Source: Lepidostoma basale
Lineage: Eukaryota; Arthropoda; Insecta; Trichoptera; Lepidostomatidae
DNA: 64,000 bases
Reading direction: 5' to 3'
Assembly (NCBI GenBank): GCA_022606425.2
Contig: JAHDVF020000208.1
Location: forward strand, 1,598,501-1,662,500
The position numbers and the translations under genes were made by a program. The stretch's first letter is position 1. Every line of letters begins with the position of its first letter. Shown here in pieces: positions 1 to 64,000 of this stretch. The notes under the pieces are model-generated. The model saw nothing but the letters and a program-made list of their open reading frames with translations, had not been told where the DNA came from and did no database searches.

Positions 1-900
1 GTAGCGTTTCTTTCGCTTAATTTTCCTTCTGCGTAATTCAAGAGCGCAAATCACTGCGACCTCTTCGAAATCCATCGCTTAAATGAACATTTTGTCACCA
101 GGAGTGAGCGCATCCACGGTGACACAACGTGACAGTTACAAAAAGTTACTGCAACAAAAAGTCACAGTCAGCGCCTAGCCTTAAAGTACAAAAATTGAAT
201 AGTGGAGGTACAATTTCTTCTTCATAATTAACAATATAATTAAATTGAAGAATTAATTATTAAACTAGATATGTTTTTTAATTTAGTTAATATTTTACCA
301 AACTATTATCTCAAACTTCACTATAGATACTCCAGTAATTTCTATATACTTTTACATTTACTTAGCGCGCGCTCCAATCAGTAAAACCCAAGGGATTGGT
401 TTGCAGCAAAGTGAAGTTTTTTTGCTGGTTCTTGGGATGCCACTAGAACCATCAATGAGGTATTTTCCTATTGCTTTCCATTTACTTAAATACACGGTAT
501 TCGATGATAATTAATTCATTGTTGGATATTAAATCTGGTTTTATCCTCTATTTATAAAAAAAAATATTTCAAGTTTATTTGTTTCCATAGTGCTTCTATT
601 AATTTTTACTATGCATAATCTTAAATCAAGTGTATAATTATTTAGTTTGCTTAAAATGAAAACTGTAAATTTATTTAAAATAATGAAATATTTGATGAAA
701 TACATGTAAACTTATTGCCCCACGGCATCCAGAGGCTTAAAAATTTGCTTTTATCATCGCATACCGACGACGTGGAATCGACTGCCCAATCAAATGCTAT
801 TTTAAAACTACGAAGAAGATTTTGTGAGCTTACTTAAAACTTTTAAACTTCTTGAAGTGAATCTCTAGCTAAAATATTTATATAAAAATTATCACGATGA
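1..900. other. Gene-free AT-rich stretch
   Basis: No open frame with recognisable motifs and no similarity to the repeat families defined elsewhere in the window. Nothing further is seen. Confidence 0.5.
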
Positions 901-904
901 TCCT

Positions 905-1935
905 CATTGAAATATGTCATTTAATAAAAAAATTAATAAATCTTTTAAAAATGTGTATTTATTTAAAATCTACTAATATTTGTTTCTTCAACCGGTTTCG
1001 GTAGCTCGCTGCTATCTTCTGGTCAATCGTCAACTGAACTAACTAACCATCACGCCGTTTCCCGGAGGGGTAGGCAGAAAGGATGGATCGCCACATTTTT
1101 CTATCCTGACATAACTCCCGCGCCTCTTCTACATTCACACATCGTGACATACTCGCTCGTCGATTGTTCTTACTTCGAACATGGCTGCCTTTCAGTAATT
1201 GATTGATTTGGTCATTCCATGTTTTCCTTGGCCTTCCTCGACTTCTTTTTCCATTCACACTATCTGTTTATATATTTTTAACCATTCTTCCCTCATCCAT
1301 TCATTCCATATGTCCAAACCATCGTAGTAACCCTTTCTTGATTTTATTTATTACGCATTCATCCGCTTTACATTCCTTTCTTACTTCATCATTAGATATT
1401 CTATCATACATTGTTTTTCCGCACATCCTTCTTATTGACCTCATTTCTACGGCATTTATCCTACTTTCATCCTTCTTCTGCCAGCTTCACTTCCATACAT
1501 AAGAATCGGCACTAGAACTCCATTGTGCACTGTCATCTTTGCTTCAGTCGATATATTTCTATTTGCGGTATTGACTTTGAGTGCACCATTTATTTTGTTT
1601 CCAGCTCCGACCCTTCTTCCGATATCTTTCTTCATTTTTCCATCTCTTGTAAACATGCTTCCCAGGTAGACAAATTCGGTAACTTGCTCTAATTTCTCAC
1701 CGTTCGCACTTATGTCACAATCTGTCATACATTCTTCCTTTTCAAATACCATAACTTTAGACTTTGACACGTTCATCGCAAGGTCATACTTATTGCATTC
1801 TTCGTACATTCTTGACACTAGGACTTGTAGATCGTTCATGCTGTCAGCGATTGTTCTGCCGAAACCGGTCGAAGCCACAAACATTAGTGGATTTTAACTT
1901 AATATACATTTTAAAAAGATTATTTTTTTATTGAA
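905..1935. repeat. Foldback element FB-A (copy 1), split by a LINE
   Basis: Two inverted arms of the same family (about 905-1029 and 1850-1935) flank a LINE fragment. The left arm read on the minus strand (990-1021) has CAGAAGA, one base, a stem II-like segment, GAAA and ACCGGU, which is the order of parts in a hammerhead ribozyme. The right arm keeps only the 3' part of stem II, GAAA and ACCGGTC. The undivided copy at 5796-5938 shows that the arms normally sit next to each other, so the LINE lies in the former loop. Stem II is mismatched and the expected U4 is A, so this copy is probably inactive. Confidence 0.7.
1031..1850 (-). pseudogene. Lalpha LINE, 5'-truncated reverse-transcriptase C-terminus
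   Basis: This is the longest Lalpha copy in the window. On the minus strand it encodes a region just downstream of the RT catalytic box (ADSMNDLQVLVSRM, then NVSKSKVMVFEKEE, then YLGSMFTRDGKM). After a frame break it continues with MYDRISNDEVRKECKADE, then LLRWFGHME, RGRPRKTWNDQINQ, and the C-terminal CQDRKMWRSILSAYP. The 3' end is marked by GGTTAGTTAGTT (seen as AACTAACTAACC at 1036-1047). Stops and shifts break the frame, so it is a dead copy. The motif order is that of the C-terminal part of RTE-like LINE proteins; the exact clade is inferred. Confidence 0.8.
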
Positions 1936-1940
1936 GTTTT

Positions 1941-2750
1941 AAAACCGGGCCCTGCCGCCGTTTACTTCTGTTTTGGGATTTAAGTACGAAGTGTATGGAA
2001 CCTCGCAGCCGCCAGCTCCTCGCGGTACCTATAAATCTCCTCCGCTCCAGCTGCAGTGTTTCAAACCTTTTAATAACCATTCATCTCGGAGTGTAGTAAG
2101 CTGCTGGCCTGAGTGCTTTTAGACATTCGGTTTGACACTAATAAAACTTCTGAGAGGACATATTATATTTTAGGTATTGACAGAGCGCCGCGCCTCATTT
2201 GTGCGGTGAGAGGTCTCATAAATATCTGGATAATTGTGCCTGCGTTCGCATCGGGCGTTGCGTTGTTTACCGATTTCATTCCAGATACTCCGATACAAGA
2301 ACCACTGCTATGTCATTTAATGAAGAACCCACTTATGAACTGCTTCTCAGTGCAATGTCAATGATGTGACCAGATTATATGGAAGCGAATCCTGCGCGTG
2401 GAACTGGTACAAGAGTGAAGAAATTGAGATGATTGAATGTAGTTGGAAATATATTTTATAATACATCTTTGTGCCCTACCCATCTGAAGAAAACATGCGC
2501 CCTCCAATATGAATTATCATACCATGGTTTTCTTGGTTATGTTTTAATTTTATTCTTATTCAAATTTCTTGTATAAATCATTTTAAGCATTCATTCTTCG
2601 ACTTGGTTTTTTGCCGAACCACACTTGTGACCATTTATTTTCACATTGTTAGAGAACATAAGTTATTTTTATGATATTAAATAAATGAATAGGTAAGAAT
2701 CAGGGAGTGCATCAGAATGGATATTACAAGATTATTAAATTCTTTATTTT
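1941..2750. other. Gene-free stretch with a GC-richer patch
   Basis: The patch at about 1945-2065 is GC-richer than its surroundings. An 83-codon open frame at 2113-2364 has no recognisable motif and no splice context, and is not called a gene. Confidence 0.4.
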
Positions 2751-2753
2751 TTT

Positions 2754-2877
2754 GCATGACAAGATTTATGAATGTAGAGGAAGCGAGAGAAGTATGTCAG
2801 GACAGAACAGTGTGGCGTTCCATTCTTTCTGCCTACCCCTCCGGGGAGACGGTGTGATGGTTAGTTAGTTAGTTTTT
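2754..2877 (+). repeat. Lalpha LINE 3' end
   Basis: Encodes the family's C-terminus (FMNVEEAREVCQDR, then VWRSILSAYP), followed by the terminal GTGATGGTTAGTTAGTTAG. Only about 120 bp remain, so it is a strongly 5'-truncated insertion. Confidence 0.8.
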
Positions 2878-3002
2878 TTTTTTAATCTTCTATGACTGCA
2901 CACATTTCATTCTTTCATTTATAATTATATAATGTTTGTTTGGATTATGTTTTAATTTTTTGCAAAACTTTGAATTAAATTGATTGTTATTAATACTATT
3001 AT

Positions 3003-3170
3003 TATTTAACTTACCCATCACGCCGTCTCCCCAAAAGGGCAGGCAAAAACAATACATACTTCTTGCGATCCTCAACATTCATACGATTTTTCCGACTCTA
3101 AACGTTTTCGACATTTAATATTTTTACTGATTTGATTGTGCCACTCATTCCTCGGTCTTCTTCTACTTAT
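3003..3170 (-). repeat. Lalpha LINE 3' end, diverged
   Basis: The minus strand shows RRRPRNEWHNQIS near 3170 and ends at the family's CGGCGTGATGG motif near 3010. It is more diverged than the other copies. Confidence 0.65.
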
Positions 3171-4200
3171 TATTATTATTAAATATATTTATTATGATTG
3201 CTCAATTCTATTTTATAATCATATCTACAATTGTTTAATGCTTGATCGAAATATGCAATGTTATCAAACATATCTAGAAGATTGTAAAATAATGTAATAA
3301 TTAATATTCATGGATAAAATCAGCATAACCATAAGATTGAAGATAAATGCGCTAACAGTGGAAGAGCTAAAATGAGTATTAATAAGTTAATCTACCGATC
3401 TTGTTCAGATTATCCTCGGACATTAGTTGATCTCGTGTGAGCCATTCATTAGGGGGAGGCTGGGCTGAATGTCTTCATTATTTAAGTGGACCAAACCGAA
3501 CGGTTCACGCACTCCAAATTAAATCCATCCATCCGCAATACACAAATGTATCGTCCATGACACGACACCACACAAAAATGCCTTACCAACAAACAAAACA
3601 AATAACTCGTACATTGAAATGATACATATTTTTTGTAAAGTCTCCCCTGATTGTGTTCAGTTTGTACGATAGTTCTGGATGCAGGAAGCAGCAGTCATCT
3701 GCATCGGAGCGACACTTGACTGCTGTTTAAGTGTATCCTGCTTAAGGATTTTGACCAAAAGCTTCCCAAATTGGACGGCAATGTTTACACTAAGTACTGA
3801 CACTGTTGTCATGCAAAAAAGAAATGAACTCCGCGATGAAAGGCGCTTATTCACACAGCTTAAATGTTCGTTTTCACGTGCTTATAGCGATTAGGTGGAA
3901 AGGATTTGCGGTATTCCGTAATGAGATTATGGAATAAAATGTGCAGATTATTTGTATTGTAAAATTTTTTTTAAAAATATATATATTTACTTTACTCCAA
4001 TTTTGTCTCTGTAGAAAGAATTCCCAATATTATGAACAAGCATTTCGTTAATATATGATAGGATGTTTGATATTTTACTTCCACACATGCTAATCTACAA
4101 ATGTGCTTAGATTATCACGGCTGGTTGACTACCCCGAACGTGGAGCTACGATATGCAAAATGTCAGTCGGAGAGGATACCATGAGAGATGAACATATCAA
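3171..4200. other. Gene-free stretch
   Basis: The segment 3660-3895 is GC-richer and open on both strands, but no family motif is recognised. The remainder is AT-rich with nothing identifiable. Confidence 0.4.
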
Positions 4201-4204
4201 AGAC

Positions 4205-4716
4205 GACAACAACAAACCATCACGCCGTTTCCGCGCAGGGGTAGGCAGAAAGAATGGACCGCCACACTACTCTATCCTGACATACATCTCTAGCTTCCTC
4301 CACATTCATACAGCGAGTCAAACACCCACGTCGGTTTTTCCAGCTTTTGACAAGACCAACCTTTAAAATTTGATTAATTTGGTCATGCCATGTTTTCCTC
4401 GGTCTATCTCGACTCCGTACTCCATTTACATCGCTAACGTATACTTTTTTAACCATTATTTCTTCACCCATGCGCTCCATATGTCCGAACCAACGCAGCG
4501 ATCCTTTCATAATTTTGTTCATAATACCTTCTTTCGCTCTACATTCCTTTCTAATATCAGCATTTGAGATTCTGTCGTTCTACCACAACACGTCTTAGGG
4601 ACCTCATCTCTACCGCATTTACTCTGCTCTCATCTTTCTTCTGCCAGTTCCATGCTTCACTTCCATACATAAGGGTTGGGACCAGGACTCCATTGTGAAC
4701 GGCCATTTTCGCATGC
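4205..4716 (-). pseudogene. Lalpha LINE, 5'-truncated copy
   Basis: Minus-strand frames give AKMAVHNGVLVPTLMYGSEA, then a short frame break, then RKECRAKEGIMNKIMKGS, LRWFGHMERMGEE, RPRKTWHDQINQILK, and the terminal CQDRVVWRSILSAYP. It overlaps the 1031-1850 copy in content and ends with the same GTGATGG 3' motif. The TTAG tail is replaced by a TTG-rich run. Confidence 0.8.
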
Positions 4717-4924
4717 TTAACTACAATACGAGTGTAATTTCTGAGACAAACCGATACGAGTGTTATTCACCTACAGCTATATAACTCTTCAGTTTATTAA
4801 TATCTAATCATAGTTTTTAAAAATTCCGATATAATATAATATATTATATAACAATGTACAATACTATAAGAAAACAAAAAATATATTAAACATATACAGA
4901 AATTGCAACCACATAATTAAAACT

Positions 4925-5070
4925 TCTTCTTCTCAGGGCTACATCCCGGTGTTCCCGAGGCCTTTACTACAACGTTCATCCATTGGCTCTTGTCCCTGTC
5001 CATCTCTCTTCATTCTCCAGGTAAGATCAGTTTCCACATGTCCCTATCGACGCAATCCGCCCTTCTTTAC
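4925..5070 (-). repeat. LINE C-terminal remnant
   Basis: The minus strand reads DRDMWKLIL, then REMDRDKSQWMNVVVKASGTPGCSPEKKK. The pattern of a DR..W motif followed by a short basic end is like the last codons of RTE-like LINE ORFs, and resembles 57412-57716. Confidence 0.5.
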
Positions 5071-5192
5071 CACAAAATTAACAATAAAAATAAATAAAAA
5101 CACAGCAATCGATACTATGTTCATTTACTACCCCAAAACATGGTTTAATTATATTACAGCATAAATTTTATACTTTCGTATGAAGCACTTAA

Positions 5193-5338
5193 CATGTTAA
5201 TTGTTTCTTGAACAATGATCCAATGACAAAACTCCGGATTAAATAATTAATACCAATGAAAACGTCGGCTTTTTAGAAATTTTGTTATATTATATGTGAA
5301 TGATATGATTCGCCTGTCTAAGGCATTATCAAATGAAG
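5193..5338 (-). repeat. FB-D single arm
   Basis: Carries the FB-D signature: TTGTTTCTTGAACAATGAT, then a stretch like GAAAACGTC..TTTAGAA, then TTCGCCTGTCTAAGGCATTATC. Read on the minus strand the last part gives UUGAUAA, one base, GCCU-UAGAC-AGGC, GAA. The GAAA box is changed to GAAU, so this arm is degenerate. No opposite arm follows. Confidence 0.75.
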
Positions 5339-5544
5339 CTACATTTTGCTTACTACAGTTTTAATAAGATATTTTATTTAAAAAAATCTAAAAACGCTTT
5401 TAAATAATAGATTCAAATCGATTTTTAATACGTATTTTTTAATTATAGTAACACGATTCGTTTTACTTTGATAGTATCAAGTATTATGTGATCGAAAAAA
5501 ATGGTGTTATTTGAAATGTCATTGTAGAAGTTCATTGTAAATAA

Positions 5545-5775
5545 TGTTTTTTTTCGATAATCAAATGATTTTACTGAAATCTCTTGATGGAAGTTCATTT
5601 TAAATAATAATTAAATAAAACGATGTTTTTTGTTCCACTTTTGCTTTATTTAGACGGCGACCAGTTTCGCCAGCGAGTCTGGCGAAACCGGTCGCTGTCT
5701 AAATAAAGACAAAAGTGGAAGTAGTTAAAAAACATCGTTTTATTTAATTATTATGTTTTTTTTCTTTGTGAAAAA
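5545..5775. repeat. Foldback element FB-B (copy 1)
   Basis: A near-perfect inverted repeat centred near 5680. Each arm runs from an AAACGATGTTTTT-like outer part through CCACTTTTG and TTTATTTAGAC to GCGACCGGTTTCGCCAG. On the plus strand the inner part has GCCAG-CGAGT-CUGGC, GAAA, CCGGU, C. The CUGANGA box is absent because the arms meet inside stem II. Three further copies are at 17.6, 19.4 and 59.0 kb. Confidence 0.8.
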
Positions 5776-5789
5776 TCTTTTTAAAATAT

Positions 5790-5990
5790 ATATATTTAAA
5801 ATCCACTGATGTTTGTGTCTTCGGCCGGTTTAGGCACCTCGCCGACATCTTCTGGTGGACCAGTACTTCTGGTGGCCAGAAGATGCCAGTGAGCTGCCGA
5901 AACCGATCGAAGACGCAATCATCAGTGGATTTTAACTAAATTATAAAGTTAAAAAAGTTTTTTGTTGAAAAATTTTTTTTTTCATTATTA
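5790..5990. repeat. Foldback element FB-A (copy 2, undivided)
   Basis: The arms start with AAAATCCACTGATG (about 5798) and end with CATCAGTGGATTTT (5935); weaker similarity extends outward. The plus-strand motif at 5877-5908 has CAGAAGA, U, a five-pair stem II with one mismatch (85-89 with 94-98), GAAA, then CCGAU and C. The left arm carries the same motif on the minus strand with CGAAG to CGGCC changes. It lies only a few bases right of an FB-B copy. Confidence 0.8.
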
Positions 5991-6960
5991 TACTCGTATG
6001 TGATAAAAAAACTTTGAGAAACTTTTAGAAAACTTTTAGAAAACTTCGAGAATAACATATACGCGGTGAGAAAAAAACAATTATATGCAATTCCGTTTAC
6101 CGTGTCAATCTTCAACGTACTCGTATATGTGAATAAGTTTATTTAAAAAGTGTACACTTGCCAATAGTTAAGGCGTACCTACTTCGGACATAAAAAAATG
6201 CATATACTCGTATATAGCAGAGTATTCTGATGTTTACAATTTACTCCCAGACCTTCTGCATCTTTCCTGTAACATTTCAAAAGGATTATAATTACCATAA
6301 CCAATTCCTTTTACCACGTTAAAGTAATTAAATAATACATCAATATTCCTAATGAAAGGCATGTTTATGAAGTTCTCACATCATCATTACGCATGTAAGA
6401 AATTCCACGAATGATTTTTTTCTGTGCTACCAAAGAGAATAACAATAACTCACTGCGGTTACGGTCCTGACGTTAATTCCTAATTTGAAACAATCTGTTT
6501 TGCATAAGTCACCCTAAAAGCAAAGGTGAAACGGTTTAGTTGAGAAGGAAATGTGTTTCTTATTCAATTATTCGGGTCCCGTCACACGTGTTCCCACCGT
6601 AGCATACACGACAGCATTTTCATATAAAAAGCGACTAGCATAAATTAAAATAACGCTTTTAAAAATACCAAAATTCCAAATATAAAATTGAGATATTTAA
6701 ATAGCAAAGTATTGTACTGAAGAATGACGGAAATGAAATATTACGAATTTGAATATTTAAACTCAGCGGATTCATTATGCGTATGGAGCAACATAGCTAT
6801 CTTTTGATTTCGACAAACGAGTATTAGTGCAATTCATATTTTTTTTTGTTTATTTAACCATATCAAACAATTCTGTTAGCATTCGTTATATATATTATGT
6901 AACAAAAAACATCACGATAGTTCTTAATTCTTACAAATTAATGTTGTTAATAGTTGTTTG
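5991..6960. other. Gene-free AT-rich stretch
   Basis: No recognisable coding or repeat family is seen. TACTCGTATA-like words recur at about 5991, 6120 and 6207 but do not form an array. Confidence 0.45.
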
Positions 6961-7044
6961 ATAGTCCATTGTTTTGGCCGGAACACTATGGATACTTCAT
7001 CATTATTACTGTTAATATTTAAAACACTGTTATAATATCACAAT

Positions 7045-7313
7045 TTCTTTTGTTGGACGACCTTCGTGGCCGAGTGGTACATTGACTGCCACCCCGAAGG
7101 TTCTGGGTTCGATTCCCGGCGAAGTCAGTGTGATTGTCACACCGTCTTTGGTCTGGTGTAGAATTCACGTGACGATAAAATGGCGATAGATTAGCTACCT
7201 ATCACATCTCACGAGAATCATTATGATAGCTATATATATATATACGCTATATACCCTTTACATCGATTTGGCTCATGCTGTCATGATGTAAAGAGCGATT
7301 CAACAAAATAATA
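7045..7313 (+). repeat. tRNA-derived SINE, tail type 1
   Basis: The RNA polymerase III A box TGGCCGAGTGG (from 7068) and B box GGTTCGATTCC (from 7108) mark a tRNA-like head starting near 7057. A conserved body follows (TGATTGTCACACCGTCTTTG), then the type 1 tail ending GTAAAGAGCGATTCAACAAA and AAT repeats. ATAATATCACAAT occurs at 7032-7044 and again at 7314-7326, a 13-bp target-site duplication within FB-C. The head does not fold as a good tRNA, so it is a SINE rather than a tRNA gene. Confidence 0.85.
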
Positions 7314-7373
7314 ATAATATCACAATCAATGTTGGCATCATCAGGTGTTACAATAAACAGTTTATTGTAGCAC

Positions 7374-7409
7374 CTGATGATGCCAATATCGGTTGGCGAA
7401 ACAGCTGTC
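7374..7409 (+). ncRNA. Hammerhead-ribozyme-like motif (FB-C), core intact
   Basis: In order: CUGAUGA (7374-7380), one extra U, stem II GCCAA/UUGGC (7382-7386 with 7393-7397) closing a six-base loop, GAAA (7398-7401), then CAGCUGU and C (7409). All conserved hammerhead core bases are present. An extra base between A9 and stem II is known in a viroid hammerhead. Stem III with flanking A is the self-complementary ACAGCUGU, allowing two pairs with a four-base loop, or a dimer. Stem I can form from UUGU-AG-CAC and GCG-ACA, with an internal bulge and an A.C mismatch. The predicted cut follows C7409. Activity is inferred, not shown. Confidence 0.7.
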
Positions 7410-7488
7410 GCGACACTCTCAGTTAATAAAAATAAATTGTGATATTATAACAGTTTTAAATTTTAACAATAATAATAGTAGTTTGATC

Positions 7489-8080
7489 TATTTTGTAGTC
7501 ATAAAGTTAATATTACCATTGCACTGGTTAGAGAGAAATGGGCGACAGTGTTGAAGGCGCACTATTTAAATATCATAAAGCGAGACAGAACTCATAACCC
7601 AATCTGTGTTTCATTTCAAACACATTTATCGATTTTATGCTTCCTTTAGATATCTCCACATCATTCGTAAATGTGATTCTCATAGTAAACCAACTTACCA
7701 GTAGTTATTAATGAAATTTGCTAAGTACTAAGTAATTTATCGTGGAATCGATTTAAAGATCTGTCTCACGATTGAATCTGAGCTCCGCTATCCGATTGAC
7801 TCACAGGACTACTCCCCAAATTAATCTTAGTTAACCCTTAGTTAATTAAGATTGACATTCGGACGTCTGAGCGACTGTCGGAGATTTATTTTATCAGCGG
7901 ACGGCCGGGGAATACCCTAAGCAGTGGCGAATTGTAAAATTTCGGTGAAATCATCTCACTGACAAGTAGTATAAATACAACAGACGCATATTTTATACAG
8001 AAAAATATTTGTTGTTGCTGAAGGAGAAAAAATGGAGTAACTTAAATATGGCCTGGTGTCTCTTTGATTTTCGTAAATTA
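7489..8080. other. Gene-free stretch
   Basis: No coding or repeat family is recognised. The segment 7770-7920 is somewhat GC-richer, without an open frame of note. Confidence 0.4.
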
Positions 8081-8083
8081 AAT

Positions 8084-8200
8084 AACAATCAACGTCAGTC
8101 CCGGATGGACGGGGGACGGGCCTAGGAAGTGAATAAGCGAGGCTGACGAAAGGGCGCCGCTGCGCCCTATAACAGCCTCGGGAAGCGGCGGGGTACCCCT
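8084..8200 (+). repeat. GC-rich structured repeat, copy 1
   Basis: A compact GC-rich segment in AT-rich DNA with a second copy at 29310-29430. It can fold as two hairpins: GTCCC...GGGGAC at the start, then CGAGGCUG paired with CAGCCUCG enclosing AGGGCG paired with CGCCCU. The function is unknown; it could be part of a retroelement UTR or a structured RNA. Confidence 0.6.
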
Positions 8201-8204
8201 TTTT

Positions 8205-9175
8205 TTGTTGCTGATATCATCATGAAACTCCGTATCAAATATTTGATATTAGGAAAACTTGCGTTTTCTGGATGCAGGACATTTTAGGAGAAACAAGTCA
8301 CTCTCTTAAAACATAATATTTTTATAGTCAGAAAAATCGAGCGTGCATGTTATGATTCATCCACACAGAGAAACGCCAAGAGGTATGTCTGAATAGAAAA
8401 ATATAAAATAATAAATATTTCGTTAATTTTAGAAGCAGCATTCTTTTATTTGTGTTATTTGAAGAATCTGTAAGCTCATGGTTTTTTTTCTTGTCATATC
8501 TGTACCTACGCAATATCTATTGTGAAGGTTTAACCCTATTAATGGGAGGTTGAAAATGAGCTTAAAAAATATGAAGTTTAGACGCATAGCTATTTATGAA
8601 ATCACTTATATTGTAAAAAAAATGGATGCAAAGACATTTTTGTACCCCCCACCTACTAACATCATGAGACATTTTAATATTTTTTAACGCAATGCGTACT
8701 AGTATTCCTGTAGCGATCCTTATGTACTTATATAAGTATTGTATGAACCTGGTCAAAGAAATATAAAAGCGTAAGGTAGAAACATAATCCCTTAGACAAA
8801 TCTATGATAAATGTACGCATGATTGAATGTCAAACGTCGATATAAGATGCATGGCGAACGAGAGCGTTAATCGTAAAGAAAATAAGTAAATGATCAAGAT
8901 GAATTTAATCACAAATAAACAATTAACAAAGTAAAATAGTGTATTAACTTTACGTTAATTATGTGATAAAAGTTCGACTAAATCAATTAGCATTTGAATG
9001 TAAAATAACTTACTTGCATTTTACGCTATGAATGTAAAAAAATCGACTTACCACGATTGTTTTAAATGTTGATAATATTATGAAGTATATCAAGACAAAG
9101 AGAAAGATTGATAGTTGAGGCTAGTTTTGTTAAACTCCATTTTTCATTTATAATAGTAAACACGTTAGTTAAGTC
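8205..9175. other. Gene-free AT-rich stretch
   Basis: Only short AT-rich open frames without motifs. Nothing recognised. Confidence 0.45.
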
Positions 9176-9178
9176 AAA

Positions 9179-9290
9179 TGTTTTTACTTGGATTTAATTT
9201 ATATAAATAGTGACAAATTTGTTTCGCCTTGCGAGGGGATTCTCAAACTCCCTGAGTTATAATTTATATAAATTAAATCCAAGTAAAACC
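9179..9290. repeat. Foldback element FB-E
   Basis: The arms TTTTACTTGGATTTAATTT (9182-9200) and AAATTAAATCCAAGTAAAA (about 9270-9288) are inverted copies. On the minus strand 9212-9246 reads UUGAGAA, U, a mismatched stem II, GAAA, then CAAAUUUGU and C. Stem III including the flanking A is the ten-base palindrome ACAAATTTGT. The core has U3 with A8 in place of C3 with G8. Only one copy is seen. Confidence 0.6.
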
Positions 9291-9294
9291 ATTA

Positions 9295-10390
9295 AACAAT
9301 ATTGTTTACTATTATACAATAAAAAATAAAAGTTAAAACACAAAACATTCTAAGCGTTCAATTACCGAGCACATGGTTTTCATACCTTCCAAATTGGGTA
9401 ACCCGTTCTAGAGAGGCAAATTAATTCAATGATCGATATTGTATTAATTAAATCACCCTCAAAGAGATACAGAATCCTTTATTTCACGACAGGCTTTAAT
9501 TCTTTCCTGGGGTGTAAAATTCTTTTATTTTTCCGTTTCAGTCTAGCGCTTCCGAAATATTTCCACCGCCCGCCACTGTCACTCGGGGGGACCGTCCCGA
9601 TATACAGAGGATGTTTTCCATTAGAGTTTTTCTCGAAGAAACGGTTAAAAAGAAAACGTTTTTTGGGTCATCAAGCGGAATCAATCAATCTTTCAAACAT
9701 GGCTATACAGGCAAAGATCTCCTCGACAAAGGCAAATGAATTTATCTTCAGGGCTGTCTATTTTTTTAGTTAATGCATTCTAGTTTATACTCGTACATTG
9801 AAAACACCACGTATAATTTTGGTGTAAACCCATAAGTATTTAATTTAAAAAGAGTGAGAATTAATTCAGTGCCAATAATTTGAAATATTACGCATTAACA
9901 TGTATCGTGCCATGCATATTTTAAAAAAAGACCCAATGTGCCACCGTACAAATTTTCTTGTATATAATGTATTCGTATATAGGAATGATAAGAGGACCTT
10001 GAGAACCTTTACTTTCATTCAATCGTTGGCAGTGACATATGACAGCCACGGCGTAATACGTATTAAATACATATTTCATTGTATATGTACATATATTGTT
10101 GTAGTGATAATTATCTATTGTTGCTTGAACAATGTATAAAACAGTATGTTAAATATTAACAACTGAAGAAAACCTAATAAGAATGTCGAGCTTCGCCTCG
10201 CTAGTGTATGATCTACTGTTTTGTAATACACTTCCAAATATTTTGTTATTATTTAAAGATAAAACTTCTAGAACGTTTTCCCAATAAATAAATACGTAGT
10301 TATTGTAATTCTTTCATTTTATCTATCTCTTTACAAATTGATTTGACTTCCACCCTGATATCAATATTAAACATTTTATCAATCGAAGTA
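9295..10390. other. Gene-free stretch
   Basis: A 114-codon open frame at 9429-9773 has no recognisable domain and includes GC-richer DNA (9540-9720) of unknown nature. No splice or repeat context supports a gene. Confidence 0.4.
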
Positions 10391-10392
10391 GG

Positions 10393-10520
10393 AAAACTCG
10401 ACAATCGCATGTCACGATGTGTGAATGTAGAAGAGTCGCGAGAGAACAATTTGGCGGTCCATTCTCTCTACCTACCTTTTTAGGGAAACGGCGTGATGGT
10501 TAGTTAATTAGTTAGTTAGT
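10393..10520 (+). repeat. Lalpha LINE 3' end
   Basis: Ends CGGCGTGATGGTTAGTTA. Upstream are the degenerate C-terminal codons (CRNVEES region, then AVHSLYLP). Strongly truncated. Confidence 0.7.
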
Positions 10521-10575
10521 CAATCACTTTTTTTTTCACTGTCTTTTTGAAGTGTTCGATTATTAAAATAACGAA

Positions 10576-10640
10576 AGTTATGTCAGGATAGAACAATGTG
10601 GCGATCCATCTTCTCTGCCTACCCCTTCGGTGAAACAGTT
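10576..10640 (+). repeat. Lalpha LINE 3' end, short remnant
   Basis: About 65 bp matching the CQDRTMWRSI..AYPFGET end of the family, just 55 bp downstream of the previous remnant and in the same direction. Confidence 0.65.
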
Positions 10641-10806
10641 AGTACACTTATATGTTTTTTAGTTATCTTCTACTTAAGCGAATTTATTTACTTTTAAACT
10701 TTTTATTTTTGTTTAATTGGGTAAAGTTCTTAAAAACAATATTTAGAATCCGGCTCGGGTCCGGGATTTGAAGCTAAATGATTATTAAAAATTCAAATTG
10801 GACATA

Positions 10807-12008
10807 AAGGGTCTTCCAAATGGAACTTCTAAACTTTGACAGTTGATAGCAACCATATTGTTGAAGCGATATCTGTCAAATTGGTTGTCATTTATTCAGT
10901 TTGATTTGCCAAATCAGCATGGATGGATATAGCATTCAGCAACAAATGCAAATGATAAAATTGTTTTATCAAAATGGGTGTTCTGTTCAAGTTCACACTG
11001 TTCGCGTTCCGCGCGCTTCGCCCATTTTACGGTCGCTATAAGCGTCCTACTGAGAGGACTATACGCAGTGTGGTGGATTAATTTGAGTCCACTGGTTCAA
11101 TAATCAGTCAACCATCATCCGTGCGTCGACGAAACGAGACAAGATCTCCCGAAAACATCGCCGCTGTCCGTGAAAGTGTGGAGGAGAATCTGAAGCAGTC
11201 GATTTCGCCTCACTCATAAACACTCGGCCTTTCGCAGACCACAACTTGGCGAATTTCGTGACTTAGGCCTGCACCCGTACAACTGACCCAGGAGCTGAAA
11301 GTGGTATGTCAACAAACAAAATTGTCGAATTTGGGACGATACCAATCCAAGAGCGTCCAATGCATCCCGAAAAAGTCACTATTTGGTGTGGATTTTGGGC
11401 TAGCGGCGTCATCGGTCATATTTCACATCGTCATATTTCTTTAAGAACGACGTTGGCCAGGCCATCACCGTCAACGGCGAGCGCTATAGGTTAATGATTA
11501 CCAACTTATTTTGCCCTGAATTGGATGATATGGACACCAACGACATGTGGTTTCAACAGGACGGCGCTACGTGCCACACAGGTCATGCCACATTGGACAT
11601 TCTGCACGAGCGATTTTAGGGCATGGTCATCTCACGTGGAGGTGATGTGAACTGGCCACCGAGATCGTGTGATTTGACCCGTTAGACTTTTTCTTGTGGG
11701 GTTTTCTTAAATTGCAGGTCTATGCGAATAAGCCACAAACCACAGCGGCCCTCAAAGCCAACATAACCCATGCCATCGTTCAAATTCAGCCTGATTTATG
11801 TGCCAAAGTCATGGAAAATTGGACATTTAGGATGCGCGCCACCCAAAGAAGCCGCGGCAGATATTTGAACGATGTTTTATTCCATACATAATGGCATCAA
11901 TAGGCTTTCCAAACTAACACAAAATATTACTAATAAAATTTTCGACGATATCTCACACACACTTTGTTTTATTTAAATTTAAAGATAGGAAGCGCTTAAT
12001 GAAAGACT
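10807..12008 (+). mobile_element. Degenerate Tc1/mariner-superfamily element
   Basis: Flanked by TA (10805-10806 and 12009-12010). The ends are imperfect inverted repeats sharing the pattern GTCTTyCA....CTTCyxAxCTTT. About 1.2 kb long, with one decayed transposase gene inside. The left flank contains no related repeat. Confidence 0.75.
10919..11891 (+). pseudogene. Transposase pseudogene of the IS630-Tc1-mariner group
   Basis: Would start MDGYSIQQQMQMIKLFYQN and end RGRYLNDVLFHT. Recognisable pieces include a helix-turn-helix part (TIRSVVDXFESTGSI), the segment WDDTNPRASNAS, HPEKVTIWCGFWASGVIG, then MWFQQDGATCHTGHATLDIL with the second catalytic Asp, and SCDLTP..FLWGFLKLQVYANKP with the third. 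The segment that should hold the first catalytic motif (SDEAHF in relatives) is deleted near 11300. Several stops and frameshifts are present. It cannot encode an active enzyme. Confidence 0.8.
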
Positions 12009-12010
12009 TA

Positions 12011-12525
12011 TTATTATAAAATTGAACATTAAAAATCCGTTAGCCATCGAACACTATCAGATTATTTTATATCTTGGGAAAGAAAATACTTTCTGACTGC
12101 TTAAAACTTGAATTTTCACACATTATAAACAAAATATCAGGCATTACTATAAAATACAAATATTTTTTTAAATACGCATTAGCTTTACATAAACTCGAGC
12201 ACCCCTTAAAAACGAGGGCAACAAATCCGTTAAACCTCCCCAGAACATGAATGTGAGTGAATATTTTTTTTTTCTAAAAATGTCCCCAAATTTGTACCAC
12301 CCCGCGTTAGGAGTCGTGGAAGGAGGGGATGGAGAGGAGGGAGTATTTGGATGCTGTTTGTTGGGAGATTTTGTATACCGACTAACGAGTCCCCAGCGGC
12401 TCCAAGGAACATTTCTCATCAGAAATTTCGGCGCTCATAATAGCCAAATCACTAAACTTTTTGATTCGTTTACTTGTAACTGTGGTGAAGGCGCCTTACG
12501 GGAAAGGTGCCACACATACCTGTAG
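12011..12525. other. Gene-free stretch with a GC-richer patch
   Basis: The patch at 12185-12520 is open in several frames, with no recognised motif and no second copy in the window. Confidence 0.4.
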
Positions 12526-12527
12526 CT

Positions 12528-12776
12528 CAGTGGCGGTACTCCTATAGAAGCTCAGAAGCCCAGCTTGCGTAAGAAATTTTGAATCAAAACCTCTTGTGGC
12601 TTACAAAGGTTCAGCTCTTGTGGCTATTCCTCTTACGTCTGATGGGAACATTGCTGGAAGGTGATTTGGTGGGTTGTTGATTTATGCAGGGGCATGAATA
12701 CTTAGATTTGGGGGGTTTGATTCAAAAAAATTTACGCAAGCCGGGTTTCTGGGCTTCTATGGAAGTACCACCACTG
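12528..12776 (+). mobile_element. hAT-type MITE, copy 1
   Basis: Terminal inverted repeats begin CAGTGGCGGTACT and end AGTACCACCACTG; they continue inward through AGAAGCCCAGAAGCCCAGC-like sequence. The 249-bp unit has no open frame. The flanks CTGTAGCT and CTATACCA agree at five of eight positions, compatible with a decayed 8-bp duplication as hAT elements make. A second copy is at 60.4 kb. Confidence 0.75.
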
Positions 12777-12929
12777 CTATACCAAAAAACTAACGGTACC
12801 AAAAAAGAGACCAATCCGAACTCGTTTTTATATTGTTTATAGTTTTCCTATAATTTGTGCGGTTTTTTAAATCAGATCATTTTGTAAAACTTGAAATATC
12901 TTTAAAGATCGCTTTTATGGTGGTTAAGT

Positions 12930-13215
12930 TAAAATATGTGTAACAATCAACAACATCAATCAACAACATCAATATGTGTAACTGTTGAATAAAAATTTTT
13001 GTTTGTGTATCACAATTTATTTCTTTTTTATTTCTCGACACAGCTGTTTCGTCAATCTATTTTGACATCATCAGGTGTTACAATAATTTATCAACTGTTA
13101 AAATTCATGTCAAAACATAGGTTGAAACAGCTGTCGCGAAAAACATAAAGTATATAAATTGTGATACATTAACAAAGTTTCGGCAAAAACAGTGGACTAT
13201 TCAAAATATTTTATC
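12930..13215. repeat. Foldback element FB-C (copy 2)
   Basis: GTATCACAATTTAT near 13014 is inverted as ATAAATTGTGATAC ending near 13168. The left arm holds an intact hammerhead-like motif on the minus strand. The right arm has GTTGAAACAGCTGTC, lacking two stem II bases. The outer sequence ends GTTTCGGCAAAAACAGTGG, the family's outer motif. Confidence 0.8.
13037..13074 (-). ncRNA. Hammerhead-ribozyme-like motif (FB-C), core intact
   Basis: On the minus strand: CUGAUGA (13074-13068), U, stem II GUCAA/UUGAC, GAAA (13050-13047), then CAGCUGUGUC. Compared with 7374-7409 the second stem II pair has changed from C-G to U-A, keeping the helix. A GU dinucleotide is added before the cleavage C. Stem I is weak. 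Core bases are complete. Confidence 0.6.
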
Positions 13216-13337
13216 ATTTGAATATTAAATCACGTGATATTTCATTTATATTTCCGTTTTTTTTAATGTATGCGATATTTTAAAATTGTGCATACGAGTA
13301 TGTCTAATAAGACAATTATAATATAATATCATGTAAT

Positions 13338-13551
13338 ATTATTCTTATTATTGATTTGTTGAATCGCTCTTTACATCATTACAGCGTGAGCCAAATCGAT
13401 ATAAAGGGTATATTCATATTGATTTACGTTACATGTGAATTTTACACCAGACCAAAGACAGTGTGACAATCACACTGCCACTGCCGGGAATCGAACCCGG
13501 AACCTTCGGTGTGACAGTCAAATTACTTACCACTCGGTCAGGAAGGTTGTC
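13338..13551 (-). repeat. tRNA-derived SINE, tail type 1
   Basis: Minus-strand head with TGACCGAGTGGTAAGTAA (degenerate A box) and GGTTCGATTCC (B box), then the shared body and the type 1 tail (GTAAAGAGCGATTCAACAAA) ending in AAT-rich sequence. Confidence 0.8.
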
Positions 13552-14375
13552 ACAAACCTGGAAAAAATATATATTTTATTAACCTTTAATTGAACCGAAA
13601 CAAAATATTTTCCACTTGATATTATTCATGTTATTATAAACATGTTAGTTAACTATTAACAACAAAATTATTCATACATAAAATTAACATACATGTCTAC
13701 AAAATGTAAAGAATAAATCTTCAATAAAAGTGCGTTAATCGATATATTTTGGCGCATATTTCATTTCATTTATTTTAATAAAAATTACAAACATTACAGA
13801 CATATTTCCAGATCGTTTGTAATTACATTATGAGAATTCAAAAGAGAAGTATAAAAATAAAATAAAAATAAGCTTAAGAATTAGACATAATCATAACATT
13901 GATATTGCATCCCTGAAGCAACTTATACGACGTATTTCGTGTCACGAAATACGTCGACCTCCGAGGCGATATTTTAATGCCTATCCATTGAAAGCAATAT
14001 TTTTCAACTTACGGGTTAAAATATTCCATAAGATGTAGTAAATTATTATTGTACAACATAATGTAACTTCTAAACTTCGCCCTTTCTTCGTTGTTATTGT
14101 TGTTATGGCACAGTTTGTTCTTTGCATAAACCCCCATATACAAACTTGTTTCTTTGATATGATGTAGAATCGTTCCCTTTCGGGTAGTGCAAGTATGTAA
14201 TTTTTGAACGCCGAATATCCTGAACAAATAACGATATTCGGTGGCGCCAGGCGTAGGTGTTAAAGTAGGACACGGTTATCTTCTCACCGTTGTATTTACA
14301 CCCATTTTATTCATTCCGGTGCACTTTTGTGTATTCTAGTAATCGCGGGATGTTTGTCTGAACACAAAAAAACAA
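13552..14375. other. Gene-free stretch with a perfect palindrome
   Basis: AT-rich, no gene. It contains the palindrome at 13928-13956, listed separately. Confidence 0.45.
13928..13956. repeat. 29-bp perfect palindrome
   Basis: CGACGTATTTCGTG, a single T, then its exact reverse complement CACGAAATACGTCG. The 14-bp arms have no mismatch. No similar sequence is seen elsewhere in the window. Confidence 0.85.
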
Positions 14376-14379
14376 TCAA

Positions 14380-14702
14380 GTTGCTCTAAGAACGAAGTCT
14401 AAATTTGCTTAAATTATTAAGACACTGCAAGAGAGAATAAGAAATACACGGATAAGGGAGATATGCGAGGTCGAGGATTTCATTAGGTAGGGAAGGCAAA
14501 GGAGAAGATACTGGTATGCACACGTGAGGAGAATGGATCCATCCAGACTCCTCTTCATTGTGTTGCACGGTCAGCCCCAAGGTAAACGACCCCCGGGCAG
14601 ACCACCAAAAATATGGATCAGACAGCTGGGATTCGACCTCGCAAGAAGAAGATTAAGACGCTTACTGAAGAGACTAAAACAAAAGCGATGCAAAAAACAT
14701 TA
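14380..14702 (+). pseudogene. Lgamma LINE, C-terminal remnant
   Basis: Plus-strand frame: LQERIRNTRIREICEVEDF, one stop, then RQRRRYWYAHVRRMDPSRLL, PGRPPKIWIRQLGFDLARR and a basic end before the stop. The RIRN..IR..CEVED and GRPPK motifs match the copies at 40.6, 25.0 and 56.6 kb. About 320 bp survive. Confidence 0.7.
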
Positions 14703-14949
14703 ATTTGTTGGGTTACCATCTAAATACGTAATTGAATGCAATTATTAATTTATGATCGTGGTCTATAAACTCAAAATTTATTTCCATCAAATGATCTACG
14801 TGCATCATTTTAAATAGACTTTAAATATCTAAATAAATAATATTAAATACATTTTAAATTTCTTCAAAAGATAGCTGTTAAATGTGCATTTATTGTCAAT
14901 TGTAATCTATCAAATCTTCTCTTAGATAAAGCAACGTTTTGCCCTTATT

Positions 14950-15190
14950 TTTATTCTTCTACCGGTGTCATTTCAGGTCTCCCCAACGTTGACTATCATC
15001 CTAGAGTAGGTGTCTATATCCCTTGCAACTCGTAACAGCTCAACCATCCTCAAGCCAGTCCAGACCCTTATGTTGTGGAGCCAGGAGATTCGCTTCCTGC
15101 ATCGATGACCAGGTGCAGCAATTCATATTTTTTCCCCTTATCACATGACCTAAATATAACGAACGGGCTTTAAAATATTTATTTTGGCTT
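14950..15190 (-). pseudogene. Lepsilon LINE remnant
   Basis: The minus strand reads LYLGHVIRGKKYELLHLVI, then decays, and ends with VNVGETPEMTPV-like codons after a frame change. It matches the segments at 41455-41770 and 61090-61402. Confidence 0.65.
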
Positions 15191-15324
15191 CAACGTTTTT
15201 GCCTCTAAGATCTTTTTATTATTAATTAAATTTGATAAACAACAGATTGAAAAGTAATTTAGTAATTAATTGTAGTATACATATGCGTCTATAACACTCT
15301 ATTTGGAATATCTTATATTTATGT

Positions 15325-15425
15325 TCTTATTATTATTAATATTATTTTTATTTTTATTAATGTTATTATTATTATTATTATAATTATTATTATTATTTTT
15401 GTTATTATTATTATTATTATTATTG
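15325..15425. repeat. (ATT)n microsatellite
   Basis: About 100 bp of imperfect TTA/ATT repeats. Confidence 0.9.
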
Positions 15426-15567
15426 TCATAATTATCCTTCTTCTTTTTATTCCTAGATTAGGCCTTTTGGCCTGTTATTCCTTGAGTCAATTTCCTTCTG
15501 TCTTTCAATCTCTTTGAAGGTCGTCTTGAGGTCTGCTTTTTTTAGGAACCTTCGAATCTACCATATA

Positions 15568-16854
15568 TTAGGTCCTTACATATGAAATTGGCGTTTTGTA
15601 TGGGAGGAACATAAAGTTGATTTTTTTTTTAATATAATATATTTATTTAATCAAAGTATGTACCATTGCTATCTATGCACTTTTGCCATCTCATAGGTAG
15701 TTCATCGATCCCTTTACTAAAAAAAACATTCGGACGGGAATCAATAAAATCTTTGAAGTCGGTCTGGACTGCCCCATCGGAGTTGAATTTTTTCCCTTGC
15801 AAGAAGTTATCCAAATTTCGAAAAAATAGTAATCTGTTGGGGCAAGGTCCGGAGAGTACGGTGAATGTCTTAGACATTCCAATTGAAGCTCTTCTAATTT
15901 GGTAGCCGTCTGTTGTGCAGTGTGTGGTCTAGCGTTATCATGAAGCAGCAGTGGCCTAGAGCGATTAACCAGCCTCGGTTGTTTAGCAGCTAGCTTTTCC
16001 ATCATGGTTTGCAGTTGCTGACAATAGACATCTGCCGTAATCGTCTGGCCAGATTTAAGAAAGCTGTAGTGAACGACACCAGCACTAGTCCACCAAACGC
16101 TCACAAGTAACTTTTTTGGAGTCAATTTTCGCTTGGAGCATGGTTTGGCTGGTTCGGCAGGGTTCAGCCATTGCGATGAGCGCTTCCGATTATCATACAG
16201 GATCCACTTTTCATCACAGGTAATGATTCGATTCAAAATACCTTCATTATTGTGCCGGTTGAGTAATGCAACGCAGCAGTCAACGCGCGTTTGTTGATTT
16301 GCTTCACTCAATTCGTGAGGTACCCACCTTTCAAGCTTTTTCACCTTCCCAATTGGCTTCAAGTGGATTAAAACAGTTTTATCACTAACACCGCAGCCTG
16401 CAGCTAGCTCGGACGTGGTTTGCGATGGATCCGCTTCCACAATAGCCTTCAATTCTTCATTATCAACTTTGGTCTCCGGCCGTCCACGGGGCTTGTTCTG
16501 CAGGTCGAAATTTCCAGAACGAAAACGTTGGTACCAAAAACGCACTGTGTTTTCTTTTGCGGCACCGTCGCCATACACATCATTAATCCTTCGAGCCGTT
16601 TCTGCAGCACTGGTGCCACGGTGGAACTCGTACTCGTAAATAACGCGATATTTTATGTTTTCCATTTTGTAAACTGAGTGACGCAAAGAAAAAATACAAT
16701 TGAGGAAAAAACAATTGAATTATAATTTTCGAAACACAAATACTTGAGTAAATAGCTGTATAAATTTGAATTTGGAATTCCTATCCAAAGAGAAGATATT
16801 TAAGATCAAAGTTGCCAGTACGGCAAAACGCCAATTTCATATGTAAGGACCTAA
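15568..16854 (-). mobile_element. mariner transposon, nearly intact
   Basis: 1287 bp, flanked by TA at 15566-15567 and 16855-16856. The terminal inverted repeats begin TTAGGTCCTTACATATG and are identical over 31 bp. One transposase gene fills most of the element. The length equals that of typical mariners. The perfect ends and single coding lesion suggest recent insertion. Confidence 0.95.
15647..16665 (-). pseudogene. mariner transposase with one frameshift
   Basis: The enzyme cuts and pastes the element at TA sites in the nucleus. Starting at MENIKYRVIY, 339 residues would result if one missing base were restored. Visible parts: N-terminal helix-turn-helix region (about 1-110), the linker WVPHEL (114-119), and the DD34D triad at D151 (TCDEKW), D243 (LHDNARPH) and D278 (SPDLAPTDYYFF). 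Immediately after YYFF the frame breaks in a run of six A (15821-15826 on the plus strand); the continuation RNLDNFLQGKKF is open in the next frame to the stop at 15647. The last 60 residues are thus out of frame. An in-frame ATG seven codons upstream exists, but MENIK fits the family start. Confidence 0.93.
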
Positions 16855-16879
16855 TATAAAGCTCCATTTATATTTTTAA

Positions 16880-16965
16880 TCGAATAAATTATTATTAAAT
16901 ATATTGATGAAAATGTCAGTTTTCTACAAGTTTTGTTTTTATATTGGGAGTGACATGTTTATTTA
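16880..16965 (-). repeat. FB-D arm fragment
   Basis: GAAAATGTCAGTTTTCTA, then a stretch to GAGTGACATGTTT. This matches the middle of the FB-D arm; the stem II part is missing. Confidence 0.6.
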
Positions 16966-17600
16966 ATATTATGATAAGCATTCCAAGTATACGTTTTTTG
17001 ACACATTGGGGTCCCGCAACTCGAATGAACATCCACAAAGACAATCAATTTAAAGAGTCGACAGAAATATTAAAGAGGAAGGATATTAATGGTCCTGGCG
17101 TGTTATGAATCAAGGGGAGTGGAAGCGTGCAAGGTTATCGGAGCTCTGTTCTTTACACTGCCATACAATAACGCTATCTAACGATTAAAAATAGTCCCGG
17201 CGAAGCACTCCACCCACAATCTTGCCTTGTTGTCCAAGTTAAGTGATTCACTTTATTTATTTCCCACTATCAAACATTTGTTTTAAACGCGTCCTGATAA
17301 GTGCATTTCTGAAATAGATTTTATACCACCCTTTGGTTAAGTGGGGGTCATTTCGGTCTTTAGGAATGCATTTAAGATGGATCTGAATTTTTACGTTTCA
17401 TCCTTTATTTTCAGATAGACATCTGTTTACATAAAAAGTTTTTAATTAAAAATATACAATACATTCTAGATATGTCCATTGTCCATGTTATTTTAGGACT
17501 CATTGAATCTATTAAATATTCAGGAATAATTCGATATTAATTTGTTAAAATGATTTTATTAAAAATATTAGCAGTTTTTAAAAATTATTAAATAAATCGA
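16966..17600. other. Gene-free stretch with a GC-richer island
   Basis: The segment 16990-17240 is GC-richer than its surroundings and has no open frame or repeat similarity. The rest is AT-rich. Confidence 0.35.
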
Positions 17601-17601
17601 T

Positions 17602-17800
17602 TTAATCAAATGAATTTACTGAAATCTCTTGATGGATGTTTTTTCAATAATAATAAAATAAAACAGATTTTTTTAAGTACTGTTGCCACTTTTGTCTTTA
17701 TTTCGACAGTGACCGGCTTTGAAAGACTAGTCTTTCAATGCCAGTGAGTGCCTGGCAAAACCGGTCACGATCGAAATAATCGAGATACAATTAATCCTTA
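17602..17800. repeat. Foldback element FB-B (copy 2)
   Basis: The left outer part TTACTGAAATCTCTTGATGG is shared with the 5.5 kb copy. The inner part has inverted GTGACCGG and CCGGTCAC around a TTTGAAAGACTAGTCTTTCAA palindrome-like centre. The right arm shows UGCCAGUGAGUGCCUGGC, AAAA, CCGGUC; the GAAA box is changed. Confidence 0.75.
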
Positions 17801-18125
17801 AAAAATGATTAACCCGCAATGGGTAAAATCCAGTATTTGTCTACAAGTATTTGTATACGAAAAAAATAAAATAAAAATTCGAAACATATTTAATATATTT
17901 AAAAAAAGACTAACTAATCACTTAGAAGAAAGCTTTTTTTTTCTTAAATGAAATAGTTTTTTCACAACTCAATTGCCTATTCGTACATTAATGTTTTAGA
18001 GCCACGACGTTCATCTTCTGTCGACTCCGCGATATCCATTGATATTGCCTTTTAATACTAACTGTTTGAGTATTTATAACCCATGATTACATATTCTATG
18101 TATGCCACTTTTCTGATTTTAGTTA
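17801..18125. other. Gene-free AT-rich stretch
   Basis: Nothing recognised. Confidence 0.4.
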
Positions 18126-18129
18126 TTAG

Positions 18130-18330
18130 AGGCAGCGCTTTAGCAATTCTCGCCATTTCACATTCAGCATCAGATCATTTCACATGCATAAGTCATACAT
18201 ACTATTCACCTTATGCTCGTTGTCTGCAAGTAGGACAGCGTCATCCGCATACAGGAGACAGCTTACTGACACTCCGTTCATTTTGGCACCTACATCCAAA
18301 CCTTTAAGCTCTTTCATATACTTGTAAAAT
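18130..18330 (-). pseudogene. Lalpha-like LINE, RT catalytic-box fragment
   Basis: The minus strand reads MKELKGLDVGAKMNG, then CLLYADDAVLLADNE. The YADD box is the RT active-site motif. This fragment lies just upstream of the RT segment seen at 1031-1850. Later codons decay. Confidence 0.75.
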
Positions 18331-18960
18331 ATACGATAAAAGTATATATAATTAAAGAATTTTATAATTGGAGTAGAATTGTTAATTTTAGAATTGTATA
18401 TACACAATGGTAGGTCCGGAGTTAAGTGAACGCTAACATTAAATGCTTCACCATTATCAAAATATATTATCACATAATTTAACACAAGTACTTACTTAAA
18501 TGGCAGTGTAACTTTTGTAGTGAATTTAAGGGTATAATATTTTTAATCCGAAACCGGACGAAACGCCATTAAAACGTAATTAAAGTGGTCTTTAGGTAAT
18601 TTGATTAATCTTAAGTTCGTTCAGGTGGGTTTGGTGAGTGCCTACGTATCCGTTTCGTTAATTAGACCAACGACAAGCCCAGCTGTCGCAAGAATTAAAG
18701 GGAGATTCATCTTCATCTTTAATTTTTCTAACGCAAAGGAACAAAGAAAAAGAGTTTCACTCTCCAGAGCTGACGGGGCGGATGCCGAATGTAAAGGTGA
18801 CTGTCAGACACACACTTCTGAGTAATTAAATATATTTCCAAGTTCGTGTTCAAGGCGATGAGAGAGAACTATGATGAATGAGAGTATTTTTAAGAGATTT
18901 TTGGTCTGGCGACCGCGATATTTCAACAAATCCGTAATATAAATTCTGTGCCTAAGAACC
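18331..18960. other. Non-coding island, candidate conserved element
   Basis: From 18540 to 18830 the DNA is GC-richer, with several TAATTA/TTAATTAG-type words (for example at about 18657). There is no repeat similarity. A 74-codon frame at 18601-18825 has no motif. Regulatory function is only a possibility. Confidence 0.25.
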
Positions 18961-18965
18961 TCAAA

Positions 18966-19205
18966 GGTATTGAATTAATTAATACGAAAGAAAACGTCAG
19001 TTTTCTAGAAGTTTTATTATATTTTATGGGAATGACATGTTTCGCCCTTCTAAGGCATTATCCATTTTTTTAAAAAGACATTTCATAATGCCTTAGAAGG
19101 GCAAAATATATCATTCCCGTAAAACATAATAAAACTTCTAAAAAACTGACGTTTTCATTCATATAAATATAGAGTTTTCATAATTGTTCAAGAAACAATA
19201 AATCT
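18966..19205. repeat. Foldback element FB-D (two arms)
   Basis: The left arm ends TTTCGCCCTTCTAAGGCATTATC and the right arm starts ATAATGCCTTAGAAGGGC. The outer right end is TTGTTCAAGAAACAATAAA. Stem II is GCCUU-AGA-AGGGC. The right arm has lost GAAA (now AAAAU); the left arm keeps GAAACAUGUC on the minus strand. A 20-base spacer separates the arms. Confidence 0.85.
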
Positions 19206-19359
19206 TTGGTATTTTTTTACGAAATGAGATATGTACATGTACATTGTATATATTATGTTATCATATACACAGTGTCTACTTTTTCACCATCAAAACGTTA
19301 TTAAAATACTTTTGAAATAAAATCTCTTAAGACATTATGGCTCTCAGGTACAGAATTTA

Positions 19360-19512
19360 AAAATTATTCTTAGTTTTTTATATCGTATCAACAACTAGTT
19401 TCAATTTAAATAATAATTAAATGAAACGATATTTTTTAACTACTTCCACTTTTGTCTTTAATTCGACAGCGACCGGCTCGCTGGCATCGACAGACTATTG
19501 ACACTATTGCAA
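19360..19512. repeat. FB-B single arm
   Basis: TTTAAATAATAATTAAATGA, then ACGATATTTTTTAACTAC, TTCCACTTTTGTC, and GACAGCGACCGGCTCGCTGG. It lacks the GAAA and one stem II strand. On the minus strand the box reads CUGUCGA. Confidence 0.7.
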
Positions 19513-19870
19513 ACTGAGTCCTTAATATACAGATCAGGGGTATTAAACATGATTCCATACAAAAATAATCTTCAAATATAAATGTAAATTTTACTGAATT
19601 TAAATATTGGTATTACAGGTATTCAAGAAGATTCATATTCAATTCAATGTATTTTGATTCAATACAATGTATTTAATCAAATTTATGTTAATACTCACAT
19701 TTAAAGTTTAATTCTTTATTACAATTTTACATACAATTTTGAATGATGGTCTGCTGATATGACAATACGATAATAGATTTTTTTAATTACACCATTATTA
19801 TTTTCTTCTTCCCATAATTATAATGAATTTCTACAATTATTTCAGCGACAAACATATTTTTTTATAAATA
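19513..19870. other. Gene-free AT-rich stretch
   Basis: TATTCAAGAAGATTCATATTC and ATTCAATGTATTTTGATTCA show loose local repetition. No gene. Confidence 0.4.
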
Positions 19871-19875
19871 AAAAG

Positions 19876-20025
19876 GTGAGATTATAAGAAAAAATTTCTT
19901 GGCATGTTCCGAAGATTTTACGCCTTCATTATCGAAAAACGATGTAATCTCTATGGAATTTATATCGTTATGGTGAATGTGTAAAGCTTTCCAAACATGT
20001 CGAGAAAATTAATCTTAAAAGTAGA
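19876..20025. repeat. Foldback element FB-G (copy 1)
   Basis: Inverted arms meet near 19960. The minus-strand motif at 19901-19935 reads UCGAUAA, U, GAAGG-CGUAAAA-UCUUC, GGAA, then CAUGCC. The right arm ends CTTTCCAAACATGTCGAG. The family recurs at 49.4 kb, where the box is CCGAUGA: bases 3 and 8 change together between copies. Confidence 0.7.
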
Positions 20026-20690
20026 AGAAACAATGTCTTAATTATAAGAAAAAATAATATTACTCAAGCAACGACTTATAATATTTCTAAAGCAATGTTT
20101 TATAATCTCGCCTAGAATGTTTTAATCAACGTTCCACGTAGGCGTTGTATGTAGGGAAAATAAATAAACAGGAAAACAGGTTCCCGAAAACGCGTAATTA
20201 ATATTTAGAGGCCACAAAAGCCTTTATAATTCTAATAAAAACATAACCCTTCCGACTAAAATTGCTAACATCAAACGGCGGTTCCCAATTTAATTAAACG
20301 CCTTCGCGAGATAAAACGACATTTTTTTCCGGAATGAAATTGGTAGACGTTCTGGCTGTCAACACAGAGATACGCGCTGCGAGTACAGGGCCGCTGGCGG
20401 GCAAAAACAATGTCACCCTTATTAATCTGAGGGCGCCCTGTCGGCCCTCGCCCCCTGTTGTCTTATCTTATCAGCATCCCCAACAGCTGCACCGAGGGCC
20501 CAGATACAGGCAGTGACGAGCGTTCTTTGTGGAGAATATTATCTACAGCTTACTAAGGGGCTTTTAAAAATGTTTTCAGAAAAGAAAAAATACAACCTTA
20601 TTGCTTTTTATATCCAAGTAGTCAAGACTCTCTCAGTTTTCTATCTTGTTATTTTATTTATTCAATAAACTTATTAAGTGTTTCAATTTG
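20026..20690. other. Non-coding GC-richer island, candidate conserved element
   Basis: From 20200 to 20530 the sequence is GC-richer and matches none of the window's repeats. It contains CTTATCTTATCAG (two GATA-type sites, about 20461-20473) and AACAGCTG (an E-box, about 20482). Regulatory function is a guess from composition and site clustering. Confidence 0.3.
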
Positions 20691-20694
20691 AAAC

Positions 20695-20882
20695 ACAGCT
20701 ATTATACGCATCACAATTTATTTGTATGTGATTGTCGCGACAACTGTTTCGCCAACCTATGTTGACAAATGGGCTTTCGCCACAATCTCATAAAAATAAA
20801 ATGTGATACGTATATTAACAGTGTTTAAAATTTAAACATTAAATAATGTAGAAGCATCATAGTTTTTCGGCCAAAACAATGG
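20695..20882. repeat. Foldback element FB-C (copy 3)
   Basis: ATCACAATTTATTTG left and ATAAAATGTGAT right are inverted. The minus-strand motif at 20739-20770 has stem II GUCAA/UUGGC (one G.U), GAAA, CAGUUGUC. The CUGAUGA box is lost. The outer end is TTTTTCGGCCAAAACAATGG. Confidence 0.75.
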
Positions 20883-20914
20883 TTATGTATTTAATAAACT
20901 TTATTCAAAAATAC

Positions 20915-21030
20915 GGAAGATCGCGTCGTTTACACGTGGGGGTAATCAGAGAGAGTGGAAAGCCACCTTCTTCAATCCCGAATATTTGTAAAATCCTCTA
21001 CATTCATACAACTTATTGTGCACGCACATT
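20915..21030 (-). repeat. Lalpha LINE 3' end, strongly decayed
   Basis: CGCGTCGTTTACACGTGGGG, then GTAATCAGAGAGAGTGGA and CCTCTACATTCATACA, align with the family's minus-strand 3' end. Confidence 0.5.
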
Positions 21031-21435
21031 TGTTTTATTCCACTGCTCTAACACAAATCTCAAAAAACGCTTTTTAATATTATATTGTCTTATTCGTGTA
21101 ATCGTTGTCATATTATTATCATTAACTTTCTTTACCACTTGTTCATTACTTCCAAGTACTTAACTAATTTTCTGATTAATTATTATAATACGAATGAAAA
21201 AAACCTGTTACATCAACATGTTATGATTAATTAGTAATTGTATATATAACGCTTACTTCCATTCTTTAGCATCTCTTTATAATATTAATAAAGTACATTG
21301 TATTTTTGTATTTAAATGTCCATACCATCAATTAACAATTTTACTAAAATTGTTTACATTACGGATCAAAAATTTTTCATTTAAATACCCTTTTTTATTT
21401 CCTGTTTCCTTTATAATATAAACTACAGAAAATTT
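21031..21435. other. Gene-free AT-rich stretch
   Basis: Nothing recognised. Confidence 0.4.
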
Positions 21436-21496
21436 ATTTCTATTTTTTATATACTTAGTATATAAAACACTAACGTTAAAAAATTAAAATTACATA

Positions 21497-21527
21497 GACA
21501 TGTTTCGGACAACCAGTCCCTCTTCAG
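21497..21527 (-). ncRNA. Hammerhead-ribozyme-like motif (FB-H left arm), core intact
   Basis: Minus strand: CUGAAGA, G, GGAC-UGGUU-GUCC, GAAA, CAUGU, C. Position 7 is A, which hammerheads tolerate. Stem III including the flanking A is the palindrome ACAUGU. Stem I pairing is poor, so self-cleavage as a monomer is doubtful. Confidence 0.55.
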
Positions 21528-21707
21528 TGATACATATTATAAAGATACATATTTAAAATATTATAAAATTGTTAACACGATCTGATCGATGTTATAAAGA
21601 TTTATTTTGGAACCTTCATAACATCCAAAATAAAACTTTATAACATCTTTCAGATCATGTAAACAATTTTATAATATTTTAAATATGTATCTTTATAATA
21701 TGTATCA

Positions 21708-21738
21708 CTGAAGAAGGACTGGTTGTCCGAAACATGTC
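21708..21738 (+). ncRNA. Hammerhead-ribozyme-like motif (FB-H right arm), core intact
   Basis: Plus strand: CUGAAGA (21708-21714), A, GGAC/GUCC (21716-21719 with 21725-21728), GAAA (21729-21732), CAUGU, C (21738). It differs from the left-arm motif only in the extra base (A here, G there). Confidence 0.55.
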
Positions 21739-21797
21739 TATGTAATTTTAATTTTTTAACGTTAGTGTTGTATATGCAAAGTATATAAAAAATAAAA

Positions 21798-22625
21798 AGA
21801 TAAATAAAGCATGTACAACACAAAGTATGGCGAATATAGAAGAAATACAGAAATTTTATCAATATTATGGAAAAGCATGTAACTAATAATATTTAATAAG
21901 AGTTTGTATGATTGAGCATTTATATCTCAACGCAAAATACAATAAATAACTGGTTATACCTTCAATGTATCGCACATACCAATCCCCGGGTCATATGGTT
22001 CACATTTCATACCAAACAGCACGCACGATCTACAAAGCCATTGAAAAACAAACATAAAACACTGTCATGATTCATAAGAAATTCGATATATAAACAATTG
22101 ACGTGCTCAAACAACAATAACAATATATTTCACTCTACCGCGAGGCACACATTGAAGAGGAGGTAGGCAGGTAGCAACAAGCACTTATTAAACATCATTC
22201 ATCGAAGCAATACATTACTTTATAAATCCGTCCATTCACGGCTAGAGAGCTTCTATCTATGAATGTGGTATATTTGGATCGTACATATTGATTCTATTAA
22301 TAACTAAACGATTGATCAAGTGACATCGTGAAATCGACGAAAGAAGAGAGTTGAGTGAAATATCGGTTAAAATTTGAACTAACTTGTAAACTCGTATCGC
22401 ACAATTAAGTAAAGGGAAGCCTTCTCGAACGATATTGAAACTCATAAAACTATCCTGGATAGAAGAAGATTAAGATGAACTCATTAAAAGTTCACTATAA
22501 ATGTTAGATTGCTACGTTAATACAAGTTCTGTTTCGTGTCTTCACTTTCCTCAGGAAAACACAGAAAATTAAAAATAAATCATAACGTTTGGAAAAAGTT
22601 TTTAAGTTGATATTGTTCCAGTAAA
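21798..22625. other. Gene-free stretch
   Basis: ACAACACAAAGTATGGCG at about 21816 recurs beside the FB-H relative at 31.6 kb, so the FB-H unit extends some way to the right. The rest is unrecognised. Confidence 0.4.
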
Positions 22626-22627
22626 AC

Positions 22628-23000
22628 ACAATTATTATTGTTTCTTAAACAATGATCTAAAACTCTATTGATTAAAATGTCAGTTTTCTAGGTAAAATTA
22701 ACGGAAAACGAAGTGTTGGGAGCAGAAGAAAATCATGACATGAAAACCGTCGATAATGGCTCAACTGTAGCACAACAGCTATGTTTAAAACTTTCGTATC
22801 AAAAGTAAAAAGAGTCGTATGGAGTGAAGCAGGAAAAAGTAGAAAAAATAATTATATAATTCTACAAAACGAAAACCGAAAAATTAATATAAAAAATTAT
22901 GTTCCAACATAGATTTTTTAACGTGAATGTTCATAATACAGTACTATACTACCTGTACTATACAAGAAAATGTCTGTTTTCTAGAAGTGTTATTTTGAGA
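22628..23000. repeat. FB-D arm fragments
   Basis: 22628-22692 (TTATTGTTTCTTAAACAATG, then GTCAGTTTTCTAG) and 22970-23000 (GAAAATGTCTGTTTTCTAGA) are two outer-arm pieces without the hammerhead-like part. Between them is unrecognised DNA. Confidence 0.55.
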
Positions 23001-23540
23001 ATTAAAATTGTAGGAGCTGTTTATTTACTCGTAACCGAGCTAATGGAGTAAAATAAGTAATATAGATTATCACAAACACATATATACACTCGTATCCACT
23101 TTTTAATGTATTTCTGATATCGAATTGGATTCTTCCTACTCTTGATTCTGCATTGTATTTTTTCACATTACAGATACAGACGAGAAGGATCCAATCAACT
23201 GAATCTACGTAAGGCAGTAAAATGTATACGAGTACGTAATACTTAAATGCAATAATGTGTGTTTAAAATATTTAAAATCGTCAACAATATTAATAATCAT
23301 ATTATGCTTGTTGTAATTATTGTAATTATTGTATAACGATGTGTTTCTGTGGGAAATACTTTATCTTGGATTTCATACATAATAATTATTTAAAACTAAG
23401 TTTTTGACAAATCAGCGTATGTTTTTTTTTTATGGATTGTTCAGATCAATTTTTGCACTTCGTATATTGGTAAAAAAAGTTTCTGGCCAAAAACCGTAAA
23501 CTCATGCTAAAATATGCTGTCAATATGCTAAAATCATATG
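23001..23540. other. Gene-free AT-rich stretch
   Basis: Nothing recognised. Confidence 0.4.
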
Positions 23541-23544
23541 ATCG

Positions 23545-23950
23545 CATCAAAGTAAAATTGTGGAAAATCTTGTATGCATAAAAAAAATAATCACAAAACT
23601 GATGACGTTAATCGCATCGCTATAAAAGGAAGTACAGATAGTGTCAGAGTTAATGGAGATCTTACAGTCTGGTTTGATACCAACAGGGTTGCGTAATGTC
23701 CTTGTGTTTTTTAATCTATATATGGATAAATGTATTAAAGATCTGAAATTGTTGGATGCAGGTCCCAAAATGTGTGGATATCAGAAAGCTGCCTGTTTTA
23801 TGCGGACGACGCTGTGTTACTTCCAGACAGAACTGATGAACTTCATTTCCCGGTATCTGGAATGTATAAGGTATGTGTGCGAAACAATCTGGTGATGAAT
23901 GTGAATATATCCTAGGTTATTATTTTCGAAAAAGAACAAAACATGATAAT
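23545..23950 (+). pseudogene. LINE reverse-transcriptase fragment
   Basis: Frames on the plus strand give VSELMEILQSGL, then a broken QG..SP region, then FNLYMDKCIKDLKLLDAGPK, CGYQ, a broken YADD box (MRTT / YADDAV in the alternate frame), and a region matching VCE..NLVMNVN..LVIIFEKEQN. It spans the RT palm just before the segment seen at 1031-1850. Multiple frameshifts. Confidence 0.7.
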
Positions 23951-24485
23951 AATGAACAATAGTAAAATTTCTCAAGGAACTCACAAAAACAGATAATTTT
24001 GGATTACAATTTTTTTTATTAATGTGCTTTCTAAAACTTCAGTTTAAAAAGTTATCCAGTGAATCCGCATTGAACAAACCCGTATTATTCGAGGGACTGT
24101 TGATTCAATAACAAGTATGGTTATGGGTCCTGGGTACCGGTACTCATGAGACCTGTCAGTGTCACCGATCGGACCGGCACTGGTACCGGCGCAGCGAGGG
24201 AGACGGTTAACACCCATTGTTCTACCTGTCAGCTGAAGAAATCCCAAAAACACGGTCTATTCATCACGTCACAGGAGAGCAATCAGTCGCCAGAGGACTT
24301 TCCGACGTGACAACACACTCACGCGATAAGTGAATACGTTATATTTTACACTATGTACCGAAAGTTATGATTATTTTTAAAAAAATAATGATTTTATTTT
24401 TTATAAATATATTAAGTTCTCATTACTTTCATATGAACGTGCATAAATCAAACGGTCAAATCGACATTTGCCGAACTATTATTTC
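23951..24485. other. Non-coding GC-richer island, candidate conserved element
   Basis: From 24030 to 24330 the DNA is GC-richer and includes TGGGTACCGGTACTCATGAG and GGCACTGGTACCGGCGC. No similarity to the repeats here and no convincing frame. Confidence 0.25.
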
Positions 24486-24489
24486 GTAT

Positions 24490-24690
24490 ACTATTTCATC
24501 TTCTTCTTCTTGTCCTGCCACACATCCGTGATACATAGGGCCTCAAGAAAACTTCTCCACCCGACTATATCGAATGCCTGATGCCTAACATCATCCCAAG
24601 TGAGGCCTGCTGCTTTAACCTGGGACCAGTCTAGCGACTTTTTCTCTGATTGGCTATTCACCTGCCATGGTCCAGAGAACGGCATATGAC
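24490..24690 (-). pseudogene. LINE C-terminal remnant (unassigned family)
   Basis: The minus-strand frame KSLDWSQVKAAGLTWDDV, then AFDIVGWRSFLEALC, then VWQDKKKK resembles the last part of an RTE-like LINE ORF ending in a GAA-rich tail. Assignment is by motif resemblance only. Confidence 0.45.
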
Positions 24691-24924
24691 TATTGAGGAT
24701 CTTGAATATTGAGCGAAAGCACCTATTTATAAACCCTTGGAGTTTCCCAATAACGTCCGCGGTAGAAGCCTCACATCCGTACGGATACGGATACTATTTC
24801 ATACCCTTGTTTAATTTATCAGTCAAACTTCCTTTATTAATGGACACCTTCTGCTTCTCGGCTTCTTTTACTTCTTCTTTTAATAGATTTGACGATCTCT
24901 GACACAGCCGTCATGAAATAAAAC

Positions 24925-25385
24925 GTCACAGAAATCTTGTCTCCTCGGATGATGAGGATCAGCTATCCCTCCATCTCATAGGTTGTCTTCCAGGTGGGCG
25001 GTGTCCGGAGGGGATTTCTTAGGCGGTTGTATATGCGAGTCTGTCATTATCATTATCCATCTCCAGAATCTTCTTCTGGATCTACTCCATCGAATGATAT
25101 CCTCTATTTCGCAAGTTTTTCTTGTGTCTGCGTTACGGACACGATCTCAAAGAGCTTTTCTCGTAATTAATCTCGCTTGCTTCTCGGATGCTTCTCGATA
25201 ATGGTGAAAATTCCAGTATCGTTGAAATATAGCTTTCCCTTTTCGAAACATAGCCAAACCCCTAGATACTGCACTCAGTTACACAGGTATCGGAGACACA
25301 TTTATAACTGCTCCTAACAAGCTCCTTTCTTATGAGGTCCAGTTAACCACCATTTCGCCTTTTTGTTAGCATTTTATCTCGATGG
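24925..25385 (-). pseudogene. Lgamma LINE, RT C-terminal remnant
   Basis: On the minus strand: RVRNADTRKTCEIEDIIR, then WSRSRRRFWR, then KSPPDTAHLEDNL. Upstream codons are frameshifted. The RVRN..R..CE.ED..RW motif identifies the same family as 40635-41290. Confidence 0.65.
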
Positions 25386-26695
25386 TATACCTCACCTCCA
25401 TGAAATTTCTATTACTTTCCAGCACTTCGTCCGATATAAAAGAACAATGCTGCAATACGATTGTGAAAACGTTTCGTGGCATAGTATATTATAGGATTAT
25501 CAGTTTACGGACAAAACAAAATAAACTTATGATTGCATCAAATTCTTAGTGGTTTCAATTTGCATTTTCTGAAGAAAAAAATGGGGTAGGCGGGGTAAAT
25601 CAGTGGGATGTAATTTCACTTTTCCTCCACGCAGCCGTAGCCCACCCCGCCCTGCCAGGAAGATGTATGAGAACACCAGGTGATACCCATTTGAACTATT
25701 TACCCCAACCAAGGGCAACACAAAGGGATGTCCTAACGAAACAGGTATCGAAAATACGCTTATACGAGTATATACTATACATACCTACTAATATATTCTA
25801 AATTAGTGAAACAAAGTAGTATTTGGATTCACCATCACCGATTTTTTTAAACAGCGTGGCCCATTTACCGGTTAAGATTAGTCAATGAGTTTGAGATTGA
25901 AGATCCGTGAAAAAGGTTATTTTAAAATTAGCTATTATGTATATAATAACTTTTAAATATAATATAATATAAATGGGTTATTATTTAATAAAATAACGCT
26001 AATAATATCAATATTACATCCTATCCAATTGCATATTTAGATAACCATTGATAAATGCATCGCCCTTACACAGCGCCCTTGAGATGAGTAATTCATAAAA
26101 ATGGCGCTCTATAAATTATCCAATTTATTATTATTATTATTATAAATGCATCAGCAATAAAGGCCCATTTCACCCTCATCTTACTTCATCTTTATCTCCT
26201 AATTTTTTTGGCTTGTAATGTCCCCCAATGTTGACAATCGATTAATTAGAAACTTCACTTACCTCAACCTCGAGAAACAGTTCCTCCGCTGTTAAAATAT
26301 AATAGAGATATTCTACAACTTTAAACACAGAATAATTTAATCCATTGGTTTATCGAAATATGAATTCCGAAGTATTCCGAAGTATCGAATATATTTGAGA
26401 CTTTTGCAAAGCCCTATTTTTTCACCTTTTCCCGCGAAACAAGGAGAATACTTTATAATCGTATTTTTACGCCAACAAACGACTTAACGACCTAGTAATT
26501 TATAATGAAATTAGGACAAGATATTAAAAATATTACACAATACTTAGTATTATTAAAATTTTAACCTCTAGACAGATGACAGCATATTATAATACATAAT
26601 CAGGTCACCTTGAGGTTTCTTTAAAATATATTCAGTTTCACGATTTTTAATATACTAAAAGTAAGAGTTTAGTACAAGCAGTTAACCTTGTCATA
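25386..26695. other. Gene-free stretch
   Basis: A GC-richer segment at 25570-25740 has an open minus-strand frame without recognisable motifs. The remainder is AT-rich with nothing identified. Confidence 0.35.
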
Positions 26696-26699
26696 GAAC

Positions 26700-27160
26700 A
26701 AATTATCATCTTAAATATAAAAAAATATTATTATTCTTATATTGCCGTCTCAGATCTCTCTGACGTCGGCGAACACTGTAACAAATGCTTTCTTGCCACA
26801 GTGATTTCCTGGGAAGTGTTACTGGAGTGGTTTCCCATTGCCGACTCCGGATATTTTCTGTAGGACTGTTGCCTTTCCTTAGCTGATGGATCTCGGATTT
26901 AGGACGCCGAATATATACCGCCATACATGTATACTCGGCGTCTCCATCTCCCTATATGCTACGACCCTGAAAGTAATGTCAGTGGTCACATTGCCTGGGA
27001 CTCGCGGGATCACGAGGACCTACCTCTCTAGGACGCCAGAGGGTTGGACTTTCTGAAAGTCTTGCTGTTATCATGCAAGGTGGCGTTTCACGGCATTTTA
27101 TAGGTATATACCCTGCAACTGGAAATGTTCCACCGTGCCACTACAAATTATTCTACCTTT
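26700..27160. other. Unknown GC-richer segment
   Basis: About 460 bp, unlike the AT-rich surroundings. It contains an 8-bp inverted pair GACGCCGA/TCGGCGTC (26903 and 26935). It could be a retroelement 5' region or a conserved element; no second copy is seen in the window. Confidence 0.3.
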
Positions 27161-27289
27161 AATTTTTTTTCCATTTTTATTTTTAATTAAATACTTTCAT
27201 TTGTTGGTTACTAAGTGTCATCGGGATTATTATTTCATTATTATTTTTAAATAATTATTATTGAACTACACAATAAAAAGTTTAATTTA

Positions 27290-27360
27290 TTGTTGGCTTG
27301 GATTATCAATGATCAGACCAGACGATGCAAGCTGCCGAAACCGAAACCGGTCGTAACTAG
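27290..27360 (+). repeat. FB-A-like hammerhead remnant
   Basis: 27319-27352 reads CAGACGA, U, GCAAGCUGCC, GAAA, then CCGAAACCGGUC with a six-base duplication of CCGAAA. Same layout as FB-A, without a visible opposite arm. Confidence 0.5.
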
Positions 27361-27439
27361 AAGAAAAATAAATATAATTAAACCAGAAAAGCGTTTTATG
27401 ATTATTTAAAGAGAACTTCTATACATTCATTTTTTATTT

Positions 27440-27640
27440 ATTCTCTCTCTCCGGTCTCAATCTAGCAATTGGTCTGCACCAAGACGACGCATCTCCTCTT
27501 CCACTCCGCTCCATCCTCGGCAACTCTCTTCAACTCCGCATAAGAGGTACAGCCCATATCTCGGTAAATCTGGTCCAGGTACTCTTGGCGAGGTCGTCCT
27601 CTGCCAATCGATCCCTCGACCATTCCCTCAAATACATTAT
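27440..27640 (-). pseudogene. LINE C-terminal remnant (unassigned family)
   Basis: The minus-strand frame FEGMVEGSIGRGRPRQEYLD, then SYAELKRVAEDGAEWRRR, is a typical LINE ORF end (GRGRPR, then A.DR.EWR). Confidence 0.7.
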
Positions 27641-28475
27641 TTATTATATCAGCGATAAAATGTAGAAATAAATTATTTTTGTTTCAGCTTCCCCTAGTAT
27701 AACCCTAATATAAATTATACAGTTTTTCTCAATGTATAATTCTTATTTAAGCAAAATTAAATTACTCTTAATTAAAATATATGTATTGCATATTGAAAAA
27801 TTAACAATTTATTAAATACTCTAATAATGGTTATAATTAGAAACACTATCATTCATCTCAAAATATTGAAATTAATGATTGTATAAATAAGAGTATGTAC
27901 AATTTTCGTGAAGAAAGGATATCATTAAGCCGTTGAAACAGGGCCGCCTAAACCCGTCCACGAACAGAATATGGCAGAGTTTTTATGTTGATTTTCATAT
28001 ATTAACATTCCCGGATACCTTTCCTCACATTTCTATATTACTTCTATTTGTTGTGTGTGCACATTGTAATACTCGGATTTTTAAATGTGTACATCGAAGA
28101 AGAATGAGAACCATCCAAAACATGTCTTTGAAGGGTAGAATAAATGGTGGAAAAATACTTTTATGCTAATACATATTCAAAAAGTTTATGAACATTAGTA
28201 GAAATCTTTTAATATATTATATTTTTCCGCCCAAAACGAAACGTCAACATCTAATTATCTTAGATTGTTGGTATGGATAAATGTTAAATACTCGTATTAC
28301 TTTATGTATTTTATGTAGTTTAATATTTACTATCGTAAAATGCACATTTTGAGACATTGCTGCAATAGTAAAAACATTGTAAGCAACAAAACTCACCAAT
28401 TGAGGAGAAATAATTTAATGTACTGGCTGGAAAACAGGGTCCATAAATGTTTGAAATTAAACTACCCTGCCTTAG
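27641..28475. other. Gene-free stretch
   Basis: GAAGAATGAGAACCATCC then AAAACATGTC at about 28098-28125 loosely resembles the foldback motifs but is too degraded to assign. Nothing else is seen. Confidence 0.35.
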
Positions 28476-28479
28476 ATAA

Positions 28480-28745
28480 GCCGAAAAAAGCCACATGGTG
28501 TGAGAGTAACGTGGAGCGGTGTCCATAATTGAGTCTCATTAGTAACTTGACACAAAAGCTCCTGTCATTCGTCAACTACCACGGGGACCCCGCTGGACAA
28601 ATGAATATCGGGCCACGTGATCGCCACGTGGACATCGCGAATGCAGTCCCCTCGCACGCATCGCATCTCCCCACCATCAACAAATATGTCACTGCAGACG
28701 GCGCTAATTGTAACAACCAGCGCACGCGTGATGGCTTTGATTAAT
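28480..28745. other. Non-coding island with paired E-boxes, candidate conserved element
   Basis: A GC-richer, non-repeat segment. It holds CCACGTGATCGCCACGTGG (28613-28631), two CACGTG sites 11 bp apart, about one helical turn. It runs on into AT-rich homeodomain-type words (TTAATATTATTG at 28742). No gene frame has motifs. Confidence 0.35.
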
Positions 28746-29019
28746 ATTATTGAATAGCTGTTAAATCCAATTGCCGATAATTATTCTTATTGTGCGATGT
28801 TAACTTTACATTCGCACGCGGAACACTCGAATAGATACCATAAATGCATTCTGATGGTGATTATATAATAGTACTGTATTTACACGTTAGGGAAACTTTT
28901 CTTATTTACATAACGTCATTTAGTAGTCTTTACCACACAATAAAACATAATAACAACAACAAAACAACAAACAACATCAAGTGATTGCGTACATTTTCAC
29001 GGTTGGCAGCAATATGTTT

Positions 29020-29110
29020 GTTGTGTTTTTGGGTAACACCGTGTGATACCTCCTTCTCGACCGACGTTTCGGAGATCGTTGCAGTCTCCATCTTCATTTG
29101 TTAACATTGT
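29020..29110 (-). repeat. Hammerhead-like element FB-F
   Basis: Minus strand 29059-29097: AUGAAGA, U, stem II GGAGA/UCUCC with a nine-base loop, GAAA, then CGUCGGU and C. Base 3 is A rather than C. Similar GAAACGTCGG-containing motifs are known from Penelope-like elements. No opposite arm is visible. Confidence 0.5.
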
Positions 29111-29309
29111 ATTAGTACAGTAATACTTTCCTGTATTCTGAGGTTTATCCCTTAAATGTTTTCAACATTGTATTAGGCCACCTCAATTACCATACTTACC
29201 ATATTCTGCTCCTTTAACTCGTGTATATAAACAACAACGCGTTTTATTTTTACTACATTAATTGAGTAGATTAAATGTGGTCTGGCACCCCCCTTGATGT
29301 TGCCGTATT

Positions 29310-29430
29310 TAAATGTGAGTCCCGGATGGACCGGGGACAGGCCCAGGGAGTGTACGAGCGAGCCTGATAAAAGGGCGCCGCTACGCCCTATAACAGCCTC
29401 GGGTATGTGGCAGGAACTTCTATGTTCCTT
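29310..29430 (+). repeat. GC-rich structured repeat, copy 2
   Basis: Same unit as 8084-8200: GTCCCGGATGGACCGGGGAC, then a two-part hairpin with AGGGCG/CGCCCT inside CGAGCCUG/CAGCCUCG (one mismatch). The flanks differ from copy 1, so the mobile unit is about 105-120 bp. Confidence 0.6.
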
Positions 29431-29449
29431 TTAAAAAATAAAAATAAAT

Positions 29450-30060
29450 GCCTTAGACAGGCGAAACATGTCATTCAAATAAAATATATTATAATAAAAC
29501 TTCTGGAAAACAGATGTTTTAACTTACTACCTAACCATCACGCCGTTTCTCCGGAGGGGTAGGCAGAGAGAATGAATCACCACATTGTTCTATCCTGACA
29601 TAACTCTCGCTCCTCTTCTACATTCACACATCGTGACATTCACGCTCGTCGATTGTTCCTACTTCGAACATTGCCACCTTTCAGTATAATTACTTAATAT
29701 TAATTTGTTACTTAATTACCAAATTACCAAATTAATTAATATTAATTTGGTCGTGCCATGTCTTCCTTGGCCTTCCTCAACTTCTTTTTCCATTCACCCT
29801 ACTTGTATATATATTTTTAACCATTCTTCCCTCATCCATGCGTTCCATATGTCCAAACCATCTTAGTGACCCTTTCTTGATTTTATTTATCACGCATTCA
29901 TCCGCTTTACATTCCTTTCGTACTTCATGATTAGATATTCTATCATACATTTTTTTCATCAAACAGACATATATTTTATCCAAACAGACATTTTCATTCG
30001 TATTAATTATTTAATATAGAATTTTACAATAATGTACAAGAAACAATAAATATCTAGGGA
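29450..30060. repeat. FB-D arm interrupted by an Lalpha LINE
   Basis: 29463-29530 carries GCCTTAGACAGGCGAAACAT through AACAGATGTTTT. After the LINE, 29975-30050 resumes with AACAGACATTTTCATTCG and ends TACAAGAAACAATAAA. The repeated AAACAGAyrTTTT on both sides (about 29507 and 29981) is probably the LINE's target-site duplication. Confidence 0.75.
29530..29970 (-). pseudogene. Lalpha LINE, 5'-truncated, inserted in FB-D
   Basis: Minus-strand frame: MYDRISNHEVRKECKADE, CVINKIKKGSLRWFGHMER, then a short insertion near 29690-29740 repeating AATTAATATTAATTTGG, and the C-terminus. The 3' end lies at GGTTAGGTAGTAAGTT (29527-29542). Confidence 0.8.
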
Positions 30061-30082
30061 TGAGTTTGCAACAACAGCAATA

Positions 30083-30256
30083 AATTATCACGCCGTTTCT
30101 CCGCAGGGGAAGGCAGAGAGAATGGACCGCCACACTACTTTATCCTGACACGCTTCTCTAGCTTCCTCCTCATTCATACAGCGAGTCATACACGCACGTC
30201 CATTCTTCCGACTTCTAACATGACCAACCTTTAAAATTTGATTAATTTGGTCATGA
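30083..30256 (-). repeat. Lalpha LINE 3' end
   Basis: Minus strand ends CGGCGTGATAATTTATTG. Coding remnants include SRKNGRACMTRCMNEEEARE and DQINQILKVG. Confidence 0.75.
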
Positions 30257-30335
30257 TACCCTAATGATATATATTTGTTTATTTTATCGAATCATTGATG
30301 GGAAACTCCAAATATAAATATTTAATAGTGATAAA

Positions 30336-30400
30336 CCGTACATTTTATATATGTTTTATGGAAGTGACATGTTTTGCATTGCTAAGGCATTATTTAACAA
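30336..30400 (-). repeat. FB-D arm fragment
   Basis: GAAGTGACATGTTTTGCATTGCTAAGGCATTAT: the stem II region (minus strand GCCUUAGCAAUGC) and an altered GAAA box (now AAAA). Confidence 0.65.
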
Positions 30401-31055
30401 TTGAACAAAATCAAATGTTCTGTCCCAATATCACATTCATCCGATAATGGGGAATCCTTCACACCTGAGTCTCTGCGAGATAATTGTTATTGTCACCTTT
30501 ATTTTATTTCATATTGACATTTGAAGCAAGATTATTAATTTTATTTTCCGTGGAATATAAACATAATTTTTTTCGTTAATTTTCGAGTTCTAAGGATTTC
30601 CCTTTTCCGCCTACTTAGAATGTTATTATGTAGGTAGGTACCGGAGTACTTATGCAGAGAGGGACGTGCTCACAGATGATTGGACTAATATTATTTCGTA
30701 CCTTTGAATATATTTCAGGAGGGTATTCTTGACGAAAATGTTCATTGAATATTTTCGCAACATTATGAAATTTCACGACAAACAAAATACGTCTACATTG
30801 AATCATACAAAGGTACTCAACTCTTTCAATGTAAAAAAATATTTGGGATAATTTTAACATGAAATTTTTTCCTTAGAAATTTAGTAATTCGCCAGGATTT
30901 AAACTATTTTATCAAATAGTACGTTAAAATGAATAATAAATCAACGGAAAACTATAATACAATTTGCAAATAACCCCTTTCTTTATATATTTTTAAACAC
31001 AATAGTATGGTACCAAGATAGCCATTACCTAGTTTTCATTTTTTAATAATATTTT
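30401..31055. other. Gene-free stretch
   Basis: Nothing recognised. An 81-codon minus-strand frame at 30615-30860 lacks motifs. Confidence 0.4.
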
Positions 31056-31061
31056 TTTAAA

Positions 31062-31284
31062 TAATCCATTGTTTTGGCGGAAACACTTTGATATTTCAAC
31101 ATTATTAACCGTTTAAATAAAAAAAACTTTGTTATAAATATCACGATTGATTATATTTTGTAGACAGTTGATTGTAAGACCTCACGTTGCTAACATCGGT
31201 TAGCGAAATAGCTATCGCGACAAAATATAAATAATTGTGATATTTATAACAATGTTTTTATTTATTTAAACAGTTAATTTTTTT
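31062..31284. repeat. Foldback element FB-C (copy 4)
   Basis: Starts CCATTGTTTTGGCGGAAACA. GTTATAAATATCACGATTG is inverted as AATTGTGATATTTATAAC. The plus-strand motif at 31181-31216 keeps paired stems (GCUAA/UUAGC, AUAGCUAU), but the box reads CUCACGU. Confidence 0.8.
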
Positions 31285-31479
31285 TTTGTACATTCTTCTT
31301 TTTTGTTTTCCGGGGTATAAAATAATATTATAAATATTATTAGACTGGTTTTCTTTATTTTATTTCATTAATTATTAAAATGTTTATTGATTTATAAATG
31401 CATAACAAAATTTTTGCGAACCAATGGCTTGATCCTTAGCATAATATGATTCAACACCTCTTAATAATATTAACTGATT

Positions 31480-31680
31480 TCTATTTTTCTTTTTTATACA
31501 CTTTGTATATACAACACTTTTATTAAAAAATAAAATTATATAAACATGTTTCGGACAAAGAGTTCTATATAATTTTATTTTTTAAAAGTGTTGTATATAC
31601 AAAGTGTATAAAAAAGAAAAATAGAAATATACTATCATAACAACACAAAGTATGGCATATATAGAAGAAATATTAACTGA
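31480..31680. repeat. Foldback element FB-H (copy 2), shortened
   Basis: CTTTTTTATACACTTTGTAT at left is inverted as ATACAAAGTGTATAAAAAAG at right. Only the left arm keeps GUCC, GAAA, CAUGU (minus strand, ending U for C). The outer right part shares ACAACACAAAGTATGGC with copy 1. Confidence 0.8.
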
Positions 31681-32400
31681 TTTTACTACTAACTATTTTA
31701 AGTTATGTTATTTAAGTGTCACTTAAGTTTTATATTCTATTAAGTATATTATATTTGTAATAGGATATTCTTAGTAATTGAACAAATAAATGTAATACTT
31801 CAAAAGCCAAAAAATTATCTACTGAAATAAATCGGTAAATATTAAGTATTCTTATAGTGTATCGGTGTTACACTCTATAGGTTAGTCTTGCGAATCTATT
31901 TACTCAGTTCAACGAAAATATTTCAAAATTTAGCAAACTCACAAAATGTTCTACAGGGTTATTCCGAACGTCATATTAAAGCGAAAAGGGCTTAAACAAC
32001 TTTTCCGAGTAACTGGTTATTGGATGTAATGTATTAATATTTTTTTTAAATATCTAAATTATCTCCGTAATTTAAACCCATAAGACAGAACTGAATAATT
32101 AAATAAAATAGTATTATCAAATCTAATTTATTGCCTTCTTTTAAAACAGATGTACGGATATTCTTCTTCGTCTTTTTCTTATTCTTCATGTCAGTGGTAA
32201 ACTAGTATTGTATATTGTAAGGGTGGGTCTTAAAAGTGTCTCGTGTCTCCTATTTCTCTTGATATTGTGGTGAATGATTTGGCCGACTTTCTGGGGTTCT
32301 AAGGACGCCGCATGTTATAGCTTTAGAAACATCGTATGTGAAGGCACCTTGCATATACCAAGGTAATTCTTGAGATATCTGCAAGGATCATTCACTTATT
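31681..32400. other. Gene-free AT-rich stretch
   Basis: A small GC-richer patch at 32240-32400. Nothing recognised. Confidence 0.4.
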
Positions 32401-32405
32401 AACAC

Positions 32406-32652
32406 AACAATTTTTTTCTTGTATACAACAGGTTGCTTGAACCCAATTACTGTATACACATTATTTTTAGCTATTATATTGATGATTCACATGACATGTG
32501 ATAGGTAGCCAATATATCGCCATTTTATTGTCACGTGAATTCTACACCAGACTAAAGACAGTGTGCCAATCACACTGCCATCGCCGGGAATCGAACCCGG
32601 GACCTTCGGTATGGAAGTCAGAGCTTTTACCACTCTGCCACGAAGGTGGTCG
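32406..32652 (-). repeat. tRNA-derived SINE, tail type 2
   Basis: The minus strand begins CGACCACCTTCGTGGCAGAG with B box GGTTCGATTCC and the shared body. It then diverges from type 1 after GAATCATCAATATAATAGC and ends GTTCAAGCAACCTGTTGTAT plus an A-rich tail. Confidence 0.85.
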
Positions 32653-32754
32653 TACATTATACACATACGTCGATTTTTAGACACGGCTATCATTAAAAAT
32701 TTGGCAGATTTGAACATGCCGTATTTTCCTTGGTCTTCTTAGATTTACCACCTC

Positions 32755-32990
32755 ATTCATAATTAATACGAATGAAAACGCCTGTTTTTTAGAAGTTTTA
32801 TTATATTTTATGTGAATAACATATTTCGCCTGTCTAAGGCATTATCAAATGTCATTCGCCTTAGACAGGCGAAACATATCATTCACATAAAATATAATAC
32901 AATAAAAACTTCTAGATGATAGACGTTTTCAATCGTATTCATTATTTAATATGGACATCGTTATTCAAAAAACAATAAACCTCAGTTCAT
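32755..32990. repeat. Foldback element FB-D (two arms)
   Basis: The arms meet at about 32845-32855. Left arm, minus strand: UUGAUAA, U, GCCU-UAGAC-AGGC, GAAA, UAUGUU. Right arm, plus strand: the box is lost, then GCCUUAGACAGGC, GAAA, CAUAUC. The outer right end has AATATGGA and CAAAAAACAATAAA. Confidence 0.85.
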
Positions 32991-33500
32991 ATAATCAACA
33001 AACTTAATCATTTGTTAATAATGTATCGGTTCGCCCTCCATTTTTTTACAATGTCGGAGTTTGGCATTCTATCACACAAATATGTTATTTCCATTACATA
33101 ATTTATATAATATTGCGATAAGTGTCGGATGTTACCCACTGAATCACTCTAATTTGAATCGCAATCCGGAATATCCTGTACCGCTATCCATAATTCATAA
33201 ACTTCAAAACAAAACGGCTGCGATGGAAGATAACTTAGAGAAACTCTGTGTTGAAAGTATCGATAAAACATTAAATCGTAATATACGGCTCTTGTACTGC
33301 AGGGCGTCGGCATAAAACTCAGAAAAAATCCACAAAACATTTTGACAGTAATTTTAAACTTTTCCCGCGTTAAACAAGCGTAAAAATGTATACTTAACTT
33401 ATAAATATAAAGACTATTAAAGCACTTTGTATTAACAACAGAATAGTAATAGAATATGTTTGATGTCAACTCGTTTCGCTATCACTCAAGATACTAACTA
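32991..33500. other. Gene-free stretch
   Basis: The segment 33110-33310 is open on both strands (84 and 106 codons) but shows no motif; not called. Confidence 0.35.
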
Positions 33501-33502
33501 AC

Positions 33503-33935
33503 TAACCATCACGCCGTTTACCCGGAGGAGTAGGCAGAGAGGATGGATCGCCACAACGTTCTATCCTGGCATAATTCTCACGACTCTTCTACATTCACAC
33601 ATCGTGACATGCACGCTCGTCGATTGTTCATATTTCGAACATGGCCGCCTTTCAGTAATTGATTAATTTGGTCATGCCACGTCTTCCTTGGCCTTCCTCA
33701 ACTTCTTTTCCCATTCTCCACTACTTGTATATATATTTTTAACCATTCTTCCCTCATTCATTCGTTTCATATGTCCAAACCATCCTAGTGACCCTTTCTT
33801 AATTTTATTTATCACGCATTCATCCGCCTTACATTCCTTTCTTACTTCATCATTAGATATTCTATTATACATTGTTTTTCTGCAGACAATTTCACATTCT
33901 TTTTAGTGACCTCATTTCTACGGCATCTAAAAAAT
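33503..33935 (-). pseudogene. Lalpha LINE, 5'-truncated copy
   Basis: Minus strand: MYNRISNDEVRKECKADE, CVINKIKKGSLGWFGHMKR, then a frame change at the serine-rich step, and the C-terminal codons. 3' end GGTTAGTTAGTTAGTA. Confidence 0.8.
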
Positions 33936-35065
33936 ATATATCCTATTCGTTCACATTTCAAAAGCTTCTAGTCTTCTCATTGTGATCACTTACAGAGTCC
34001 AGCTCTCCATACCATATTACAGTGCTGACCATAAATTATACTTTACAAATCTTGTCTAAAGGCCAGCAAATCAAAGTCAGATTTAGCTAAAACTTTCTTA
34101 AATTTGTTGAAGAGGAATATTAACTAAACAAAAACACAGATTTATGCATACATAACGAAAAGTGGTAGAGAAATAGGGGGTGAGAGGGGGAAAGGGATTA
34201 GAGAAAAATGTTTATTTTTGAAATTAAGAAATTACCATGATATTGCCAGGTACAGAATATAATATGTATAAGTAGGGTAGGGGGGTATGTCCGACATGGG
34301 TTAGATAAGTAGCTGTGTATGTTTCATGCAAATCCGTGTTTTTGTTTAGTATTTATATTTCCCCGAGTAATCTTGAGCTAATTATGTTTGCGATTGGAAT
34401 TTTATAAAGAATTCTAATACCGTTGTTTAATTTTTTTGTAAATATAATTGATTTATCTGAAAGCGTCTTATCAGATAACGGCAGCCATCGCGTACCGCTG
34501 GAGTCTACGGACATTGTAAGTAAGTAAAACGGGTATCGCAATCGTCTACTGAATTATAACAACTTCAGATATAGAAGTTTTATAGGCAGTCTCTCGTTTC
34601 AGCGTGTGTATGACGAATAAAGTTTTCATGAAAGTTCAGAGCACAAAGGGTTTACCCTTATTGACACTAACCCGCATATTTCCATCAAGTTTTACGGTGA
34701 AAAGGTTGGCAAAATTGTATTTACTTTGTCGTCAGTGGAACATTTTTTCATCTCGCATTCTGTGTGTGGAAGTGTCGCTATGGTACACCCACTCACCTAC
34801 TACTTTACCATTATGTACGTGTATTGATACTGAGTAGTTTAAAAATTGTTCCACACAAAAGAAGCAAGAAAGAAATGAGCAGAAGCTCAAAGTTTCAGAG
34901 AAATTTCGTTACAGTTCAAATAAACTCTACCCGAAGGCCACGAACTTGGTAAAATACGAATAAGTATGTATGTAAGTCGTCAATAATAATAAAAATAATA
35001 TTATTTAAGTGTAAAACAATATAATCGCATTACTGTAAAACAATTGTTTCTATCTTTACTAGGTG
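33936..35065. other. Gene-free stretch
   Basis: A purine-rich run at 34150-34200 and scattered short open frames, none with motifs. Nothing recognised. Confidence 0.4.
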
Positions 35066-35069
35066 TTCA

Positions 35070-35530
35070 ATATTGATAGATCGAGGTATTTCCTATTCCA
35101 CGAAACTAGAATTATTAGAATTATGCACACCCTCATATTGCCAATATTTCTTTACGCAGCTAAAAAGATGGATAATAAAATCCCACCACCGAGCTAGGAT
35201 TTACACATTTGAAATGTGGTGTTGGCGTTGCAAGCTAAGGATCCGTGGACTCCAAAAAGGACGAAAGAATCGGTACTAAATAACAGAAAAACTATCTGTA
35301 ATATTTTAGTCACATTCACAGGAGAGATCTGGGTATAAAGTATTGTCACAGGAAGAGTTCCAAGCAAAAAAGTAGAGGCAGATCTCCTGCGCGATGGTGT
35401 GATCAGATTAAAGAAAATACGGTGGAAAACCGTTACTCAGTGATGAGAACTGCGATAAACAGAGAGGATTGGAGGCGTTTTGTCTCAATCACAGTTAGCT
35501 CCACGAATCTCGACCCTCGACAATGAAGAA
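35070..35530 (+). pseudogene. LINE C-terminal remnant (unassigned family)
   Basis: Plus-strand pieces: IYTFEMWCWRCKLRI, then a decayed middle, SRGRSPARWCDQIKE in a shifted frame, VMRTAINREDWRRFVS, and a final basic stretch with GAA-rich DNA. The FEMWCWRR and NRE.WRR motifs are typical of LINE ORF ends. Confidence 0.7.
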
Positions 35531-35549
35531 ACGAAGGAAGAAAAAGAGA

Positions 35550-35770
35550 GTTTAATATTCTTCTACTTTTGCCTGCCCAATTTCTCGTTATTTGGGGTCG
35601 ACTCTCCTAATACGGTTCCGCCAAGTCTCGTGATCCTGGGTCATCTGGCTGTCCAGTTCCAGCACCCTCAGGCCGTTCCTAACTGTGGACATCCACGAGG
35701 CCGACTCGGTCCCCTCCTTCCATCTTCCAGTTGCTCACATGGTCATTCATCGTCCCCCCCGCTCACGTGG
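35550..35770 (-). pseudogene. LINE C-terminal remnant (unassigned family)
   Basis: The minus strand reads MSTVRNGLRVLELDSQMTQD, then HETWRNRIRRVDPK followed by a stop. It lies tail-to-tail with the preceding remnant. Confidence 0.6.
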
Positions 35771-35934
35771 CATAAAAAGATAATTGAATATTTTAAAAGA
35801 AAACGAAAAAGCATATCATACTGTTTCATTATTTGTCTTTTTAGTAGTTATTATGACATAGTTATGAATTTTAAATTTAAATTTAATTAAATTTTTTGAA
35901 AGTAAAGGCTTTAACACTTTTGAATTCCATTGTT

Positions 35935-36355
35935 AATTCTAATTTGAAACACAACACTGTATATTCTACTTTAGTTTATTCAATATCTTTATAAAATAAT
36001 AATAAAAATATTAAATCGACGAGAAATCGACGCGCGTGCATGACACGATTTATGAATGTTGAGGAAGCGAGAGAAATATGTCAGGAAAGAAAAGTGTGGC
36101 AGTCCATTCTTTCTGCCTACCCCTTCGGGGAGACGGCGTGATGGTTAGTTAGTTAGTTTGTTAGTTAGTTATAAAAATATCAAAACACGACAATGTTACG
36201 GAAGTGACCTCCATCTTCAGGCGTAAGTATATAACTGATCATGGAGGTCACCTCCGAAACATTGTCGTGTTTTAATATTTTTGTTATTATTTTATAAAGA
36301 TATTGAATTAACTAATATGGAATACACAGTGTTGTGTTTCAAATTCCAAAATTAA
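35935..36355. repeat. Foldback element FB-I, interrupted by an Lalpha LINE
   Basis: TTTGAAACACAACACTGTAT at 35943 is inverted as ATACACAGTGTTGTGTTTCA at about 36322. The inner arms carry AAAACACGACAATGTT and its inverse. The left motif (36189-36220, minus) has CUGAAGA, U, GGAGG/CUUCC, then GUAA. The right motif (36235-36266, plus) has CUGAUCA, U, GGAGG/CCUCC, GAAA, CAUUGU, C. Each arm has one core defect, in a different place. Confidence 0.85.
36016..36170 (+). repeat. Lalpha LINE 3' end inserted in FB-I
   Basis: Encodes MTRFMNVEEAREIC, then VWQSILSAYPFGETA and the stop, then GTTAGTTAGTTAGTTTG. It is flanked by ATAAAAATATTAAA (36002-36015) and ATAAAAATATCAAA (36171-36184), a 14-bp target-site duplication with one difference. 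Confidence 0.9.
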
Positions 36356-36950
36356 ATTCTCTTTTGAGGAAAGCTCATTGACGAATACCTAAAGCATTTA
36401 TTTCAGTTGTGATTCGAATATTCTGTGGACACAAATGAATTCCTTATTGATATTAATATATTCTTTTGAAGTCTTTCTATCAGAAACTGAATCGTGATTT
36501 TCGTGAAAATTGAATCCAATAGAATTTTTACGACCGCAGAATGTTCAACTTACCCGATTCTTGTATAATACGGAGTACCGCAAACTCGCTAAATCTATGA
36601 TAGTTTTCGGGGAGAACATAATTCATATTATTTCTGCTACTAGGAAAACTTTGGCCTCGCGATGATCCTACATCTGCGAGAAATTACGTCGAAAAGTAAT
36701 TTATGTCCTATTAAATGTTGATTTATTCCGCAAAAATGCCGAGACATGGGAGACATAAATTGTGCGCATTGACAATCCACAGAAATTTTGATTTATTTTA
36801 TATTACTCTGCTAGTACTAAATGAAATGTGAAATTAAATGCTTACTCACTCAATTAGATGGATATTTATAACACTAAAAACCAAAACATAAACCAAATCG
36901 ATTGATTAAAGCATATATAATAATAATAATGTACCTATAAAATACTTTTT
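36356..36950. other. Gene-free AT-rich stretch
   Basis: Nothing recognised. Confidence 0.4.
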
Positions 36951-36956
36951 TATTAA

Positions 36957-37201
36957 TTTTTTTTTTTTTTTTGTGTACACAACAGGTCGTTTCGACCCAA
37001 TTACTGTATATTTTTATTTTTTAGCTATTATATTGATTCTCGTGACATGTAATAGGTAGCCTATCTATCTCCATTTTATTGTCACGTGAATTCTACACCA
37101 GACCAAAGACAGTGTAACAATCACACTGCCATCGCCGGGAATCGAACCCAGGACCTTCAAAATGGAAGTCAGAGCTCTTACCACTCTGCCACGAAGGTCG
37201 T
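36957..37201 (-). repeat. tRNA-derived SINE, tail type 2
   Basis: Minus strand begins CGACCTTCGTGGCAGAGTGG, with B box GGTTCGATTCC, the shared body, and the type 2 tail GGGTCGAAACGACCTGTTGT followed by A15. The A run suggests a fairly young copy. Confidence 0.85.
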
Positions 37202-37555
37202 TTTATATGTACTTATTTTATACACACGTTACTGTTTAAGATTTGTAATAATCCTTGATTTCATCTGATTTTTATTCAATTGTTAAAATATTTACTATTC
37301 TAATTTCATGATAAAATTTCATCAATACATTTTTTTAATGAGAAAACTTTTCTAACTGATTTTTTCCATGAGTTTCTCAAAAAAAATTCCCAGGAATACA
37401 GAAGATTATTAAATACATCAGACACATTCAAAAATTAAACGTAAGATTCCAAAAATATTGTGTAATTATTATTTTTTTATCAAATGAATTTGTTAACTTT
37501 CAATGTAATTTATGAACCTCTCTTTGCTAGAAAATCCAAGTATGTATATAATATC
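37202..37555. other. Gene-free AT-rich stretch
   Basis: Nothing recognised. Confidence 0.4.
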
Positions 37556-37557
37556 TG

Positions 37558-37778
37558 ATTTTAATAATAAAGAAAACGTCTGTTTTCTAGAAATGTTGTT
37601 ACATTTTTTGAAAATGGCCTGTTTCGCCTTGCTAAGGCATGTGATAATGCCTTAGCAACGCGAGAAATATCATTCCCATGCTATATAATAATAATTCTAG
37701 AAGAGGGGCGTTTTAATTCGTTTTAATTATTTAATATGGAGTTTTACATCACTGTTCAAGAAACAATAAATATCAAAT
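37558..37778. repeat. Foldback element FB-D (two arms)
   Basis: Left GTTTCGCCTTGCTAAGGCAT and right ATGCCTTAGCAACGCGAGAAA are inverted. Stem II here is GCCUU-AGC-AAGGC, a paired variant of the GCCU-UAGAC-AGGC form. The outer right end is TTGTTCAAGAAACAATAAA. Confidence 0.8.
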
Positions 37779-37779
37779 T

Positions 37780-38365
37780 TTATTTTTAAATTTCAAATAA
37801 GAAAAATCTTTCCTTTTCTTCCTAGGAATAAACAAAACTACCAATTTATATGTAAAATATGCGATCAGATGAGATAAATGATGGGTTTATCTGAGACTAT
37901 CAGTTTGGCATGTTCGAAAGGATCTCAGCATTCCTGGCATTCGTCCGAGCTCTTTTGCCGGAGCCCCTCGTGAGTTGGGATCACGTTTCACAGTCGCATT
38001 ACCCACCGGAGATAACAAATAAAAGCGCCTGCCTACTAGGATAACGGAGGAGGGCAGGAACTAAAAAACTGTCGGCGACCTCCGAGGACTCTTTGTTTTT
38101 TGTTTGTATCATTCAATTCCCATTAAATCGAGGAATGTTCGCTTTTTATCGAACTAACTTCGATTTATCGGTTGTTTTCTAGCTCTTGTCTTAGAATTTT
38201 AGGAATACCATCCTTTATTTCCATAGGTATAATACATCGTTTGAAATAAACAATAAACTTCAATAAAGGATTACAGTGATAAATGTTAGTAATTTACTAA
38301 CTTCAATTTCAGACGCTTAAATGTACAATTGATGTATAATATATTTTAAACAATGTTGACGATTG
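37780..38365. other. Non-coding GC-richer island, candidate conserved element
   Basis: From 37880 to 38140 the DNA is GC-richer, with several GATA-type words (GAGATAAATG, TTTATCTGAG, GGAGATAACA). No repeat match or coding motif. Confidence 0.3.
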
Positions 38366-38369
38366 AAGG

Positions 38370-38690
38370 AATAACGATGTATGACAGAATTTCCAAAGCG
38401 GATATCAGGAAGAATTGTAGAGCGGGAGAATACATTACAAACAAAATTATGAAATAATGAAGAAAGAAAAGCTTATACAATAAATGTTAATGAAAGGCCA
38501 ACGAAATCATGGCATGATCAAATTAATCATAATTCAAAGGTCGGCCATGTTAGATGTACAGAGAATCAACGTGGGTGTATGACTCGCTGTATGAATGTCG
38601 AGGAATCTTAGATAGGTTTGTCAGGATAGAGAAATGTGGCGGTCTATATCTAGGCAGAATGATAACAATGTGATTAACTAATCACCAATA
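38370..38690 (+). pseudogene. Lalpha LINE, decayed copy
   Basis: Plus-strand codons RISKADIRKNCRAG, ITNKIMK, then RPTKSWHDQINHNSKVG, RRGCMTRCMNVEES, and CQDREMWR. The 3' end GTGATTAACTAATC is degraded. Confidence 0.75.
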
Positions 38691-40630
38691 CTTAAACAGT
38701 TTTTTATACTTATAAATAAATATATACTAAAAATGTTGTATTTATTTTTTAACGGTCACATGAATATTCCACCTCAAATATTTATATTAAAAATCAATTT
38801 TTCGATTTTTAATTATTTTTGTAATTAAATGTTGAATTTTTCATTTTAAAATAGTGATTAAATTATTACCATTATTCCAGAATTCCGAGAGTTTCATTTC
38901 AAGATCCTGATTCTGAAAAAGAATTGGAAACAAGATCCCGGAGTCAGAACCCGCGAAAAGAGCTCGAAATTTACCATTGGACGTCAGTATCGAGATTCCA
39001 ACTTGGAGCATGGTCTCAAGCTATTGAACCAGGTTCTTTAGTACTTAATGTTTCAAATGAATCATTTAATGGAATAAATAAAATGTGCAATCTACTCGAG
39101 TCGAAACATGCGAATGCGAAAAATCGAAGAGGTAAAAACGTATTCAGGCTTTTTTCTTTTTCATTCCCGTTGCACCTACCTGTGTGTATTCTTATTCCGT
39201 TCCATTAGCTCCGGATGGATTCCTCGCCGACCCATGTTGCTTCCTTTCAATTTCACTGCAAATCAAAATCACTCCATTCGGGCACAATATTTCAGATGTG
39301 TTCCTTGTCCGTGTTTGTACGCGGCGCGCTTCGATTCATTCCCTTTTAACTAATTCAGAATATTTTGATCTTACTAAGTAGCATATTATATCAAACAAAC
39401 GCTTACACGTTGTTTGGATACCGTCCATACATATGAAATTGATCGTTATCATCTTCAGAGCACAAAAGTACTCATACTGCTGTCTTCTATCAAATTACGT
39501 ATATAGAGTTGATAAATCACATCTTATAGAACGTAAAAAAATTGTTTGACTACCCTTGATATACGTGTTTTATTTTGACCACTGATCACCTTTTGTTACT
39601 TACTATCCATATATTCTTCATGACGATCACGTCAAAAATATTTACTGGCTTGATTGGCACGGATAGTACAGATACCGATCGGCATTGAATGTGATTAAAT
39701 TCTAGTTATACAGTACAATCCTAGATATTTCAATCTTCGATTTTTAACAACACATCTGGAGGAAAAAACACTCAACACACATAATTTAGTGTTCTTGTTC
39801 TGTAATTTAATTGCTCTCCTTAACAACATTGTACCTAGTAGGATGATTCTGCGTGCTGTGAGATAAAAACAACCTATGCTGACTCTCCGGGATACCAGGA
39901 TCCAAATTCGTTAAAATATTTCTAATTATAAAATATAAAAGTCAATTAACCAATGAAAATATTTTTTTGTTTATTCTTCGTGCTTATTTTGAAAATAAAA
40001 AACACTACTGTCGTTTACAAATATCGTTTCATAGTTTATCGGTTTCGTAGTTTTCTGATAAAGAATATTTCTACACAACTTGAGTAAATGAGTCTAATGG
40101 GTGACCAATAACTTCTTGGGTAATTCAAAATCGTTCTAAGATAGCCTCGCTATCGCGTCGGAATCTTAAGAGTTCCATACATCAGGATTTCAGTGCGATA
40201 AACTCTGCGGAATCGACCAATGAAATGGATTCCCGGGGAGAATCTACGATTGGCACTAAAATTGGAATAATGACCGTCCCGATGTTCCAAACTTTCCTAA
40301 CGACAATGACGTCTAAAATTTGGCAGTCAATTACAACGATAAAACAATCTTCCATCGGCGTAATGTTAGCTATTCCATTTTACGAGTGATAGTTTCATTC
40401 TAATTATGAATTCTGACGAAAGGAACGCCGAATGTAAAATAAATTTGTTTCATTCTAATTATGAATTCCGAAACGGAATTTTGAAATCCATAATCGAATG
40501 TCAGTCAGCACCAGTTTTTTTTTTCCTTCTACAACATAATATTAGTTAATAATTAAATTAAATAAATTTAAAGTTATTTTTATTTTACTATCTTTGTAAT
40601 TTATATGTATGATATGTAGTATTATATGAT
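38691..40630. other. Gene-free stretch of about 1.9 kb
   Basis: The segment 38870-39350 is GC-richer with overlapping open frames (up to 94 codons) but no motif. A direct repeat GTTTCATTCTAATTATGAAT occurs at about 40392 and 40447. Otherwise nothing is recognised. Confidence 0.35.
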
Positions 40631-40634
40631 AATC

Positions 40635-41290
40635 TCCATAGACAAGACAAAGAGCATGGTTACACCAAGACAGCTAGTACGATGCAAACTTGCTTTAGAT
40701 GATAAAATAATAGATCAAGTGATGCATTTCAAGAACTTGGGTGTTGGATGTATCAAGCAGCAGTGACCCCTACGGAGAAGTAAGAGAACTAACAAACAGG
40801 GCCGCCGTTATGGCTGGTGGCTATTGGAAAAATGCAAAAAAATGGAAAAGCAAAAATGATAAAGGAGAGCAAAATACGAATCTACAAGACGCGTTCACCC
40901 TATAGTGACATATGGAATCGATAAGAGGGCTGACGCCATCAGAATAAAAAGTCTCCTAAGAACCACAGGGAGACAACCATGAACAAATGAGGACTTTCCG
41001 ATCCGTTGTGGGAACGACACTCGGACAGAGTAAGAAATTCCGAAATAAGAAAGATCTGCAATGTGGAAGATGTCGTGCGATGGGGAAGACTGAGAAGACG
41101 CAACTGGAGTGATCATGTTGAGAGAGCATGTTCTGAAAGAGAGATATGGAAAACCACCCAAAAGATGGTTAGACAGTTTGACATCTACTACCAGGAACAG
41201 GCTCCGAGAAATAACAGGTCACCTGTCCTACGTAAAGCAGAAGGAAGACAGAAAGGATATATAGTAATACCTACATATTTTATGCCGATA
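40635..41290 (+). pseudogene. Lgamma LINE, RT C-terminal half
   Basis: Begins TKSMVTPRQLVRCKLALDD, then IIDQVMHFKNLGV (the KYLG box of RT), then a frame break, RADAIRIKSLLRTTGR in another frame, RHSDRVRNSEIRKICNVEDV, VRWGRLRRRNWSDHVER, and a 3' part rich in GAAGGAAGACAG. Several shifts and stops. This is the most complete Lgamma copy here. Confidence 0.8.
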
Positions 41291-41454
41291 GGTTTCGAAT
41301 AACAATCAATCTAAAAAAAAAATTTTAAAACAGTTTTATCATTTTGTTATTACAATTCATTCGTACACACTAATAGAATTCAACTAATGACTATTACTAA
41401 TGAAATTATATTTAATTCCATGTCCAAATCAGTTCGACAGTACTAATCACTTCT

Positions 41455-41770
41455 TCTCTTTTCCCGGCGTCATGTCAGGTCTCCCCGACATTGACTATCA
41501 CTTCAGAATAGGCATCTCTGTCCCTGGTTGCTCGAAAAAGCTCCTCAATATTGCTTAAATCAGTCCAGTCCCTTATCTTGCGGAGCTAGGAAGATTTACC
41601 TCCTGTCTATACCTATTCGATCCTTTATTTTACCCTCAATTATCAGGTGTTCATTCATATCATATTTTTCGCCTCTAAGAATATGACCCAAATATGAAAC
41701 CTCGCGCGTTTTGATGTTAGTCAACAATTCTCTTCAGCTCGTGGTCACTAATCATTGTTAAAATGAATTT
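41455..41770 (-). pseudogene. Lepsilon LINE remnant
   Basis: Minus strand: RELLTNIKTREVSYLGHILR, GEKYDMNEHLIIEGKIK, then decayed, ending near VNVGET. It matches 61090-61402 (YLGHIL, GKIEGKRG). Confidence 0.7.
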
Positions 41771-42270
41771 GTACATTAAAATAAATGGATTTAAAACACA
41801 CCCATATTTTTTATCATACATCGGATTGATTTGTTATTATCTTCTTAAATTTAATAATGTTCTCGTCATACATTCTAATATATTTTTTACAATAAATATA
41901 ATTGTAATATAATCTAAAAAACATTACACCATATCTTAAGTAACTATATGAATTTTTAATAAACCCTAATATTTCGGATGATTTAAAAAAAAAACATTCA
42001 ATAAGATACCGCAATGTTTTATTTATTGTATACATATAGTCTGAATATTTTGCATTATAATATACGATACAATGCAAGAAAGACACGATACTTGCAACTA
42101 TGATTCAGAGATTCAAAACCTTTCCTGAAGATTTTTTTTCTATGTTCGCCTTTACTTTGTGTTGTGGATTCACATTTTTTTTTTTTAAATACTAACATCA
42201 AGGATTTATATCAATGATATTAGAATTTTATTTTACAATCTTCAATGTGAGCAGAAAATAGCTCATTATT
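41771..42270. other. Gene-free AT-rich stretch
   Basis: Nothing recognised. Confidence 0.4.
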
Positions 42271-42271
42271 A

Positions 42272-42360
42272 TGAAGAAGGAACCTGGTCGTGTCCAGGCT
42301 TGAACCCATGCCCCCTGGATCAAGAGCCAAGCGTTCTATCCCCTAGACCACCACCCGGTT
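42272..42360 (-). repeat. tRNA-like sequence, probably a second SINE family
   Basis: The minus strand has the A box TGGTCTAGGGGAT and B box GGGTTCAAGCC at tRNA-like spacing. A CUU triplet could sit in the anticodon loop. The T stem does not pair well and there is no clean acceptor stem, so a functional tRNA is unlikely. Confidence 0.5.
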
Positions 42361-42592
42361 TTGAATAAATAGAGAAGCACTTTGTATTATCACAACACAT
42401 TATTTGTTTATTTATAGACATGTTTCGGTCCATATTCGCTCCTTCTTCTATACACAAATTTTAGCAATTATAATATAATAGTTAAAAATTATGCACAGAA
42501 TAAGGACCAAATAAGGACCGAAACATGTCTGGAAATAAATAAATAAAGTGTGACAATACAAAGTTCTTATCTCTTTATTCAAACTTTCCTGA
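42355..42592. repeat. Foldback element related to FB-H (copy 3)
   Basis: TTTGAATAAATAGAGAAGCA left is the inverse of AGTTCTTATCTCTTTATTCA right. Both arms have GGACCGAAACATGTC facing outward. The box is UAGAAGA in the left arm and unrecognisable in the right. A tRNA-like sequence abuts the left end. Confidence 0.75.
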
Positions 42593-43135
42593 AGAGATTG
42601 TTCATAATGTGATCGGATCGGGCGTGGTAACCCTCCTCAGATGAGAGTGATGAATGCATAAAGCAGCTGAAAGAATAAATCTGTCTGTCAATATAAAGAC
42701 ATTATCCATTGTGCGGTGTACCCAGTGCAGGTAACTAAATCATACGCGATGGGCAGAATAGGAGAGCAGAGAGCTATCCGCTATCCGCTATCCATCTCCG
42801 TGACTGATGGTGATCTGATGGTAATGTGTGGTAAACAATTCCAGGCCGTATTGTGGACACGCGAGCCCAAATCTCCGGCGGCTTGTTGCGGATCCGGAAT
42901 TAAATATCCGATTCAATAAGCGGTGAAGTATTGACCGAATATGAATTATCATATAAAATAAATCAACTGCCCTCTACTGACCGAATATCCGAGACTACTG
43001 AATGGGACATTCCATTATCGTATCACGTAGTCTTCAAGAAAAATTGTTAATTATAGCGGTCACTACAAGGATCTCAAATATGAACCGACAAATCAAAATG
43101 CCGGACAAACTTAATCAGTCAAAAACAAAAAGGAA
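42593..43135. other. Gene-free stretch
   Basis: The segment 42700-42960 is GC-richer and contains three tandem CCGCTAT-type units (42773-42792). No gene. Confidence 0.35.
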
Positions 43136-43137
43136 AA

Positions 43138-43235
43138 CTTGTGGTTAATTTATTATTCACTTCTAGAAATTTTCATAGATATTTTAGGGGAGTAACAAGT
43201 TTCACCTTGTTAGGAAAACATCAAATATTTCAAAT
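43138..43235. repeat. FB-D arm fragment, diverged
   Basis: CACTTCTAGAAATTTTCATA, then GAGTAACAAGTTTCACCTTG: the FB-D order with many changes. Confidence 0.5.
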
Positions 43236-43277
43236 TGCACGTCATTATGAAACATTTGAATAACAAATACGAGAAGT

Positions 43278-43546
43278 GAATTCAGTACGAATGAAAATGT
43301 TATGAACAAAATAACGAAATGATCATTAAGATAGTTTGGACACACGGAAATAATAAATGAAGAAAAAATGTACGTAGATATACGGAACTAGAAATAAAGG
43401 AAGACCGTTGAAAACGTGGCATCAAATATTAAACATCAGCCACGTGAGGAATCGACGTGCGTGTATGAACGTGTTGAGGAAGCGAGAGAAGTGTGTCAGG
43501 AAATAAGAGTGTAGCAGTCCATTCTTTTCGCCTCCCCCTTCGAGTA
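43278..43546 (+). pseudogene. Lalpha LINE, decayed copy
   Basis: Plus-strand traces: SLRWFGHTEI-like codons, RGRPLKTWHQILNISHVR, RRACMNVLRKREKCVRK, and the PFFSPPPS end. Stops and shifts throughout; the TTAG tail is lost. Confidence 0.7.
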
Positions 43547-43549
43547 GTG

Positions 43550-44015
43550 AACTCTGAAAAATATGTTTTACTAATCGCCGCCATTTATAGGACACAATAA
43601 AAGTTTGAATGCGGTATCTATCATCTCTTGAATGTTCGCCCCAAGCAGTAGCAGAGTGGCGGCCGCGGCCCCACACGGCCATGCCAGGGCAGCGCGAGCG
43701 CCCGCCGTAATGTATAGCGCTGTGTAAGTAAGCGCAAGTGTTGGCGGCTCTGTGGAAAATCCAATTTCCTGCAGAACGCCGCACCAGCCTCCATATTTAT
43801 TATTTACTCGGCGGAGAATTGTGTTTGTAGTGACATCTCGTCCGAAAATGGTAACTAAAAATATATGTCAGCAGCTCTAGGACCCAGAATAAATACTCGC
43901 ATCTCCGAGGGTGTTTCCTCGGGCGCTTTAATTGATTTTTTTTTCGCTTGAAGTACAATATTTATTATGTACTTTATTACTATGTATTTTTTTTACTAGA
44001 CTTACATATACCCAT
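43550..44015. other. Non-coding GC-rich island, candidate conserved element
   Basis: From 43600 to 43940 this is one of the most GC-rich segments in the window, with GGCGGCCGCGGCC at 43660. A 120-codon minus-strand frame overlaps it but runs into the LINE and shows no motif. Possible conserved or promoter-like element. Confidence 0.3.
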
Positions 44016-44017
44016 TA

Positions 44018-44230
44018 TATAACTAATACGAATGAAAACGTATCTATTCAAGAAGTTTTTTTTAAATTTATATGAATGACATGTTTCGCCTGTTCAAGTA
44101 CTTTGATAATACGAGTATCTTGGACAGGCAAAACGTGTCATTCACATAAATTATTATGAAACTTCTATCATAGAAAATAGACGTTTTCATTCATTATTTA
44201 TTGTTTCTTAAACAATGATGTAAAACTCAA
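44018..44230. repeat. Foldback element FB-D (two arms)
   Basis: GAATGACATGTTTCGCCTGT and its inverse ACAGGCAAAACGTGTCATTC. The left arm keeps GAAACAUGUC on the minus strand; the right has AAAACGUGUC. The outer right end is TTGTTTCTTAAACAATGATG. Confidence 0.85.
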
Positions 44231-44231
44231 T

Positions 44232-44462
44232 ATTAAATTATTAATATGTATAAAAAACGATAGTTTTCAAGTAGTTTTATTACAATATTTATATAATATA
44301 TGACATGTTTCGCCCTTCGAAGGCATTATCAAATGTCACATTTGATAATGCCTTAGAAGGGCGAAACATGTCATACATAAATATTGTAATAAAACTCCTT
44401 GAAAACTCTCGTTTTTTCATACATATTAATAGTTTTCATTCATATTAATTATTATGAAATTA
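44232..44462. repeat. Foldback element FB-D (best-preserved)
   Basis: The arms are nearly perfect inverses centred at about 44337. The motif at 44342-44372 (plus) is UUGAUAA, U, GCCUU-AGA-AGGGC, GAAA, CAUGU, C; the mirror copy is at 44302-44332 (minus). Apart from U3 and A8 replacing C3 and G8, the hammerhead core is complete in both. It lies directly beside another FB-D element. Confidence 0.88.
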
Positions 44463-45290
44463 TCAATGAATTTTTTTTTATATTTGATGTAATCTTCTAA
44501 ACTGAAAAGCATTAGTGTATATTTATATAATGTTTTGTTTTAATAATAAATTTTAAATATTATATCGAAGATTTTTAATACTTAATATAAAATAGAAATT
44601 TAGATTTACTCCATGGCAGGAATTACACATTATAACATTTTACGAGGACTTATCGTAGATGTAATTTATGTAAAACACAAACGCAAATTTCGCAAAAAGA
44701 ATGCCATCAAAAGCTCGTTGATTAGCGGGGTGCAGCCCACCCATTCGGGTCATTAAGGGTGGGACGAAATGTGAGGCATTTAACAGTTTAGCACGCAGTC
44801 AGATGAAGTGGCCCGCTGTGACGGCGTAATAGAAACATCACCACACCAAGGAGTATCCAGCTTCCAGTCCATTGCCCGGCCCGGCTCCCTGCTCCCGTCT
44901 CTGCAGCCTCCCGGTCCCTGGGATAATAATTGTTTTGGGCCGCGTCTACCACTTCGTTGGGGCTTAATGCCGCGTGATGGTAAATGAATTAGAATTTATG
45001 GTCAAGTGTAATCTGCATAATTAATGTTTTCCCGGGAAAACACAAGATTTTCCACGTAATTCTCGTCATGTACAAGTAAAACGGACCTACCAGTGATATA
45101 TTTCATTTATCAAATTATATTTCCCTGTAATAGTACTAAATTTTTACCCTAACAGCACACATAGAGTAAAGTTACTAATACTAATGTTTTTCCATATTAA
45201 TTTGACTAATTTTTTTTTTTTTTAATCCTTTTTTTTAATTCTTAATACGAGTATCAATTTAATTCTTGACCTTTTTAATTTAAGGTAAAT
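44463..45290. other. Non-coding GC-richer island with a 16-bp palindrome, candidate conserved element
   Basis: From 44690 to 45060 the DNA is GC-richer, non-repetitive, and dense in homeodomain-type TAATTA/ATTAAT words. GTTTTCCCGGGAAAAC (45026-45041) is a perfect palindrome with a STAT-type TTC-N4-GAA core. No coding motif. Confidence 0.35.
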
Positions 45291-45294
45291 TTTT

Positions 45295-45378
45295 AAATTT
45301 CGGCGTCTTCGTACGAGGAGGGCCGACCCCAAATGATGGGAAATGGCAAAGGAAAAGAAGAAGAAGAGAAGATGGCAT
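45295..45378 (+). repeat. Lbeta LINE 3' end
   Basis: GTCTTCGTACGAGGAGGGCC, then AATGGCAAAGGAAAAGAAG, matches the last codons and GAA-rich tail of the Lbeta copy at 50714-51263. Confidence 0.75.
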
Positions 45379-46520
45379 CTGTACTATTTCAGAAAGATCT
45401 TAAATGTCTTATAATTTCAGTGGAGTTTGAAAATATGTCATTAAAAGTAACGCCATAATATGAAATAATAATTTTAATACGAATCATAATTAAAAGCTAA
45501 TATTTTAAAAGCTTAATCAAATCAAATAATACGGAAAACCATCGTTAACTTAAATGATCGATGTTCGATGAACAATGCTCTCAGTAAGGGTGAATTTGTA
45601 AAAAGTTCTACAAATCAGTGTAATTCGTTTTGCTAACGCATAAAAACTAAGCCGATAAATATTTCTATACCTCCTAAACAACATTAAATATTTTTTAACA
45701 ATAGATAGTTCACGAAAACCCGTATTTCCAATGAAATTATTGTTTATATGCTACGATCTGAACAACGAGTCCTTCAATCTCGCTTGTAAATATTAATACC
45801 ACGAAAGAACACAGATTTATGTACGGAGAAGCAATAAAGAGTATTTGCTGACTCGCCAAAATAACGCGCATAATATTTTCCTTTTGTGTCCTCAATTACT
45901 GTGACCGTGTCCGATTGAACCAGTGAACATAATAATTCCATCGCACCACCAAACTTGTTAGAAATTTGCAAACGAAAACAAGAAATAACAAAAGATCCCT
46001 TTGTAAAGGAATGGCATCATAAAACTCGCAAAATAATGATGATCCAACAAATGAGACGCAATATAATCAAAAGAATATAAAGTGATCCTCCTTTGCGGTC
46101 CACTGTGTCTCGGTGAATACCAAAAGTCCATAATAACGATATTTCCTTTCAAGAATAAACATATTTAATACCGTCTCAAATTCAATTTCGGCAATTTCAG
46201 ACGTAGAAATCGTGAAATTATTCCCTGAAAATGTCAAAGATGTTATACAGCCAAATGCGAATCGAGTAAAACAAATGTTTGTTTTCTCATACTTTTTCAT
46301 GAATTATTAAACAGCATAATCGTTTTATCTGCGAAATCATAATTCAAACCGAGCTATTGTTTTTGAACGGCCATGTTCTAAAAGTTTTCATCGTGGAATA
46401 CTGCGTTATATTTTTAACAAAAAATGTTTAATTCAATACCTGCAATATACCCTCAAGTAATAAATAAAAATTATTTCAAACTTATAATAATCGTACGCTA
46501 TCCGGGCAAGTCCGTTTGTT
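45379..46520. other. Gene-free AT-rich stretch
   Basis: Minus-strand frames at 45774-46300 (64-77 codons) have no recognised motif. Nothing else is seen. Confidence 0.4.
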
Positions 46521-46524
46521 ATCC

Positions 46525-46749
46525 GACGACCTTCGTAGCACAGTGGCAACAACTATGACTGCCACGCTAACTGTCTTCGGTCTGGTGTAAAATTCACTTG
46601 ACAATAAAATTTCGATACATCAGCTACCTATCACATGTCATGAGAATCAATAAAATCGCCATACCCTTTACATCGATGTAAAGTTCAGGCTCGCACTGTG
46701 TTGATGTAAAGAGCTATTCAAAAAAATTAAAATTAAAATAAATTAAAAA
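46525..46749 (+). repeat. tRNA-derived SINE, tail type 1, B box deleted
   Basis: Begins CGACCTTCGTAGCACAGTGG, then jumps from TGACTGCCACGC directly to TGTCTTCGGTCTGGTGTAAA, so the B-box segment is missing. The type 1 tail ends GTAAAGAGCTATTCAAAAAA with AAT-rich sequence. Confidence 0.8.
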
Positions 46750-49370
46750 GTGCTCTGCACGCTGAGCTGTTGTAACAAACTGAGCAATTTGCTTTTAATA
46801 GATATATAATATAATGAGCAGATAGCTTCCCCGACCATTCTTTTATTTAAATCCTGCTTGTGGCGTGATAACTTTTTTGAGAGATTTCATTGAATTTCAA
46901 GTTGTTGTTTTTTTTATCAAATTTGCCATCAAATAGATGAACTGAAGAAAAATATATTATACAAACCAGTCAAAAGATAAACCTTTACGCCGATAAATAA
47001 AAATATTTCTTTAATTTATTCTTACGCTTTATACAGTCATCAGTTATGGTCGAAATATAAATACGTCCTTTCAGGCAATGCTATTCCTTTTTATTATGTG
47101 TGCATGTATGTGCGTGTGTTCTTTTTTAGAATTTTACAAAATTGCAAAAATATTGTATTATATATTTTACAGAGATGGAATATTCCTATTATATTTGTCA
47201 GTAAGTCGTAAAATGAAAAACTCCATAAACAAATCAATAAAGTAACTTTAACTAGTTTCCATCCCTTTCCACAACAGATAAAACGAGTGATTCATCTAGG
47301 CTCCGAATATCATCCCCAAGTATAGGGGGAGCAGAGACGCGAATCAGTCGACCGTACTTAGGTTGGTACATCAAGTACATATTATTAGAAGTAGTAATCG
47401 TTCAGTGGCGGACCTCCTTTTATTTGATTTTTTTTTAAATAATTATTCTAATTTTGAATCAATATAATATATTTTATCACTTTCGCAGTGACATCTGTGA
47501 ATCGATAGTAGAAACTACGTAAAAATGTTCAGTTGGTATCTACTAAATTACAAATTGTTTGATTGAGTCCATTTGAATGTTTGTTAATTTCACTCTTTTT
47601 GGTATTTACTCATTACACAAGATTTAAATCGGATAGAATCTAATTTGAAATATTAAAATGTAGCTTTAAAAGTTAGTTTTTAATCTTTTTTTTTCAAAGT
47701 AAATACTAAGGCGAAAACGATAAGCTTTAGTTTGTCAAACCAGGACACAAGCCGGTTCTTTCTTCGTGATAATGATGTATGTTGCTAGCCTCTCAGTTTC
47801 GATAGTGTATCATAAATTCTAATAGTATTGATTCAAATCCTTTTTGTCGGGCTTAAAAAAAATTAAAACATATTTAGTATATTGTATTATATATTATAAA
47901 TTAAAAAAGTATTGTATATTTATATAATATGACAATAAAATTATGTTAAATTAATTATTCACAAAAACAGAAAAATATGTAATATTATTCATCCAAACAG
48001 TTTTAATATGTATTTATTAATTAAATAACCGTTTTTCAATTGCATTGACAGGCTTGTTCATAGTTTCTATGCAGATCTTCTAATTCTTTGACTTCGAAGA
48101 TTCGGTCGACTTTATATATAATTCCAGGGGCACGTGGTGTTTTTTTAGTTACACAAAACGCAGGGTCGCCTCCCTTACCCTCAATGCCTCCTTGCTTCTA
48201 TATAAAACTGAAATACGAGTATACCATATATTTCTTTCATGAAGACAAACCTAACGATTTGCCTATAGAGATATATATAGGAGTAAGAACATACCACGCC
48301 ACTCCTCTGCAAGTACGTACCACGATACTACACAATATAAAGTACCAAGTGCGGGTATCTCCGGAAGAAGGGAGCCGCAGTGGATACGAGACAGGCCACG
48401 GGATTGGCTGCTGTTTTGTGTGCTCTGCAATAAAAGGCAGAATACGATGCGATTTTCCCTTTTAATCGCTTGCTCCTTGAATGGCGTAGGATATTTTATA
48501 TGCCTCCATGAAAAGATACGATTTTAATTAAAAAACATTAATATTTCTAAAAAATTTCTGATAATTTCCAATATCTAGAAGTATCTTTACTTCCGAGTAT
48601 GCTTCTATAATTCTACAATTTAAATCTACTTTGCAGTGTACACGCCTTTAATTGAAATTTCCCTGTAACAAAATATATTAATGGAAAACTCCAGATTTTT
48701 ATAGAAAGGGGTTTCCGCTCGATATTTGAGACTCTGTGGCCCATATGAGAGTATAATACTGTCTAATGCCGTTCTCTGGACCATTGCAGGTTATAGGACA
48801 GTCAGAACAAGTTGACATACGCAACCATCTAGGATTGGTCACGCTAGGCTGGTCCGCTGGGTGTGGAAATAGAAAAAAAGAGATAAGAGGCATACCTAGA
48901 ACCACCTGAATATAAAGCCTGCAATGCTAACGTGGTGAGCTTCTTCGAGCAAATCTTCAAGCCCTATACACTCCGGGGGTGTGGCAAAGCAAGTAGAGAC
49001 CCTGATAATTGTTTAATTTTTAATGTGTCTTAATATTTTTGTAGTGGCAACACTGTTGTATGTCTAAAAATTCGTTTATTGGGGCATGAGATATATATTA
49101 ATGACGTAATTTCTTCAAAAATCGTTAAAAAAAAACGAATTCCACTACTGAAACAATGTTGTATTGTTATAACATTTTTGATTTCATTATTTCGTTGCAG
49201 ATTTCATTTAAGCTTTTTAAATTAACTATTGTAGATGTTTTTAATAAAATGTCGAAACTAAATTACAAATATTCCTTGGTTTAATGTTAATCCTATTGAC
49301 AAACATCTAAACAGAAAAGTTATATAATGTATTCTCGATTTTTTTATGAATTAAAACAATCTTTTTTCCA
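46750..49370. other. Gene-free stretch of about 2.6 kb
   Basis: Mostly AT-rich. GC-richer segments at 47280-47360, 48100-48470 (125-codon open frame, no motif) and 48690-49010 remain unidentified; the last could be a decayed retroelement end. No host exon can be supported. Confidence 0.4.
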
Positions 49371-49375
49371 CTTTT

Positions 49376-49575
49376 GAATTTATTTTTCTCTTCGTGCTTC
49401 GAAGACTTTACTCCATCATCGGGAGAACGATAAACGGTAGAAGTTTATATCGTTCTCCCGATGATGAAGGTGTGAAGCCTTCAAACATGTAAAAAAAATT
49501 AAGTTAGAAGTGAAAAATATAGTTAATTTTGTTATTTGAAATTTTATGGTAGAAGTTCAATGTTAACAATGAAAA
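49376..49575. repeat. Foldback element FB-G (copy 2)
   Basis: ATCATCGGGAGAACGATA is inverted as TATCGTTCTCCCGATGAT. The plus-strand motif at 49458-49490 reads CCGAUGA, U, GAAGG-UGUGAAG-CCUUC, then AAA (the G of GAAA is missing), CAUGU. The left arm has UCUUC, GAA on the minus strand. Confidence 0.75.
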
Positions 49576-50335
49576 TATAGTATATACGAGAATAAAATAA
49601 ATATTAAGTTAAAATTATAATAACATGTACATTTTTAAATTATTTTTTTACAAAAAAAATATATTTTCATTATTTGTATTATAAAAAGCAGTGTTTTAAT
49701 TTTTAAAAAATCTTTATACTTTAATTCCACAGTTTTAACGCCTTAAGTTTTTCTAAAATTAATATTTCCTCTATAAATGCTTGAAAAAAATATTAAACGC
49801 AAGACTTTGTACTTAATAACTTGCTAAATATTGCATTATAAATATGCTTCGTGGCCCTTACCTACTTTCATATGTTGAAAATAGCACATGAAATATTCTT
49901 GTTATTTCACAGACTCTGAAGAACTCGGAAGCTCCCATATTGTCTAAAATCTAGAATATCTCGGAAAACATCAATCCACGCCGATCAAAAAACTTTATCA
50001 ATAAAACTTTTATCATTAAGATGAATAAATTCCAGTAAATAGAAGAGAAAGCACGATATTATTGTGAAAAAATACCCCGCGAATAGTATGGGATGTACCG
50101 ACAAAAAAATAAGCGAGGGAAAAGGAAATGCTATCAATTTATCTGAATATTTGCTGAGGAACTTTCCTCCCCCCAGCAGAATTCAATGAAGATCTTAATG
50201 ACTTAATAAAACTAAAGAAACCCACATACAATTTATTCTGATATGGATGAACGTATAAAAGTTCGGAAGAAAACCAAATTATTTACTTCTTTGGCAAATT
50301 AATTTGTTTTATCAAAAATGGTATTTATTATTAGC
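49576..50335. other. Gene-free AT-rich stretch
   Basis: Nothing recognised. Confidence 0.4.
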
Positions 50336-50340
50336 GATGA

Positions 50341-50380
50341 CCTTAGAACTGCAATTGAAGTATCAATTGCAGTTCTAAGG
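50341..50380. repeat. Perfect 18-bp hairpin
   Basis: CCTTAGAACTGCAATTGA, loop AGTA, then the exact reverse complement, followed by five T. No second copy in the window and no relation to the foldback families. Confidence 0.85.
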
Positions 50381-50489
50381 TTTTTCTAACGATCTTTTTA
50401 CTATGGTCCCCGGTACGCCAAAAAAATCATTAAATTCCATCAGCCACATTTGTCAAATTTAACAGATAATGTAAAATAAACTAAATAAC

Positions 50490-51490
50490 CACAACACCAT
50501 ATCACCGAAGGGGTAGAGAAAGAAAATGAACCGCCACACTGTTTTTTTCCGGGTATACTTCTCTCACTTCTTCAACATTCAAACATCGTGTCATGCACGC
50601 ACGCCAAAGAGTAGCATGAAACTGGTAAAAGAAGGATGAAAGTAGAATAAATGCAGTAGAAATTAGTTTTCTTAGACGCATGTGTAGTAATTCTGTATAT
50701 AATGAGAGTGTCAGACAATGATGTCAAACAAAGGACAAACACCGCCTGGCTCATGTGGAGGTCTCTATCTGGTGTCCTGTGTGATCAAAAAATTCCAATC
50801 AGAAATAAGGCAGAGTCTACAAGACTGCAGTGAGGCCCGCCATGCTATATGGAGCAGAGTGCTGGACCAACAAAAAAGTCCACGAACGTCGAGTCCACGC
50901 TGCCGAGATGAAAATGCTGAGGTGGGCCGGAGGCGTCACAAGGCTGGACCACGTAAGGAACGAATACGTGAGGGGTAACTTTAAGGTTGCCCCGATAACG
51001 GAAAAATTAAGAGAATCTCGAATCCAGTGGTACGGTTATGTGATGCGAAGAGACAGCGAACACATTGTCCAAAAAGCTCTTAGTATTCCCACAAAACCAA
51101 AAAGAAGAGGTCGCCCAATGGCAACATGGTGGGCCAATATGGAAAAGGAGCTCCAACGCGAGAACCCGATAGTGGAGATGAGTCAAAATAGAAAAGTTTG
51201 GCGTTTTTGTACGAGGAGTGCCGACCCTAGTTGATGGGAAATGGCAAAGGGAAAGAAGAAGAGAATGAGAGTGTCAAATTCAAATATAAGAAGTGAATCC
51301 AGTGTAAATGAAATTGTTATGAACAAAATCATTAAGATGGTTTGGACACATGGAAAGAATGATTGAAGAAATAATGGTTCAGAAAATATATGTAAACGAC
51401 GCAAACGGAACTAGAAATAGGAGAAGACTGAAGAAAATGTATAATGATTAAATCAATCAAATATTAAATGTCGGCCACGTGAGGAGAAAT
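50490..51490. mobile_element. Lalpha LINE with 5' inversion, interrupted by Lbeta
   Basis: 50490-50604 is the family's 3' end on the minus strand. From 50608 the preceding part of the same element runs on the plus strand (WKKDESRINAVEI, then LRRMC), is interrupted at 50714-51263, and resumes to GGCCACGTGAGGA (about 51488). The two pieces abut in the family consensus, which is the pattern left by twin priming. Confidence 0.75.
50714..51263 (+). pseudogene. Lbeta LINE, 5'-truncated RT C-terminus
   Basis: A continuous frame (50830-51234) gives MRPAMLYGAECW, HAAEMKMLRWAGGVTRLDHV, RIQWYGYVMRRDSEHI, KRRGRPMATWW, NRKVWRFCTRSADPS, then a GAA-rich tail. These are the C-terminal motifs of RTE-like LINE proteins. 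It is flanked by AATGAGAGTGTCA at 50701-50713 and 51264-51276, an exact 13-bp target-site duplication. The clean frame suggests it is younger than the Lalpha copies. Upstream RT domains are absent, so it is non-functional. Confidence 0.88.
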
Positions 51491-52005
51491 TGAAATAATT
51501 AGAATCCATGGTCAATCCTGGACATCATTACTTTTAGCTTTCGTTCTGATTACCATCAATATTTTTTTAATTCATTAAACTAGGTACATTCAGTCACATG
51601 ACTTTTACACTGTTTTATCCATCTGGGTGTGTAAATAATAGTATTTTATATGATGAAGACTCCCTAAGCCGTCACAATTGAAAATTTAAAATTATGCAAT
51701 AATATATTTCATGTTTGTGAGCAAATTTTTTTTAAGTTAGAACCTTTCGCTTCGTTAACCGCAAAAACATCAACTGTTTCATTCTCAAATTGTAAAAGTT
51801 TCGCAGATAATTTCGCACAGTTTATTTTGGTCATCAAAAGTGAGGGATGAGAAATTTTCCAGGAAATTATACGGAATATAAAATATTATTTCACATTATT
51901 TCTTTAGATCTTGTTACTAGCTATTTGCGCATTTAATACTTACTGTTTTTCTTATTTCAAAATCAATCTTCCAGCAAAAACAAAAACATTATCATAAATG
52001 GGGTT
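51491..52005. other. Gene-free AT-rich stretch
   Basis: Nothing recognised. Confidence 0.4.
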
Positions 52006-52007
52006 AA

Positions 52008-52450
52008 CTAACTAACTAACTAACCATCACGCCGTTTCCTCGCAGGGGTAAGCAGGGAGGATGGACCGCCATACCGTTCTGTCCTGACATACCTCTCTAG
52101 GTTTCTCCACATTCATACATCGTAACATGCACACTCGTTGATTTTTTCGACTTCCAATATGGCCACCTTTTAGTATTTGATTAATTTGGTCCATGCTTTT
52201 CTTGGTCTCCCACGGCTTCTCTTTCCACCACAGTGCTTTTATACAACATTTTAATCATTCTTCTCTCGTCCATTCGTTCCGTATGTCCAAACCATTTCAG
52301 GGATCCTTTTTTAATTTTAATAATGATACAATCACATGCCTAACATCTCTTCCTTATTTCGTCGTTCGGTATTCTATCATAAATCGTTTTCCCGCACATT
52401 ATTTTCAGTGATCTGATTTCTACGGAATTTATCCTACTTTCTTTATAACT
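52008..52450 (-). pseudogene. Lalpha LINE, 5'-truncated copy
   Basis: The plus strand starts TTAACTAACTAACTAACTAA (the tail). The minus-strand coding remnants include SRINSVEIRSLKIMCGKTIY, then RIPNDEIRKRC, LKWFGHTERMDERRMIKML, and the CQDRTVWRSILPAYP end. Confidence 0.8.
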
Positions 52451-52487
52451 AATGATTGTTTTCATCTGAAATATAATCTAACGATGA

Positions 52488-52882
52488 AGACTATCATTTT
52501 CATTATATTTTATGTAAAAGACATATTTCACCTGTCTAATTTCATTCGTATTAAAAACTTTTTATTTAGTTTAAATCATTGTTCAAGAAACAATAAATAC
52601 TATATTTTTCATTTGATATATTCACATATTCTTGAAATAAACTAGTACTTTTTATTTTTCTTGAACTGTAGTGTGTGTTGCATATTAAATTAATAATACA
52701 AATGAAAACGTCTATTTTATAGAAATTTTATAATAATTTATAAGAATGAATTTATCAAATGTGGAGGCATTAACAAAATGGACATTTGATAATGCCTTAG
52801 AGATGCGGAACATGTCATTTCCAGAATCTAAAATTAAACATTTAGAAAACAGACGTTTTCATTCGTATAAATAAAACTAATG
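52488..52882. repeat. FB-D fragments and a foldback copy
   Basis: 52488-52615 holds a broken arm (TTTATGTAAAAGACATATTT, CACCTGTCTAA, then TTGTTCAAGAAACAATAAA). 52685-52882 is a two-armed copy; its right arm has UUGAUAA, U, GCCUUAGAGAUGC, GGAA, CAUGUC. Confidence 0.75.
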
Positions 52883-53250
52883 TTTCTGTCAAAAATAATA
52901 TGCATAATATGTAGGTACTAAGTATTGAATTAAACGAGTATTTCTGCTAAAATCTGTATCCTTTTACCCTGGTTTAAAATTAGATCAAAGGGTATGATCC
53001 TTAACGCTGAAATGGAAATAAAACTTTTGCGAGATTATTCACACTGGAGCGCGGTATCTGTCGCTGACACCTCTTTTTCATATTATTTTTGTAAAGGAAA
53101 ACCGAATTAATAAGCAATAAATAATCATTCCTCCACCGAAATACGTCTTCCTTTGTTTTCTCCCCCTTTGTATGGTAATATCGGTTAAATAAACATCGTA
53201 AATAATGTACTATGGCTTTTTCTGTTTCGAATTTTCAAAAATATGTAATC
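52883..53250. other. Gene-free stretch
   Basis: Nothing recognised. Confidence 0.35.
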
Positions 53251-53254
53251 AGCT

Positions 53255-53345
53255 AACTAACCATCACGCCATTTCCCCGCTGCTGTAGGCAGATATGATG
53301 GTCCGCCACACTGTTCTATCCTGATTACCTATCGAGCCCCCTTTC
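53255..53345 (-). repeat. Lalpha LINE 3' end, short
   Basis: AACTAACCATCACGCCATTT, then CTGTAGGCAGATATGATGG and CACACTGTTCTATCCTGA: the last 90 bp of the family. Confidence 0.75.
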
Positions 53346-55550
53346 GATTTTCAACTTTATAGTAACCAACTAAATGATAATGTTGACATGGAATTTTTTT
53401 TAGCCTATCTACCACAAAACTGACTAAACTATTTTAGTGACCCTTCATCCTCAATGATGCATCATTTTTTCAGTAATTCTCCGTAGTGATGTCATTACAA
53501 ATGGTTTTTCATCCTAATTTATCAAGATCCAAACTTTGCCAAAATAATAGAGTTCACTTCCACGTATAAAATGAATAAAAAAATGGTATATTTACGTAAC
53601 CAATGCTTCAAAGATCATTTCCAAAATCGGATTAAATGAAGACGTCATTCATCCTGATAATAAAGGTTACATCCAAGAACTATTATGAAAATTCGAGCGT
53701 GCCACGATAATTATTATAATTGATAGAGAGAGAAAACATTTCTTAGAAAAAAAGAAAATTATCGTCATATTAAAGAATTCGAATTTGTTTACAAAATTTA
53801 ATTCAATAATATTTCACGTGCAATATTTTTTTTAATAAATTGTTCGCCCTACATTTGCTTTTGCAATACTTTTTAATAACAAAGAAAAATAATGGAAAAT
53901 CTTTCTTCCTTTTTAAGCTCCAGAACAAACAGTCCCCTGAATATGAAATAATGTCCCCTCCGGTTTGGCTTGTGACATAAATTAGGTGCCTTCCTGCTTT
54001 TCCTCATTTTTTTCTGTGTTTCCATTATTCCATTTCTTCCTACTATACTCCAGAGTACCTACGCTCATACATTTACAATTTATTCTTTCACATGGACAGT
54101 ACAAGAAAAAATAATTGTCATATTTTAGTCTAATCTTTTAATTAGTCCAAAATCACTAAGACAGAAAGAATTTTTCGTTTGTACCTACTTTTACGACCGA
54201 TTGTGTATTTAGAACTTTTGGATATTTAAATGATATCCATACACCAATCTCATTTCACATTTCTATCATTATTGCTTAGGATTTCTGTAACGTTACGGCA
54301 CAACCTGATGTGTCTATTTTTCGTCATAATGTGTTTATTTAAAAAAAATTCTCAATATGTGGTGACAACATTTGGTTCATATATCAATCAATCGAATCAG
54401 TTTATTTTCTCAAAAATCGTTACAAACATATTTAACGGGTAAAATACCAGGAACGCGTGAGAGATGGTTCAACTTTATAAAGACGAGACACTCTCAAAAT
54501 TCAAGAGTATTTCTCTTCTGAACGTACTTCCACTAATATGAAGTACGTTCTGTTACGTATCTTTGAGGTAGTAATTACTGAAAAAAATGTATTTAATCAG
54601 ATTTTTAACAATTTATCAACTTTATATATTTTCTCCTTTATAATATGATATAACTCATATATCATCATGTGCTATAATGCCACAGTTTTATAAAATCCTA
54701 AACGTAAGCTGACATATCAGCCAATACCTACTAACAACACAATTAGCAGTTTGTTTTTACACCGTATTCCGACAAAATCTGTGTTTGTATGTTTGTATGT
54801 TTGCATGATAATTATTAGGTTATCAATTAATAGGCTTCCATTTTTTTATGATTTCTGAATTCTATTGTGAAGACAGAACTCACATTCCATGAATCTAGAA
54901 GATTCTTTACTTATTACATAATTATTATTAAAATTACAGAATCGATGTATAAATATAATTAGGTATAATTGAGGCTATATTCTCTAGAAAAAATATAATT
55001 TACTATACAAAATTTGCTTCAGCCGATTCAATAAACCTTCCGTTGTTACAATATAAAATCGTCTTACTAAGTACTTCGGGGTGTACCTACTCATTATCAC
55101 TGGGTATTCAATTCTATTTCAGTGCATCTCACAATAAAGCAACTCTTGCGAGTTGCAAGTAATTCTCTGGTATTCATAAAACAACGTTTATCTTTATTGG
55201 CTGTACATTTCTGGATACTTTACTGCCCATTTCAAGTTCTACTACCATTGCTCTCATCTACTATAGTTAGGCCAGCCCAAAACGGCGATCATATGAGGAC
55301 GAATATGAAATTTGTATATAGCATTTTAACTGTCTACAAATGCTAAGATGTAGTGTAAAAATGAGTTATCGTACCAACAATTAACACATTTTATAACCAA
55401 TAATAACAAATTCCGATTTGTCTACTGTGTCACTCCGATTTCGCCCTTACTTACCGTTAAAGTAGGTTATGGAAATGAACTATTGTAAAATAAAAATTCG
55501 AATCTTAATATGTATAAGAACTTTGTGTGGACTAAATACGTAAGTATTAG
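53346..55550. other. Gene-free stretch of about 2.2 kb
   Basis: AT-rich. A hairpin GAACGTACTTC/GAAGTACGTTC with a nine-base loop lies at 54520-54550. No coding or repeat family is recognised. Confidence 0.4.
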
Positions 55551-55554
55551 AAAA

Positions 55555-55915
55555 TGACTATTGAAGTTTTATTATGTTATACGGTAAGTAAGTATTATAT
55601 AATATCATTTGATTAGGCGATATCAAGGTGAAGCATGTCACTTCCATATAATACAATAAAACTTAAAGAAAACTGACGTTTTTAGAAGTATTTTATACTT
55701 ACATGGGATCGTTGATACAAAAAACTTTATTTGTTTATTATTTCTTAAACAATTATCTAAAACTCCATATTAAATTATTAATTCGAATTGTTTATAAGAC
55801 ATTTAATTATGCATTAACACGGTGAAACATGTCATTCCTATCAACTGTAATAAAACTTTTTCAGTCATTTCAATTTTCTAGAAAACAGACGATTTCATTA
55901 GTTTTGATGATTTGA
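55555..55915. repeat. Two diverged FB-D elements side by side
   Basis: 55555-55690: TGAAGTTTTATTATGTTATA left; GAAGCATGTCACTTCCATAT and AAACTGACGTTTTTA right. 55735-55915: TTATTTCTTAAACAATTATC, GGTGAAACATGTCATTCC, then AAAACAGACGATTTC. Stem II is degraded in both. Confidence 0.65.
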
Positions 55916-56595
55916 TTTATTTCATAAGAATACAAAATCTATAAAATCTTAATTTAATGCGAGTATTAAATATTAATCATATAGTCTGAATAAACTAGAG
56001 CGAAGTATGTCAAACATGAATAATTACACAAACTTTTGATAATATTTTTTAGTGGTTTCACTACTTTATCACCCGACACCTACTTATTTATCATCTTTTA
56101 TTTTATGATATCTTGTATTTACCGTGTTAATTCGTACTGGACTACGTGAAAATAAACATTTGTTCTACATTGTATGCTTCCCTGATCTTAGTTGGTCAGT
56201 CTCTAACACTGCCAACAGTACAGAGTAACAATCTTGTCACTCCTCGGCACATTAAAACTATAAAACTTTATGTCTTGGAGTAACAGTTTCCATGTTTATA
56301 AACTAACGGATTCGTTTGTATTGCAAGATCCTAATAATTCTTGAGTATTTTTAACAAACTATAAATGTTATGTGGAAAGAAATTCAACACAAATTATTCT
56401 TGCGTTTGGATCATTCCTCTGGGTGTGAAAAATGAAAGATCCTTCATATTATTTTTACTCCATTTCTGCATCTTTACTCGTTTCTAGCATTCCTTATCCT
56501 TCGTGTCAAAATCACCACTTTTAAACCATCTAAATCAATGCTGACAGTGTGAAACATGATCCCCATAAGCCTCACACAGAAATTGATGATCTTCA
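55916..56595. other. Gene-free AT-rich stretch
   Basis: Nothing recognised. Confidence 0.4.
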
Positions 56596-56597
56596 GC

Positions 56598-57066
56598 TAT
56601 TTTTTTCTTATTCCTTGCTGTAGACCTATGTGGTCTGTTCTCCAGAGGGTTGCTCCTCCTGTGAGGTGAATTCCCGCTATCTTTCTATCTTTCAGTAGGT
56701 CTTCCACGAGTACGAGTCCCGTGAGTCTGATTATGTAGTGCAATATAGGGGAGCCTAGTAGTGTCCATTCTTTGGACATTACCGTACCAGTCCCTTCTTC
56801 TCTGTCTACTCCATATATAATATATATCTCTCTTATCCTCAACCTCACATATCTTTCTTATTCTGGTGTTCCTAACGTGGTCTCATAGTGTCTTGCCTGA
56901 AATCATCTTCAGTGTCTTCACACCGGAAGCCCTCAGATCTTCTTTTGTTTTGACTGTGTCTGCATTTGCTTCAACACCATATCTTATTATTATTGGTATT
57001 GTTTCAACACCATATGTTTTTTTATTATTTGCTTTTTTTTTAAATGGAAAAGACAAAGTCGACATA
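56598..57066 (-). pseudogene. Lgamma LINE, RT C-terminal remnant
   Basis: Minus strand: PIIIRYGVEANADTVKTKED, LKTLKMISGKTL, a stop, then HVRNTRIRKICEVED, then a frame change and a decayed 3' part ending in RNKKK codons. The GVEANADTVKT and RNTRIR.ICEVED motifs place it with 40635-41290. Confidence 0.75.
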
Positions 57067-57410
57067 TTTGGAGTTCAAAAAATGTTATTTACGCTTCATC
57101 GAAATGACATACTCAAAATTAAAGCCCGATGATGACGCTTTAACATGAAGGTAGTTACAATATAGTCCATTGCGATTTAATACTAGTGACGCCCTCTTTT
57201 GTAAGTTCTTTAAAACTTACTTACACACCTGATCCTTTTTATTAATTTAAATGGGTATTACCCAACGTAATCATGACAGTTTTAAATTTCATCTAAATAT
57301 TTTAAAGAGTGCGTAACCCAATTAAATAATAGTTAAGTTAATTTTTTTTATTTGAAATCTGTTAACACATTCATATATAAAATATTCACGATTGCACATT
57401 TAACCCAATT
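57067..57410. other. Gene-free AT-rich stretch
   Basis: Nothing recognised. Confidence 0.4.
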
Positions 57411-57411
57411 A

Positions 57412-57716
57412 ATGAACTTGAAGAACTAATTTACCAGGAAACAGTAGTGAGATTCTGTAAGTCTCAACGCCTACGGTGGGCTGGCCATGTGGAAAGAATG
57501 CCAGAGGGTAGAACACCACAAATTATATCCAGATGGGTGTCTCGCGAAAAGAGACCAATAGGCAGACCGAGGAAAAGATAAGCGAATTGCGTGGAACAAG
57601 ATTGGGAGAAAATGGAAGGAGCTGGGGAATGGAGAGAGATGGCCAGAGACAGAAGTCAGTGGAGAACCGTGTGAAAGAGGCCAAGTCCCACACCGGGATG
57701 TAGCGCCGAGAAATGA
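57412..57716 (+). pseudogene. LINE C-terminal remnant (unassigned family)
   Basis: Plus strand: QETVVRFCKSQRLRWAGHVE, RMPEGRTPQII, RPIGRPRKR, a frame break, VEQDWEKMEGAGEWREMARD, RSQWRTV, then a stop and a PGCSAEK end. Standard LINE ORF tail motifs. Confidence 0.75.
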
Positions 57717-57725
57717 ACGATGAAT

Positions 57726-58990
57726 GAAATGACATTTAACCCAATCCTTAGAGATGGAGTCATAGATATAGAGATGGACACTGAAGGTGTCATGGTCAAA
57801 TTTGCATCAGCTGGATATTCTAACTACGACCTATAACGATTATCTCTGGTGCTTTAATTTCTATTTGTTTCTATGAGTCAACACTTACTTCTCACTCGAA
57901 TTCGTAGGTACTATTCACATCTCACCTTTGCTCGTTTGATCATACATAAATACAGGGCACAATCTTACAGAGTTATACTTGTTATTGTACTTTAATACTT
58001 CACAATGTGAAATTTTATTTAATTAATTCGATTGGCTCCTAACATTTCACAGTTCAAATGACTTCTTTGGAATGATCTTGTTATGTTCCATTTTCAAACA
58101 CCATAACTATCACCGAGCTTTCCCGTTTCCGTTAAAACCCCCTACCTCTATCCCGGTCCACTATCCGGATGCAGACTAGGAAAGTACTTGCCTACCTACT
58201 CCCCGTGGAGTGAAAAATACGATCTGCGTTCCTACCCCTAAAGTCCGGCTAAACGCCTTCTAAATCTTATAAAGTACCTACAAAATCATCAAAAGGGACG
58301 CTCGCAGAATAATAAGAAAAGTAGAAGGCATATTACTAATATAGTATTTTTTACTTAGTGTTGCTATTTTACAGCTACGGTTCAGTGAAAGGGTCAAACA
58401 TTTTCTGTACCGCACTGCCAGGGAAGCCAGTTTCCGATAGTTACTCGCCAGAAATTTTAGTCATGGGTGTTACGAGAAAAACCTTCAGAGGTTTCAGGTA
58501 CCTACCTTCATACTAAATCTTGGTACCTACGTAATCCCAAACATTTGTGTAATTCTGAACAAACCTGTATAAGTACGGGATTATACTTATAAATGAACAA
58601 TGAACATCTCCATATAAAGTTTTTAATATTAATATATGAATATAGTTTTTAATTTATTATAATATTAATATTATAGAAGCTTAATTATATTCTTCTTCTT
58701 CGTTGTGTTAATGGCAAGCTCGTTTTCTAAGGGTGTTCCTAAAAGGGCCAAGTCTCTCCTCTTCTCTAGCCACTGTGTTGGAAGGTTTGGGCGACTTTTT
58801 TTCGTTATACTTATGTTATAGTAACATCATACGTGGAGGCATCTTTCTTGCGCTCTTTATTATATTGTTTCGCCTTGCTACGGCATATTAAAGTTGTTAT
58901 TATTCCCTAAAAGGGTAAGTTATAATAATATTTTTTATAATTATATTCAAAATTTTAAGCCGATTTACGGTGTTTTTGTTTAAATGGTGT
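57726..58990. other. Gene-free stretch
   Basis: A 33-bp piece at 58861-58893 (TTGTTTCGCCTTGCTACGGC) is an isolated FB-D fragment. The rest is not recognised. Confidence 0.4.
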
Positions 58991-58994
58991 TATT

Positions 58995-59115
58995 GCCTCG
59001 TTAAAACATGTTTTAAATAATAATTAAATGCAACGATATTTTATTTTTATTTTACTACTTCCACTTGTTGACTTTATTTTGACAGCGACCGGTTTCGCCA
59101 GGGTATTAAATATAA
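58995..59115. repeat. FB-B single arm
   Basis: TTTTAAATAATAATTAAATG, then CTACTTCCACTTGTTGAC and GACAGCGACCGGTTTCGCCA. On the minus strand this gives UGGC, GAAA, CCGGU, C. Confidence 0.75.
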
Positions 59116-59990
59116 AAATAATGAGTGCTGCATCTGATATTCGTGGTAGGCTAGAAAAATAAAAATAAATAACAAACATTTAGATAAAACTTAAAGTTTT
59201 GTACGAAAGATAAAAATTATGGTAAAAACATATTTGATTTAGCTCCGTTATAATATAATAATAATTAAACTTATACGAAACTGATGTTTCCATCAATATT
59301 CAACACTTCGTGTAATTGCGAAATACAGTATTAGTTTTCTTGATACAGTAAATATTATATTTTTAATGGATTATCTTCCATAGTCAAATTTATCAGTGAC
59401 ATATCAATGGTACCTGCTTAATTTGGTCAACGAATATTTAACTATTCATAGCCCTCTAATACGAATTAAACTGCTGTACACAAAATTAAAATCTCTAACG
59501 ACATGGACATACAATGTTTCCATAAATATTTAATCGACACCCCTCCCGTCCCTTAACGGTTAGATTAACGGCTAGTATAAGAAAGACATACACAAGAATT
59601 TGTTTATTTTTTCAGAGATACGTATAGGTAGGTACTTACATTATTTTATTAATAGATTGGAGGGATAAATGATTTTGCTTGCCTGAAACGGAATCAGAAT
59701 ATTTTTAACAAGGCGACATGCAGCTTTAATAAAGACAAGTTCCTTGTTTCTATTGAACTGGTTATATGAAATTTTATGAATTAAAATTGTATTTCATTTG
59801 TTCTGCTTTATTAGTTTATTTAACTCGACATGTACTTTCATCATCAAGAGAATTTACTTACTCCTTCGTCTTCTTCCTCATTTCAATGGTAAAGGAAGAT
59901 ATGTGTGTTATATCATTCACTTACTCAACAACATATAAACTAACTTATAATACAGTGATAATAACATAATTATGTTATTCACAGTATTAC
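59116..59990. other. Gene-free AT-rich stretch
   Basis: A possible FB-D scrap at 59265-59300. Nothing else recognised. Confidence 0.4.
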
Positions 59991-59994
59991 CTTT

Positions 59995-60390
59995 AATTTC
60001 TTATTATTATTTTTCTTCTTCCTCAGCCTAATCCCGTCCACTCCTGGACAAAGGTCTCCTCCATTCGCTTCCATGTCACTCTGCCATGTGCAGACTGCAT
60101 CCAGGTTATTCGACATGTCTATTCAGATCATCCTTCATCCAGCAGTCTTCTTGTCCACTTTTCGTCTGAGATTCTGACTACGTGACCTGCCCATTGGCAT
60201 TTTAGAGTCCCCACACGGTGGATGATGTCAGTGACCTTTGTTTTTTCTCTCACCGTATCGTTTCTGACTCTGTCTCTTAGGCTTATTCCAAACATGGCTC
60301 TTTCCATGGCTCTTTGGGTCACTCGTATAATAACAGTTTCAAGACCATAAGTACCAACTGGCAGAACGCAGTTCAATTTATCAAAAGTTT
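59995..60390 (-). pseudogene. Ldelta LINE, RT C-terminal remnant
   Basis: The minus-strand frame reads MNCVLPVGTYGLETVIIRVT, RAMERAMFGISLRDRVRND, TDIIHRVGTLKCQWAGHVVR, then after one stop WMQSAHGRVTWKRMEETFVQ, EWTGLG. Motif order and the WAGH box are those of an RTE-like LINE ORF end. Two stops and one small internal deletion. Confidence 0.85.
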
Positions 60391-60406
60391 AAACAATTTT
60401 ACAAAT

Positions 60407-60648
60407 ATACTCCCATAGAAGCCCAAAAGCCTGGCTTGCGTAAGAAATTTTGAATCAAAACCCCCCAAATCTAAGTAATCGTGCCCCCGCATAAACCAAC
60501 AACCCACCAAATAACCTTTCAACAATGTTACCATCAGACATAAGAGGAATAGCCACAAGAGCTGAACCTCTGTAAGTAAGAAGAGATATTGATTCAAAAT
60601 TTCTTACGCAAGCCGGGCTTCTGGGCTTCTATGGAAGTACCGCCACTG
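60407..60648 (-). mobile_element. hAT-type MITE, copy 2
   Basis: Same 240-bp unit as 12528-12776 in the opposite orientation. The right end GTACCGCCACTG is intact. The left end has lost the outer CAGTGGCGG. It abuts an Ldelta remnant on its left and an Lgamma remnant on its right. Confidence 0.75.
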
Positions 60649-60649
60649 A

Positions 60650-60815
60650 CTATGTGGTAGATATGTTCTCCAGAGGGTTGCTCCTCGTGTGAGGTAGATT
60701 CCCAGCTCTCCTTACATCATTTGGGAGGTCTTCCACGAGGATGAGTCCCGTGAGACTGATATGCAGTGCAATATAAGGAAGTCTGGTGGTGTCCATTATT
60801 TGTTCATTCATAATA
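60650..60815 (-). repeat. Lgamma LINE 3' remnant
   Basis: TGTTCTCCAGAGGGTTGCTC, then GGTCTTCCACGAG and GTCCCGTGAG, parallels 56636-56790. Confidence 0.7.
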
Positions 60816-61085
60816 TTTTAGTCATACCAGTAAATGGAGATAAATAGTTTGAAATCAATTAAAATGCACACTATGCGAACAATATTATTATGTTATATAG
60901 AAATAGAGTGTGACGGTCATTTCTCTCTTCCTGGCCCTCGATACTCCACATATTTCAACTATTTGTAAAAAAGATTAAGGTTGATAAAAAAATTATCTAA
61001 AGTTACAATTTTAAGTTATTTTAGAAACACAAAACGGAATCTTGACGCTGTAGATAGAATAATAAATAAATCAAATAAACATACA
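60816..61085. other. Gene-free AT-rich stretch
   Basis: Nothing recognised. Confidence 0.35.
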
Positions 61086-61089
61086 CATA

Positions 61090-61402
61090 ACGTGCTGGTT
61101 AGATGACACAGCCAGAAAGAGAATTGTTGTTTGTAGAGAGTAGAAAGATGGCATATTTGGGACACATTCTCTGCAATAAGAAATACGGTCTGCTGCACCT
61201 CATCATGAAAGGGAAAATTGAGGGTAAGCGCGGTATGGAAAGACCCCAGATGTCCTGGCTGGAAAACATCAAAGAGTGGATCGGAATTCGGAGGGTGGGG
61301 GAGTTGTTCCGGCTAGCACAGGACAGAGAAACCTACGCCATAGTGATAGCCGACATCGGGGGACTTGACATGGCACTTCAAGAAGAAGAAGATGACACAG
61401 GT
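61090..61402 (+). pseudogene. Lepsilon LINE, C-terminal remnant
   Basis: A clean frame from 61103: ESRKMAYLGHILCNKKYGLL, HLIMKGKIEGKRGMERPQMS, WLENIKEWIGIRRVGELFRL, AQDRETYAIVIADI, then a GAAGAAGAAG run. These are the classic motifs of the end of a LINE ORF. Less decayed than the copies at 14.9 and 41.5 kb. Confidence 0.85.
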
Positions 61403-62980
61403 CAGTCTAAATTGACATACTGTTAATTTTAAAACATTTTTTTTAATTTCAGGTGCAAAATTCACATTTGATAACTGCTTATTACCTATTTGTGGCAATG
61501 CCAACACAGAGTTGCATGTTGAATATTGTCGACACTTTAAGCCACCCCATGTTTATTTGTTGGACACTTTCTGTGGCCTTAGCCATGTCTTCTTACGAAT
61601 GTCACCATGACTTCCTTTTATAGTTGCCTGGCATCCTAGAACGAAAATAAAGCACGATTTTTAAATATTCTTACATGTATAATATACTTCAGGGTGATGC
61701 GACATATTATGTCATCTTAAGCCGACAGTTCCTATGTCATCTTACCAGATAGGGAATATAATAATTTGAACATTCTACGACTAAAACCAAATTAATGTTA
61801 CATTTATTATAATTTCATATACCTACATATGCCACAATAAACATACTTCATAAACAAGTAGTCAAACACATTGAAAAACTTACCTAACACAAAATGTCGC
61901 CACAAACACGTTGACCAAAATAATATTCCCACGCGACCAAATCAAAAGATTCCATACCACATCCAAACAATGCAAGCAGCCGACTACATACGATTGGTGC
62001 AGTGGCCATTTCTTTAAGCTGATACGTGACTGTCGTTTTGGCGTTTGTGGTGCGAATATTCTACCTGATAAAGGCAATAAGTCATATTAAGCACAATTCC
62101 CTTATACATATTCATTCGATGTTAATATTTTCTATTTTAGTTATGGTAAAATTTGTATAAAAAAATACTAGATAATATGCATTTCTTGTATTTATGATAA
62201 AGAGTAAAACGAATAATTTCTTTGAAGTTCCACTTTACTAATATATTTTTTGTGTTTAATCAGATGTAGCGATCGTGCCCCTTAGTCCTATAGTTATTGA
62301 AAAGTTTTATACTAGGTACTTCGAAAAAAACGGTAAATTTTGTACTTTTAAATTAGTCTAACAAAAAACAGTATTTCAATTAATAAAAATTCGTAGTCTG
62401 ACATCTGTTAAAATCAAGAGTAAACTATTTGTTTTGCTATAATAAAAATATATGTTTGACACATAGATGTCACTAATATACAGTTAGTAAAAACAAAGTT
62501 GTCAATTGGTAAAAAATAAAAACGATTATTTCCCATATTAATCTGACACTTTTTATTGTGATATTTACTTATTTTTTCTTTCGATTTCCTTTAGAAATCA
62601 TACAATACATTTAAATGTAATTTATTTCAAAAATGCATAGGAAATTATAGTGCTTATTTTTGTTTTTAATTTATTATCAGCACATAGAGAATCGATAAAA
62701 TATTATATTTACTAAAAGTTACAAAAGAAAACTGTTTTTTTTTTTAAATATAATGTTAAATGTGCACAAGACAATATTTTTTTCCTACATTTGCTTCAAA
62801 AAAAGGTATTAACATTAATATTGAAAAACATGAAAAGAAATAAATTTAACCGTTTGATTATTCAACAAATAATTTTTTAGAAGAGTGAAATATGTTTTCT
62901 ACTAATATTGTCATAAGCGCCACGAAAATGACGCCATGTATATTAGCCTTTGTGAACGTTGGACGATCGAATGTTCGCGG
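61403..62980. other. Gene-free AT-rich stretch
   Basis: Unrecognised; the segment 61860-62080 is slightly GC-richer. No repeat match. Confidence 0.4.
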
Positions 62981-63004
62981 GAGATGCCTATTGGTGGCGA
63001 TGAG

Positions 63005-63142
63005 GTTCACAACCTATCACACCGCGTCTCCCGCAGGGGCGAAAAGAGAAGGGTGGAGTGCCGCATCGGTTAAAGTGTGGCAGTCCATTCTTTCTGCCTA
63101 CCCCTTCGGGGAGACGGCGTGATGGTTAGTTAGTTAGTTAGA
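63005..63142. repeat. Two Lalpha LINE 3' ends, head to head
   Basis: 63009-63063 is the family's last 55 bp on the minus strand (AACCTATCACACCGCGTCTC). After ten bases, 63075-63142 is the same end on the plus strand (TGTGGCAGTCCATTCTTTCT to GTGATGGTTAGTTAGTTAG). Confidence 0.8.
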
Positions 63143-63486
63143 AGATATGAATAATTTCTAAAGCTTTACACATGAAAAAATACATAGTAAATATTATTTT
63201 ACTTAATTTTTACCTTTTCCTGTATTATCATTTAAATGCATATATGTAGTTTTTTTATTTATTTTTTATTATAGAATGTATAATCACATTTTGCTAAATA
63301 TCTGTCTATTTTTAATTAGATTTTTTTTCGGTCGTCTAGGAAAGTAAATATTCTATTGATCGAAAATACCCCATAAAAAATAAATTATTTTTTAGTAATG
63401 CCGGAAATAGTTAGTGGCAATGTTTTAACCGTTGCTAACTTCACGATGTGCGTCCTCGTGTTGACAGGGGTCTTTACAGTTTGAAC
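63143..63486. other. Upstream region of the LisH gene
   Basis: AT-rich to about 63400, then GC-richer (63415-63486) up to the start codon, as expected for a 5' UTR or promoter end. No clear TATA box can be tied to a start site. Confidence 0.4.
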
Positions 63487-63588
63487 ATGGCTGCCGCCGA
63501 AGAGATTGCCCTCTTAGCTCTCGTTTATGACCATCTTTTAAAGAAAGACAAAGGCTGTGCTACAGTTTATCAAAAGAAAACAAAAGCT
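63487..63588 (+). CDS. LisH-domain nucleolar phosphoprotein (Nopp140/treacle-like), coding exon 1
   Basis: The 34 codons from ATG 63487 give MAAAEEIALLALVYDHLLKK and continue to YQKKTKA, followed by the donor GTAAGT at 63589. The context AACATGG has A at -3 and G at +4. LALVYDHLLKKDKGCATVYQ has the spacing of a LisH dimerisation motif, as at the N-termini of Nopp140 (NOLC1) and treacle, nucleolar proteins that assist RNA polymerase I and snoRNP work. The frame stays open into the intron, but the conserved downstream exon shows the true path. No signal peptide or membrane segment. The family assignment rests on this short region. Confidence 0.65.
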
Positions 63589-63777
63589 GTAAGTTTGACG
63601 TGCATATTTTTATTGCTAATATTATTAATTATCGCGAATTATCATAAACCTGGCCCCCCACGTGCGACTACGCGCTTCGCTGTTTTTAACACGTGCTTTT
63701 AACGACTTCTATTTATTTATGTCAATTTCAATCAATGTGTAGTTACTGTTAACTGACATTATTCACCTTTATTTCAG

Positions 63778-63887
63778 CCGGCACCACCCAAAGGATGTCC
63801 TAACTTGGAAGAGATATTCGCACATTACCAAAAGACATCCAAGAAAAAAGTACCGGCAATAAAAGCACAAGGGAAAGCTGAATCCAG
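63778..63887 (+). CDS. LisH-domain nucleolar phosphoprotein (Nopp140/treacle-like), coding exon 2
   Basis: Preceded by the acceptor TTTATTTCAG (63777), after a 189-bp phase-0 intron. It encodes PAPPKGCPNLEEIFAHYQKT then SKKKVPAIKAQGKAES, and ends at the donor GGTAAATG (63888) in phase 2. NLEEIFAHYQKTS parallels the LLDIYTHW..TS segment after the LisH motif in treacle and Nopp140. The lysine-rich continuation fits the start of their long basic/acidic repeat region. The rest of the gene lies beyond the window. Confidence 0.65.
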
Positions 63888-64000
63888 GTAAATGCCTCAT
63901 TTATACTCAATAACAATGTACCTTCATTATTTCACCATATTTATGTAATAGTTGGCTATTCCGCTGTAGACAGTTTTTTTTATTTATACCTATGTATAAC
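63888..64000 (+). other. Start of intron 2 of the LisH gene
   Basis: Follows the GTAAATG donor; AT-rich, with no acceptor before the window ends. Confidence 0.55.

Follow-up and report, generated by a model that had tools for sequence, protein, structure and literature searches.

The short inverted repeats scattered through a 64,000-nt stretch of the Lepidostoma basale genome (contig JAHDVF020000208.1, hereafter the window) are very probably derivatives of several families of Penelope-like elements (PLEs), and they probably represent ORF-less, leader-only insertions of these families. The repeats would mostly be PLE leftovers, in which leader copies stand head to head with no ORF. An earlier, sequence-only reading had suggested, as the first of two alternatives, that several Penelope-like families had left solo or non-autonomous derivatives here; the ORF links of families F1 and F4, the target duplications and the one-sided tail described below support this.

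Inverted units and their shared motif

Twenty inverted-repeat units were identified in the window, with repeats, mostly head to head, from about 920 to 59102. Arm similarity resolves seven clusters in the window, or eight if the merged CTGTCGA and CAGAAGA groups are split, against about nine families in the sequence-only reading. The motif descriptor consisted of a CTGANGA-like box, one extra base, a hairpin, GAAAC, 2-4 nt and GTC. In 264 kb including the window it yielded 32 matches (11 with an exact box and 21 with one mismatch) against a mean of 1.3 in ten shuffles, and the same search with zero or two extra bases gave 0 matches against 1.4 expected and 1 against 1.5, respectively. A covariance model trained solely on sequences from outside the window returned 23 matches inside the window at E<=1, of which 12 reach E<=0.025. 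Inverted units, which make up 8% of the sequence, hold 56 of 78 model matches, and for 36 of the 76 units of this kind the model gives nothing at E<=1. Not all of these need be PLE, though six of the 36 bear duplications of at least 9 bp. The ordered motif proposed for many short head-to-head repeats is thus confirmed, but not its presence in each: unit 5604-5754 lacks the box, the right arm of 31477-31628 begins past the motif, and the model detects nothing at E<=1 in five units (9139-9327, 32759-32945, 37573-37714, 44019-44201 and 52690-52874).

The F1 family includes a complete ORF-less foldback at 5544..5764, whose arm is the same one that forms the terminal repeat of L041, a full element. 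It is bounded by 12-bp target duplications (5544-5555 and 5753-5764) and carries a tail on the left arm only; its junction lies within the hammerhead stem II hairpin, hence the missing box, and the model matches 5659-5683 on the minus strand (E 0.59) and 5669-5693 on the plus strand (E 0.042). Further F1 copies are a foldback at 17600..17779 (motif 17720-17774, plus strand, E 0.29), a longer minus-strand arm at 19400..19659 that extends further upstream in the element (L041 4497-4771), and a single minus-strand arm at 59011..59102, whose 5' truncation falls at the 3' strand of stem II. F2 (CTGATGA t GCCAAT..GTTGGC GAAACAGCTGTC) provides the best model match of the window (7362-7415, plus strand) in the foldback 7316..7415, whose left arm is without the 3' half of the motif. 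It recurs at 12998..13176 (motif 13033-13086, minus), 20671..20846 (motif remnant 20741-20767, minus, E 0.95) and 31104..31278 (motif 31169-31222, plus, E 0.01). The F3 foldback at 21424..21853 has long arms (21432-21805, 91%) with motifs at 21489-21539 (minus) and 21696-21746 (plus), and a 40-nt right-arm tail that contains ATGGCGAATATAGAAGAA; it is flanked by an 8-bp repeat, TACAGAAA, at 21424-21431 and 21846-21853, a length that alone is not significant. A second foldback, at 31466..31683, was assigned to F3 by eye and has no model match; it shows a 15-bp target duplication (AATATTAACTGATTT) at both ends and a 40-nt tail on the right arm, which begins at or next to the predicted cleavage position.

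Four foldbacks belong to F8, the GATAATGCCTTAG type: 18978..19168 (motif 19026-19076, minus), 44235..44435 (motifs 44294-44344, minus, and 44330-44380, plus) and the model-negative 32759..32945 and 44019..44201; a single F8 arm lies on the plus strand at 29432..29480 (E 0.54). The F4 foldback at 35933..36355 (CTGATCA t GGAGG tca CCTCC GAAACATTGTCGTG) is split by another dispersed repeat and has motifs at 36183-36232 (minus, E 0.032) and 36223-36274 (plus, E 0.22). F5 (CCGATGA t GAAGGTGT..) is present at 49364..49517, with motifs 49383-49434 (minus) and 49446-49499 (plus), and a separate family at 42360..42583, with motifs 42409-42462 (minus) and 42484-42537 (plus). The CAGAAGA group (F7) comprises the foldback 5771..5963 (motif 5876-5909, plus, E 0.026) and, by eye, the arm pair 920-1004 and 1856-1935 (920..1935; motif 982-1033, minus, E 0.054), parted by an inserted LINE-like repeat. 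A single minus-strand motif, ATGAAGA t GGAGACTG caa CGATCTCC GAAACGTCGGTC, at 29049..29111, was found by the descriptor and is negative with the model.

Connection to Penelope-like ORFs

The sequence-only reading had seen no Penelope ORF in the window, and a search with a 71-sequence profile agrees, with no hit anywhere in the 264 kb to which the window belongs (segments of at least 25 aa, E<=0.01). The full-length element for which that reading had recommended a search is present elsewhere in the same genome. L041 contains a 758-aa open frame at 2006-4279 with RVT_1 (E 1.4e-13) and GIY-YIG (6.6e-5) domains, both over their cut-offs, flanked by inverted repeats that each carry an outward-pointing F1 motif; its homologues include, among the 120 of 1343 matches listed, a protein of the moth Phthorimaea named reverse transcriptase. 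Window positions 5557-5754 align to L041 4676-4808, which makes F1 the terminal part of an RT+GIY-YIG element. At 15 of 18 PLE ORF loci a model match (E<=0.01) lies on the same strand within 1.1 kb downstream of the ORF, the exceptions being L030, L035 (E 0.011) and L039. The F4 motif, whose family is found in the window at 36235, follows GIY-YIG ORFs by 127-264 nt in L034, L036 and L038, and one F2 match lies 805 nt past an ORF piece in L025. Firm ORF ties are thus those of F1 and F4; F2, F3, F6, F8 and others are provisionally assigned through their shared architecture.

Target duplications, tails and inner junctions

Target duplications of at least 12 bp flank 10 of 76 inverted units, against 0.11 expected from 2000 random placements, and those of at least 9 bp flank 19 (1.7 expected; lengths 9 to 16 bp), leaving 57 of 76 without one of that length. 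In all 19 units with a duplication of at least 9 bp, one arm is longer by 32-53 nt, in a search that admitted anything up to 60 nt. In the F1 family, 51 of 59 aligned pieces end either at L041 4761-4775 (27) or at 4804-4810 (24), and 16 of 20 head-to-head pairs, L041 itself included, combine one short with one long end. The other four pairs (L020:249/554, L032:761/813, L007:3823 and L013:1597) are unclear in this respect, L013:1597 having, at face value, two short ends. The short end falls at the start codon (L041 4767-4769), and the tail is the start of the ORF; it reads MNFHQEISVKSFDY and encodes MNFHQE..., resembling the homologue N-termini MEFHQVPTTTS, MDFHQVK, MFHQVPC and MNFRKVTP. The duplications, the one-sided tails and the identity of the F1 tail with the ORF start therefore indicate head-to-head copies of Penelope leaders.

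Self-palindromic units with a match number 30 and measure 73-612 nt (mostly 100-260 nt); 26 of them are centred no more than 26 nt from the start of the box, a count given with no computed null. In F1, six arms from four insertions begin at A4662 or C4663, 30 nt downstream of TATATAA, and may in this family mark the transcript start; at the equivalent place, F2, F4 and F6 copies have no TATATAA-like box upstream, and often TTTAG. In the F1 foldback L003:8288-8456, both arms begin no more than 2 nt from the position at which the hammerhead is predicted to cleave. Unequal arm starts with 2-4 nt overlaps occur at the junctions of L011:7019 and L003:5294, and 6-13 nt of filler at L013:2404, L008:4205 and L012:7574; such unequal arms and filler bases are compatible with several joining routes.

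The hammerhead-like fold

The motif contains a hammerhead-like core, CUGANGA/GAAA/NUH, with one extra base after A9. In the F1 core U replaces A6, which may carry a cost in activity, and the CAGAAGA group has A at U4. Stem I pairing reaches 68.4% over 19 arms, against 42.1% in shuffles (0 of 500 as high) and 29.5-43.2% in slid controls; this figure leaves out seven arms of the CAGCTGTC family and becomes 54.6% once they are included. Stem I covaries and played no part in motif selection, and the fold is therefore supported. Stem II is 94.6% paired, but served as a selection criterion. G5, G8, A9, G12, A13 and A14 are invariant in alignment A2, in part through selection, since GAAAC was required and the box limited to one mismatch. 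No stem III was found beyond C..G with 2-4 nt between; PLE hammerhead variants lacking helix III are described in PMC6155905. The fold is best modelled as a minimal type I hammerhead-like structure that may cleave RNA, composed of stems I and II, a core in which one extra base separates A9 from stem II, and a 2-4 nt remnant of stem III. The Rfam hammerhead models suggested as a check by the sequence-only reading, which counted an absence of hits as refuting, gave no match up to E=10 in the window and none in 14 loci carrying good motif copies, but RF00008 likewise had no match in the genome or in 14 control genomes (0/14), and so supplies no positive control.

Alternative explanations

Dense short inverted-repeat units with target duplications might also be expected of foldback or MITE-like DNA transposons with chance hairpins in their ends. 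The duplications of at least 9 bp are, however, variable in length (9 to 16 bp), one arm exceeds the other by a tail that, in F1, codes for a PLE N-terminus, and the F1 arm flanks an RT+GIY-YIG ORF, so that this explanation is very improbable. Equally hard to sustain is an origin as metazoan retrozymes, which are non-autonomous retroelements with type I hammerheads and spread via circular RNA. A type I hammerhead-like motif in short ORF-less repeats would suit them, and the coral treated in PMC7229834 has both canonical retrozyme and minimal PLE-like hammerheads; the retrozymes described there are nevertheless direct tandem repeats of about 150-450 bp, whereas the units here stand head to head, and the tandem-repeat units that Tandem Repeats Finder lists for the window do not exceed 28 bp.

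Two further explanations retain the PLE identity. In one, the arms are those of PLE pLTRs and arise by self-priming, in which one cDNA would snap back through a hairpin close to its 3' end, to be copied from itself; hammerhead stem II could be that hairpin, and the junction of unit 5604-5754 lies exactly in it (TTTC GCCAG CGAGT CTGGC GAAA). Self-priming is argued for rotifer Penelope elements from junction palindromes in PMC3846280. We consider it rather unlikely here, as the unequal arm starts, 2-4 nt overlaps and 6-13 nt filler fit the joining of two cDNAs, and the one-sided tail needs two different 3' ends, which a single self-copied cDNA does not simply give. In the other, the units are PLE derivatives, but the fold is a translation-start or packaging structure rather than an active ribozyme. 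The extra U turns A9-U-G into ATG in F1, F2, F4 and F5, F1 has U at core position 6, and, in the Poseidon element tested in PMC11167929, ribozyme mutants still inserted and cleavage required the protein. Against these points stand the core positions invariant in A2 (partly selection), the covariation of stem I and the arm starts of L003:8288-8456 within 2 nt of the predicted cleavage site, and we regard a non-ribozyme fold as possible, short of probable.

Proposed insertion route and comparison with known elements

For the foldbacks as leader-only PLE insertions, we propose that each arm would begin close to the 5' border of the hammerhead-like fold, take in the leader and stop at an internal RT start site, located at the ORF start codon or about 14 codons beyond. 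The GIY-YIG enzyme would nick both target strands, and reverse transcription would initiate internally on each, one strand using the proximal site and the other the distal. Because only about 100-150 nt separate the 5' copy of the start site from the RNA 5' end, the enzyme would run off the leader before any ORF was copied, and the two short cDNAs would be joined head to head via microhomology or filler bases. Read-through tandem transcripts would be the source of full-length copies such as L041. Whether insertion followed this route is, in our estimate, an even call. More tentatively, most Penelope insertions here might be abortive leader copies, produced on both nicked strands by 5'-proximal internal starts and run-off at the RNA 5' end, with junctions recording the template 5' end: transcript starts (A4662 in F1) and, rarely, ribozyme cleavage in vivo (L003:8288-8456).

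These elements share with Drosophila virilis Penelope an RT+GIY-YIG ORF, inverted head-to-head pLTRs, a tail into the ORF on one arm, target duplications and solo pLTRs. The same likeness holds for endonuclease-containing Penelope elements of Adineta vaga (PMC3846280), with inverted head-to-head pLTRs, duplications of 8-10 bp and an optional 31-bp tail into the ORF. Unlike in both, the inverted pair here usually has neither the ORF nor the upstream portion of the repeat, most junctions fall at the 5' edge of the hammerhead-like fold, and units are mostly 100-260 nt, with about one inverted unit of any kind per 3.5 kb of the stretch examined. The Poseidon element PAc of Anolis (PMC11167929) combines a minimal, protein-assisted hammerhead of stems I and II with RT initiation inside the RNA near the ORF start, and two start sites define its tail, as is proposed here; the cut reported for it, 26 bp past the start codon, compares well with the 27 nt counted in F1 from the A of A9-U-G to C17. 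PAc differs in being described with tandem pLTRs and in having been tested biochemically, and leader-only foldbacks are not mentioned in the sections consulted. The minimal hammerheads reported in PMC6155905 for all available PLE sequences are likewise type I, lack helix III and lie within terminal repeats; the families here have one extra base before stem II, which may set them apart. Metazoan retrozymes, as described in PMC7229834, are also short non-autonomous elements with type I hammerheads, but have direct tandem repeats, canonical helix interactions and circular RNAs.

Penelope hammerheads and inverted pLTRs are thus known from the literature, in which we found no description of abundant leader-only foldbacks joined near the hammerhead 5' border or of this insertion route. 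The foldbacks bear on how PLEs insert, why their inverted terminal repeats have a one-sided tail and what role the hammerhead plays. If about one unit per 3.5 kb holds across the 769-Mb genome, thousands of natural insertion products would show RT start, template end and strand joining directly. Should the junction clusters hold genome-wide, they would allow internal initiation on the two strands to be weighed against self-priming, and would also tell if ribozyme-cleaved RNA ever serves as template.

Weak Rfam matches to microRNA families, rox1 and RAGATH-7, all under the family cut-offs, were observed on window foldbacks, and such units are a source of weak matches of which annotators should be aware.

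Penelope ORFs associated with the foldbacks

Foldback family F1 can be linked to Penelope-like element (PLE) coding sequence through locus L041 of the same genome, where a frame of 758 aa contains both RT and GIY-YIG domains; one homologue among the matches listed for it is annotated as a reverse transcriptase and comes from a moth. The frame is flanked by inverted repeats (L041 1595-2050 and 4309-4764) with 99% identity in this part, and each of them carries the same motif, oriented outward. The window unit 5604-5754 corresponds to the last part of the L041 terminal repeat. Most counts reported here cover 264 contiguous kb, i.e., the window (G000:C790:1598501-1662500 of the 768.8-Mb assembly) and the 200 kb upstream of it; since this is a single region, the counts are not carried over to a copy number for the genome. 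The family names F1 to F10 were coined in this analysis.

Among the loci with Penelope ORF pieces, the motif lies downstream of the ORF in 15 of 18 (covariance model E≤0.01, same strand, within 1.1 kb), where chance is estimated to give roughly 0.1 match in 1.1 kb of one strand (from 47 matches at E≤0.01 in 264 kb). The loci without a qualifying downstream motif are L030, L035 (E 0.011) and L039. By identity to L041 the ORFs form two groups, 89–98% and 40–50%, with one 74% piece as the exception; the first group pairs with F1, and the members L034, L036 and L038 of the second pair with F4. The sequence-only reading had offered two origins for the repeats, and the first of them, solo or non-autonomous derivatives of several PLE families, is supported by the F1 repeat flanking the L041 RT and GIY-YIG frame and by the association of F4 with the L034, L036 and L038 ORFs. 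It had also seen no Penelope RT/GIY-YIG ORF, and a 71-protein profile likewise found no Penelope ORF piece across the 264 kb. Readings of the foldbacks as DNA transposons or as retrozymes were rejected on the grounds set out in the earlier section on rival explanations.

The GIY-YIG search of the genome returned 62 matches, several of them in back-to-back pairs. At L021 (G000:C102) and L023 (G000:C729), GIY-YIG frames of ~600 aa lie amid long dense ORFs and are probably UvrC of bacterial associates within the assembly.

Motif statistics and predicted hammerhead fold

A descriptor made up of a CTGANGA box (one mismatch tolerated), zero to two extra bases, a hairpin of four or more pairs and GAAAC gave 33 matches in the 264 kb. 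Exactly one extra base was present in 32 (mean of ten second-order Markov shuffles 1.3), none in 0 (1.4) and two in 1 (1.5), in agreement with the order of box, one extra base, hairpin and GAAA that had been noticed from the sequence. A strict scan for exact CTGANGA with the stem immediately after showed no excess (1 window match vs 0–2 in shuffles). Without the demand for C after GAAA, the wide descriptor likewise gave no total excess in the window (11 matches vs 2–11 in 20 shuffles); one extra base occurred in 8 of these 11, and shuffles averaged about 2.3.

To keep the test independent, the covariance model run on the window was trained only on arms from elsewhere, 26 in number (alignment A1); the 57 rows found by the descriptor also included 6 from the window, deliberately excluded, and 25 near-copies or doubtful rows, which were dropped. 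The window contains 23 matches at E≤1, 12 of them at E≤0.025, with the best at 7362-7415 (E 7e-10). The upstream 200 kb contain 55 matches at E≤1, many of them among the model-building arms. Together, 56 of the 78 matches at E≤1 fall in inverted units covering 21.5 of the 264 kb.

As a predicted fold, the succession of box, extra base, stem II, GAAAC, GUC and stem I is a type I hammerhead arrangement. Stem II pairing (94.6%) is uninformative as proof because the hairpin served for motif selection. Stem I had no role in selection, and in 19 arms (alignment A2) 68.4% of its cells are paired; shuffles gave 42.1%, with none of 500 reaching the observed level, and slid controls 29.5–43.2%. A2 omits seven A1 arms, all from the GAAACAGCTGTC family, since two extra bases shift their register; with them included, stem I pairing is 54.6%. 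Stem I reads, for instance, UACAC/GUGUA in F4 and CAGU/GCUG in F1. Stem III is reduced to C, 2–4 bases and G, and, in the generally known hammerhead numbering, F1 has U at core position A6. The Rfam hammerhead models, which the sequence-only reading had proposed for window and genome, gave no match in the window and 14 loci, nor did RF00008, the only model searched in the genome; run without a positive control, these negatives are not decisive. Weak Rfam matches to MIR2630, rox1, mir-5014, mir-31_2, mir-1677 and others, all under gathering scores, coincide with foldbacks at window 42357-42587, 49412-49468, 31488-31617, 7323-7397 and 44296-44378.

Target duplications and the one-sided tail

Exact direct repeats were sought at the outer ends of 76 inverted units, where one side was permitted to be longer by as much as 60 nt, with 2000 random placements as the null. 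Repeats of at least 12 bp flank 10 units (0.11 expected), of at least 10 bp 14 (0.46 expected) and of at least 9 bp 19 (1.7 expected), and in all 19 of the latter one arm is longer by 32–53 nt. The other 57 of 76 have no repeat of at least 9 bp, as decayed or non-PLE units would.

In F1, 51 of 59 aligned pieces stop at 4761-4775 or 4804-4810 of L041; the second class is bounded by the query end, yet in four insertions the target duplication is located within 6 nt of it. One end of each class is combined in 16 of 20 head-to-head pairs, those not clearly one-short, one-long being L020:249/554, L032:761/813, L007:3823 and L013:1597. The short end coincides with an ATG (L041 4767-4769). Compared with the homologous protein N-termini MEFHQVPTTTS, MDFHQVK, MFHQVPC and MNFRKVTP, the extra stretch (ATGAACTTCCATCAAGAG..., MNFHQEISVKSFDY) indicates that the F1 tail is most likely the ORF start. 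The L041 ORF itself is cut off upstream and is without the tail stretch. A tail reaching into the ORF start is described for Penelope elements in the accessible text of PMC3846280.

Downstream of the motif in F1 and another copy (L041:4721-4780 and L041:6099-6160), GTGGAA..TTCCAY stretches could pair, the second half sitting at a start codon; they may form a stem-loop at the start of reverse transcription.

Arm junctions and a possible insertion route

Of 30 self-palindromic units with a model match (E≤0.05), 26 are centred within a stretch that reaches from 26 nt before the box start to 18 nt after it; the other four centres precede the box start by 54, 90, 103 and 208 nt. These are raw counts, and they do not include the 27 of the 76 inverted units whose arms are spaced, in some of which the junction is far upstream. 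Six F1 arms from four insertions begin at A4662 or C4663, 30 nt after TATATAA, which looks like a transcript start. No TATA box is evident at the corresponding place in other families, and the idea that the inner junction is the transcript start in every family was dropped because the box stands at the right distance only in F1. At L003:8288-8456 (F1, 12-bp duplication), both arms begin, to within an overlap of 2 nt, at 4701, immediately past the predicted hammerhead cut, and one arm of the F3 window unit 31466-31683 begins next to the predicted cut. As this F1 insertion (both arms) and this F3 arm are the only cases, clustering of junctions at the cut site was also dropped.

TTTAG about 20 nt upstream of the box is common to F2, F4 and F6 copies, and TTTAG or TTCAG occurs about 20–30 nt upstream at L005, L012, L024, L034, L036, L037 and L038, resembling a 3' splice site or promoter element.

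According to the accessible text of PMC11167929, reverse transcription of a Poseidon element is initiated internally, close to where the ORF begins; the tail is defined by two start sites, and insertion still takes place with a mutated ribozyme. Initiation at the site closest to the 5' end of the RNA would allow only the leader to be copied, and the observed units would result if each nicked strand received such a copy and the two were joined head to head; the one-short, one-long rule would then reflect a different use of the two start sites on the two strands. At F1 junctions the arms overlap by 2–5 nt or are separated by fillers of 6–13 nt, once 41 nt. Unequal arms and fillers fit the joining of two cDNAs; self-priming, proposed for inverted pLTRs (PMC3846280, accessible text), fits the joining of window unit 5604-5754 within the stem II hairpin. 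We consider self-priming a rather unlikely source of the inverted arms, and give two-strand joining of leader cDNAs an even chance.

The accessible parts of PMC3846280, PMC6155905 and PMC11167929 already cover PLE hammerheads as well as inverted and solo pLTRs, tails and duplications. Neither abundant leader-only foldbacks nor junctions at the hammerhead border were found described in the literature searched, which lacks most subscription journals.

Inverted-repeat inventory and other dispersed repeats

Self-comparison with blastn identified 20 inverted-repeat units in the window; a list of self-palindromic matches has 26 entries, some weak (E up to 3.5). A 192-nt inverted pair, 90% complementary and 47.7 kb apart (window 12527-12718 and 60458-60649), overlaps a local inverted pair at each end (12528-12776; 60408-60639). 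Two copies at window 8091-8182 and 29312-29403, 86% identical, have a nested hairpin in which GAGGCTG ... CAGCCTC encloses a G+C-rich stem, without the hammerhead order.

A dispersed family with CACGCCGT and GATGGTTAGTTAGTTAG ends occurs at window 1031-1417, 2753-2878, 4202-4588, 29520-29956, 33491-33878, 36024-36163 and 52005-52390, with copies sitting within some foldbacks (920-1935, 35933-36355); from its sequence we would guess a LINE-like origin. Finally, tRNA-Gly-like heads at window 32576-32647 and 37127-37198 (-), with relatives at 7083-7234, 13383-13557 and 46570-46663, share a common neighbouring part repeated in the window, and together with it look like tRNA-derived SINE copies.
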